Origin: Winogradskyella sp.
GTDB lineage: Bacteria > Bacteroidota > Bacteroidia > Flavobacteriales > Flavobacteriaceae
Direction: 5' to 3'
NCBI RefSeq assembly: GCF_025210595.1
Contig: NZ_JAOARH010000035.1
Span: 1-41,716 of the forward strand
DNA length: 41,716 nt
Position 1 is the first letter of the stretch. Every line of letters begins with the position of its first letter. Positions 1 to 41,716 of this stretch are shown in pieces. Position numbers and translations under genes: made by a program. The notes beneath the pieces are model-generated. The model searched no databases. It saw only the letters and a program-made list of their open reading frames with translations, and was not told the DNA's origin.

Positions 1-80
1 TCTTCAGCTTCTTTTCTAATAGCTTCAGAACTATTTGGTCTAAACGACTTTCTTATCATAAATATTTCTACTGCCTTCAT
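1..80 (-). CDS. 5' part of a truncated gene, unknown product
   Basis: An ATG on the minus strand at 78-80 opens a frame that stays open to the window edge (26 codons). It begins 9 bases after the stop of the sigma-54 activator, so it is probably the next gene of the same leftward operon. The visible N-terminus (MKAVEIFMIRKSFRPNSSEA) has no signal peptide or lipobox. It therefore does not look like the LptE lipoprotein often found after this activator in flavobacteria. A start at the internal Met8 is also possible. I do not recognise the family. Confidence 0.4.
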   Translation of the reverse strand, partial: MKAVEIFMIRKSFRPNSSEAIRKEAE

Positions 81-89
81 AAATTATTC

Positions 90-1361
90 TTAAAGATCGT
101 ATTGCTTAATTTTTCTGTACAATGTGCGCTCACTTATACCTAGTTCGGCTGCCGCTAGCTTTCGTTTACCATTATGACGTTCTAGGGATTTTTTAATAAG
201 CTCTAGCTCTTTATCATGTAAAGATAGGGTTTCTTCTTCTTCAATTTCTTCTGCAAAATGATATTTATCTTCAATTTCTAGAGTTACAGTTTCGTTAGTT
301 TCTGTATGTTGAGGAATGGATAATACTTCTAGATTTTCTACCTCAGATGTGGTTTCAAAATTATCATTATCGTCATCACCATAAATCTTTTGTATAAGGT
401 GCTCGTTCTCTTTTTTAACATCAGAGGTGCTACCAGATTTCATTAACTCCATGGTAAGCTTTTTAAGGTCATTGAGATCGCTCTTCATATCGAATAAAAC
501 CTTATAGAGAATTTCTCTTTCGCTACTAAAATCACTTTCAGATTTAGATGTATTGACTACAGCTGGTAAGTTGCTGCCAGTGTTTGGTAAATAATTTTGA
601 AGGGTAATAGCACTAATTGTACGATTATGCTCTAAAACAGAAACCTGTTCTGCTACATTTCTTAATTGACGAATATTACCGTTCCAGCGATATTTTAAAA
701 GTAGCGCTACAGCATCTTCTGTAAGTTTTACCGTAGGCATCTTATATTTTAGAGCAAAATCACTGGCAAATTTTCTAAACAATAAATGAATGTCATCTTT
801 GCGTTCTCGTAAAGCCGGTAGATTAATTTCTATGGTGCTTAAGCGGTAGTAAAGATCTTCTCTAAATTTTTCTTTTTTAATAGCTTCAAACATATTAACG
901 TTTGTTGCTGCAACTATTCTAACATTTGTTTTTTGAACTTTACTAGAACCTACTTTTATAAACTCGCCGTTTTCTAAAACACGAAGTAAACGTACTTGAG
1001 TAGTTAGAGGCAGTTCTCCAACTTCGTCTAAAAATATGGTTCCTCCGTCTGCAACTTCAAAATAACCAGATCGTGTTGAGGTAGCACCTGTAAAGGCACC
1101 TTTTTCGTGTCCAAATAATTCACTATCTATTGTGCCTTCTGGTATAGCTCCACAGTTAACAGCGATATATTTACCGTGTTTTCTATGCGATAATTGGTGT
1201 ATGATTTTTGGAATACTCTCTTTACCAACACCACTTTCTCCTGTAACTAAAACAGAAATGTCTGTTGCCGCAACCTGAATGGCTTTCTCTATGGCACGAT
1301 TGAGTTTAGGATCATTTCCTATAATACCAAAACGTTGTTTTATGGCTTGTATGGATTCCAT
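90..1361 (-). CDS. sigma-54-dependent transcriptional activator (AAA+ and Fis HTH)
   Basis: A 423-residue enhancer-binding protein predicted to remodel sigma-54 RNA polymerase by ATP hydrolysis. The AAA+ domain starts almost at the N-terminus. It shows Walker A GESGVGKE (about residues 41-48), the sigma-54 contact loop GAFTGA (about 87-92), Walker B GGTIFLDE and an arginine-finger region. An acidic, low-complexity linker of roughly 130 residues follows, then a Fis-type helix-turn-helix at the very C-terminus ([20 protein letters not shown]). There is no receiver, GAF or PAS domain in front of the AAA+ domain, so activity is not controlled by direct phosphorylation of this chain. It lies 6 bases downstream of the lipoprotein gene in the miaB operon. 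The same miaB/activator pairing is common in flavobacteria. Its targets cannot be seen here. Confidence 0.93.
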
Positions 1362-1367
1362 AAGTTT

Positions 1368-2318
1368 TTAGTTAACGTAGTTGAAAACTTCAGATATGGC
1401 AACACTTACTGACCCTGAAACACCATTTTGAGAATCTGAAGCAGAAAAAGAGATTTCTCTTGTGTTAATTCTACCAGAAGAATTGTATTCTAAATCAAAA
1501 TCAAATGATTCTCCATTTATAATATAAGAATTCCAGTTGTTGGTAGAATGAAATTGAGCAATATTAGGACCTATTTCATCTGAATATTCATCGTTTAAGA
1601 AGCTTAATAAATATTCACTATTATATACAATCTGTAGAGGGTTTGTGTTACTGTCAAAACCAAAAGACGAATTTCTTTCAAGTTCACCAGTAGCAATACT
1701 ATTGTTAATGTTGCCTAAGCCATTGTAGGTTACGGTTTCAATTTGTATTGAGACACCATCATCGAAAGATTCTTTTTTTATAACTCGATCAAAACCATCT
1801 AAGGTAAATTCAGTTGTAATACTAGAGCCTACTTGAGTTCTTGTTATAACATTGTTCTCGTAGGTGAAATTGTAAATATAGTCATCTGCATCTCCTTCAT
1901 AATAGTCATAAGAGATTTGTGAAATGTTACCGTTTGTGTAAGTGACTATTGTTTCGTTAGTGGTAATATTTCCTGATCCCGTAGAAATAATACTTACAAC
2001 TTGGTCAGAATCATTATGGGTAATAGCTAATTCCTCAGGAACAAAAGGCGAACCGCTTACTGAAATTGCGTTTGTGCCAGAAGTAATAAGGTTGTTTGTA
2101 ATATTAAAAGTACTATTTGTACTAGTTTGAATTGGTAAACCAAAAAGACTTAAATTAACATCTGTGTCTAGTTGATAGGTAGCAAGAGTTAAATCTCCAC
2201 TTTCACTACCGTTACCACCTCCATTGTTGTTACCACCAGTAAAATCTGGATCTAATGGTTCGTTTTCGCAAGCAGTTACTAGGGTAAAAGCGCAAAAGAT
2301 TAATAGAATTTTTTTCAT
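1368..2318 (-). CDS. predicted surface lipoprotein, unknown function
   Basis: A lipoprotein of about 316 residues. I chose the ATG at 2316-2318 because it gives a compact signal peptide (MKKILLIFCAFTLVTAC) with lipobox LVTAC. The in-frame ATG at 2337-2339, overlapping the miaB stop, would add only seven residues and is a real alternative. The residues after the lipid-bearing Cys are acidic (ENEPLDPDF), which in Bacteroidota resembles the lipoprotein export signal to the cell surface; that location is inferred. A Gly/Asn-rich linker follows, then a beta-rich body with repeated YNG/YNSxG-type segments like the DUF4595 or RHS-like lipoproteins of this group. It sits between miaB and the sigma-54 activator, in the same direction. 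No catalytic motif is visible. Confidence 0.8.
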   Translation of the reverse strand: MKKILLIFCAFTLVTACENEPLDPDFTGGNNNGGGNGSESGDLTLATYQLDTDVNLSLFGLPIQTSTNSTFNITNNLITSGTNAISVSGSPFVPEELAITHNDSDQVVSIISTGSGNITTNETIVTYTNGNISQISYDYYEGDADDYIYNFTYENNVITRTQVGSSITTEFTLDGFDRVIKKESFDDGVSIQIETVTYNGLGNINNSIATGELERNSSFGFDSNTNPLQIVYNSEYLLSFLNDEYSDEIGPNIAQFHSTNNWNSYIINGESFDFDLEYNSSGRINTREISFSASDSQNGVSGSVSVAISEVFNYVN

Positions 2319-2331
2319 AGATAAAATTATT

Positions 2332-3780
2332 TTATTCATTGTTTTTAGAATAGCCAATAGCTTCTCCAATAAGTGTCGCACTAGTGCAGTCTAAGATTTT
2401 AACATTCACAAAATCACCAGGTTTGTAGTGTTCTTTAGGGAAAACGGCAACCATATTGTGGCTGTTTCTTCCTGCCCAATGTTGGTCAGATTTTTTTGAA
2501 GGTTTTTCAATTAAAATTTCTTCAATTTTACCAACATGCTGTTGTGTTCTATATAAACTATGCCTGCGTTGCAAGGCTTGTATTTCGTTTAATCGTCTTT
2601 GTTTTACGTCTGCCGGAACATCATCTTCCATTTTTTTACCTGCAAGTGTTCCTGGGCGTTCAGAATAAGCAAACATAAATCCGTAATCATATTTTACGTA
2701 ATCCATAAGACTCAATGTGTCTTGATGGTCTTCTTCTGTCTCTGTTGGAAACCCTGAAATCATATCTTGACTAATAGCTACATCTGGAATAATACGACGA
2801 ATGTTGTCAATAAGTTCAAAATATTCTTGACGAGTATGTAAACGATTCATTTCTTTTAAAATACGATCACTTCCGCTTTGTACAGGTAAGTGAATGTAAT
2901 TACAAATGTTTTCGTAAGCAGCCATAGTTTCAATAACATCTAAGGTCATGTCTTGTGGATTAGATGTAGAGAAGCGAAAACGCATTTTTGGTTGTGCTTT
3001 AGCGCAGAGTTCTAAAAGTTTTGCAAAATTTACTGCAGTTGCTTTTTGTAAATCAGAAGCTTTTTTAAAATCTTTTTTTAATCCACCTCCATACCATAGA
3101 TAACTGTCTACATTTTGTCCTAAGAGCGTTACTTCTTTATAGCCTTTTGTCCATAAATCGTTTACCTCTTCAATAATGCTTTGTGGTTCTCTACTACGTT
3201 CTCTACCTCTTGTAAAAGGGACTACGCAAAACGTACACATATTGTCACAGCCACGAGTAATAGATACAAAAGCACTAACTCCATTACTGTTTAATCTTAC
3301 TGGCGAAATGTCTCCATAAGTTTCTTCTTTAGAAAGAATAACATTAATGGCATCTCTACCATCTTCTACTTCATTTAATAGATTAGGTAAATCCTTATAG
3401 GCATCTGGGCCAACAACTAAATCAACAATTTTTTCTTCATCTAAAAATTTGGTTTTTAGACGCTCTGCCATACAGCCAAGAACACCTACTTTCATCCTAG
3501 GATTTTTATTCTTGATTTTGTCGTAATATTTTAAACGTTTTCTAACAGTTTGTTCTGCTTTATCTCTAATAGAACATGTGTTTACCAAAACTAAATCTGC
3601 ATCTTCAAGGTTTTGAGTAGTGTTGTAGCCTTCGTTAGATAATATAGAGGCTACAATTTCACTGTCACTAAAATTCATTTGGCAGCCATAACTTTCAATA
3701 AAAAGCTTTTTTTTATTGCCTTCTTTCTGATTTAAAATTAAGGATTCTCCCTGTTTGTTTTCGTCTATTATCTTTTCCAT
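2332..3780 (-). CDS. miaB: tRNA-2-methylthio-N6-dimethylallyladenosine synthase MiaB
   Basis: A radical-SAM methylthiotransferase that converts i6A37 to ms2i6A37 in tRNAs reading UNN codons. The 482 residues show the order expected for MiaB. First is the N-terminal UPF0004 domain ([14 protein letters not shown], with further Cys in [12 protein letters not shown] and LGCMAERL) binding the auxiliary 4Fe-4S cluster. Next is the radical-SAM motif [20 protein letters not shown] (CxxxCxxC). The C-terminal TRAM domain ends near IGEAIG. All six cluster cysteines are present and the length is normal. A purine-rich AAGGA abuts the ATG with no spacing, so ribosome recognition is unlikely to be a classical Shine-Dalgarno interaction. 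It is the first gene of the leftward operon and is preceded by a good promoter at 3924-3956. Confidence 0.97.
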
Positions 3781-3788
3781 TCCTTATG

Positions 3789-3804
3789 TTCCGTAAAAAC
3801 GGAA
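3789..3804 (-). repeat. short perfect hairpin in the miaB leader
   Basis: TTCCGT (3789-3794) and ACGGAA (3799-3804) are perfect inverted arms around a four-base loop, 9 bases upstream of the miaB ATG. In the mRNA this would be a six-pair stem just before the start region. It has no U-run and is not a terminator. It may modulate translation or be an operator; its function is unknown. Confidence 0.4.
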
Positions 3805-3923
3805 TAACTTTTTGTTACTTACTTGATGATTTAGGTTTAAAGTCTTTTAAAGCTAACTTTTATTGCTTATAAATACCGTATAAACCATTATGATTGGTAA
3901 TTATTTGGGCTTCAATAAGCATG

Positions 3924-3956
3924 CAAAGATAGTATTATTTTATTGATTGTGACAAA
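3924..3956 (-). promoter_or_regulatory. predicted miaB operon promoter
   Basis: On the minus strand, TTTG (3953-3956) and TATCTTTG (3924-3931) match the Bacteroidota -33 and -7 consensus with a 21-base spacer. Transcription would start near 3919, leaving a leader of about 140 bases before miaB. Confidence 0.6.
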
Positions 3957-3974
3957 GTGGCAGTTGTTATTTGG

Positions 3975-4007
3975 TTTGATAAATTGCTTAAAAAAGAATT
4001 ACTTTTG
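3975..4007 (+). promoter_or_regulatory. predicted promoter of the membrane-protein gene
   Basis: TTTG (3975-3978) and TACTTTTG (4000-4007), again separated by 21 bases, face right. With the miaB promoter this makes a compact divergent promoter pair whose -33 elements are 18 bases apart. Confidence 0.6.
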
Positions 4008-4031
4008 GGTTACTAATCAATTCAATAGCTT

Positions 4032-4826
4032 ATGAATGTTTCAGACATTAAGAATCGTATCCTAAATGCCAAAGATTTAGATTTTGGCAATGTGTTTAAT
4101 AATTCTATTGAGTTGTTTAAAAAAACTTGGGTGCAAGGTTTAGTTACTGTGTTGTTAAATATGGTGTTAGCAATACCTGTTGTAATGGTGGTTTATATTC
4201 CTATGTTTTTTCTTGGTTTATTTGATGTGTTTTCGTCAGGGTTTGATTCTTACGGTTATTATGATTCTTATAATGAGCCAGAAGTAAGTCTATCGTTTTT
4301 GTTACTTGTGATACCAATGTATTTGTTTTTGTTGGTGGTTATGAGCACAATTTCTTTTGGTCTTAGAGCGGCATTTTACAGAATTTGTAAAATGAAAGAC
4401 TTTAATGAAATGGGACGTGAGGATTATTTTTATTTTTTAAAAAAAGGTTATTTAGGTAAGACTGTAAAGCTTAGTCTTGTTTCTGTTGGTATTGCTGTTG
4501 TAGCCTCATTGTTGTGTGTCTTGCCTATTTTTTACGTCATGATACCTCTATATTATATGTATATTGTTTATGCGTTTAATCCTGAAAAATCAGTTTCTGA
4601 AATTGTTAACTTAAGCTTTGCTATAGGTAATAAAAAATGGTTGCTTTCTTTTGGGCTTCTTTTAATTACTGGTTTTTTAGCAACAATAGTAGGTTTTTTT
4701 ATGTGTGTAGTGGGTGTTTATATTACCCAATCGTTTATTATGTTGCCTACATATCTTATTTATAAAGATGTTGTTGGGTTTGAGGATGGAGATGGAGAAT
4801 TACAAATTCAAGATATTAAGTTTTGA
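4032..4826 (+). CDS. multi-pass membrane protein, unknown function
   Basis: A 264-residue integral membrane protein. The first 30 residues are soluble (NVFNNSIELFKKTW). About five or six hydrophobic segments follow, near residues 35-65, 88-110, 150-175 and 200-235. Between them are a short Gly/Tyr/Asp loop (DSYGYYDSYNE) and a basic cytoplasmic loop (KMKDFNEMGREDYFYFLKKG). It has no signal peptide and no catalytic motif. It resembles the glycerophosphoryl-diester-esterase-membrane-domain or DUF975-like membrane proteins of Bacteroidota, but I cannot assign a family securely. It is monocistronic, with its own promoter upstream and a terminator downstream. Confidence 0.85.
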   Translation: MNVSDIKNRILNAKDLDFGNVFNNSIELFKKTWVQGLVTVLLNMVLAIPVVMVVYIPMFFLGLFDVFSSGFDSYGYYDSYNEPEVSLSFLLLVIPMYLFLLVVMSTISFGLRAAFYRICKMKDFNEMGREDYFYFLKKGYLGKTVKLSLVSVGIAVVASLLCVLPIFYVMIPLYYMYIVYAFNPEKSVSEIVNLSFAIGNKKWLLSFGLLLITGFLATIVGFFMCVVGVYITQSFIMLPTYLIYKDVVGFEDGDGELQIQDIKF

Positions 4827-4948
4827 CGCAACCATTTGGTTTTTTATTTAATTATTAAAAAACAGTAACCATTAAGATTTTAAAAATTATAATGTCATTA
4901 TTAAGTGTCATGTAATTTTTAGATTATTAGTGATAATAAATTATTTTT

Positions 4949-4976
4949 AAGTCTTGTGTTAAGCAAGACTTTTTTG
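4949..4976 (+). terminator. rho-independent terminator
   Basis: AAGTCTTG (4949-4956) and CAAGACTT (4964-4971) form an eight-pair stem with a seven-base loop, followed by a T-run. It closes the membrane-protein transcript. The rest of 4827-5080 is AT-rich and holds only this hairpin and the topA promoter. Confidence 0.75.
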
Positions 4977-5032
4977 TTTTTAATAAAGGTTTTGTCTGTT
5001 GTGAATTATATACAAATTAATATCAAATTAGG

Positions 5033-5060
5033 ATTGTAAATTAAATTTCATATACATTTG
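5033..5060 (+). promoter_or_regulatory. predicted topA promoter
   Basis: TACATTTG (5053-5060) is a perfect -7 box 20 bases before the topA ATG. The upstream ATTG at 5033-5036 is a weak -33 with a short 16-base spacer, so only the -7 element is convincing. Confidence 0.45.
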
Positions 5061-5080
5061 TAACCTCAAAAAAATAAAGA

Positions 5081-7588
5081 ATGCCGAAGAATCTAGTTAT
5101 AGTTGAGTCACCTGCAAAGGCAAAAACCATTGAAAAATTTTTAGGAAAGGATTACAAAGTTGAATCTAGTTTTGGACATATTTCAGATTTGCCTTCAAAA
5201 GAATTAGGTGTTGATGTAGAAGGGGATTTTGATCCAAAATATAGTGTCTCTAAAGACAAGAAAGATGTTGTAAAAAAACTAAAGGATTTAGCAAAAAAAG
5301 CCGAAATGGTTTGGTTAGCAAGTGATGAGGATCGAGAAGGGGAGGCTATTGCTTGGCATTTGGCAGAAGCTTTAGGTTTAGATAAAGAAAAGACTAAGCG
5401 TATTGTTTTTCATGAAATTACTAAGAAGGCAATAAGTAAAGCTATAGAAAATCCACGCGGTATAGATTATAATTTAGTTGATGCGCAACAGGCAAGACGT
5501 GTTTTAGACCGTATTGTTGGTTATGAGTTATCACCTGTATTATGGAGAAAGGTAAAAGGTGGTTTGTCTGCAGGACGTGTACAATCTGTTTCTGTAAGAT
5601 TAATTGTGGAACGAGAGCGCGATATTCAAGGTTTTTCAGCTGTAGCTTCATATAGAATAGATGCAGAGTTTACATCAGAAGATGGTAAATCATTCAAAGC
5701 TAAACTTCCAAAGAATTTTAGTTCAGAAGAAGAAGCTCTTAATTTTTTAAACAATAACATAGGTGCAACTTATCAAGTTTCAGATTTACAAAAGAAACCA
5801 GCAAAGAAGTCGCCAGCTGCGCCATTTACAACTTCTACATTACAGCAAGAAGCATCTAGGAAGTTAGGTTTTTCAGTAAGTAGAACTATGAGTAATGCTC
5901 AACGCTTGTATGAAGCAGGTCTTATAACATATATGAGAACTGATAGTGTTAATTTATCTGATGAAGCTAGGCAAGGAGCTGAGCAAGAAATTATTTCAGC
6001 ATACGGTTCAGAATATAGTAACCCAAGAAATTACAAAGGAAAATCAAAAGGAGCTCAAGAAGCACATGAGGCAATTAGACCAACAAATTTCGCAAACCAT
6101 ACCGTAAATGTAGAACGAGACCAAGCGAGATTGTATGATTTGATTTGGAAACGTGCAATTGCTTCGCAAATGAGTGATGCTAAGTTAGAGCGAACTAATC
6201 TTAAAATTAAGGTAAACGCATCTAATAAGGTTAATGAACAATTTACAGCTAATGGGGAAATTATAACTTTTGATGGATTCTTAAAAGTTTATTTAGAAGG
6301 TACGGATGAGGAAGATACAGAGCAAGAAGGTATTTTGCCAGCTTTGGCAATAGGAGAGAAATTAGATAATAAGTACATAACGGCAACACAACGTTTTACA
6401 AGACCTCCTTCTAGATTTACTGAAGCATCTTTAGTAAAGCAATTAGAAGAATTAGGTATTGGTCGTCCATCTACTTATGCACCAACAATATCTACTATTC
6501 AGAATAGAAACTACATAGAAAAAGGAACAAATGAAGGTGAGGAGAGAAAATATAAACAATTAGTTTTAGCTGATGCTGTCATAAAAGATAATACCCTCTC
6601 AGAAAAAGTAGGATCTAATAAGGGCAAGTTGGTGCCAACAGATGTCGGTTTTATAGTTACTGATTTTCTTGTTAATCATTTTGAAAGTATCCTCGATTAT
6701 AATTTTACAGCCAAAGTAGAAGAAAGCTTTGATGATATTGCCGAAGGTAAAGAAGACTGGAAAGCAATGATGAAAGATTTCTACAAAGGTTTTCATCCGC
6801 AAGTTGAAGATGTGCAAGAAAATGCCGAGCGAGAATCGGGTGAGCGTATTTTAGGAACAGACCCTAAAACAGGTAGGCAAGTTAGTGTTCGCTTAGGGAA
6901 ATTTGGACCTATGGTGCAAATAGGTACTGTAGACGATGAAGAAAAACCTAAGTTTGCGAGTCTTTCTCCAGACCAGCAGTTAAACTCTATAACTTTTGAG
7001 GAGGCTATGGATCTGTTTAAGCTTCCAAAAACTTTAGGTCATTATAAAGAAGAAGAGGTAGAGGTTAATAATGGTCGTTTTGGGCCTTATGTAAGATTTG
7101 GTAAAAAGTTTGTGTCATTACCTAAGGGAGTTGATCCTCTAGGAGTAGAATTAGATGAAGCAATTATATATATTAAGGAGAAGGAAAAAGCAGATGCTCC
7201 TATATATATGTATAAAGATTTAGAAGTTACAAAAGGAAAAGGACGTTTTGGGCCATTTATAAAATGGAACAGTATGTTTATAAATGTGAATAAAAAATAC
7301 GATTGGGATAATTTATCTGAAGAAGACATTGTAACTTTGATCGAAGAAAAAATCCAAAAGGAAAAAGATAAGCTTATTCATGTTTGGGAAGATGAGGGGA
7401 TTAGAGTAGAGAAAGCAAGATGGGGAAGGCATAATGTGATAAAAGGTAAGCAGAAAGTTGAATTAGCAAAAACTGTTGATGTTTCTGAAATGACCTTAGA
7501 AGAAGCAAAAGCTATTTTAGAGAAAAACGCTCCAAAAAAGAAGACAAGAAAAACTACTAAGAAAAAAGCAACGACTAAAAAGAAGTAA
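5081..7588 (+). CDS. topA: DNA topoisomerase I (type IA)
   Basis: Relaxes negative supercoils by cutting and rejoining one DNA strand. The 835 residues begin with the Toprim domain (LVIVESPAKAKTIEKFLG; acidic motif SDEDREGEAIAWHLAE, about residues 82-97). The catalytic core follows with the active-site Tyr in LITYMRTDSVNLSDEA, then the PSRFTEASLVKQLEELGIGRP motif region. The C-terminal half carries Bacteroidota-type topoisomerase repeats (FGPxVxxG/FGPFIKW patterns repeated three times) in place of the Cys4 zinc fingers of E. coli TopA. The protein ends in a lysine-rich tail (KKKTRKTTKKKATTKKK) suited to non-specific DNA binding. The next gene starts 6 bases downstream, so the two are probably co-transcribed. 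Confidence 0.98.
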   Translation: MPKNLVIVESPAKAKTIEKFLGKDYKVESSFGHISDLPSKELGVDVEGDFDPKYSVSKDKKDVVKKLKDLAKKAEMVWLASDEDREGEAIAWHLAEALGLDKEKTKRIVFHEITKKAISKAIENPRGIDYNLVDAQQARRVLDRIVGYELSPVLWRKVKGGLSAGRVQSVSVRLIVERERDIQGFSAVASYRIDAEFTSEDGKSFKAKLPKNFSSEEEALNFLNNNIGATYQVSDLQKKPAKKSPAAPFTTSTLQQEASRKLGFSVSRTMSNAQRLYEAGLITYMRTDSVNLSDEARQGAEQEIISAYGSEYSNPRNYKGKSKGAQEAHEAIRPTNFANHTVNVERDQARLYDLIWKRAIASQMSDAKLERTNLKIKVNASNKVNEQFTANGEIITFDGFLKVYLEGTDEEDTEQEGILPALAIGEKLDNKYITATQRFTRPPSRFTEASLVKQLEELGIGRPSTYAPTISTIQNRNYIEKGTNEGEERKYKQLVLADAVIKDNTLSEKVGSNKGKLVPTDVGFIVTDFLVNHFESILDYNFTAKVEESFDDIAEGKEDWKAMMKDFYKGFHPQVEDVQENAERESGERILGTDPKTGRQVSVRLGKFGPMVQIGTVDDEEKPKFASLSPDQQLNSITFEEAMDLFKLPKTLGHYKEEEVEVNNGRFGPYVRFGKKFVSLPKGVDPLGVELDEAIIYIKEKEKADAPIYMYKDLEVTKGKGRFGPFIKWNSMFINVNKKYDWDNLSEEDIVTLIEEKIQKEKDKLIHVWEDEGIRVEKARWGRHNVIKGKQKVELAKTVDVSEMTLEEAKAILEKNAPKKKTRKTTKKKATTKKK

Positions 7589-7594
7589 TACATT

Positions 7595-8761
7595 ATGAAT
7601 TTTAATTTTCTTACGCCTGTTTCAGATGCGGTTTTAGCACATAACGAACTAATAGCGCAACAAGGATTAGGAAAAAAAATTAGAATTCATTCCAGACAAA
7701 ACGGAATTCCAGATTTAGATGATGTGCAAATTGCTATCATTGGAGTTCTGGAAAATCGAAATGATGTTAATTATATAGGAGCAACTATTGATTTCGATTC
7801 TGTTAGAAAAACACTTTATACTTTATTTCCAGGAAACTGGAATACTACAATAGCAGATCTTGGTGATATTGCACCAGGTGAATCTGTAGACGACACCTAT
7901 TTTGCTATAAGAACAGCAATTACTGTTTTGGTTGAAAAAAATATTATACCAATTATATTGGGAGGAAGTCAAGATTTAACTTATGCAAATTATCGTGCTT
8001 ACGATAATTTAATGCCAATGGTTAATGTTGTTAATGTAGATACTAATTTTGATTTAGGTGATGCAAACCTTCCAATAAAGAATAATAGTTATGTTGGTAA
8101 AATTATTGTAGAAGAACCTTATAACCTTTTTAATTATTCAACCATAGGATATCAAACCTATTTTAATTCGCAAGAAGAAATAGATCTTATGGAGAAATTA
8201 TACTTTGAAGCTTATCGTTTAGGTGAGGTTTCAGGTGATATTAATAAGGTAGAGCCGTTTTTGCGAGATGCACATATAGTTTCTGTAGATTTAAAATCTA
8301 TTAGAGCAGCAGAAGTAAGTGATAACCTAAAGTATTCTCCAAATGGATTTTCTGGAAAAGAAATTTGTGCTATAGCACGTTATGCTGGTATAAGCAATAA
8401 GGTGTCTTCTTTTGGTATCTATGAGTATAAAAGCTCTAAAAATGATAATGCTTCTTCAATGTTATTAGCACAAATGATTTGGTATTTTATAGAAGGGGTT
8501 AATTGTAGAGTTAAAGATGATGATTTTGCTAACCCAAGCCACTATCAAAAATTTAATGTGCTTGTAGAAGATGATGAGCTCATTTTTTATAAAAGTTTAA
8601 AAACTGGACGTTGGTGGATAGAAATTCCTTTTTTGCCAAATGTTAATAATAAATTAAAAAAGCATACGTTATTACCATGCATGCATGCCGATTATGTGCT
8701 TGCTACACAGGGTGAAATACCTGAAAGATGGTATAAGGCATATAGGAAGAATAGCTTTTAA
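7595..8761 (+). CDS. arginase/formimidoylglutamase-fold protein with degraded metal site
   Basis: A 388-residue protein of the ureohydrolase (arginase) superfamily, usually labelled formimidoylglutamase in flavobacteria. The fold landmarks are visible: IPIILGGSQDLTYANYRAY (about 119-137), VNVDTNFDLGD (146-156) and HIVSVDLKSIRAAE (227-240). The binuclear Mn site is not intact. Where active enzymes have GGDHS there is GGSQD (His to Gln126). DxHxD is DTNFD (His to Asn151). SxDxDxxDP is SVDLKSIRA (second Asp to Lys234). Three of the six usual ligands are therefore replaced, so hydrolase activity is unlikely and the common name probably misleads. It follows topA by 6 bases and lies directly before gldK. 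The gldK promoter appears separate, so a link to gliding or secretion rests on neighbourhood only. Confidence 0.85.
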   Translation: MNFNFLTPVSDAVLAHNELIAQQGLGKKIRIHSRQNGIPDLDDVQIAIIGVLENRNDVNYIGATIDFDSVRKTLYTLFPGNWNTTIADLGDIAPGESVDDTYFAIRTAITVLVEKNIIPIILGGSQDLTYANYRAYDNLMPMVNVVNVDTNFDLGDANLPIKNNSYVGKIIVEEPYNLFNYSTIGYQTYFNSQEEIDLMEKLYFEAYRLGEVSGDINKVEPFLRDAHIVSVDLKSIRAAEVSDNLKYSPNGFSGKEICAIARYAGISNKVSSFGIYEYKSSKNDNASSMLLAQMIWYFIEGVNCRVKDDDFANPSHYQKFNVLVEDDELIFYKSLKTGRWWIEIPFLPNVNNKLKKHTLLPCMHADYVLATQGEIPERWYKAYRKNSF

Positions 8762-8848
8762 AATTAACAATTGGTCGATATTTTAACATTTTCCTTATCG
8801 ATGAAATGCACTTTTAAAGGATTAAGTGCGAAAAAAAATTAAAAAAAG

Positions 8849-8879
8849 TTGTTTTTTAAAAAATATATAAATATGTTTA
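8849..8879 (+). promoter_or_regulatory. predicted gldKLMN promoter
   Basis: TTG (8849-8851), a 20-base spacer and TATGTTTA (8872-8879, one mismatch to TAnnTTTG). The predicted start near 8884 falls inside the inverted repeat at 8883-8896. The remaining gap after the arginase-fold gene (8762-8848) holds A/T tracts and a weak inverted repeat. Confidence 0.45.
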
Positions 8880-8882
8880 CGA

Positions 8883-8896
8883 CCTTAAAATTAAGG
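8883..8896. repeat. 14-bp perfect palindrome at the predicted gldK transcript start
   Basis: CCTTAAAATTAAGG is perfectly self-complementary (CCTTAA, AA, TTAAGG, with the central AATT continuing the symmetry imperfectly). It lies between the -7 box and the gldK ATG. It could be an operator or a 5'-end hairpin. Confidence 0.4.
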
Positions 8897-8921
8897 ACGA
8901 CTAATTTAACCTCGAGTTACT

Positions 8922-10274
8922 ATGAATATTAAGAGATTTATTTTACTAACCGCTGTATTGGTTTTGGTAGCCAGTTGTAATTCTGGAGACCGTGGACAAC
9001 TGGTAGGTGTTAAAGGTAAAAAATGGCATCCGGAAAAGCCTTATGGCATGACTTTAGTACCTGGTGGTGCTTTTATTATGGGTAAATCAGACGATGATAT
9101 CGCTGGTGTACAAGACGCTCCAACTAAAACAGCTACTGTACGTGCGTTTTATATGGATGAAACTGAGATCACAAACAGCGAGTACAGACAGTTTGTGTTT
9201 GCGGTAAGAGATTCTATCTTAAGATTAAATTTAGCTGAAATGGCAGATTTAGAAGGTAAAACTCCTGGTAATGGCGATATAGGTGAATTTGCTTACTTAG
9301 ATGCTAACCCAGAAGAATTAAACGCTTACGAAAGCTATATGCAAAACACCTATGGTAATGAGCAAAGAAAAATTAATCGCGATGTTGAGCTGTATTTCGA
9401 TACAGATGATTACCCAGATGAATTATACGCTGAGGTAATGGATGGTATGTATTTACCATTAGAAGAATCGTATAACGGTCAACGTACTTGGGATGTAAAG
9501 CAATTTAAGTTTCAGTATACTTACATGGATATTGAAAAAGCGGCTAAAGATAGAAGTCTTAAGCGTTCTGAAGTAATTCAACAAGAAGAGGTTGAAGTAT
9601 ATCCAGATACAACAGCTTGGATTAGAGATTTCGCTTATTCATATAATGAGCCAATGCACAATGATTATTTCTGGCACGATGCTTATGGAAACTATCCTGT
9701 TGTAGGTGTGTCTTGGAAACAAGCACAAGCTTTTTGCCAATGGAGAACAATTCATCATAATGGATACCAAAAGAGTAAAGGTAAGCAACCTGTAAATAAA
9801 TATAGATTACCATCTGAGGCAGAATGGGAATATGCTGCTCGTGGTGGACTTCAAGGCGCTTCTTATCCTTGGGGAGGACCTTACACTAAAAACGATAGAG
9901 GATGCTTTATGGCTAACTTTAAGCCGTTGCGTGGGGATTATGCAGCAGATCAAGCTTTATACACTGTAGAGGCAGATGCATATGATCCTAACGATTTTAA
10001 CTTATATAATATGGCAGGAAACGTTTCAGAGTGGGTACACGGCTCTTACGATCCTGGATCATACGAATATTCTTCAACAATCAATCCTAATGTAAACGAT
10101 CCTAGCAACACACGTAAAGTTGTAAGAGGTGGTTCTTGGAAAGATGTTGCTTACTACTTACAAGTAAGTTCAAGAGACTACGAATATGCAGATTCTGCAA
10201 GAAGTTACATCGGGTTTAGAACAGTTCAAGACTATATGGGAACTGAAGTGACTAAAAACGCTGCAACCAATTAA
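8922..10274 (+). CDS. gldK: gliding motility / type IX secretion lipoprotein GldK
   Basis: Outer-membrane lipoprotein that forms the periplasmic ring of the type IX secretion system with GldN. The 450 residues begin with a lipoprotein signal (LTAVLVLVASC, lipid-bearing Cys about residue 19). A formylglycine-generating-enzyme-like (SUMF1) domain follows, recognisable by MTLVPGGAFIMG, YRLPSEAEWEYAARGG, NMAGNVSEWV and VVRGGSWKD. The fold is used structurally in this family; known GldK/PorK proteins are not sulfatase-activating enzymes. An insertion of about 120 residues rich in Asp/Glu/Tyr sits inside the domain, as in other GldK proteins. It is the first gene of gldK-gldL-gldM-gldN in the standard order. 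Confidence 0.97.
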   Translation: MNIKRFILLTAVLVLVASCNSGDRGQLVGVKGKKWHPEKPYGMTLVPGGAFIMGKSDDDIAGVQDAPTKTATVRAFYMDETEITNSEYRQFVFAVRDSILRLNLAEMADLEGKTPGNGDIGEFAYLDANPEELNAYESYMQNTYGNEQRKINRDVELYFDTDDYPDELYAEVMDGMYLPLEESYNGQRTWDVKQFKFQYTYMDIEKAAKDRSLKRSEVIQQEEVEVYPDTTAWIRDFAYSYNEPMHNDYFWHDAYGNYPVVGVSWKQAQAFCQWRTIHHNGYQKSKGKQPVNKYRLPSEAEWEYAARGGLQGASYPWGGPYTKNDRGCFMANFKPLRGDYAADQALYTVEADAYDPNDFNLYNMAGNVSEWVHGSYDPGSYEYSSTINPNVNDPSNTRKVVRGGSWKDVAYYLQVSSRDYEYADSARSYIGFRTVQDYMGTEVTKNAATN

Positions 10275-10361
10275 AATTATTAAACAAACAAATTAAACCA
10301 AACTCAATTAACCTGCTTAAGTTACATCCATTAACTTAAACTAATAAACTAAAAACAAATT

Positions 10362-10997
10362 ATGGCACAGAAAGGTAAAATCACAATCACTAACATGGTC
10401 TACGGATTAGGAGCAGCAATCGTAATCGTTGGAGCATTATTTAAAATTCAGCACTGGCCTTTTGGTTCTCTTATCTTAACCATTGGTATGGTTGTAGAAG
10501 CCTTAGTATTTACTTACTCAGCTTTTGAAAGACAACAAGCGGATTTAGATTGGTCTTTAGTGTATCCTGAATTAGCAGGTGGACAATCTTTAGGTAAAAA
10601 GGCTAAGAAAGAAGAGCCAAAAGATGCAGAAGGATTATTATCTAAGAAATTAGACAACTTATTAAAAGAGGCTAAAATAGACGGTGAGCTTATGGCAAGT
10701 CTTGGTGATAGCATCAAAAACTTTGAAGGTGCAGCTAAAGGTATTAGCCCAACAGTAGATTCTATGGCAGCTCAGAAAAAATACAGCGAAGAAATGTCTT
10801 TAGCAGCTGCACAAATGGAGTCTTTAAATAGTCTTTACAAAGTACAGATGGAAAGCGCTAACCGCCAAGCTGCAATTAATGAAGAAGCAGTAGAAAATGC
10901 TACTAAGTTAAAAGAGCAAATGCAATCATTAGCATCTAACCTTTCATCATTAAATGGTGTATATGGTGGAATGTTATCTGCAATGAACAAAAACTAA
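10362..10997 (+). CDS. gldL: gliding motility / T9SS motor protein GldL
   Basis: Inner-membrane protein that with GldM forms the proton-driven motor powering type IX secretion and gliding. The 211 residues show two N-terminal transmembrane helices (about 12-27 and 35-55) joined by the short loop FKIQHWPFG. Glu46 in the second helix (MVVEALVF) sits at the position of the conserved membrane glutamate required for proton flow in GldL. The rest is a long cytoplasmic, Ala/Glu/Lys-rich helical domain with heptad character (about 100-205). It starts 87 bases after gldK and precedes gldM by 49 bases. No independent promoter or terminator is apparent in those gaps. Confidence 0.97.
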   Translation: MAQKGKITITNMVYGLGAAIVIVGALFKIQHWPFGSLILTIGMVVEALVFTYSAFERQQADLDWSLVYPELAGGQSLGKKAKKEEPKDAEGLLSKKLDNLLKEAKIDGELMASLGDSIKNFEGAAKGISPTVDSMAAQKKYSEEMSLAAAQMESLNSLYKVQMESANRQAAINEEAVENATKLKEQMQSLASNLSSLNGVYGGMLSAMNKN

Positions 10998-11046
10998 TTA
11001 GTTTTTATAATCAATTTTATTTTAACATTTAAAAACTAATTACACA

Positions 11047-12627
11047 ATGGCAGGAGGAAAATTATCTGCAAGGCAGAAAATGATTAACTTAATGTACTTG
11101 GTATTTATTGCAATGATTGCAATGACTACAAGTAAAGAGATATTGTCAGCGTTTAGTCTTTTTAACAAAAAGTTTGAAAGCGCAAACGAATTGGCAGTAG
11201 CTTCTAACACCAATCTGTTGAAAGGTTTAAAAACACAAGCTGAAGAAAAACCTTCAGAGTTTGGAGTTGCCTATAACAACGCACAACAGATTAGCACTAT
11301 TGCTAACGAATTTTTTACGTATTTAGAAAGTCAGAAGAAGATGATTCTAGATAAAGGTAAATTCGCAGCAGCATATGCAGAAGAAGGTAGCTTACCAGCT
11401 GAAGAAATGGATAAAGGAGATGCTTTAGACGAGTTTTGGTTTACTGGAGATCGTTTAACTAAAAACGGACAAGCTTTTGTTGATAGAATAAACAAATTCA
11501 AATCAGACGTTAACGCTGTTTTAGGTGATGATGTAGCTTACAATCCAGCTAAAGAAACTTTAGAACGTCGTTTTAGTACTGCAGATGTACCTAACAAAGA
11601 TGGAAAAAAACAAACTTGGTTAGATTATAACTTCAAAGGATTTCCAGCAGTAGCATCATATACTAAATTAACAGCGATGCAAAATGATATTAAGGCTACC
11701 GAAGCTAACCTTTACAATGTTTTCTTAGGAAATACTGTGGATGAGGCTACGTCTTTAAAAAATTATGAGGCAATAGTAATTCCAGACAAGAATGCATTCT
11801 TTGCTGGTGAGAAATTTACTGGTCGTGTAGTTTTAGGAAAATATGCTAACGTAACACCAACAAAATTAGTTGTAGGTAGTGATGAGTTAGATTTAGATAG
11901 AGAAGGTGCTATAGATTCTACTGGTGCAGCTCGTATTGAGTTTACTGTAGGAAATGTAGGTGAGCACGAAATAGATGGTCAATTTACATTTTTAGAAAAA
12001 GGTGAGCAATTACCTATTGATTTTAAGGGTAACTATGTTGTTGTACCAAGACCAAAAACTGCTACAATATCTGCTGACAAAATGAATGTAGTATATCGTG
12101 GTGTTGCTAACCCAATGACTATTTCTTTTGCAGGTGTAACTGACGATAAAGTTAAAGCATCTGGTAATGGCTTGTCGCCAAAAGGTGGTGGTCAATATGT
12201 TATGAATCCAGGATCTGGTAAAGAAGTTACTATTAACGTAACTGCAACTTTAGATGATGGATCTACAGCAAGAGACAGTAAAACATTTAGAATTAAGGAT
12301 ATTCCTGCACCAACAGGGACAATTTCTAAGCAATCAGGTGTTGTGAAATTACCAAAGCGTAATGTAGAAGTAGGAACAGTAGGAGCAGAGCTTAATGATT
12401 TTGTGTTTGATTTACCAATACAAACAACGTCGTTTAAAGTTAAAGTACCTGGACAGCCAACTATTAATGTTGCTGGTACAAAAATGAATGCTCAAGCTAA
12501 AGCAGCAATTAGGAGAGCAAGACGTGGAGATCAAATCACAATTTTTGAAATTAAAGCAAAAATTCAAGGTAACAACAAGTACAGACTTAAAAATGTATCA
12601 CCTGTTATCGTAGAGGTAACTAACTAA
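11047..12627 (+). CDS. gldM: gliding motility / T9SS motor protein GldM
   Basis: Inner-membrane-anchored partner of GldL. Its single N-terminal transmembrane helix (NLMYLVFIAMIAMTTS, about residues 13-28) inserts into the GldL helix bundle. The large periplasmic part reaches the GldK/GldN ring. The 526 residues fit the known four-domain architecture: a helical D1 (about 35-220), then three beta-sandwich domains. The last is rich in basic residues (NAQAKAAIRRARRGDQITIF) and ends close to the GldN-contact region. Length and start (MAGGKLSARQKMINLMYLVF) are typical of the family. Confidence 0.97.
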   Translation: MAGGKLSARQKMINLMYLVFIAMIAMTTSKEILSAFSLFNKKFESANELAVASNTNLLKGLKTQAEEKPSEFGVAYNNAQQISTIANEFFTYLESQKKMILDKGKFAAAYAEEGSLPAEEMDKGDALDEFWFTGDRLTKNGQAFVDRINKFKSDVNAVLGDDVAYNPAKETLERRFSTADVPNKDGKKQTWLDYNFKGFPAVASYTKLTAMQNDIKATEANLYNVFLGNTVDEATSLKNYEAIVIPDKNAFFAGEKFTGRVVLGKYANVTPTKLVVGSDELDLDREGAIDSTGAARIEFTVGNVGEHEIDGQFTFLEKGEQLPIDFKGNYVVVPRPKTATISADKMNVVYRGVANPMTISFAGVTDDKVKASGNGLSPKGGGQYVMNPGSGKEVTINVTATLDDGSTARDSKTFRIKDIPAPTGTISKQSGVVKLPKRNVEVGTVGAELNDFVFDLPIQTTSFKVKVPGQPTINVAGTKMNAQAKAAIRRARRGDQITIFEIKAKIQGNNKYRLKNVSPVIVEVTN

Positions 12628-12668
12628 TCTATTGTATAAAAGATTAACAACCCAAATTATTTAATAAG

Positions 12669-13577
12669 ATGAAATTAAAAAGTTTTATATATGTAGGATT
12701 AATAGGTTTAGCTAGCCAAACAGTGTTAGCACAATCTAATATTCTAAACGCTAAGATACCAGAAGAGATTGGTATGAAAACTGAAGCTGAGTTACTTTTA
12801 GACAACGACAAACCATTAGAATATGGTTATGTTGGAGACAGAGACATCTTATTTTCTAAAATGACTTGGGAGAAAGTTGTATTAGATGAGCGTGTTAATT
12901 TTCCTTTATATTTTCCTGTAGAAGATAATATTGGAGATGACCGTAAGTCTTTATATAGAGTGATTAAAGAAAATTTAGATAGTGGTATGATTTCTAAAGT
13001 TTATGCTGATTCTTATTTTACAGAAGAGCGTACACTAAAAGATTTAGAAGCATCTCTATCTATGACTAGAATTACTGATGCAGGTATTGATTACATGAAC
13101 GAAAATGGTGTTGGTGAAGATGAATTACCAGAAGAATATGTAATTAAGAGAGATATAGGTCCTGCTGATATTAACTCGTATTTAATTAAAGGTTTATGGT
13201 ATTTTGATAAGCGTCAAGGTGAGTTAAAGTATCGTATCATAGGTATTGCACCAGCAGCACCAGATGTTAACTTTATTGATGATGAAAACTCTGAAAACAG
13301 TGAGCCAATCCCTATGTTTTGGATATTTTTCCCTGAAGTAAGAGACATTTTACATGAAGCTAAAGCTTTTAATAATAAAAATAGTGCTTCACCTATTTCA
13401 TTCGATCACTTATTAAATAGCCGTCGTTTTCACGGAGTTATTTATAAAGAAGAGAATGTATATGGAGACAGAGAAGTTAAAGAGTATATTGCAGAAAACG
13501 CATTAATGCAACTTTTAGAATCTGAACGTATCAAAGATAAGATTAGAGACTTTGAACAGGATATGTGGAGTTACTAA
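12669..13577 (+). CDS. gldN: gliding motility / T9SS protein GldN
   Basis: Periplasmic ring component that binds GldK in the type IX secretion system. The 302 residues begin with a Sec signal peptide (MKLKSFIYVGLIGLASQTVLAQS, cleaved after the second Ala). The mature domain has the usual GldN/PorN features: YGYVGDRDILFSKMTWEKV, a central acidic stretch, and FWIFFPEVRDILHEAKAFN. It lies 41 bases after gldM and is the last gene of the operon, ending just before a strong terminator. Only one gldN-like gene is present here; some flavobacteria also carry a gldO paralogue beside it. Confidence 0.96.
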   Translation: MKLKSFIYVGLIGLASQTVLAQSNILNAKIPEEIGMKTEAELLLDNDKPLEYGYVGDRDILFSKMTWEKVVLDERVNFPLYFPVEDNIGDDRKSLYRVIKENLDSGMISKVYADSYFTEERTLKDLEASLSMTRITDAGIDYMNENGVGEDELPEEYVIKRDIGPADINSYLIKGLWYFDKRQGELKYRIIGIAPAAPDVNFIDDENSENSEPIPMFWIFFPEVRDILHEAKAFNNKNSASPISFDHLLNSRRFHGVIYKEENVYGDREVKEYIAENALMQLLESERIKDKIRDFEQDMWSY

Positions 13578-13599
13578 TAACTCTAAATATATAATACTT

Positions 13600-13629
13600 A
13601 AAACGCCTGTAATTTGCAGGCGTTTTTTT
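13600..13629 (+). terminator. strong terminator after gldN
   Basis: AAAACGCCTG (13600-13609) pairs with CAGGCGTTTT (13617-13626) around a seven-base loop and runs into seven Ts. This GC-rich stem is the best terminator in the window and defines the end of gldKLMN. Confidence 0.92.
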
Positions 13630-13651
13630 ATGTAATATTATTTTAAAAGTC

Positions 13652-13684
13652 TTGCTGAGCTTGTCTTAGCATCTCGTATTTTTA
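13652..13684 (+). promoter_or_regulatory. possible promoter of the flavoprotein gene
   Basis: TTG (13652-13654) and TATTTTTA (13677-13684) with a 22-base spacer. Only four bases separate the -7-like box from the ATG, so a transcript from here would be leaderless or nearly so. Confidence 0.35.
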
Positions 13685-13688
13685 CAAA

Positions 13689-14732
13689 ATGAAAAAAGTA
13701 AATTATATCATAGTTGGTTGTGGTTTGGCTGGTATAGCTTTTTGTGAGCAATTAAGAGCCAATAGTAAGTCGTTTATAGTATTTGATGATAACTCACAAA
13801 AATCTTCTATAGTAGCTGCTGCATTATATAATCCTGTTATTCTAAAACGATTTTCTGAAGTTTGGAAAGCGCAAGAACAATTAGAAGCTGCAATACCTTT
13901 TTATAATAAGATAGAAAAAACACTTAATATTCAGATTGATTATAAACTTCAATTGTTAAGACGATTTACTTCTATTGAAGAGCAAAACCTTTGGTTTAAT
14001 GCTTCCGATAAACCTAAGTTAGAACCTTTCCTTTCTACACAGTTAGTAAAAAATACCAATGAAGCTGTAGATGCACCTTTTGGTTATGGCGAAGTATTGC
14101 ATGCAGGTCGTTTAGATACCAAAACTCTTATAAGCGCTTACAAAGCAGATTTGCTGAATAAGGGGTTTTTAGAGACTTCAAAATTTGAATATGATAATCT
14201 TATTGTTTCACCTAATAAAGTTCAGTATAATGCAATAGAAGCAAAGCAGATTGTATTTGCAGATGGTTTTGGGCTTAAGAAAAACCCTTTCTTTAATCAT
14301 TTACCTTTAAACGGAACCAAAGGAGAGGTTTTAATTATAAAATCTTCTAACTTAAAAATAGATTTTGGAATTAAATCGTCTGTATTTATAATTCCTGTTA
14401 AAGACGATTTGTATGCAGTTGGTGCTACCTATAACTGGACAGATAAAACTAATGTGCAAACAGAAGAAGGTAAACAAGAACTTATTAATAAATTAAAAAC
14501 CTTTATAAAGTGTGATTTTGAAGTTGTAAATCATCTTGCTGGAATTCGACCTACAGTAAAGGATAGAAGACCTTTAGTAGGGAGACATTCTCAGCATCAA
14601 AATTTGTATGTTCTAAATGGTTTGGGAACAAGAGGTGTAATGATAGCGCCTTATGTTGCAGATAAGTTATATCGCTTTGTTGAGAATTATGAATCTTTAG
14701 ATTCTGAAATAGATATTAATCGTTTCAATTAA
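13689..14732 (+). CDS. FAD-dependent oxidoreductase, DAO family
   Basis: A 347-residue flavoprotein of the D-amino-acid-oxidase/glycine-oxidase superfamily. The N-terminal Rossmann fold has the dinucleotide motif IIVGCGLAGIAFCEQL (about residues 7-22) and a following acidic residue (VFDD). The C-terminal flavin-contact region reads HLAGIRPTVKDRRPLVGRH and then NGLGTRGVMIAPYVADKL, both characteristic of this superfamily and similar to ThiO and the oxidase half of MnmC. The substrate cannot be deduced. It has no signal peptide, so it should be cytosolic. It follows the gldN terminator, faces the DUF983 gene tail to tail, and appears monocistronic. Confidence 0.88.
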   Translation: MKKVNYIIVGCGLAGIAFCEQLRANSKSFIVFDDNSQKSSIVAAALYNPVILKRFSEVWKAQEQLEAAIPFYNKIEKTLNIQIDYKLQLLRRFTSIEEQNLWFNASDKPKLEPFLSTQLVKNTNEAVDAPFGYGEVLHAGRLDTKTLISAYKADLLNKGFLETSKFEYDNLIVSPNKVQYNAIEAKQIVFADGFGLKKNPFFNHLPLNGTKGEVLIIKSSNLKIDFGIKSSVFIIPVKDDLYAVGATYNWTDKTNVQTEEGKQELINKLKTFIKCDFEVVNHLAGIRPTVKDRRPLVGRHSQHQNLYVLNGLGTRGVMIAPYVADKLYRFVENYESLDSEIDINRFN

Positions 14733-14757
14733 ATAGTTCTACTGATAGAAGTGAAAC

Positions 14758-15141
14758 TTATTTTTTAACTAGGGATTTGTCATATTTCATAAATATGTTA
14801 ATCCAAATGTTTCTAGATAAACGCATTATAATTGGAAAGAAGCCAACTAAAGTTAATACAATACTTATAAAAGCCGTAGTAATTGAAGATTCAATGATTA
14901 CATAGCTAATAATAAAAGCAGCTACAGCAAAGGCAATACCAACAGCATAACTTACATACATAGAACCATAAAAAAATGAAGGCTCAATTCTGTATTTAGT
15001 ACCACAATGAGAACAGTTTTCGTTAATTTTTAGAGTATCAGTAAGTATATATGGGTTTTTTACACTGTACATGGATTCTTGATGACATTTAGGACATGCA
15101 CCAAAAAGAATACTGTATAATTTCATTCCTTTTCTAATCAT
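14758..15141 (-). CDS. DUF983 family membrane protein
   Basis: A small DUF983 protein of 127 residues. The N-terminal zinc-ribbon-like half has two CxxC pairs (ACPKCHQ near residue 16 and CSHCGTKY near 43). It is followed by SFFYGSMYVSYAVG, a family hallmark, and two transmembrane helices (about 57-80 and 85-105) with a basic C-terminal tail. Its function is unknown, although the family is widespread in Bacteroidota and Alphaproteobacteria. It is divergent from the ABC-F gene and convergent with the flavoprotein gene, with only 25 bases between stops. Confidence 0.88.
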   Translation of the reverse strand: MIRKGMKLYSILFGACPKCHQESMYSVKNPYILTDTLKINENCSHCGTKYRIEPSFFYGSMYVSYAVGIAFAVAAFIISYVIIESSITTAFISIVLTLVGFFPIIMRLSRNIWINIFMKYDKSLVKK

Positions 15142-15178
15142 AACTAAAACCTTTATTTTTGCGTTTCTTGTAGCAGTA

Positions 15179-15186
15179 CAAAGGTA
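15179..15186 (-). promoter_or_regulatory. -7 box for the DUF983 gene
   Basis: The minus strand reads TACCTTTG, a perfect TAnnTTTG, 37 bases before the DUF983 ATG. I see no good -33 element at the usual distance. Confidence 0.4.
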
Positions 15187-15204
15187 TATTATTATAATCT
15201 TTGC

Positions 15205-15232
15205 ATTGTAACAATTGTAACTTTATTACAAT
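15205..15232. repeat. three ATTGTAA elements between DUF983 and ABC-F genes
   Basis: ATTGTAA occurs at 15205-15211 and 15214-15220, and its complement TTACAAT at 15226-15232. The second and third form a seven-pair stem with a five-base loop. The cluster lies 20 bases upstream of the ABC-F ATG, in the shared divergent region. It could be an operator or a leader hairpin. Confidence 0.4.
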
Positions 15233-15251
15233 CGTATTATAAATAAAAGCT

Positions 15252-17159
15252 ATGCTCAATATCCATAATTTGTCTATTTCGTTTCAGGGAGAATACCTTT
15301 TTGAAGATATAACTTTTAAGCTCGGATTGGGTGATAGAATAGGTCTAATAGGTAAAAATGGCGCAGGTAAATCTACCATGTTAAGAATCTTGTCTAAAGA
15401 GCAAGAGGCAGATACAGGTCAGATTGCCGCAGATAAAGACTTAAAGGTTGGTTTTTTAAAACAAGACATTGATTTTGATTTTGGTAAGACGGTTTTAGAA
15501 GAATCTTACGAAGCTTTTAAAGAGATTAAGCAATGTGAGACCAAGCTAGAGGCTATTAACTCTCAGTTAGCAGAACGTACAGACTATGAAACCGAATCTT
15601 ATAATCAGTTGATGGTAGATCTTAATGATATTCAGCATCAATACGAAATTTTAGGTGGTTATAATTATCAAGGTGATACAGAGAAAATACTTCAAGGTTT
15701 AGGTTTTAAACGAGAAGATTTTAACAAGCTTACAGATACCTTTTCAGGTGGTTGGAGAATGCGTATAGAATTGGCAAAGCTATTACTTCAAAATAATGAT
15801 TTATTGCTGTTAGATGAGCCTACAAACCACTTAGATATAGAATCTATTATTTGGTTAGAGAATTTCTTAAAGAATTATAGCGGAGCAGTAGTTATTGTAT
15901 CTCACGATAAAATGTTTTTAGATAATGTTACCAACAGAACTATAGAAATATCTCTAGGTAGAATTTATGACTATAATAAGCCATACACTAAGTTTTTAGA
16001 ACTTAGAAAAGAGATGAAAATTCAGCAATTAGCAGCTCAAAAAAATCAAGAAAAGCAAATACAGCAGACAGAGAAACTAATCGAAAAATTTAGAGCAAAA
16101 GCATCAAAAGCTACCATGGCTCAATCTTTAATTAAGAAGTTAGACCGAATGGATAGAATTGAGGTAGATGAAGACGATAATAGTGTAATGTCTTTAAATT
16201 TTCCCGTTTCTATTGCACCAGGCAAAGTTGTTGTAGAAATAGAAGAAGTCTCTAAAAACTATGGCGATTTAGAAGTGCTTAAAAATGTAAATCTAAGCAT
16301 AGCCAGAGATACTAAAACAGCTTTTGTAGGGCAAAATGGGCAAGGAAAATCAACTTTAGCAAAAATTATTGTTGGAGAAATAGCTCATGAAGGCAACATG
16401 AAACTAGGTCATAATGTACAGATTGGTTACTTTGCTCAAAATCAAGCAGAGTATTTAGACGGAAATAAAACTGTTTTAGACACCATGATAGATGCTGCAA
16501 ATGAAAGTAATAGAAGCAAAGTACGCGATATTTTAGGCTCTTTTTTATTTAGAGGTGAAGAAGTAGAAAAGTATGTAAAAGTCTTATCTGGAGGTGAGCG
16601 CAATCGTTTAGCATTAGCCAAATTGTTACTGCAACCACTTAATGTTTTAATTATGGATGAGCCTACCAATCATCTCGATATTAAATCTAAAAACGTCTTA
16701 AAAGAAGCATTAAAAAAGTTTGAAGGCACTCTGTTACTAGTATCTCACGATAGGGATTTTCTTCAAGGCTTGGTAAATACTACTTATGAGTTTAAAGATC
16801 GAAGTATTAAGGAATATTTAGGCGGTATAGATTTTTATTTAGAACAAAGAAATCTCGAAAATTTAAGAGAGGCTGAAAAAAGAACAATCGTTAAAGAACA
16901 GCCAAAAGAGAATAATAAAAAAAGTTACGAGGAGCAGAAAAAATTAAAGTCTTTAAACAACAAGTTAAGCAACATAGAATCTAAAATCAATCAGCTTGAA
17001 AAGGACATTAAAAATGATGATGTTGCCTTAGCAACAAACTACGACGAAACTGTTGCTGATCCTAGTTTTTTTGACACCTACCAATCCAAAAAACATAATT
17101 TAGAACAATTAATGGAAGATTGGGGGCTTTTACAGGAACAAATAGATTCGCTCAGTTAA
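15252..17159 (+). CDS. ABC-F family ATPase (Uup/EttA-like)
   Basis: A 635-residue ATPase with two ABC cassettes and no membrane domain, which defines the ABC-F class of ribosome-associated translation factors. Cassette 1 has Walker A GLIGKNGAGKSTM (about 32-44), signature FSGGWRMRIELAKLL and Walker B LLLLDEPTNHLD. A charged helical linker (about 245-300; the P-site tRNA-interaction motif of the class) follows. Cassette 2 has Walker A FVGQNGQGKSTLA, signature LSGGERNRLALAKLL and Walker B VLIMDEPTNHLD. The C-terminus is a charged coiled coil (about 545-635), as in Uup. I would call it Uup-like, but the exact subfamily is uncertain. The gene appears monocistronic. Confidence 0.93.
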   Translation: MLNIHNLSISFQGEYLFEDITFKLGLGDRIGLIGKNGAGKSTMLRILSKEQEADTGQIAADKDLKVGFLKQDIDFDFGKTVLEESYEAFKEIKQCETKLEAINSQLAERTDYETESYNQLMVDLNDIQHQYEILGGYNYQGDTEKILQGLGFKREDFNKLTDTFSGGWRMRIELAKLLLQNNDLLLLDEPTNHLDIESIIWLENFLKNYSGAVVIVSHDKMFLDNVTNRTIEISLGRIYDYNKPYTKFLELRKEMKIQQLAAQKNQEKQIQQTEKLIEKFRAKASKATMAQSLIKKLDRMDRIEVDEDDNSVMSLNFPVSIAPGKVVVEIEEVSKNYGDLEVLKNVNLSIARDTKTAFVGQNGQGKSTLAKIIVGEIAHEGNMKLGHNVQIGYFAQNQAEYLDGNKTVLDTMIDAANESNRSKVRDILGSFLFRGEEVEKYVKVLSGGERNRLALAKLLLQPLNVLIMDEPTNHLDIKSKNVLKEALKKFEGTLLLVSHDRDFLQGLVNTTYEFKDRSIKEYLGGIDFYLEQRNLENLREAEKRTIVKEQPKENNKKSYEEQKKLKSLNNKLSNIESKINQLEKDIKNDDVALATNYDETVADPSFFDTYQSKKHNLEQLMEDWGLLQEQIDSLS

Positions 17160-17425
17160 ATTAGAACTACTTTTTAGTTATAAATATTAAGATTTTATAG
17201 AAGATTTCATTAGCCATAAAAACCTTAGTATTTATTAAATAACATTTCCATATTCAATTTTTCTTTAAGATAAAACACCAAAAAAAGTAATGTTTTTTTG
17301 ATGAAAATACATAAAAAGACTTAGGTATTAAGTGGTTGTTTGTCAGCTTGTTGTGTTTTTTAGTCGTGCAGTTCGTCGAAAAAATTTGCTTTTTATGGTG
17401 TTAGCGTCTATCTTCGATAACTATT
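17160..17425. other. non-coding gap before the LRR gene, with a possible promoter
   Basis: No gene is supported here. CAAAAAAA (17279-17286) and TTTTTTTG (17293-17300) form an A-T-only hairpin that could act as a weak terminator for the ABC-F gene. TTTG (17385-17388) and TATCTTCG (17409-17416), with a 20-base spacer, are a plausible promoter for the LRR gene, with one mismatch in the -7 box. Confidence 0.4.
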
Positions 17426-17452
17426 ATGTGCCCCTCCACAAATCTAGCTATT

Positions 17453-18298
17453 ATGAAAACTTTAAAATTAACCCTATTATTTTGTTTAATTTCTGCCTTG
17501 ACGTTTGCCAACGTATCTCAAAAGGAAAAAGATGCTCTTATAGCAATTTACGAAGCAAATGGTGGAACAACTTGGAAAACATCTTGGGATTTAGAACAAC
17601 CCGTTTCTAGTTGGTATGGCTTAACGATTGAAAATGATAAAGTTGTTGAAATTAACTTAAGCTTTAATAATCTTACAGGTCAATTGCCTAGTGAAATTTC
17701 AGAATTAACAGCTCTAAGAACATTGAATTTGTCATTCAATAAGTTAGAAGGTGAGTTGCCAAAGACACTTACAAAAATGACCAATTTAGAAACATTACAA
17801 TTATTTTCTAATAATTTTAGTGGGTCTATTCCTTCAGACATTGGAAGTTTAACAAATCTAAAAACGTTAGAGCTTTACAACAATAATTTTTTTGGGAATA
17901 TACCAAACTCAATAGGTGAGCTTAAAAATTTAGAAGTTTTAATATTAAGTAGCAACCAATTAATGGGTAAACTACCCAACAGTATTACAAATCTTAAATC
18001 TTTAAAAGTATTAAGTTTATTTGACAATAGCTTGTTAGGTAATATTCCATCTTCTATAGGTGATATGGCTTCGTTAGAAGAGTTAGTATTATCTAATAAT
18101 GCGTTTTACGGAAACTTACCAGGTGAGTTAGCACAATTATCTAATCTTAAGACTTTGCTGTTAAGTAATAATGGTTTTAAAGGGAATTATGCGGCTTTAA
18201 AAGATAAACTACCAAACATAGTAGACTTTGATTTAGATGAAGCAAATTTAAAAGGTGCTTTAGCAACTTTAGATGCTGAAGACGACGATGAAGATTAA
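17453..18298 (+). CDS. secreted leucine-rich-repeat protein (plant-type LRR)
   Basis: About 281 residues from the ATG at 17453. I prefer this start over the in-frame ATG at 17426 because it places a normal Sec signal peptide (MKTLKLTLLFCLISALTFAN) at the N-terminus. An N-terminal cap with the pattern EKDALIAIYEANGGTTWKTSW resembles that of plant-type extracellular LRR proteins. About seven repeats of roughly 24 residues follow, with consensus LxxLxxLxLxxNxLxGxIPxxIG. The protein ends in an acidic tail (DAEDDDED). I see no type IX C-terminal sorting domain and no membrane anchor, so a periplasmic or released location is inferred. Such repeats bind proteins; no partner can be named. It is monocistronic, with a terminator at 18329. 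Confidence 0.88.
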   Translation: MKTLKLTLLFCLISALTFANVSQKEKDALIAIYEANGGTTWKTSWDLEQPVSSWYGLTIENDKVVEINLSFNNLTGQLPSEISELTALRTLNLSFNKLEGELPKTLTKMTNLETLQLFSNNFSGSIPSDIGSLTNLKTLELYNNNFFGNIPNSIGELKNLEVLILSSNQLMGKLPNSITNLKSLKVLSLFDNSLLGNIPSSIGDMASLEELVLSNNAFYGNLPGELAQLSNLKTLLLSNNGFKGNYAALKDKLPNIVDFDLDEANLKGALATLDAEDDDED

Positions 18299-18328
18299 TT
18301 TTTTGATTTTAATTATATATTAAACTTT

Positions 18329-18362
18329 AAAGTGTTCAAATAAAAAATGAGCACTTTTTTTT
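18329..18362 (+). terminator. terminator after the LRR gene
   Basis: AAAGTGTTC (18329-18337) pairs with GAGCACTTT (18349-18357), one G-U included, and continues into a T-run to 18362. Confidence 0.75.
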
Positions 18363-18371
18363 ATTAAAAAC

Positions 18372-18401
18372 TTGCCAAAAATAAAAAGGGTTGTATATTT
18401 G
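18372..18401 (+). promoter_or_regulatory. promoter of the initiator tRNA
   Basis: TTG (18372-18374), a 19-base spacer and TATATTTG (18394-18401) form an ideal Bacteroidota promoter. The predicted start near 18406 gives a 5' leader of about 70 bases to be removed by RNase P. Confidence 0.75.
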
Positions 18402-18476
18402 CAGTCCTAAAATGATTGTGGCGGCATTATGAACCGTAAGTTAAAAGCTAAGAACAACATTTTTAAGATTATAAAT

Positions 18477-18549
<73 letters not shown>

Positions 18550-18551
18550 CT

Positions 18552-18594
18552 AAAACAAAAAGACTGAAGTTAACACTTCGGTCTTTTTGTTTTT
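18552..18594 (+). terminator. terminator after tRNA-fMet
   Basis: A 19-base arm (18552-18570) pairs with 18575-18593 around the loop TAAC, with one G-T pair, and the 3' arm is T-rich. This is an unusually long stem that could also work in reverse. Confidence 0.88.
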
Positions 18595-18639
18595 AAAATG
18601 TTCCATTTAAAAATGAATTGCCCCAATTCACTAAAATCC

Positions 18640-18716
18640 TCATTATTGAGAAGTCTTTAACTCATTATTGATTATAAATAAACAACTTGTTAAATCTATA
18701 TTTAGGTCATTATTGA
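18640..18716. repeat. three direct repeats of TCATTATTGA
   Basis: Identical copies lie at 18640-18649, 18662-18671 and 18707-18716. Their offsets of 22 and 45 bases are close to two and four helical turns, which would put them on one face of the DNA. They precede the zinc-ribbon gene. A perfect ACAACGTTGT palindrome follows at 18724-18733. No recognised promoter is present. Confidence 0.5.
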
Positions 18717-18746
18717 TTTGTAAACAACGTTGTAATAATCAAAATT

Positions 18747-18956
18747 ATGGCTATAACTTTTTTTAGATGCCCAAATTGTGATTCTGCTAAAGCATATCAG
18801 GTAAATCAATGTAATGATTGTGATAGTTTTTTATGTAGCCACTGTGTTTATGGCAAAGGGATTTTTTCTAGAAAAAAATGTCCATTATGCCAATCTAAAA
18901 GTATAAAACCTGTTGGAAGAATCATTAATAAGCCAAAACAACACTGTTGTGTTTAA
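18747..18956 (+). CDS. small four-CxxC zinc-ribbon protein
   Basis: A 69-residue protein with four CxxC pairs: C8/C11, C22/C25, C30/C33 and C45/C48. This should bind two structural zinc ions in a rubredoxin- or zinc-ribbon-like fold. It has no signal peptide or membrane segment and ends in HCCV. The start fits the first CxxC at residue 8. The coding frame is clean, the Cys spacing is regular, and it is preceded by ordered repeats, so I regard it as real despite its size. Possible roles include nucleic-acid or protein binding; I cannot choose. It precedes the stress island but lacks that island's operator. Confidence 0.7.
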   Translation: MAITFFRCPNCDSAKAYQVNQCNDCDSFLCSHCVYGKGIFSRKKCPLCQSKSIKPVGRIINKPKQHCCV

Positions 18957-19076
18957 TAAAACAGGGGTTAGAGTTATTGTAAAAGCACATAAAAAATAAA
19001 AGCTATTTTCTTTCTGTACAGGGCAGACAAATCTTCATTGTCTTTAAATTCAAAATATTTTACCATATAATTATAA

Positions 19077-19119
19077 TGATTAAAATCATAACAATTTTCA
19101 AAATTGATTACTAAATTTA
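19077..19119 (+). promoter_or_regulatory. FNR-like site and -7 box for the first USP gene (site A)
   Basis: TGATTAAAATCA (19077-19088) is a perfect TGAT-N4-ATCA palindrome. After 23 bases comes TAAATTTA (19112-19119). The site centre is 36.5 bp from the box end, the geometry shared by all seven sites in this window. The box ends only four bases before the ATG, so the transcript should be nearly leaderless. Between them, CAATTTTCAAAATTG (19092-19106) is a second, 15-bp perfect inverted repeat. Confidence 0.65.
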
Positions 19120-19123
19120 GAGC

Positions 19124-19957
19124 ATGAATAATATACTTTTACTTACAGATTTTTCAGATAGTTCGATTAATGCAATCCATTATGCACTTAATTTATTTAA
19201 AGACAATACTTGTGATTTTTTTGTTTTAAATGTAGAATCTTCCATTACCTATTTAGGAGATGATTTAATGACAGTAGGTAATAAAAGTATATACGAATCC
19301 TTAATAAAAAAGCCTAAAGGCAAATTAGAGACCTTAGTTTTAGATTTAGAAAAAGCCTATAACAATGAAAACTTTAGTTTTGAGGCACTTATAGATCATG
19401 ATGTGTTTATAGATGCCATTAACCAAGTGGTAAAAGCCAAGTCAATAGATTTAATTGTAATGGGTACTAATGGTGTAACTGGTGCTAAAGAAGTTGTTTT
19501 TGGTAGTAATACAATTAATGTTATTAGAAAAGTAAATTGTTCTACATTGGTGATTCCTGAAACTTTTAAATACAGAGCACCAAAAGAATTAGTTTTACCA
19601 TTAGGTATCAATGATTCAATTAGCAGTAAAGCCTTTGCTAGCTTGTTGACCTTTGCTAAGCAGTATTCTAAAAAAGTGCATATTATACGCGTTAAGCCTA
19701 ACGATGAAGTTTCGTTAGAGGAAAAACACGATAGTGCATACATAGAAAAAAACTTAAACGATATTAATTACGAATATCATGTGGTAAACCATGTGCCAAT
19801 AAATTATGTAGTAAACTCTTATATACAAACTAATCCAATTGACTTAATAGCTTTGTTAGTGCATAAAGAGAGCTTTTTTGAACGCTTTTTTATTGGCTCT
19901 TCTACTGCACAGATAAGTAATAAGCTAAAATTGCCTTTAATGGTTTACCATGTTTAA
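19124..19957 (+). CDS. universal stress protein, two tandem UspA domains
   Basis: A 277-residue cytosolic protein made of two UspA folds. The first domain begins at once (ILLLTDFSDSSINAIHYALNL). It ends with the ATP-binding signature G-x2-G-x9-G-S in MGTNGVTGAKEVVFGSNT, followed by STLVIPE, so it is an ATP-binding type. The second domain (about 155-277) keeps the fold, ending RFFIGSSTAQISNKLKLPLM, but lacks that glycine signature. USPs accumulate in stasis, oxygen limitation and other stress; the exact role is unknown. It is the only rightward USP here and carries operator site A. Confidence 0.93.
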   Translation: MNNILLLTDFSDSSINAIHYALNLFKDNTCDFFVLNVESSITYLGDDLMTVGNKSIYESLIKKPKGKLETLVLDLEKAYNNENFSFEALIDHDVFIDAINQVVKAKSIDLIVMGTNGVTGAKEVVFGSNTINVIRKVNCSTLVIPETFKYRAPKELVLPLGINDSISSKAFASLLTFAKQYSKKVHIIRVKPNDEVSLEEKHDSAYIEKNLNDINYEYHVVNHVPINYVVNSYIQTNPIDLIALLVHKESFFERFFIGSSTAQISNKLKLPLMVYHV

Positions 19958-20000
19958 TAAAGGCTTAAGATTTCTTTAGTTAAACTTATAAAGCAATAAA

Positions 20001-20450
20001 TTATTCTTTATCTAATAATTGGTTTTGTTTGCTTTCTTTCATAACCAATTTTATAAGATTGAATAGTTTTGTTTTTAAAATGCGGTAGCGTTTTTTAAAC
20101 TCGCCAAATAACTCTGTAAGATTACGATGTTCATTTTTGTAAGCTTTCTCTTTTGCAATTTCATCAATACCATCTACCATAATTGAGAGTTGCTTTTCGT
20201 GAGATTTAACAGCATTAATCAAAGTTTCGGTTTGTGTCACAATTTTAGAAAGTTGGTCTATTAATCGTTTGCTTTCTTCAAAATGATCGTTGTCTAATAT
20301 CTGCAATGTATAAGAACGTATTAGATCTTCAAAGAACCATTGTTCTTCTTTGCAGAATTCTAATTCTGAAAGCCATTTTTTAGACTCAAAATGCATTTCG
20401 TCTGCACTTAGCCATTCGGTATGCTTTGCATTAGTGTGAATTGTTTTCAT
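20001..20450 (-). CDS. helical protein of unknown function in the stress regulon
   Basis: A 149-residue, highly charged protein with no signal peptide or membrane helix. The N-terminal 45 residues include LSADEMHFESKKWLSELEFC. The rest should be almost fully helical (about 50-145), with heptad-like spacing in the segments RLIDQLSKIVTQTETLINAV and FKKRYRILKTKLFNLIKLV. It is probably a dimeric coiled coil. I do not recognise a characterised family. Its promoter carries operator site B, so it belongs with the USPs, and it lies between two of them. Confidence 0.8.
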   Translation of the reverse strand: MKTIHTNAKHTEWLSADEMHFESKKWLSELEFCKEEQWFFEDLIRSYTLQILDNDHFEESKRLIDQLSKIVTQTETLINAVKSHEKQLSIMVDGIDEIAKEKAYKNEHRNLTELFGEFKKRYRILKTKLFNLIKLVMKESKQNQLLDKE

Positions 20451-20491
20451 GATGCATAATTTAAAAAGGTAGGGTTATAAATGTTGGTTAC

Positions 20492-20534
20492 ATAATGTAT
20501 TGATTTTCTGTTTGTTTTAAAATGATTTTTGTCA
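20492..20534 (-). promoter_or_regulatory. FNR-like site and -7-like box for the helical-protein gene (site B)
   Basis: TGATTTTTGTCA (20523-20534) lies 23 bases from a box that reads TACATTAT on the minus strand (20492-20499), the weakest-but-one box of the set. A second box, TACCTTTT (20464-20471, minus), is nearer the ATG but off the common spacing. Confidence 0.5.
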
Positions 20535-20577
20535 GTCTGCTAAAAAATATGTTATCTTTTTTTATTGGTTAGGTTTT

Positions 20578-20617
20578 AAAAAAAAGCTACCAAAATTGAT
20601 TACATTTTGGCAGCTTT
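20578..20617 (-). terminator. terminator after the second USP gene
   Basis: Arms at 20604-20617 and 20583-20596 pair over 14 positions with one mismatch and a seven-base loop. On the minus strand they run into a tract of eight Ts (20578-20585). Confidence 0.8.
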
Positions 20618-20673
20618 ACTAACTAATACAATTGCTGATATAATTTCAGCATTTATTTTTATAATGTTATAAT

Positions 20674-21504
20674 CTATGCTGATGACGGAATTACAAAGAA
20701 TGGTATTTTGGCATGAAATCCTATTTTTTCAATTACAGGTTCGTTGATGATGTTTTCTATAAAACTGTGTTGATAATTTATCATTACCAGTATATCTATA
20801 TTTAAATCATCAATAAAATCCATGATTGTATGTTCTTTTTTAGAGTAATCTGGCATCCAATGAAACGCGTGTGGATAATCTTCTAAATAAGCTTCTAGCA
20901 TCGCCAAATTATAGTTTTGATGGTGGCTAAGGTTTTCTTCTTTATTAATGTGTAAGACTCTTATTTTAGAATTATAAAGCTTTGAGAGCTCTTTTAATGG
21001 CACTAATTCTTCACCATAAAATCGGTTAAAATCTGTTGGAAATGCAATTTGTTCTGGTTCTTTAAAATCACAATCGTGCGGAATTAATAAAATAGGGCAG
21101 GTTTTAATGTGTTTAATAATTTCAACGGTATTACTACCCATAAAAATCTCTTTAGCACCTGTTGCACCTTTGGTACCCATTATTATAAGATCTATGTTGT
21201 GCTTTTTTGTAGCAATTTCTATAGCATCTTCCATAGCGTCAATACTCAATACAGCTTCAAATTTGTGCTTTGGGTTTGCATTAGCTTTTTCTGCCATTTC
21301 TTTAATCTCTATCAGTTCTTGCTTTGCATTTTCTGCCATAGATCGTAATAGCTTATTAGAGATGTTAGACATGGCAGAAGTTTTCATTTTGTAAGAATGT
21401 AAAAAATAAAAGATGCACTCTTCATTGGCATAAAGTTTAAGCGCATACACTGTTGCACACCAGGCGTTATCAGAAAAGTCTGTTGGTAATAGTATTTTTT
21501 TCAT
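20674..21504 (-). CDS. universal stress protein, two tandem UspA domains
   Basis: A 276-residue USP. Domain 1 (about 1-145) opens with ILLPTDFSDNAWCATVYALK and carries the ATP signature in MGTKGATGAKEIFMGSNTVE, followed by CPILLIPH. Domain 2 (about 150-276) has no ATP signature and ends KIGFHAKIPFFVIPSSA. A helical insert in domain 1 (RSMAENAKQELIEIKEMAEK) separates the first two strands. It has its own promoter with operator site C and its own terminator. It is one of four leftward paralogues that differ most in domain 2. Confidence 0.93.
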   Translation of the reverse strand: MKKILLPTDFSDNAWCATVYALKLYANEECIFYFLHSYKMKTSAMSNISNKLLRSMAENAKQELIEIKEMAEKANANPKHKFEAVLSIDAMEDAIEIATKKHNIDLIIMGTKGATGAKEIFMGSNTVEIIKHIKTCPILLIPHDCDFKEPEQIAFPTDFNRFYGEELVPLKELSKLYNSKIRVLHINKEENLSHHQNYNLAMLEAYLEDYPHAFHWMPDYSKKEHTIMDFIDDLNIDILVMINYQHSFIENIINEPVIEKIGFHAKIPFFVIPSSA

Positions 21505-21528
21505 GGCTTAAGTCTAAAATTATATTGT

Positions 21529-21571
21529 AAAAGTTACTTTTAATTCTATCAATATGAAATGATATTAATCA
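21529..21571 (-). promoter_or_regulatory. FNR-like site and -7 box for the second USP gene (site C)
   Basis: TGATATTAATCA (21560-21571) is a perfect TGAT-N4-ATCA palindrome. On the minus strand TAACTTTT (21529-21536) follows after 23 bases. The predicted start near 21524 puts the site centre at about -41.5. Confidence 0.68.
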
Positions 21572-21578
21572 GTCTGGT

Positions 21579-22421
21579 TTATAATTGAGATGGTATTATC
21601 ATAAAAGGTATTTTTAGATGAAAACCAATTTGTTTTATGTTAGATTTAAAGAAAAGATTTTCAAAAAATGAGTGCTTATTATTAATCATTACCAATAGAT
21701 TAATAGGTGTTTTCATTTGAAATTGCGAAATAGCTTCTGGTATATTTTTATTTTCAATGTTGTGGAATAAATGTGCAATACCTTTAAACTTTTCTGCAAT
21801 TTTTTGTCGGTTACCTTCTTGTTGTTCGTTTAATTTTTCGCCATAAAAGACATGCATTATATTAATACGAATACTAAAAAGCTTGGCGATATCTATTATA
21901 GGCTGTAAATGTTGGTCTTTAAAGTTGACTTCATAATCTGAAGGAAATAACAAATCATGAGGTTTTTCAAAAGTGAAACCACTAGGTATAGCTAATACAG
22001 GACATTTAGCATTGTCAAGAACATGAATAGTGTTAGACCCAAACAGAATTTCTTGTACTCCAGACGCTCCTTTTGTACCCATAATAATTAAGTCTATAGA
22101 GTTGTTTTTTACGATATCGCTTATCTCTTCTGTTAGTGTGTTAAAAGAAGATTGGGTGGTAAACTCATGATTTGGATTAGGAAATTCAGTTTCAATTCTT
22201 ACGACTAATTCATTAAGGTTTTTTTGACTGGTTTCTTTAACAGCCTCCATAACTTGAAACTGAGGTGTGCTAGATTGCATAAACTCTATCTGATATACAA
22301 CAGGTGTAAAAGTGTGAAGTAGCTTAAACTTGCAAACTTCATTTTTATATAATTGTAAAGCATACTTTATGGCATTCCAGGAATTATCTGAAAAATCTGT
22401 AGGTAATAATATGTTTTTCAT
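21579..22421 (-). CDS. universal stress protein, two tandem UspA domains
   Basis: A 280-residue USP. Domain 1 begins ILLPTDFSDNSWNAIKYALQ and holds the ATP signature MGTKGASGVQEILFGSNT before CPVLAIPS. Domain 2 ends with HSFFENLFFKSNIKQIGFHL and lacks the signature. It starts 18 bases after the stop of the upstream USP gene (22440-23288), with no room for a promoter, so the two form one transcript driven from site D. Its C-terminal sequence is the closest relative I see for the decayed USP fragment at 27830-27960. Confidence 0.93.
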   Translation of the reverse strand: MKNILLPTDFSDNSWNAIKYALQLYKNEVCKFKLLHTFTPVVYQIEFMQSSTPQFQVMEAVKETSQKNLNELVVRIETEFPNPNHEFTTQSSFNTLTEEISDIVKNNSIDLIIMGTKGASGVQEILFGSNTIHVLDNAKCPVLAIPSGFTFEKPHDLLFPSDYEVNFKDQHLQPIIDIAKLFSIRINIMHVFYGEKLNEQQEGNRQKIAEKFKGIAHLFHNIENKNIPEAISQFQMKTPINLLVMINNKHSFFENLFFKSNIKQIGFHLKIPFMIIPSQL

Positions 22422-22439
22422 GACGATAAATTTTAATTG

Positions 22440-23288
22440 TTAATAACGTCTTATATTTTGTAATGCTAAAAATGGAATATCAATACGAAGACTGATTTCA
22501 TCTATCTTAGATTTAAAGAAAATGTTTTCAAAAAATGAATGTCTTGTGTTTACCATTACTAGCAGATCTACATCATTTTCTTCAATGTAGTTGCAAATAG
22601 CATTGGTAATATTTTCATTTTTAACTGTCTTAATGTTTACTTGGTTTTTGCAGAGTTCGTCTTTTAAAAAGCTTTGGTTGTTTTGTTGCCTAATAGAAAG
22701 TTTATCACTGCTAGAAACATAGAGCATATCTATTATTGCTCTATATGGCACTGCAAGCTCGCACAAGAGTTTTAATTCTCTTCTTTTATACGGAATTAGG
22801 TAATTGGTAGGGAAAAGAATATGCCTTGGTTGAATACCAACATAGTTTTCTGGGATTGCTAATACTGGGCATTGTACATATCGTAATACTTGTAGCGTAT
22901 GGCTTCCAAAGGTTAGTTTTCTGTCGTTAGTATTTCCGCGTGTACCCATAACAACAATATCTATGTTTTCTTCATCTACAATTTTATCTGCTTCGTCAAC
23001 AAGCATATTGTTAGCGGAAATTACTGAAAAGCTATGTCTAGGATTAGGCGATGCTTTTTTTATGTCTTTTAATACTTTTTCTAAGTTTGATTGAGATTTT
23101 TTAGACACCTGTTGCGTAACCTTAACTAAAGTTTCTTGTTGTATGAGTTCTTCATCTTTAAATATTTCATCTTGGTAAGCATGCATTATAAAAAAATTGC
23201 AGATGTCGTATTTAAATAACTCTGCGGCATATTTTAATGCATTCATAGCATTTGCTGAAAAATCTGTTGGAATAAGAATATTTCTCAT
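22440..23288 (-). CDS. universal stress protein, two tandem UspA domains
   Basis: A 282-residue USP, first gene of a two-gene USP transcript. Domain 1 begins ILIPTDFSANAMNALKYAAE. Its ATP signature MGTRGNTNDRKLTFGSHT keeps the spaced glycines but has a more diverged centre than its paralogues. Domain 2 ends HSFFENIFFKSKIDEISLRI. A charged helix (VKVTQQVSKKSQSNLEKVLK) lies early in domain 1. Expression should start from the promoter with operator site D, 24 bases before the ATG. Confidence 0.93.
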   Translation of the reverse strand: MRNILIPTDFSANAMNALKYAAELFKYDICNFFIMHAYQDEIFKDEELIQQETLVKVTQQVSKKSQSNLEKVLKDIKKASPNPRHSFSVISANNMLVDEADKIVDEENIDIVVMGTRGNTNDRKLTFGSHTLQVLRYVQCPVLAIPENYVGIQPRHILFPTNYLIPYKRRELKLLCELAVPYRAIIDMLYVSSSDKLSIRQQNNQSFLKDELCKNQVNIKTVKNENITNAICNYIEENDVDLLVMVNTRHSFFENIFFKSKIDEISLRIDIPFLALQNIRRY

Positions 23289-23311
23289 AATAAAACCATT
23301 TTATAGCTTAT

Positions 23312-23354
23312 TAAAGATAGGGTTTAGGGTAAAATTTAAAAATGATATTTGTCA
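23312..23354 (-). promoter_or_regulatory. FNR-like site and -7 box for the two-gene USP unit (site D)
   Basis: TGATATTTGTCA (23343-23354), then 23 bases, then TATCTTTA on the minus strand (23312-23319). The predicted start near 23307 puts the site centre at about -41.5. Confidence 0.65.
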
Positions 23355-23390
23355 TACAGCTGTTAGGACTGTGACTTATTGTTAAACACT

Positions 23391-23419
23391 AAAAAACAGA
23401 AAGCTCAACTTTCTGTTTT
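23391..23419 (-). terminator. terminator after the fourth leftward USP gene
   Basis: AAAACAGAAAG (23393-23403) and CTTTCTGTTTT (23409-23419) form an eleven-pair stem with a five-base loop. T-rich sequence follows on the minus strand. It separates the 23475-24323 gene from the next USP unit. Confidence 0.82.
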
Positions 23420-23474
23420 ATAATATGATACCAGCTCAAAAATTCTATAATGAATATAGAACTTTCTATAACTG

Positions 23475-24323
23475 TTAGTTTTTTTCGTGTAATACTAAAA
23501 ATGGTTTGTCTGTGTGATAACTAATCTTTTCAACTCTGCTATGAAAGAAGATTTGTTGGAAATAATTTAGGTTTTTAGCTACCATACAAATAAGATCTAT
23601 GTCTCTGCTTTCTACAAAGCATTGTACAGCGTCTTCTACTTTTTTATTTGTTAAATAGTGAAAACTCAGTTGAGTGCTACTAAAGTAGTCTTCAAGTAAT
23701 GCTTTGTTTTGTTTCAATTCGTTTTTTAAAGCGGACTTGTTTTTATTAATGTGTAAGAGTCTTAAGGACGCCTTAAAATGTTCAATGATTTCATTAATTG
23801 GCTGTAAAACATTTAATTTATAACTTAAGTTTAAATCTGTAGGGAAAGCTATCTCTTTTGGAGAAACAAATTCAGCATTTTCTGGTACTGCTAGTGTGTT
23901 GCATTTAACTTTAGTAATTACATCTGCTGTATTTGTACCAAGTATTATTTTATTGAAACCAGAAACTCCCTTTGTGCCCATTACAATAAGATCTATCTTT
24001 TTTTCTTTTACAGTTTTACGTATGCTTTCTATAAAAAAGCCAACATCTGTTAGTACAAAGAATTTGTGAGTATTGTTATGCGCTTTTAATTTTGAAATGC
24101 GTTTTAGAAAACTTTGTAGTTCTAGTTTAGCAGGTTTTGTGTATGTGTTTTCTAGGTAATATGAATCAACAGTTAAAGACTCATTTTGTGGAATGAAACT
24201 ATTTAAACTATTAACATGTAGTATATAAAAGTTACATGTTTTAGAATTAAAAAAGTGAATAGCATATTTAATTGCATTCCATGAGTTCTCAGAAAAATCA
24301 GTAGGTAAAAGCACATTTTTCAT
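23475..24323 (-). CDS. universal stress protein, two tandem UspA domains
   Basis: A 282-residue USP and the first gene downstream of the response regulator. Domain 1 begins VLLPTDFSENSWNAIKYAIH and has the ATP signature MGTKGVSGFNKIILGTNT, then CNTLAVPE. Domain 2 ends FFHSRVEKISYHTDKPFLVL, without the signature. It has its own promoter with operator site E and its own terminator, so it is transcribed separately from the kinase-regulator pair although it points the same way. Confidence 0.93.
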   Translation of the reverse strand: MKNVLLPTDFSENSWNAIKYAIHFFNSKTCNFYILHVNSLNSFIPQNESLTVDSYYLENTYTKPAKLELQSFLKRISKLKAHNNTHKFFVLTDVGFFIESIRKTVKEKKIDLIVMGTKGVSGFNKIILGTNTADVITKVKCNTLAVPENAEFVSPKEIAFPTDLNLSYKLNVLQPINEIIEHFKASLRLLHINKNKSALKNELKQNKALLEDYFSSTQLSFHYLTNKKVEDAVQCFVESRDIDLICMVAKNLNYFQQIFFHSRVEKISYHTDKPFLVLHEKN

Positions 24324-24341
24324 AAAATGAGTTTAATATCT

Positions 24342-24384
24342 TAAATGTATGTGCTTAGAGGTTTTTATAAAATGATTTGTATCA
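24342..24384 (-). promoter_or_regulatory. FNR-like site and -7 box for the 23475-24323 USP gene (site E)
   Basis: TGATTTGTATCA (24373-24384) is a perfect TGAT-N4-ATCA palindrome, 14 bases from the response-regulator stop. After 23 bases the minus strand reads TACATTTA (24342-24349). The predicted start near 24337 gives a centre at about -41.5. Confidence 0.68.
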
Positions 24385-24398
24385 TTTTAGGTCATTAT

Positions 24399-25451
24399 TT
24401 ATTGCATTTGTTTTAGCCCTTCAATGTCTTTAATTACAATGTTTCTTCCTTCAGAAATAATTAACCCTTTGTTTTTAAAACTGGTTAGAGTGCGTATTAA
24501 GGTTTCGGTTGCTACACCTGCAACGCTTGCTAAATCATTTCTAGATATTTTAATTGGGTCGTTTGGCTTTTGGTTTATTCTTTCGGCAAATTGAAGTATA
24601 GTATTAGCCGTTTTTTTGTTAACTGAACTATATGCCATTTGTAAGAGTTGTTCTTTAACTTCAGATAAATCGTCGGTTAAATGATCTATTAGTGCAACGG
24701 CAACTTTATTATTTTTGTCTAAAATTTCTGAAAGCTGAAGAATAGATAATCCTGCTAACTCTGTTTCTTGTATGGCTGTCGCGGTTTCTTTGTGTGGTAG
24801 ATTATGTGTAAATGAGGTATAACCAAACAAATTATCTTCTTTGTATAAACTAGTTGCTAGCTCTTTGCCTTTATCGTCTAGCTTATGGCATTTTACCACA
24901 CCCTTTTTTATAAGGTAAATATAGTTAGCGTGGTCGCCTTCTCTATAGATTATTTGGTCTTTGTTAAAGTGGTATTCTTTTCCGTAGTCATCAAAGAAAT
25001 TTTTTAAATCATTGATGGAGGTTAATTCATCTTTTTCAGAATAATTATTAACATTAACCTGCTGACCTTGGTCTTTTAAAATACTGGCCTTTGCAAGCCT
25101 ACTTTTAATGGCACTAACTAATTCATCTTCTGTAAAGGGTTTTGTGATGTAATCATCTGCGCCAAGATTCATGCCTTTTCTTACATCTTTATGTTCTGTT
25201 TTTGCAGATAAAAAAATAAAAGGAATATGTTTAGTATTATTGCTTTTAGAAACTTCTTTTAGTACTTCGTAGCCGTCTAATTCTGGCATCATAATATCAC
25301 AAACAATAATGTCTGGCAAATTACTATGAATTGATTTTAAACCTAGCTTACCGTTGGGTGCTGTAATCACTTCAAAGTTTAATATTTCTAACAGCTCAGC
25401 AGTGTTTTCTCTTAATATTGTATCGTCTTCTATGAGTAAAACTTTAGTCAT
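24399..25451 (-). CDS. response regulator with CRP/FNR-type output (REC, cNMP fold, HTH)
   Basis: A 350-residue fusion. Residues 1-120 are a complete receiver domain: acidic pocket E8/D9/D10, phospho-acceptor D52 (VCDIMMPELDG), S82 and K104 (ADDYITKPF). After a short linker, residues 150-265 form a cyclic-nucleotide-binding-like jelly roll (DQIIYREGDHANYIYLIKKG). Residues 300-335 are a Crp-type helix-turn-helix (ISRNDLASVAGVATETLIRT). In the recognition helix E316 and R320 occupy the Glu and Arg positions that read the GA core in FNR and CRP sites. It has no FNR-type cysteine cluster, so direct oxygen sensing by Fe-S is unlikely. Its start overlaps the kinase stop by 8 bases. It is the natural candidate to bind sites A-G, but that is inference. 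Confidence 0.95.
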   Translation of the reverse strand: MTKVLLIEDDTILRENTAELLEILNFEVITAPNGKLGLKSIHSNLPDIIVCDIMMPELDGYEVLKEVSKSNNTKHIPFIFLSAKTEHKDVRKGMNLGADDYITKPFTEDELVSAIKSRLAKASILKDQGQQVNVNNYSEKDELTSINDLKNFFDDYGKEYHFNKDQIIYREGDHANYIYLIKKGVVKCHKLDDKGKELATSLYKEDNLFGYTSFTHNLPHKETATAIQETELAGLSILQLSEILDKNNKVAVALIDHLTDDLSEVKEQLLQMAYSSVNKKTANTILQFAERINQKPNDPIKISRNDLASVAGVATETLIRTLTSFKNKGLIISEGRNIVIKDIEGLKQMQ

Positions 25452-27300
25452 GGTTTACGTTATTTGGTATCTTAAGTTTTGCTAGTGTGCCTTTGTTTTC
25501 TATACTATTAATTGTTATGCTACCACCTAAATTTTCTATATGAGTTTTTACAATGTTAAGACCAATGCCAGTGCCTTGCATATTTAAAACATTTTCTGCT
25601 CTGTAATATCTTGTAAAGATGTTTTCCATCTCTTTTTTTGGTATTCCTATGCCATGATCTTCAATTTCAAAAACAAAGTGGTTTTTATGTTGTTTAACTC
25701 TTATGTCAATTTCTGAGTTTTCTCCAGAATACTTGACAGCGTTTTGAAGAACATTAGACAAAATAAGTTCAATTATTCTTTCGTCTTGATATAGCGTAAT
25801 CTCATCTACATGCTCAGGATAGTTAATGCGTTGTCCTTCTTTTAATAGCATATTGGCATTATAAACAACTTCATTAACAACCTTGCTTAATTTAAAACTT
25901 GAGCAGTTATAATTGAATGTTCCAGATTCTAATCTTTCTATTGATAAAAAGTCATTTAATATTGTATTAAGGTAATTTACTTTATCCTTAATAATTGCTA
26001 AATGTTTATCGCGTTTAGGTTGTTCTTCTGTGAGTTTGTATTTTTCTAACAACATGATTGATGTTGCTATACCACTTAAAGGTGTTTTAAATTCGTGAGA
26101 TACAAGGGATAGGAATTTGGTTTTGAGTTCGTTGAGTTCTTTTTCTTTGCTTAGTGCTTTTTGTAATTGTTCGGTTCTTTCCTTAACGGTTTTTTCGAGC
26201 TTTATGGTGTAATTCTTTTGCTCTGTTATGTCTACTACTATGGCTACAAAAACCTTTCTGTTTTTTAGATTAGATAGTTGCAGGTGCACCATTACAGGAT
26301 ATTTTGTGCCATCTTTTCTAAAATGTGTGGCTTCAAAATCTATTTGCTCTGCTTCTTGCCTTAGTAATAAATCAATGTACTTTTCTCTAAATACCTTTTC
26401 ATTTAAATGTAATTTTAAATCTAAAGGAGTCATAGATTTAAGCTCTTCTATAGTATAACCTATATTTTTTAAGGCGCCTCTGTTAACATTTATAAACTTT
26501 AGAGTTTCGGCATCAAAAACATAGATTTCATTTAGCGATTCATTAAAAATTGTAGCTAAATGATTTTTTGCCTCTTCGGCTATAACACGTTCTGTTACAT
26601 CATTTTGTATGCCAATAAAATTTGTAACAATCCCTTTTTTATTAGTTATTGGCGTAATGAATAGGTCGTTCCAAAAAAGGGTGCCGTCTTTTTTATAATT
26701 TCTTAGGGTTACAAGGCAGCTATCACCGTTTTTTATTGCTTTTCTTAGCTTTTTAAGCTCTTCTTGTTCCCTGTCTTTACTTTGTAGAATTCGACAATTT
26801 TTATTTAATATTTCCTCTTTAGAATACCCAGTTAATTTTTCAAAAGCAGGATTGTTATAAATAACAGGATTTCCAGGTTTTAAAGCATCTGTAATTAAAA
26901 TTCCATTGCTGGCAGATTCTAAAGCTTTGCTTCTAAGCATAAAATCGAATTCATCTTCTTTTTGCTTTGATATGTCTTTGACTAGTACCATAACATAGTT
27001 GCTTTCATAGACAGAAAAAGGATTTAGCTCTAATTTTATAGGTATAGTATCACCATCTTTTTTTAAACCATAAATTTCGGTAATACTATCTGTATGATGT
27101 TCTTTGTTTTTTACCTCAGTGTAACTATTAGATATTAGCATTTTTAAAGTTTTGCCAATAATGTCTTTTTTATCATAATTAAAAGTGTGTTCGGCTATAC
27201 TGTTAATTACCTTGATGTTTTGTTCTTCGTCAATAATAATAACTGCTTCCGAGATGGCTTCTAGCAAGATGTTGAATATTTCTAAATCTTGATTAATCAT
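25444..27300 (-). CDS. cytosolic PAS-LOV-PAS histidine kinase, predicted blue-light sensor
   Basis: A 618-residue soluble kinase with no membrane helix. PAS1 spans about 8-115 and PAS3 about 245-362. A short coiled coil (365-395) leads to HisKA with H402 (SLVSHEFKTPLSGI). The HATPase domain has N520, D548 (DHGIGI) and GTGIGL (576-581). The second PAS (about 130-238) is a LOV domain. It has NCRILQ with photoactive Cys169, NYKKDG, FWND and IGIQND. Aligned without gaps to oat phototropin LOV2, it keeps N168, R170, Q173, R186, N201, N211 and Q232, the FMN-contact positions I know. Phe of NCRFLQ is Ile171. LOV domains form a Cys-FMN adduct under blue light. Redox sensing by the flavin is an alternative. 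The response regulator overlaps its stop, so the two form one operon. Confidence 0.94.
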   Translation of the reverse strand: MINQDLEIFNILLEAISEAVIIIDEEQNIKVINSIAEHTFNYDKKDIIGKTLKMLISNSYTEVKNKEHHTDSITEIYGLKKDGDTIPIKLELNPFSVYESNYVMVLVKDISKQKEDEFDFMLRSKALESASNGILITDALKPGNPVIYNNPAFEKLTGYSKEEILNKNCRILQSKDREQEELKKLRKAIKNGDSCLVTLRNYKKDGTLFWNDLFITPITNKKGIVTNFIGIQNDVTERVIAEEAKNHLATIFNESLNEIYVFDAETLKFINVNRGALKNIGYTIEELKSMTPLDLKLHLNEKVFREKYIDLLLRQEAEQIDFEATHFRKDGTKYPVMVHLQLSNLKNRKVFVAIVVDITEQKNYTIKLEKTVKERTEQLQKALSKEKELNELKTKFLSLVSHEFKTPLSGIATSIMLLEKYKLTEEQPKRDKHLAIIKDKVNYLNTILNDFLSIERLESGTFNYNCSSFKLSKVVNEVVYNANMLLKEGQRINYPEHVDEITLYQDERIIELILSNVLQNAVKYSGENSEIDIRVKQHKNHFVFEIEDHGIGIPKKEMENIFTRYYRAENVLNMQGTGIGLNIVKTHIENLGGSITINSIENKGTLAKLKIPNNVNHD

Positions 27301-27364
27301 GGTGAAGTTTACATAAATTGTAAGTAATAAAAGTATAAAATTTAGAGAGATTAATCTACTGTAA

Positions 27365-27407
27365 TGATTAATGTCATTCTTTAATTGTATTGATTTAAAT
27401 ACCTTGT
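27365..27407 (+). promoter_or_regulatory. FNR-like site and -7-like box for the TerB-like gene (site F)
   Basis: TGATTAATGTCA (27365-27376), then 23 bases, then TACCTTGT (27400-27407), the weakest box of the set. It faces the TerB-like gene. The site is also 64 bases upstream of the divergent kinase ATG, but toward the kinase the common spacing meets no -7-like box. A TACTTTTA at 27328-27335 (minus) lies 6 bp off register. Confidence 0.5.
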
Positions 27408-27430
27408 GTGGTTATTAATACAATTTTATA

Positions 27431-27796
27431 ATGTCAGAAGAGCTATTAACACGTTTGGGATGTTTGTTTTATGCAATTGCTAAAGCTGATAACAATCTGT
27501 CTTTTCATGAATACTTTAAACTAACTGAAATTTTAGAAAAGCATTGGCAGCATATTGGAGAAACCAACATAGCATATATAAAATCTAAGTTTAATACACT
27601 ACAGGAAAATAATGCAGCAGCAGCAGCTTGTTTTAATGCTTTTTTAGAATTTTTGCACCAATACCCAAATTTATTTGATGATGAGTTTAAGACACTAATA
27701 CTTAAAACAGCAAATGAAATTGCTTATGCCTATGCTAAAATCAACAAATCTGAGTTAAACTTTATGGCTAGATTAAGTTTAGAGTTTAAAAAGTAA
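27431..27796 (+). CDS. TerB-like helical protein
   Basis: A 121-residue all-helical protein resembling the TerB/DjlA-N domain. The first helix reads LGCLFYAIAKADNNLSFHEY, where AKAD-x-LSxxE corresponds to the acidic motif of the TerB family. The fold appears complete, ending NFMARLSLEFKK. TerB-like domains are linked to tellurite and other stress and to membrane-associated complexes; no specific role follows. It is divergent from the LOV kinase and carries operator site F, so it is a probable member of the same regulon. It has no signal peptide or membrane helix. Confidence 0.75.
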   Translation: MSEELLTRLGCLFYAIAKADNNLSFHEYFKLTEILEKHWQHIGETNIAYIKSKFNTLQENNAAAAACFNAFLEFLHQYPNLFDDEFKTLILKTANEIAYAYAKINKSELNFMARLSLEFKK

Positions 27797-27829
27797 TGAA
27801 AATAATACCTGTGGCTTTATTTTTATGTT

Positions 27830-27960
27830 CTAAGCAGGAATCACAAAAAATGGTGTATGCAAGTGCATAGCAATTTTAGATATGGTTGGCTTAAAGAATA
27901 GGTTTTCGAAAAATGTATACTTGTCATTCTAAGAGATAAATGATGTTGGTTTACAGGTGT
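27830..27960 (-). pseudogene. C-terminal remnant of a sixth universal stress protein
   Basis: On the minus strand, 27925 to the stop at 27830-27832 translates as NDKYTFFENLFFKPTISKIA then MHLHTPFFVIPA. This matches the C-termini of the USPs at 21579 (NKHSFFENLFFKSNIKQIGF) and 20674 (KIPFFVIPSSA). Immediately upstream the frame is broken: a short match TPVN (27949-27960), like the TPIN of the paralogue, and an IIYLL-like stretch lie in different frames, with an in-frame stop. The N-terminal three quarters of the gene are absent. I see nothing else in 27961-28051. This is a decayed USP copy at the edge of the island. Confidence 0.85.
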
Positions 27961-28051
27961 ATAAAAAGTTAGTGTTTAGAATACCTAAGACTAGGGGTTG
28001 TTTTGCTGATTAAAAGTTTTGTATAACAGAAGACTTTTTTAGTTTTATAAG

Positions 28052-28510
28052 ATGAATGATAATTTTACGAATGAGTTTTTTGGTATAGGTATTCAGAATG
28101 GTAAAACTCCTGAAAATCTTGGTGTACTTTGGCGTTCGGCTCAAAACCTTGGCGCAAGTTTTATCTTTACTATAGGTAATCGTTATGCTAAGCAAGCTTG
28201 CGATACACATAATGCTGTAAAGGCAATGCCATATTTTCATTATGATACGTTTGATGATTTTTTCAATAATCTACCAAAGGGTGCGCGACTTGTTGGAGTA
28301 GAACTTACAGATGAGGCGGAAGCATTAGAAACATTTCATCATCCAAGACGTTGTGTGTATTTATTGGGAGCAGAAGATCATGGTTTGTCTAAACAAGCCA
28401 TAGAGAAAAGTCATTTTTTAGTGAAATTTTCATCTCAATTAAGTCTTAATGTTTCTGTAGCAGGTAGTATAGTGATGTACGATAGAGGCATAAATAAGCC
28501 TAGATCTTAA
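28052..28510 (+). CDS. TrmH/SpoU-family RNA methyltransferase
   Basis: A 152-residue SPOUT-fold, SAM-dependent RNA 2'-O-ribose methyltransferase of minimal length, lacking an N-terminal RNA-binding extension. Family motif 1 is visible in PENLGVLWRSAQNLGASFIF (about residues 20-39), motif 2 in VYLLGAEDHGLSKQA, and motif 3, forming the trefoil knot, in SSQLSLNVSVAGSIVMYD. The RNA target cannot be told from sequence; it may be tRNA or rRNA. Its stop overlaps the stop of the convergent CHAT gene by 4 bases. Confidence 0.92.
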   Translation: MNDNFTNEFFGIGIQNGKTPENLGVLWRSAQNLGASFIFTIGNRYAKQACDTHNAVKAMPYFHYDTFDDFFNNLPKGARLVGVELTDEAEALETFHHPRRCVYLLGAEDHGLSKQAIEKSHFLVKFSSQLSLNVSVAGSIVMYDRGINKPRS

Positions 28511-31500
28511 TTACGCTGTTTTCTTGCAAAAAAGAGTATAATCAACAACAATATAATTCCTAAAACTAACCACAATAAAAAGTTGTTAGATGTATTAATG
28601 TCTATTGGTGAAATGTCTCCAATTAATACTAAACCAGCCCAGTATTGAGGTGCAATTGTTCTGCCATCTGCTTGTGAAATGTATTTAAGTTTTGCAGCTT
28701 TAAGGGCTTCATCCTTTTTTAAGCCTTTTGAGATATTGTCGTAAAAATATTCTAAAATCTTAGCGCTAGATTGTTCGTCAATTTTCCAAAGACTAGTTAA
28801 AATACTTTCGCTGCCAGCATAATTAAAAGCATGCGCTAAAGAGATCATACCTTCACCAGGCTGGTAACTTGGTTTTCCAGTTTCGCAAGCTGTTAAAATA
28901 GCTAAATTAGAAGCTAAATTTTGATTGTATATTTCGTAAGTGTATAGAGAATTATTCTCATCATCAGAGTTTTTTGCAAAAATTAATCTTGAAAATTCTG
29001 GTGATACATTATCAGACTCTGCATGTGTGCCAATGTGAATGATTTTATGCTCTTTGGCATTTTTAGTAAAGATGCTTTTTGATGCATTTTCATTTAAAAA
29101 AGAATTGCCATTAAATAGTTTTGAATAACTCTCAGTTAAACTTTTTGCGAAAGGCTGAGGTAGTAATTTTAAATAAGCATAATCCATATCTACAGAATCT
29201 TTAATAGCAATTTTGTAATTGGTTTTCATAGATTCATTAAACTCTGGCGCAAACCCAATAAAGTTTGAATCATAACCTATAGGTTGGCTGTTTTTGTCTA
29301 TTAAAAAAAGGCTGTAGTTGTATGATATATTATGTTTAGCTAAGAGGCTTTTGGTATTAAGCTCCTTGTAGTTTTTACAGGTGTTTTTAGTTAATAATTC
29401 AAAACTTAAGTTAAACAGTGATTTATCTGGTATAATAATAATATTTTCAGTGTTAATATAGCCTTCTAAGGGTTTCCATAGTAGATTATACAAATCAGAT
29501 TGAGTATCAAAAGAAGGCTTTAAAGCTTCTGTTTTTTTATTGAGTTGAGAGATTAATTCTATAGATGCGTTTGCATCTAACGTAACCATTTGCATAGATG
29601 AATCATTAATTACAAAGGCGTAGAGATTATCTTCAATAAACAGATACCTTATAAGTGTAGAAGATTGTGGTATTTTGTTTTTAAGTTCACTTAATGGCTG
29701 CGTTATTGAAGCGTACCGAAGCTTATAATAATTAGGATATTCCCTCTTTAAGTGCTCTAAAAAGTTTAGCCATTTTTTTTCGTTTTCTATATAAATATCA
29801 ATGTTGGTATTACCTCCAAGTTTGTTATTAAGTGCCTCTTTTAATTTTTTTTCTTTTTCTAAAATCTCTTTGGGAAGTTTGGCGGTTAGTTTATTAGATT
29901 TTGAATTAAGTCTGCTTCTTATTTTATGATAAATCATAGATTCATGATAACTAAGTAGTGCTTCTAAGTAGCTTTCTTTTTTAGTGAGTTGGTATAGTTC
30001 TAAATTCAACATTTTGGCAATTCTAAATACATCTATATTGTCTTGAATTAAAATTGCTGTTGAGCCATCATTCAAAATCATTGATTTCTTGTTTTCTAAT
30101 AATTTAATGGCATTGTCAATTTCAACGAGTTGAGATTTAAGAAAGGCTTCATTCTTTTTTGTAGCTAATTTTAAATGGGTTTTTACTTTAATTAAAATAG
30201 CACTTACCTTATTACTTTCAATGATTAGGCTATTGAGTTTACTGTTTTCTGTAAATTCAATAGAGTTTAAAAGATTTATAGCTTTGTTACCATAAAGTAA
30301 AGCGTTTTCGTAGTCTTTATTTTGATAATAAATGTCAGCTAAGTTTAATACTTGAAAGTACTCTAAAAGCGTTTTTTTACCTTGATTAGTTTTAATATAT
30401 TCTAAGGCTTCATTAGCCATAGATAAGGCTTTGTCTTTGTTTCCTGTTTTTGAATAAAAATTTGAAGCGTTTACAGTAAAATCTAAATATTGTTCATCGT
30501 AGTAATTGCCCAATGAGGTTTTAAAGTGTTTTTCACTGTTTTCAAAATATGTTTTTGCTAAGTCCTTATTGTCTAGCTCTACATTCATTAAAGCTTTACT
30601 ATAATACGCATCAGCTAACCAATACTCATAATCACCATTGGTGGTTTTAAAATTATTAATGCCTTCATTCAAGAGGTGTTCAGCGTTTTTATAATTCTTT
30701 AAAGCAACATCTATTTGCCCTAAAAGAATTTTTCCTTTTGCTATTTCTACACTTTCTGTAGTAAGATGTTTGTTTTTTAATTGAAACGCATGGCTTAAGA
30801 GTTGTTTCGCTTTTTTATAATCTCCAATGTCTTTATATAAACCAGCATAGTTTTCTATGGCTTGAAATAAAAACTCTTGCGCATAAGTACGTCTTACATC
30901 ACTAATGTCTTCTTTTAAAAATGCATTGAGATTTTTTACAGTGGTTTGCATGGCAGTAATGGAAGCATCTAAATTGCCTTGTAAGTTGTAAATGCCAGCA
31001 ATATTATTGTTTAATGAAGCAGATCGGTAATAGGTGTTCCATGGATTTTGCTCTAACGATTTTAAGGTTTTATCTGCTTTTTTGTAGTAATAAATAGCAC
31101 TATCGAATTTTGAAGCATACCACATCATTCCTCCTAAAGAATTATAGGAAATATAATAGCTGTTTGCCGTTGAGGTAGAATCGCTTTTTAACGAGTTAAG
31201 TCCTTTTTTATGATATGCAGTTGCTAAGGGTAAATCTCCTAATCGCGAATAGAAAACACCTAAATTACTTTCTATTAAGGCTAGATCCTTTCCGGTTGTA
31301 TTAGGCATTGATTTGGTGATTTCTAATGCTTTTAAATTGTAGTTTTTGGCAGTTTCAGAATCACCAACAGACTCATAAAAAGATCCTGTTTCTAAAGCCA
31401 ATTGTCTTAGCGCTTTTTTGTTATTTGTTAAGGATTTAATTTTAGACTCAAAATCTGAGATTACTTTTTTAGCAGAATCGACACTGTTTATATTAGATTC

Positions 31501-31728
31501 TATCTGACCTAAGTAGTAAACATAATCTGTAACCTCATAATATTTATTTAGTCCTAAGAGTGAATCTATATTTTTATCTACAAATTGTTTGGCAGTATTA
31601 AAGTCTTTGTCTTTTAGAAATTTATCTAGTTTCTTAAGGTTACTTTCGTTTGTGTTTTGAGAATGTAAGATACCAAGAGCACTCACTAATACCAAAAGTA
31701 GAAGTGTAATATGTTTAGAATTATACAT
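28507..31728 (-). CDS. TPR-CHAT caspase-like protease, membrane-anchored
   Basis: A 1073-residue protein. It opens with a signal peptide or N-terminal anchor (ITLLLLVLVSALGILHSQ, about 8-25). Roughly ten to twelve TPR-type helical repeats follow (about 60-520), with A/Y/L positions such as GSFYESVGDSETAKNYNLKA. A helical connector leads to a C-terminal CHAT domain (about 715-1040). The caspase-like dyad is present: His902 in IIHIGTHAESD and Cys948 in LAILTACETG, followed by GEGMISLAHAF and SLWKIDEQSS. A transmembrane helix (about 1050-1067) and a basic tail (ARKQRN) end the chain. If the N-terminus is exported, both TPR and protease domains lie in the periplasm. It is the last gene of the sigma/anti-sigma operon, 4 bases after the TPR gene. 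Substrate and trigger are unknown. Confidence 0.92.
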   Translation of the reverse strand: MYNSKHITLLLLVLVSALGILHSQNTNESNLKKLDKFLKDKDFNTAKQFVDKNIDSLLGLNKYYEVTDYVYYLGQIESNINSVDSAKKVISDFESKIKSLTNNKKALRQLALETGSFYESVGDSETAKNYNLKALEITKSMPNTTGKDLALIESNLGVFYSRLGDLPLATAYHKKGLNSLKSDSTSTANSYYISYNSLGGMMWYASKFDSAIYYYKKADKTLKSLEQNPWNTYYRSASLNNNIAGIYNLQGNLDASITAMQTTVKNLNAFLKEDISDVRRTYAQEFLFQAIENYAGLYKDIGDYKKAKQLLSHAFQLKNKHLTTESVEIAKGKILLGQIDVALKNYKNAEHLLNEGINNFKTTNGDYEYWLADAYYSKALMNVELDNKDLAKTYFENSEKHFKTSLGNYYDEQYLDFTVNASNFYSKTGNKDKALSMANEALEYIKTNQGKKTLLEYFQVLNLADIYYQNKDYENALLYGNKAINLLNSIEFTENSKLNSLIIESNKVSAILIKVKTHLKLATKKNEAFLKSQLVEIDNAIKLLENKKSMILNDGSTAILIQDNIDVFRIAKMLNLELYQLTKKESYLEALLSYHESMIYHKIRSRLNSKSNKLTAKLPKEILEKEKKLKEALNNKLGGNTNIDIYIENEKKWLNFLEHLKREYPNYYKLRYASITQPLSELKNKIPQSSTLIRYLFIEDNLYAFVINDSSMQMVTLDANASIELISQLNKKTEALKPSFDTQSDLYNLLWKPLEGYINTENIIIIPDKSLFNLSFELLTKNTCKNYKELNTKSLLAKHNISYNYSLFLIDKNSQPIGYDSNFIGFAPEFNESMKTNYKIAIKDSVDMDYAYLKLLPQPFAKSLTESYSKLFNGNSFLNENASKSIFTKNAKEHKIIHIGTHAESDNVSPEFSRLIFAKNSDDENNSLYTYEIYNQNLASNLAILTACETGKPSYQPGEGMISLAHAFNYAGSESILTSLWKIDEQSSAKILEYFYDNISKGLKKDEALKAAKLKYISQADGRTIAPQYWAGLVLIGDISPIDINTSNNFLLWLVLGIILLLIILFFARKQRN

Positions 31729-31732
31729 TTTT

Positions 31733-32467
31733 TTAATTCAGTTTTTTTAGTAGGTCTTTTGCTTTGGTAAAATCAGATTTTTTTAAAGCGCTTATAGCTT
31801 TATCTTTATCGTTGGTCTTTAAATAAGCTAAACCAAGATAATAGAAAGCGTCATTCTTAAAAACAGTATGCTCTTGTTTGGTGACTTCTAATAAATAAGA
31901 TATGGCTTCGCTTTCTTTCTTGTCGGCTAATAAGGTAGAGCCAATAAAGTAGTTAAGCGTGTCATTACTTGTTTTTGTTTTGAGCTGATCTTGCCATGTG
32001 CTTAAGGCCTTTTTGTAATGTCCTTGTTTGTAAGAAACCATAGCTTCATAGAATTCATAATTCTCATTACTACTCATTGTTGTTGGTAAACCAGGATCTG
32101 GAGTGAAATAATTGGCATATAAACGCTCGTTAGAGTTTCCTCCAAAAAACCAAAAACTACCAGTCGCAATAATAAGTGCAGCTGCGACAGCTATTCTTTT
32201 CCAGTTTAAGAATTTTACTTTTGGCTCAAAAGTTATTGGGTCTTTTTGGTCTGAGAATAATTCTTCATGGAAAACTTCGAACTGTTCTTTTAAGGCTTGG
32301 GTTTCTACACCCATTAAAATAGTTTTTATATCCTCAACTTTGGTTGCAAAATCATTGTCAGTTTTAAGTTTTTTTTCAAACTCTGACAAATCATTACCTG
32401 AAAGTTTATTGTTTAAATAAGCTTCAATACTTTCAAATTCTTTTTGTGATATGTCATTTAAGTCCAT
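31733..32467 (-). CDS. anti-sigma-like membrane protein with TPR periplasmic domain
   Basis: A 244-residue single-pass membrane protein. The cytoplasmic N-terminus (1-88) has the character of Bacteroidota anti-sigma factors: FESIEAYLNNKLSGNDLSEF, then KKLKTDNDFATKVEDI. One transmembrane helix follows (RIAVAAALIIATGSFWFFGG, about 91-110). The periplasmic part (about 125-240) carries three TPR-like repeats (EAMVSYKQGHYKKALSTWQD; DAFYYLGLAYLKTNDKDKAI). It lies 5 bases after the sigma-factor gene and 4 before the CHAT gene, so it should link the sigma factor to events in the periplasm. The anti-sigma role is inferred from architecture and position, because no standard zinc-binding anti-sigma motif is present. 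Confidence 0.82.
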   Translation of the reverse strand: MDLNDISQKEFESIEAYLNNKLSGNDLSEFEKKLKTDNDFATKVEDIKTILMGVETQALKEQFEVFHEELFSDQKDPITFEPKVKFLNWKRIAVAAALIIATGSFWFFGGNSNERLYANYFTPDPGLPTTMSSNENYEFYEAMVSYKQGHYKKALSTWQDQLKTKTSNDTLNYFIGSTLLADKKESEAISYLLEVTKQEHTVFKNDAFYYLGLAYLKTNDKDKAISALKKSDFTKAKDLLKKLN

Positions 32468-32472
32468 GGCTA

Positions 32473-33051
32473 TTAATTCTTATTTAGGGCTATTTGTCTT
32501 AACTTTTGCATACATCTGTATTTTTTATTTCGTGTTGAAGCTGAATCTAATTGCAATTCTTCAGCAATAAGTTTCATAGATTTCTTTTCGAAATAAAACT
32601 TACGTAATAAGTTTTTGCAAGGCGAACCTAAGTTTTTAAAGGCAAACATTACATCCTCTAATCGTTTATCTTTTAAAATGTCATCATCCATACCGTTATT
32701 TTCTTCATCTTTTATTTCAAAATAGGATAATTGCGATGCTGTAATTGTTTTTTTGTAGCCTTGAGAGCGTAATACGTCCATCCATTTGTTTTTGGCTATA
32801 GTGTACAGATAACCATTAATTGAGGATTCGCTTTGTGGAATAAATTTATCTTGTTTTACGTTTTGCCATACAGCCAAAAACGCTTCCTGAAATATATCTT
32901 TTGCATGTTCTTTTGTGCCATTATTTTTTAAGACCAGTGTTTCAATTTTAGGGTAATTGCTGGTGTAAATACGTTTTAAGGTAGTAGAATCATTACACTT
33001 AATAGCGTTAACGACTTGTAATTTATTGTCGATCTTGTATGTGTTCCTCAT
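32473..33051 (-). CDS. ECF-type RNA polymerase sigma factor
   Basis: A 192-residue sigma-70-family factor with only regions 2 and 4. Region 2 spans about 25-95 (KDIFQEAFLAVWQNV for core binding; YLYTIAKNKWMDVLRSQGYK for -10 recognition). Region 4 spans about 135-185 (LLRKFYFEKKSMKLIAEELQ and a helix-turn-helix reading TRNKKYRCMQKL). It starts the operon, ahead of the membrane anti-sigma-like TPR protein and the TPR-CHAT protease, and is presumably held inactive by its neighbour. Its target promoters are unknown; autoregulation is usual for such factors. Confidence 0.93.
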   Translation of the reverse strand: MRNTYKIDNKLQVVNAIKCNDSTTLKRIYTSNYPKIETLVLKNNGTKEHAKDIFQEAFLAVWQNVKQDKFIPQSESSINGYLYTIAKNKWMDVLRSQGYKKTITASQLSYFEIKDEENNGMDDDILKDKRLEDVMFAFKNLGSPCKNLLRKFYFEKKSMKLIAEELQLDSASTRNKKYRCMQKLRQIALNKN

Positions 33052-33069
33052 GTTAATAGCTAAACATGA

Positions 33070-33100
33070 GTAAGATACAATTTATTCGTTTTTTCACCAA
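33070..33100 (-). promoter_or_regulatory. possible promoter of the sigma/CHAT operon
   Basis: On the minus strand TTG (33098-33100), a 20-base spacer and TATCTTAC (33070-33077) loosely match the housekeeping consensus. The box ends 18 bases before the sigma-factor ATG. Confidence 0.35.
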
Positions 33101-33177
33101 TAGTAACGATTCATAAAACTTTTTTAACGATGAAAAGCTATTGTCTATTTAAGTTTCATCAATAAAAAGAGGTATAG

Positions 33178-33831
33178 TTATTTTGATAAGACATTATCGT
33201 CATCTATCAATTTTCTATTGTTGTTTTTTATAATGTCTTTTCCTAGCCAACCTCCACCAATGATTAATAAAAAAACACCAGACCAACGCATCATATTAAA
33301 TCCAGATGAAGGTGCGTCCATATCAAATTCAAAAACAGATTTTCCATAAGCATCCTTATCTGTTCTAATATTTTTTGCTTTGTTAGGAAGTTCAACAATA
33401 AAAGTTTGTTGTAGATTGCCACCATATTCTGGAGGACTGCTAACTAGCATGTATTTATTGCCGGTTAATTCTGTAAGTTGTGCATTTTTCTGATCTGTAT
33501 CTACAATCCATTTACCACGTTTATTAATCTCACATACACCATAAGCATTGAGGCTAAGATTAAAAGAACGATTCATGTCGTCTTTTTCTAATTTAAAATT
33601 ATCGAGAAAATAAGCAGGCATAGAGCGTTCTATATCTCGTTTTAATGCTGAAGGATTATTACCGTAATTACTATTCCAAACTTGCCATTGTTGAGCATTC
33701 ATAGTCATGGATACTGCAAGTTTAGCATTGCCAATAGAGTCTATTCGCATTTCTATCTTTTGCTGAGATTGTGCATTGATGCTTGTATTGAATAACAATA
33801 CACATACGATTGTTTTTATTAATGTTTTCAT
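33178..33831 (-). CDS. exported protein with C-terminal membrane anchor, unknown
   Basis: A 217-residue protein with a Sec signal peptide (MKTLIKTIVCVLLFNTSINA, cleavage near residue 20). A beta-rich exported domain follows (about 25-175; IEMRIDSIGNAKLAVSMTMN). Near the C-terminus one hydrophobic helix (MRWSGVFLLIIGGGWLG, about 183-199) is followed by a basic/acidic cytoplasmic tail. I do not recognise a family. It starts 11 bases after the transglutaminase-like gene, so the two are almost certainly co-transcribed. They may form a membrane complex with their larger domains outside. Confidence 0.82.
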   Translation of the reverse strand: MKTLIKTIVCVLLFNTSINAQSQQKIEMRIDSIGNAKLAVSMTMNAQQWQVWNSNYGNNPSALKRDIERSMPAYFLDNFKLEKDDMNRSFNLSLNAYGVCEINKRGKWIVDTDQKNAQLTELTGNKYMLVSSPPEYGGNLQQTFIVELPNKAKNIRTDKDAYGKSVFEFDMDAPSSGFNMMRWSGVFLLIIGGGWLGKDIIKNNNRKLIDDDNVLSK

Positions 33832-33842
33832 GATGATTTTAT

Positions 33843-35456
33843 TTATCTGATACTGCTATAAACTTGATTTATTACTGAAGAATTTTGATTATACATATAA
33901 TCTGGTGCGCCAACGGCTACAATTCTAATACCACCTTGTCTTCTTATGGCTTTGCCAATCCAATTAAAAGTTCCGTTGGCAGAATAGGTTTGTCCTGCTA
34001 TAGAGCTACCATTAATTTGATATTGCATCTGCATACCAAAACTTGATAAATATTGATCTACTGTTGCCATACCTTGTTGAGTGTTAGAAGCGGCAATGTC
34101 GTAAATAGTAACCGTTGTCATTTGATCTGGTGCAACTACCTGAGCTGTAACAATTGGCATTTGAGGTACAGGATGCATCATGGTTTGCCAGCCTGCTGGA
34201 ATTGAGAATGAAAGCGAGTTGCTAGTACGTATACGATTATTAGGAAGTCTAATTTCGTTTTCTCTTCTATTATTTGGGATAACTTGTTGTTCGTTAGACC
34301 ATGAAGAAACAATATCATCAACCTTTTTTCGCATAAAATCATTGTCTTTTAAATCCATAGAAGTTACTCCTTGTGCATTTACATTATGGATATCTACAAT
34401 AGTGTATCTAGGGTCACCAGCTTGAGAGCGTTCTATAAATTCTTGCAGTTGTTTTTGACCTTGTTTATAGGCGTCTTCTGCACTCATAATATTGCCTAAG
34501 CCTTCTCCGCCAATTCCTGTGGCCTCAATAGCATAATATTGACCATTCATTCTAAAACCAGGATACGCATGGCCAGGAACCATGTAAATTATAGGATCTA
34601 TACCTGCTGCCGAAAGTACACTGGCATATAAAACGCTCAGTTCTATGCAAAGTCCTGTGTTTCCTGTAATAACTTCGCGTGGTAATCTAACCTGTTGTAC
34701 TATACTTTGTACATCATCAGTAGATTTTGGTATGCCTTTAGTGCCACTATAAACCATATGAGATTTTCGAGTGGCTTCGTAAATACCTCCTAAAAAGCGA
34801 ACAGCATCTTCTGGTTTACGAGTTACCGAAGCGGCTTCACCTTTTAATAGTTTTTCTTGTAAATTTTGTGTGTAATATTTTACAACAGGATCATTTGGAG
34901 TAACAAAGCATGCTATAAGCGCATCGTTGTCGTACATGTCTGCCCAAGAACTAATTTCTTCAGTTTTTATGCCAGTGTAGACATATTCATTTCTATTAGT
35001 AAGTTTAAATGTAAAATCTTCTTCAATAATGTCGTCTTCCTCAGCACCATCCCAAGAGATTTCTATTTCTGCTTTTTCAACAGACTCTGTGGTCTTCTCA
35101 GTAATTTCATTATTAAACTTAGGATAACATGGTACAACTAAAGTTTGTCCAGGAAACATCTCGCCAGAAACTGTCAATTCTGTCCAATCTATATAATTGG
35201 GTATGCGATATTTTACGGTAACGTCTTCTAAAGTATTTGAAGAATTATTAGTGATTTTTGCTTTAAATAGATAATATTTTCCGTCTAGAGCATCAGCATT
35301 AGAGTATACTCTATGAGCTGCAGGCATTATAAATGCACTTTTTTCAATACTTATATCTATATCTTCAGCATTACCTTTTTTTGAACTAAAAAAACTAAAG
35401 GCAGTGAGTATGAGTCCTACGGTAGCTAAAGCTAAAGGAATGGCTATTTTTTTCAT
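33843..35456 (-). CDS. exported transglutaminase-like protein
   Basis: A 537-residue protein with an N-terminal membrane anchor or signal (AIPLALATVGLILTAFSFF, about 5-23). An immunoglobulin-like domain follows (about 40-150; YYLFKAKITNNSSNTLEDV). The transglutaminase-like core (about 190-330) keeps a plausible triad: Cys270 in TGNTGLCIELSVLYASVLSA, His296 in VPGHAYPG, and an acidic Glu311 in YAIEATG, where Asp is usual. The C-terminal part (about 400-537) is beta-rich, with a segment (PAGWQTMMHP) like the start of PsbP/DUF1795-type domains. Such enzymes act as peptidases or crosslinkers; the substrate is unknown. It is the middle gene of a three-gene leftward operon with 21- and 11-base gaps. 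Confidence 0.88.
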   Translation of the reverse strand: MKKIAIPLALATVGLILTAFSFFSSKKGNAEDIDISIEKSAFIMPAAHRVYSNADALDGKYYLFKAKITNNSSNTLEDVTVKYRIPNYIDWTELTVSGEMFPGQTLVVPCYPKFNNEITEKTTESVEKAEIEISWDGAEEDDIIEEDFTFKLTNRNEYVYTGIKTEEISSWADMYDNDALIACFVTPNDPVVKYYTQNLQEKLLKGEAASVTRKPEDAVRFLGGIYEATRKSHMVYSGTKGIPKSTDDVQSIVQQVRLPREVITGNTGLCIELSVLYASVLSAAGIDPIIYMVPGHAYPGFRMNGQYYAIEATGIGGEGLGNIMSAEDAYKQGQKQLQEFIERSQAGDPRYTIVDIHNVNAQGVTSMDLKDNDFMRKKVDDIVSSWSNEQQVIPNNRRENEIRLPNNRIRTSNSLSFSIPAGWQTMMHPVPQMPIVTAQVVAPDQMTTVTIYDIAASNTQQGMATVDQYLSSFGMQMQYQINGSSIAGQTYSANGTFNWIGKAIRRQGGIRIVAVGAPDYMYNQNSSVINQVYSSIR

Positions 35457-35477
35457 AACTGAATTGTTTTAGTGTTA

Positions 35478-36230
35478 TTATTGTCTATTTGGGTCGAAAG
35501 GAAAATTGTCTTGAGTGTCTGGTGTTCCGTCTAAATCTGAATCTCTTACACCATTGTCTATAATTAGAAGTTGCCAATGTATAGGTAAAAATGTATCCAT
35601 TATTAAAGTATCGAATTCTTCTGTAGGTCCAGAAGAAATGGATACATTGGCAAAAGTGGAACCTAATGAGGTTTCAAAATAAGAATTGATGGCAACTAAA
35701 GCTGTAATATTTCCAAAGCGGATTAATCGTGTACTCGTACTCACAATAAAACTGCCTTGCGATTGCGTTACATTTTGTTCGCAATCTACCGTAAAGTTTC
35801 CTGTATGTCCATAAAAAGCAAAAAGCTGATTAACTTCAGAAGCGACGATATCTAAAATATTAACCTGACTTAAAGAGGTTAAGCCAGGTACATATCTCCA
35901 AAGTACTTGGTTATCGTTTCTTAATACATTAACACCTAAGCCAATTTGTGCTTCTGAAGCTGTGTAGCCTTGAGGCATAGTAAATCCTAAACCAGGATAT
36001 TGGCTGTGTATAAATTGTTGTCCAGGATTAGACAATGTAGGTATTTGGGACAATGGTATGGGTAAACCATGAGCATTGTCCCAATATGCAGCTGTTGGTC
36101 CAGTTACATTTTCACATAATTGCGATGTAAAGTTTGCAAGCGGATTAGTGTTGTCTTTATTAGAGTCTGAGCTACATGCAGATAGTAAAAGAACAACAAC
36201 TAAGGTTTTAAAGATATTAATGCGATTCAT
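35478..36230 (-). CDS. lipoprotein with C-terminal calcium-binding-like motif
   Basis: A 250-residue lipoprotein with signal IFKTLVVVLLLSAC and lipid-bearing Cys about residue 19, then SSDSNKDN. The body (about 35-225) contains no motif I recognise. The last 20 residues read VRDSDLDGTPDTQDNFPFDP, a thrombospondin-type-3 (DxDxDGxxDxxD) calcium-binding repeat seen often in Bacteroidota surface proteins. It is the first gene of the operon with the transglutaminase-like protein, 21 bases ahead of it. The 99-base gap upstream (36231-36329) is AT-rich and shows no clear promoter. Confidence 0.8.
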   Translation of the reverse strand: MNRINIFKTLVVVLLLSACSSDSNKDNTNPLANFTSQLCENVTGPTAAYWDNAHGLPIPLSQIPTLSNPGQQFIHSQYPGLGFTMPQGYTASEAQIGLGVNVLRNDNQVLWRYVPGLTSLSQVNILDIVASEVNQLFAFYGHTGNFTVDCEQNVTQSQGSFIVSTSTRLIRFGNITALVAINSYFETSLGSTFANVSISSGPTEEFDTLIMDTFLPIHWQLLIIDNGVRDSDLDGTPDTQDNFPFDPNRQ

Positions 36231-36329
36231 AAGAAAGAGGTTTTAAGTTCATTTCTTACTTATCGGCACATTATTAAAATGTCATCAAATAAAACATTTT
36301 AATTGCAAAAACTTTAATCTGTAAAATGA

Positions 36330-37997
36330 TTAAAATAAACCACTGATTTCACCATCATCACTAATGTCAATACCTTCAGATGCAGGATGAGCAGGTAAAC
36401 CAGGCATACGCATTATCTCTCCAGTAATAGGAATTAAAAAGCCTGCACCAGAAGCGATTTCTATTTCACGTACAGTAATAATAAAATCTTTTGGTCTACC
36501 AAGTAACTTAGGATTATCTGATAATGATTTTTGTGTTTTGGCTATACATACTGGCAATTTGTCTAGTTCAAGCTCCTTAATACGCTTTAGCTGACGTTTT
36601 GCACTAGTGTTATAATCTACATGTTCTGCACCATATATTTTTTTGGCAATGGTTTCAATTTTTGCTTCAATATCCATATCCCAACTATAAAGTGGTGTAA
36701 ATTTAGCTTGGTTTGCTTCTGCAACTTCTATGACGTGTTCTGCAAGTTTTATGGCACCTTTACCACCTTTAGTCCAAACACTAGCTACTGCGACTCTAAT
36801 GTTCTTTATTTTAGCTAAATCTTTTATAAGTTGAATTTCTTCTTTAGTGTCAGATTTAAATTTATTAATAGCAATTATAGGTGTAACACCAAATTGCATA
36901 ATATTTTCAAGATGCTTTTCTAAATTAGGAAGTCCTTTTCTCAAAGCTTCAACATTAGGAACGTCTAAAGATTTTAAATCTGCTCCACCATGATATTTAA
37001 GCGCACGTATTGTTGTGGTTAAAACAACTGCTTTTGGAGATATACCTGCGCTTTGGCATTTAATATCAAAGAATTTTTCAGCACCTAAGTCAAAACCAAA
37101 ACCTGCTTCTGTTACTGTATAGTCAGAATAGCTCATTCCCATTAAGGTTCCAATTACAGAGTTAGTACCTTGGGCAATATTAGCAAATGGTCCTCCGTGA
37201 ATTATGGCTGGATTACCTTCTATGGTTTGTACTAAATTAGGTTTTACAGCATGTTGTAAAAGCGTTGCCATTGCGCCTGCAACTTTTAAATCTCTAGCAT
37301 ATATTGGTTTTTTTGAAAATGTATACCCTATAAATATGTTTCCTAATCGTTCTTTAAGGTCACTAAGACTTTTAGAAATACATAAAATGGCCATTATTTC
37401 TGAGGCAGCTGTGATATCAAAACCTGTTTCTCTTGGTATACCAGATGAGGTTCCGCCAAGCCCAACAATAATTCGTCTTAGTGCTCTATCATTCATGTCA
37501 ACCACACGTTTCCAAGTAATTGTTCTTGGGTCTAATCCTAAGGAATTTGTTCGGCTTTGTATGTTGTTGTCTATAACAGCAGACAAGAGATTATGCGCTT
37601 TTTCAATGGCAGAGAAATCACCAGTAAAATGTAAATTAATATCCTCTAAGGGTAATACTTGCGAATAACCACCACCAGTAGCACCACCTTTAATTCCAAA
37701 AACAGGACCTAAGGATGGTTCTCTTAAAACTACTGTTGTTTTTTTGTTTAATTGGTTAAGTGCTTCAGATAAACCAATAGAAATGGTTGTTTTACCTTCA
37801 CCAGCAGGTGTAGGTGATATTGCTGAAACCAGAATGAGGTTACTTTTATCGGCTTTATTTCGGTCTATAAGAGATAAAGGAAGCTTTGCTTTATCCTTAC
37901 CATACATTTCTAAATTATTTGGGTCAATTCCAAATTTCTCTGCTATTTCTGTTATGGGTTTTAGTTTTACCTGTTTGGCAATTTGAAGATCAGTCAT
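36330..37997 (-). CDS. fhs: formate--tetrahydrofolate ligase
   Basis: Makes 10-formyl-THF from formate, THF and ATP, feeding purine and one-carbon metabolism. The 555 residues match the normal family length. Family landmarks are visible: the nucleotide-binding loop PTPAGEGKTTISIGLSEAL (about 62-80), REPSLGPVFGIKGGATGGGY (93-112), and TVREIEIASGAGFLIPITGE then IMRMPGLPAHPASEGIDI at the C-terminus. It is monocistronic. Its promoter carries operator site G with a perfect -7 box at the same spacing as the USP promoters, which would make it a member of that regulon although it lies 10 kb away. Confidence 0.98.
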   Translation of the reverse strand: MTDLQIAKQVKLKPITEIAEKFGIDPNNLEMYGKDKAKLPLSLIDRNKADKSNLILVSAISPTPAGEGKTTISIGLSEALNQLNKKTTVVLREPSLGPVFGIKGGATGGGYSQVLPLEDINLHFTGDFSAIEKAHNLLSAVIDNNIQSRTNSLGLDPRTITWKRVVDMNDRALRRIIVGLGGTSSGIPRETGFDITAASEIMAILCISKSLSDLKERLGNIFIGYTFSKKPIYARDLKVAGAMATLLQHAVKPNLVQTIEGNPAIIHGGPFANIAQGTNSVIGTLMGMSYSDYTVTEAGFGFDLGAEKFFDIKCQSAGISPKAVVLTTTIRALKYHGGADLKSLDVPNVEALRKGLPNLEKHLENIMQFGVTPIIAINKFKSDTKEEIQLIKDLAKIKNIRVAVASVWTKGGKGAIKLAEHVIEVAEANQAKFTPLYSWDMDIEAKIETIAKKIYGAEHVDYNTSAKRQLKRIKELELDKLPVCIAKTQKSLSDNPKLLGRPKDFIITVREIEIASGAGFLIPITGEIMRMPGLPAHPASEGIDISDDGEISGLF

Positions 37998-38028
37998 ATA
38001 TGTTTTTTTGATGAATTTATTTTAAATT

Positions 38029-38071
38029 CAAATTTAAATCCTAAACAGTAATTAAATAGTGATTTTTATCA
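38029..38071 (-). promoter_or_regulatory. FNR-like site and perfect -7 box for fhs (site G)
   Basis: TGATTTTTATCA (38060-38071), then 23 bases, then TAAATTTG on the minus strand (38029-38036), an exact TAnnTTTG. The box ends 31 bases before the fhs ATG. The predicted start near 38024 puts the site at about -41.5. Confidence 0.68.
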
Positions 38072-38120
38072 TGTGAGAAAATGTATTTCTGTATTGTAGA
38101 GCTTATAGCGCTAAAGATTG

Positions 38121-38128
38121 TAAATTTG
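38121..38128 (+). promoter_or_regulatory. -7 box of the era promoter
   Basis: TAAATTTG is a perfect -7 element, 15 bases before the era ATG. The nearest TTG (38094-38096) is 24 bases upstream, a little far. An eight-base palindrome TAGCGCTA (38106-38113) lies in the spacer. Confidence 0.5.
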
Positions 38129-38143
38129 CTAAAAATTAAGAGT

Positions 38144-39025
38144 ATGCATAAAGCAGGTTTTGTAAATATTATTGGTAATCCTAATGTAGGAAAGTCTACA
38201 TTGATGAACGCTTTTATAGGTGAAAAACTATCCATTATTACTTCTAAGGCGCAAACCACAAGACATCGAATTCTGGGCATTGTTAATGGTGAAGATTTTC
38301 AGGTTGTATTAAGTGATACTCCAGGTATCATTAAGCCAGCTTACGAATTGCAAACATCCATGATGGATTTTGTAAAGTCTGCTTTTGAGGATGCAGATGT
38401 TTTAATTTACATGGTAGAAATTGGTGAAAAGGAACTAAAGGATGAAGCTTTTTTTAAAAAAATAAAGAATTCTAAAATTCCTGTTCTTTTATTGTTGAAT
38501 AAGATTGATAATTCTAATCAAGAACAATTAGAAGAACAAGCAGAGTTGTGGCAGAGTAAAGTGCCAAATGCAGAGTTTTACCCTATTTCTGCTTTAAACG
38601 GGTTTAATGTTAAAAACGTGTTTCAGAGAATTATAGAATTATTACCAGAGTCACCACCATTTTATCCAAAAGACCAATTAACAGATAAGCCAGAGCGATT
38701 TTTTGTTAATGAGGCTATTAGAGAGAAAATACTATTGCATTATAAAAAAGAGATTCCTTATGCTGTTGAGGTAGATACTGAAGAATTTTTTGAAGAAGAA
38801 AAAATTATTAAAATCCGTTCGGTAATAATGGTAGAGCGAGAGACTCAAAAAGGCATTATTATTGGGCATAAAGGCTCAGCTTTAAAACGTGTTGGTATTG
38901 AGGCTAGAAAAGATTTAGAGAAGTTTTTTGGAAAACAAATCCACCTTGAATTATATGTAAAAGTCAATAAAAACTGGCGAAGTAACCAAAACCAGTTAAG
39001 ACGTTTTGGTTATAATCAAAAATAG
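38144..39025 (+). CDS. era: GTPase Era
   Basis: Essential GTPase that helps mature 16S rRNA and assemble the 30S subunit. I start it at the ATG at 38144 (MHKAGFVNIIGNPNVGKSTL), giving 293 residues. The longer frame from 38081 would add 21 residues, cross the promoter and be atypical. G1 is GNPNVGKST, G3 is DTPG, and G4 is NKID. The C-terminal KH RNA-binding domain shows the GHKG loop in IIIGHKGSALKRVGIEARKD and ends VNKNWR, with a 12-residue extension (NQLRRFGYNQK). It is followed 54 bases later by the PAS gene. Confidence 0.97.
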   Translation: MHKAGFVNIIGNPNVGKSTLMNAFIGEKLSIITSKAQTTRHRILGIVNGEDFQVVLSDTPGIIKPAYELQTSMMDFVKSAFEDADVLIYMVEIGEKELKDEAFFKKIKNSKIPVLLLLNKIDNSNQEQLEEQAELWQSKVPNAEFYPISALNGFNVKNVFQRIIELLPESPPFYPKDQLTDKPERFFVNEAIREKILLHYKKEIPYAVEVDTEEFFEEEKIIKIRSVIMVERETQKGIIIGHKGSALKRVGIEARKDLEKFFGKQIHLELYVKVNKNWRSNQNQLRRFGYNQK

Positions 39026-39079
39026 TTGAAATAAGCTAGATAATAAATTCCATCTAAGAATAAAAAAACTCATTAACTA

Positions 39080-39646
39080 ATGAAAAATAATTTTGATGAT
39101 ATGATGTGTTTAGATATTTATTTATCTAATGAGACTAATGAAGAAAACGAAAGCTTAAAGCATAATTTAGAAGCATCAAAATCTAGACCTATGCCATTAT
39201 TATGTTGGGATATTTTTATGGAGGGTTATCATGAAAGGTTGATTAATGCTAAAAAAGAAATGGAACTAAAAGAAGTGCTTTCTTTTGCGAAGAAATTCAA
39301 TTGGAAAAATGATTTAAACTTAGCTTTTTCCGAAAATGATTATGAAGCTTTAATTATTACAGACAAACATCAAAATATCATTTGGGTAAATGATGGCTTT
39401 ACCACAATGACAGGTTATTCTAAAAAGTTTGCCATAAATAAAACTCCAAAATTCTTACAAGGAGAAGGAACATCGTTAGAAATTAAAAGCCGAATAAAAG
39501 AAAATATTATAAAGAATAAACCTTTTAAAGAGGTTATTGTAAACTATAAAAAAGATAAAACACCTTATAACTGCGAGGTTAAGATTATTCCTTTGTTTGG
39601 TGAAAATACAACTCACTTTATAGCTTTCGAAAAACAAGTTGTTTAA
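39080..39646 (+). CDS. short single-PAS protein, LOV-like but without the photoactive Cys
   Basis: A 188-residue soluble protein. The N-terminal part (1-80) is helical and charged. The PAS domain (about 88-188) follows the LOV sequence pattern closely: WVNDGFTTMTGYS, FLQGEGTS, VNYKKDKTPYN. The photochemical residues have changed: NCR of LOV is TPK here, the FMN-contact Arg is Lys, the second Asn position is Cys, and the final IGxQ is IAFE. It should not form a Cys adduct and probably does not bind FMN as LOV does. No output domain is attached. It lies between era and the membrane-protein gene. Its partner is unknown. Confidence 0.82.
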   Translation: MKNNFDDMMCLDIYLSNETNEENESLKHNLEASKSRPMPLLCWDIFMEGYHERLINAKKEMELKEVLSFAKKFNWKNDLNLAFSENDYEALIITDKHQNIIWVNDGFTTMTGYSKKFAINKTPKFLQGEGTSLEIKSRIKENIIKNKPFKEVIVNYKKDKTPYNCEVKIIPLFGENTTHFIAFEKQVV

Positions 39647-39651
39647 AACTT

Positions 39652-40191
39652 TTAAGCAACAGCATGTATGTCTTTGCTTCTAAGAGTATCTCTCATAAAA
39701 TGATGTAGCTCATACATTTGTTCCATACCTGCTTTTTTACCAAGTCTACCACTAAAGTAAAGGGCAAACCAAACCACTACCATTAGTAACGTTATAAATA
39801 ACTGAACGGCATAACTGCTTTCTAATGTCCAGTTAACATAAGCCCAAATGGCAAAACCAATAAAAAAGCCAGCAACCGCAAAATGCAAAAACATAAACAT
39901 GGTCCAAACCGTTGGGTTAGGTCCAAATAATCCATAAATGGTACTAAGTTTTTTATCGTCGTAATCTTCATTTATTTCGAGATGAAGTTGAGGTGACCAG
40001 AAATGCTGTTTAGCTTTTGGGATTTTAATAAACACATGGTCATCTACTCGTGTCACAATAAAATCAGATTGTTTTTTGCTTTCGTCTTCAAATAAAGAAA
40101 GCAAACTTTCATTATTGTGATTAACATTAAATTTAAATCGTGGTCGTAAAACAACTTCGTTAGAGAGTTCCATAGTTAGTATTCTTGACAT
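39652..40191 (-). CDS. two-helix membrane protein, unknown function
   Basis: About 179 residues from the ATG at 40189-40191. The next upstream codon is TTG and is less likely to be the start; Met7 (ELSNEVVLRPRFKF) is also possible. The N-terminal cytosolic part (1-90) has alternating charged beta-like segments (VDDHVFIKIPKAKQHFWSPQ). Two transmembrane helices (about 95-115 and 125-147) follow, then a short basic tail with a His-rich segment (MYELHHFMRD). I do not recognise a characterised family. It is convergent with the PAS gene, with 5 bases between stops, and divergent from der. Confidence 0.78.
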   Translation of the reverse strand: MSRILTMELSNEVVLRPRFKFNVNHNNESLLSLFEDESKKQSDFIVTRVDDHVFIKIPKAKQHFWSPQLHLEINEDYDDKKLSTIYGLFGPNPTVWTMFMFLHFAVAGFFIGFAIWAYVNWTLESSYAVQLFITLLMVVVWFALYFSGRLGKKAGMEQMYELHHFMRDTLRSKDIHAVA

Positions 40192-40253
40192 CAAGTTACA
40201 TATTTTATTAGTTAAGTTCCAAATTCATAAATCGTAAATCTAAAATTAAACCC

Positions 40254-40261
40254 TACCTTTG
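40254..40261 (+). promoter_or_regulatory. possible -7 box for der
   Basis: TACCTTTG is a perfect -7 element facing right, but no -33 is visible at the usual distance and the leader to der would be about 130 bases. The intervening DNA (40262-40395) shows no gene or strong hairpin. Confidence 0.35.
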
Positions 40262-40395
40262 CAGTCGCTTACAGGATATGTAAAGCAGAGTAATTAATCT
40301 ATTATTGGTTGTTATAGAATTTGTTAAGCTTTAAATTTTGATGGATTCGGTAACTATTAATAGTCAAATCTCGATTGTCGAGTAAATTTATACCT

Positions 40396-41700
40396 ATGGG
40401 AAATATTGTTGCAGTTGTCGGAAGACCAAATGTTGGTAAGTCAACTTTTTTTAATCGTCTTATACAAAGACGTGAAGCTATTGTAGATGCTGTTAGCGGA
40501 GTTACAAGAGATCGTCATTACGGTAAAACGGATTGGAATGGAAGAGAGTTTTCGCTAATAGATACAGGCGGATATGTGGTTGGTAGTGATGATGTTTTTG
40601 AAACAGAAATTGATAAACAAGTAGAACTGGCAATTGATGAGGCAGATGCTATAATATTTATGGTAGATGTAGAAACAGGTGTAACAGGTATGGATGAAGA
40701 TGTGGCTGAACTTCTTAGAAAAGTAAAAAAACCTGTTTTTTTAGTTGTTAATAAAGTAGATAATAACAAACGAGCTGAAGATGCTGTAGAGTTTTATGCA
40801 CTTGGTCTAGGTAATTATTTTACTATAGCGAGTATTAATGGTAGTGGAACAGGAGATTTGCTAGATGCAGTTGTAGAAGCATTACCAGAAAAAGAAGAAA
40901 TTGAAGAAGAACAACTACCAAGATTTGCAGTTGTAGGGAGACCAAATGCTGGTAAATCGTCTTTTATAAATGCATTAATAGGAGAGGATCGTTATATTGT
41001 TACAGATATTGCAGGTACTACAAGAGATGCTATAGATACCAAATACAACCGATTTGGTTTTGAGTTTAATTTGGTAGATACAGCAGGTATTCGTCGTAAA
41101 TCTAAAGTTAAAGAAGATTTAGAGTTTTATTCTGTAATGCGTAGTATTAGAGCAATAGAGCATAGCGATGTATGTTTACTGGTTTTAGATGCAACTCGTG
41201 GATTTGATGGTCAGGTACAAAATATCTTCTGGCTAGCAGAACGCAACCGAAAAGGTATTGTTATCCTAGTGAATAAATGGGATTTGGTTGAAAAAGATAA
41301 TAAAACAGCAAAAGAGTTTGAAAAATATATCAGAAAAGAAATAGCACCATTTACAGATGTGCCAATTGTGTTTATTTCTGTGTTGAATAAACAACGTATT
41401 TTTAAAGCTATTGAAACTGCGGTTGAAGTTTATAAAAATAGAACCAAACGTATTAAAACGAGTGTCCTTAATGAAGTTTTACTGCCAATAATAGAGCACA
41501 ATCCGCCACCAGCTTACAAAGGAAAGTATGTAAAGATTAAGTATATAATGCAGTTGCCAACTCCGCAACCACAATTTGCATTTTTCTGTAATTTACCACA
41601 ATACGTAAAAGATCCGTATAAACGTTTTCTGGAAAACCAACTGAGAGATCATTTCGATTTTACAGGTGTGCCAGTAAGTGTGTACATGCGTAAAAAGTAG
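40396..41700 (+). CDS. der: GTPase Der (EngA)
   Basis: Essential double GTPase for 50S ribosome assembly. The 434 residues begin at the ATG at 40396 ([20 protein letters not shown]); a TTG in frame at 40375 is a poorer start. G domain 1 has [13 protein letters not shown] and NKVD. G domain 2 has GRPNAGKSS (about residues 186-194), DTAG and NKWD, with the acidic linker EEIEEEQ between them. The C-terminal KH-like domain ends [13 protein letters not shown]. Motif order and length are standard. Its closeness to era puts two ribosome-assembly GTPases within 3 kb. Confidence 0.98.
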
Positions 41701-41716
41701 GTAGTGTTTTAGTTAA

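Follow-up and report, generated by a model that had tools for sequence, protein, structure and literature searches.

The window (the whole 41,716-nucleotide stretch of Winogradskyella DNA analysed here) very probably carries part of a flavobacterial regulon of the FNR/FixK type, with about 30 promoters, in which two activators would read one class II box. In marine flavobacteria, these switches probably turn on low-oxygen and stress-survival genes through two related readers. Full-text literature searches turned up no account of an oxygen regulon, or of this box, in Flavobacteriaceae, and one may have been missed; in the excerpted text of a 2021 study, a CRP/FNR homolog of a Flavobacteriales genome is predicted to sense carbon (PMC8510549).

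Spaced sites in the window and in the genome

Of the eight TGAY-N4-RTCA palindromes in the window, seven have a gene-facing TAnnTT exactly 23 bp downstream; the remaining one is intragenic and has no TAnnTT at that distance. The seven are:

19077..19119, + strand, spaced site: core 19077-19088, -7 box 19112-19119; before the universal stress protein (USP) gene at 19124
20492..20534, - strand, spaced site: core 20523-20534, box 20492-20499; before the 149-aa gene 20001-20450
21529..21571, - strand, spaced site: core 21560-21571, box 21529-21536; before the USP gene 20674-21504
23312..23354, - strand, spaced site: core 23343-23354, box 23312-23319; before the USP genes 22440-23288 and 21579-22421
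24342..24384, - strand, spaced site: core 24373-24384, box 24342-24349; before the USP gene 23475-24323
27365..27407, + strand, spaced site: core 27365-27376, box 27400-27407; before the TerB-like gene 27431-27796
38029..38071, - strand, spaced site: core 38060-38071, box 38029-38036; before fhs 36330-37997; without T at -35

All seven sites reported by the first-pass annotation thereby exist, its positions being the first base of the 12-bp core. The word they share is TGAY-N4-RTCA; the stricter AATGAT/AGTGAT-N4-RTCAT proposed there fits five of seven, since the + strand reads RTCAG at the end of sites 20523 and 21560. The 23-base spacing holds in every case between the last base of the core and the initial T of TAnnTT, and the centre-to-box distance of 36.5 bp is correct for the last base of the octamer but becomes 29.5 when taken to the first. 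This leaves the predicted centre unchanged: the published -7 box of Flavobacterium psychrophilum, at -12 to -5 in the excerpted text (PMC9723704), plus the gap of 23 places it by arithmetic at -41.5, the class II position. The box was also said to lie on the strand of the nearest gene, which fails at 38060, where it faces fhs (-) and the nearest ORF start is that of era, 10 bp off (+). At 19077..19119 the predicted +1 coincides with the ATG at 19124.

Chance palindromes in AT-rich DNA deserve next to no weight as an explanation. The bare core is not enriched in the genome (208 against 192 for the control), which would suit such an origin, but the spaced form occurs 37 times against once for the reversed pattern. 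The signal is therefore carried by the spacing, as had been argued when the spacing, rather than the palindrome alone, was called convincing. Chance is further refuted by 300 second-order Markov simulations of the window (mean 0.05 spaced sites, maximum 1, against the 7 observed), by the gap profile in relatives, by the counts in 120 genera and by the presence of sites before several orthologous genes (see below). The proposed comparison of sites upstream of genes and inside them gave 31 of 37 before genes, at 6-78 bp from the start codon, with 5 inside and 1 unplaced; two of the 31 (contigs C9 and C34) touch an ORF edge and are classed as outside genes. Within the window, which is 91% coding, all seven spaced-site cores are noncoding.

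The genes concerned are:

19124..19957, + strand, universal stress protein (PF00582), predicted target
20001..20450, - strand, 149-aa protein without Pfam match, predicted target
20674..21504, - strand, universal stress protein (Pfam), predicted target
21579..22421, - strand, universal stress protein (Pfam), probable operon partner of 22440, without its own spaced site
22440..23288, - strand, universal stress protein (Pfam), predicted target
23475..24323, - strand, universal stress protein (Pfam), predicted target, directly downstream of REC-CRP
24399..25451, - strand, response regulator REC-CRP with receiver, cNMP-binding-type and Crp-type HTH domains (Pfam)
25444..27300, - strand, histidine kinase with three PAS domains, the middle one LOV (Cys169), proposed partner of REC-CRP
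27431..27796, + strand, TerB-like protein (PF05099), predicted target, divergent from the kinase gene
36330..37997, - strand, formate-tetrahydrofolate ligase (fhs; NF010030), predicted target

The USP genes 22440-23288 and 21579-22421, 18 bp apart, form a probable operon. By eye, the 149-aa protein has a start similar to that of a 4-member cluster found behind sites of relatives, and the TerB-like protein resembles a cluster of 45 members, found behind sites in 45 of 80 related loci, whose representative has no Pfam match.

Genome-wide, low-oxygen respiration genes are among the targets: a COX1 gene read as ccoN and a radical-SAM gene read as hemN (names assigned by eye on the Pfam matches), cytochromes c and CCP/MauG (cytochrome c peroxidase), together with PPK2, a globin, S30AE, OmpW and four universal stress proteins. 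In relatives, Hsp20, DnaJ and pyridoxamine-oxidase-like genes also stand behind sites. Some targets have no evident link to low oxygen, namely a C5 DNA methylase, an outer-membrane beta-barrel protein, DUF6815, DUF3857 and several of unknown function. In F. psychrophilum, oxygen limitation raises cbb3 and heme-synthesis genes, according to the excerpted text (PMC9723704).

Conservation of spacing, box letters and targets

Related loci were collected through their response regulator; of 517 confirmed relatives, the best 80 were retained. In these, the box is found at gap 23 on 353 of 878 core-strands, against at most 30 for each other gap from 1 to 49 and 80 for gap 0. Across 120 related genera, 2796 spaced sites were counted against 359 for the control, and, within the same class, 20 genomes from other orders gave 197 against 41 (a rough hand sum of a phylum scan). 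The spacing may not be absolutely rigid, because gap 22 also exceeds its control in the 120 genera (712 vs 395). CRP/FNR proteins can also repress, and a core without TAnnTT at gap 23 lies 40 bp before the gene of the FNR-like protein described below; that the sites serve repression or class I activation is nevertheless very unlikely, given that all seven in the window are centred at -41.5, that gap 23 far exceeds gap 22 and that the related loci show no second comparable spacing up to 49. The fixed class II geometry proposed for an FNR-like regulon is supported by genome-wide, cross-genus and gene-content evidence.

Several letters outside the search pattern are also constrained. Among 352 sites, the base before the core is C in 57% and A in 38%, and the T at -35 that follows the core is present in 97%; in the -7 box, the seventh place is T in 78% and the eighth is G (48%) or A (47%). 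The FNR palindrome as given by the first-pass annotation, TTGAT-N4-ATCAA, is not matched, the common part being the core TGAY-N4-RTCA.

Conservation before orthologous genes, compared in seven loci with at least 40% identity required of an ortholog, varies: it is strong for certain genes, and the general picture is mixed. The site is kept before usp23475 in 7/7 loci, usp22440 in 5/5 and the TerB-like gene in 3/3 (and in L024, at 30% identity), before usp20674 in 3/6, and before the 149-aa gene in 0/2, the orthologs in L001 and L033 both being without it. In these seven loci there was no ortholog of fhs and no usable one of usp19124. Best matches below 40% (the TerB-like one in L024, usp21579 in L001 at 38% and most of those of usp19124) did not qualify as orthologs; in L033, the row for usp19124 is a slicing artefact. 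The L001 match of usp21579 has a site. In the best 80 of 517 loci, 206 USP ORFs have sufficient upstream DNA, and 63 of them have no exact spaced site of their own.

Putative readers of the box and a candidate partner kinase

Two CRP/FNR proteins, REC-CRP and an FNR-like protein encoded elsewhere in the genome near cbb3 genes, are likely readers of the box; they have the recognition helix T-E-x-x-I-R in common. Beyond the first-pass annotation, this brings in two likely regulators, one of them encoded within the window, and a LOV domain in its kinase. REC-CRP has the phospho-acceptor Asp and the acidic, Ser/Thr and Lys residues of a response regulator, as well as an adjacent kinase gene; E8, D9, D10, D52, S82 and K104, and E316, I319 and R320, are identical in 81/81 rows (the window and 80 loci). 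The FNR-like protein has four invariant cysteines, C4, C7, C53 and C106, in 30 genomes (31 aligned rows, the protein of the present genome being counted twice). It aligns with FNR-type regulators of the PDB such as 5e44, presumably from Aliivibrio fischeri, and keeps three of their cysteines, so that three rather than four stand at FNR positions, the third classical ligand being missing.

The number of sites follows the regulators. With presence or absence set by E-value cut-offs, the 120 genera, whose genomes are related, average 2.8 sites with neither regulator (n=15), 16.8 with the FNR-like protein only (n=44), 24.8 with REC-CRP only (n=26) and 39.1 with both (n=35). Genome size, considered by eye, does not look like the cause of the low counts: six of the 15 genera with neither regulator have at least 3 Mb, yet 0 to 5 sites. 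We dropped a plain single-regulator FNR reading because genera with only the response regulator also have sites. Should the FNR-like protein nonetheless be the sole reader, REC-CRP having other targets and its co-occurrence reflecting lineage, this would fit the position of its gene near cbb3 genes and the many sites in FNR-like-only genera. We consider it unlikely, in view of the gap between REC-CRP-only genera and those with neither regulator, of a site subtype that differs between regulator classes, and of a USP-like cluster behind sites with members in 80/80 loci fetched by the response regulator. The converse, that in this genome REC-CRP is the sole reader and the FNR-like protein has some other binding target, is suggested by the seven sites around its gene and its fully conserved receiver residues; it is more improbable still, because FNR-like-only genera carry many sites and the recognition helices match.

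The subtype concerns T at -34, found in 38% of sites with REC-CRP only and 14% with the FNR-like protein only (leaving out the 2/44 FNR-like-only genomes with fewer than 5 sites). This prediction preceded the tests but is not fully independent, because it had been suggested by sites seen in some few of these genomes. One genome (G055) is an exception: it is classed as FNR-like-only, yet has 52 sites, 20 of them with T at -34.

We infer that the two CRP/FNR-family activators bind TGAY-N4-RTCA-T, centred at -41.5 beside a sigma-A -7 box TAnnTTTG, and would switch on transcription from this class II position. The FNR-like protein, whose gene lies close to those of the cbb3 oxidase, probably senses oxygen via an iron-sulfur cluster; REC-CRP would be switched by phosphorylation from the kinase of the overlapping gene, would prefer boxes carrying C at -48 together with T at -34, and may chiefly serve the surrounding universal-stress-protein island.

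The kinase gene overlaps that of the response regulator, and a kinase ORF stands directly upstream of it in 79/80 loci, the 80th lying too near a contig end to tell. In the window no box at gap 23 precedes the kinase-regulator operon; a spaced site stands before the kinase in 2 of the 7 loci compared. The LOV domain occurs in the window kinase and in 20/79 related-locus kinases (best 80 of 517 loci). The photoactive Cys and the flavin-contacting N, N and Q are present in the window kinase (NCRILQ, RNYKKDGTLFWN, GIQND); the Cys is kept in 19/19 aligned kinases (the window and 18 of the 20 LOV loci), the Q being Leu in 5/19. A structure model (mean pLDDT 76.9, pTM 0.33) shows three PAS-like folds, Cys169 standing where a helix begins, and is silent on flavin. 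The sensor looks able to see blue light. We tentatively propose, as a possibility with the odds against it, that in Winogradskyella-like flavobacteria a blue-light (or flavin-redox) LOV kinase phosphorylates REC-CRP, which shares its box with the oxygen-sensing FNR-like protein, such that light and oxygen are integrated at one low-oxygen/universal-stress promoter set; relatives would have a shorter PAS kinase without LOV and keep the regulator, box and targets.

The box and its fixed spacing provide a ready motif with which low-oxygen promoters can be sought throughout this family, whose members are common marine bacteria. They suggest one promoter code for two inputs, one phosphorylation-driven and one cysteine-bearing, with a LOV photosensor in this kinase type in some genera and absent in others.

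Comparison with known systems

E. coli class II CRP/FNR promoters have the activator centred at -41.5 on a -35/-10 promoter; the predicted centre is the same here, on a Bacteroidota -33/-7 promoter. The mycobacterial DosS/DosT-DosR dormancy regulon likewise places several universal stress proteins under two-component control, there in hypoxia, but DosR is a NarL-type regulator and the boxes are unrelated. In LOV histidine kinases (Brucella, Caulobacter LovK), a LOV domain with its photoactive Cys stands upstream of a HisKA/HATPase core, as it does here; unlike LovK, the window kinase has its LOV between two other PAS domains and a CRP-type transcription factor as putative partner. FixL has a heme PAS, whereas the window kinase carries LOV.

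The FixLJ-FixK2 system of Bradyrhizobium diazoefficiens is similar to the proposed scheme in that signals from a two-component system reach an activator of microaerobic genes that is of CRP/FNR type, and in the excerpted text the FixK2-dependent genes include USP, Hsp20, DnaJ and pyridoxamine oxidase, behind a different box, TTG(A/C)-N6-(T/G)CAA (PMC9104804). Instead of a separate FixJ activating fixK, there is one REC-CRP protein here, and with receiver and CRP domains in one protein the FixJ and FixK steps appear fused.

FnrL of Rhodobacter capsulatus directly controls ccoN, UspA, ccpA and PPK2; ccoN, UspA, cytochrome c peroxidase and PPK2 are targets in common (PMC4634722). The core TGA-N6-TCA with a variable first base (T/C/A in FnrL) is shared as well, while the last base is T here (97%) and A in FnrL (90%) (PMC4634722). 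Relative to FNR and FnrL, there are further differences: (i), the box adjoins a Bacteroidota sigma-A box; (ii), a second, phosphorylatable reader is predicted; and (iii), in the FNR-like protein the third ligand is missing and Cys53 is invariant.

Spaced palindromes in the window, the genome and the family

The first-pass annotation had proposed a new FNR-like regulon; the finding proved real and its reading essentially right, and on sequence grounds the sites are a putative flavobacterial FNR/FixK-type regulon. Scanning both strands of the window for the core TGAY-N4-RTCA returned eight matches, seven of which are followed 23 bp further by a -7 box, TAnnTT, on the strand of a following gene. 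Coding sequence takes up 91% of the window, and all seven lie outside it; the eighth core (13205) lies within gldN, without TAnnTT at gap 23. In 300 second-order Markov simulations, spaced sites averaged 0.05, with a maximum of 1. Every site lies exactly where the annotation had placed it and the constant 23-base spacing holds at all seven; the word said to be shared, AATGAT/AGTGAT-N4-RTCAT, is found in five and not in the other two.

In the genome as a whole (3.12 Mb, 157 contigs) the bare core is not enriched (208 places versus 192 for the reversed-pattern control), in keeping with the annotation's remark that the palindrome alone would arise by chance. The genome scan it had suggested for the spaced motif gave 37 matches versus 1 for the reversed pattern; gap 22 gave 9 versus 4. 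Read by eye, 31 of the 37 stand outside genes, two of them reaching the edge of an ORF, and a start codon follows 6-78 bp past the box; five lie within genes (contigs C54, C87, C93, C134 and C140) and one, C129:3978, was placed in neither class. The spacing is also marked in 80 related loci (the best 80 of 517 confirmed relatives from one scan with the window's receiver-CRP response regulator, REC-CRP; flavobacterial by title, bar one titled Bacteroidia only): 353 of 878 core-strands carry the box at gap 23, and each other gap from 1 to 49 accounts for at most 30. Gap 0 gives 80, the base pair past the core and the spacer often spelling TAnnTT, and four scrambled palindromes give 0 to 3 at gap 23. 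Across 120 genomes (one for each genus of the family, 90% complete or better, our own included), there are 2796 spaced sites versus 359 for the control, and 712 versus 395 at gap 22.

Because the gap is 23 and the F. psychrophilum TAnnTTTG box spans -12 to -5 by mapped starts (PMC9723704), the palindrome centre is put at -41.5, as the annotation had predicted. Among 352 sites of the related loci, letters outside the search pattern are also biased: T reaches 97% at -35 and 78% at the seventh place of the box, the eighth is G (48%) or A (47%), and A makes up 53% at the predicted start. The median distance to the start codon is 24 bp (for the 316 of 353 sites where an ORF of 60 aa or more begins no further than 220 bp away). 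At the universal stress protein (USP) gene 19124, the -7 box (window 19112-19124) sets the predicted start on the ATG, so this mRNA may be leaderless.

Genes behind the sites

Sites precede four of the five USP genes of the window, the fifth being probably an operon member, and also a 149-aa unknown, a TerB-like gene and the formate-tetrahydrofolate ligase gene (fhs). Elsewhere in the genome (Pfam names, except for ccoN, hemN and the copper ATPase, which were assigned by eye), sites stand before a COX1 protein taken to be cbb3 ccoN (213 bp past the box, the first ORF, of 60 aa, being at 23 bp), a radical-SAM protein taken to be hemN, two cytochromes c, a CCP/MauG peroxidase, a bacterial globin, two pyridine-nucleotide oxidoreductases, PPK2, an S30AE ribosome-hibernation protein, a CBS protein, triosephosphate isomerase, OmpW, a TonB protein, a transporter and a pyridoxamine-oxidase-like protein. 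Other genes preceded by sites fit low oxygen less well: a C5 DNA methylase, a beta-barrel protein, DUF6815, DUF3857 and unknowns. In relatives, the largest cluster of site-associated genes is USP-like by eye (147 sites, 80 of 80 loci); next comes one from 45 loci that looks, by eye, like the TerB-like gene (its representative lacks a Pfam match), and after it come WG-repeat, pyridoxamine-oxidase-like, DUF3298, Hsp20, ccoN-like and DnaJ clusters; 143 of 206 USP ORFs found by phmmer have the exact spaced site.

Conservation, which the annotation had made a test of its proposal, was followed gene by gene in seven loci (L001, L002, L003, L009, L024, L033 and L046; identity at least 40%). It stands for usp23475 (site upstream in 7/7 loci), usp22440 (5/5) and the TerB-like gene (3/3), partly for usp20674 (3/6) and the kinase gene (2/7), and not for the 149-aa gene (0/2) or usp21579 (0/5), which lies 18 bp behind usp22440 in the window; fhs is absent from all seven loci. 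Spacer letters vary where the site is conserved. In two close relatives, L001 and L002, both the TerB-like and kinase genes have a gap-23 site; the window has one on the TerB-like side alone.

Candidate regulators and signals

Window features:
24399-25451, minus strand: REC-CRP
25444-27300, minus strand: sensor kinase, overlapping the REC-CRP gene
28507-36230: cluster with TPR-type matches in 1073-aa and 244-aa proteins, an ECF-type sigma factor, unknowns and a protein weakly matching anti-phage ProA
39080-39646, right after era: second short protein with a C-terminal LOV/PAS; YtvA-family match below cut-off

Two of the four Crp-type HTH matches in the genome have the recognition helix T-E-x-x-I-R in common: REC-CRP, whose phosphorylation residues are all kept in 81 of 81 aligned rows, and an FNR-like protein of 225 aa encoded near cbb3 and copper-ATPase genes (C32 protein, after its contig). 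The latter has four invariant cysteines (30 genomes), three of which (C4, C7 and C106) match cysteine positions in an FNR-type regulator in PDB (5e44 and others); the third FNR ligand is missing and Cys53 is additional. An Ile where FNR has Ser212 could, judging by the FNR contacts, explain the changed outer base of the box. Between the copper-ATPase-like and FNR-like genes, 40 bp upstream of the latter, there is a core (L122:15577-15588) that has no TAnnTT at gap 23, making autoregulation possible.

Of 80 loci, 79 have a kinase ORF immediately upstream of REC-CRP; the remaining one begins too close to a contig end for a call. Twenty of the 79 have a LOV signature; the other 59 are shorter (378-501 aa) and without it, and six of these under Pfam had one PAS stretch (three) or two (three). 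The LOV cysteine and the residues that contact flavin are present in the window kinase, whose structure model shows three PAS-like folds and whose best PDB matches include, by name, blue-light photoreceptor, phototropin, aureochrome and LOV proteins. GILND replaces GIQND in 5 of 19 aligned LOV kinases (upstream of REC-CRP in L007, L008, L017, L021 and L047), changing the flavin-contacting Gln to Leu and keeping the photoactive Cys.

At E <= 1e-60, REC-CRP is present in 61 of 120 genera, and the C32-type protein in 79 at E <= 1e-40.

Spaced sites by regulators present (genera; mean sites; mean control; share of sites with T at -34; share with C at -48)
Neither: 15; 2.8; 1.9; 5%; 10%
C32-type only: 44; 16.8; 3.6; 14%; 22%
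REC-CRP only: 26; 24.8; 2.5; 38%; 39%
Both: 35; 39.1; 3.0; 34%; 31%

Rank-test p-values of this comparison overstate certainty because genera are related, and one genome, G055, is an exception (52 sites, 20 of the response-regulator subtype, no REC-CRP at cut-off). Taken together, this is consistent with two readers whose preferences overlap but differ slightly. Dense spaced-site islands occur at G109 C1:3858813-3885961, G103 C80:296452-320597 and G095 C1:19078-49711, the last two each containing a REC-CRP gene.

What is new here is (i), the box; (ii), its promoter context; and (iii), a predicted phosphorylation-driven reader, REC-CRP, beside a predicted FNR-like one. The gene set itself resembles the FnrL (PMC4634722) and FixK2 (PMC9104804) regulons of Proteobacteria.
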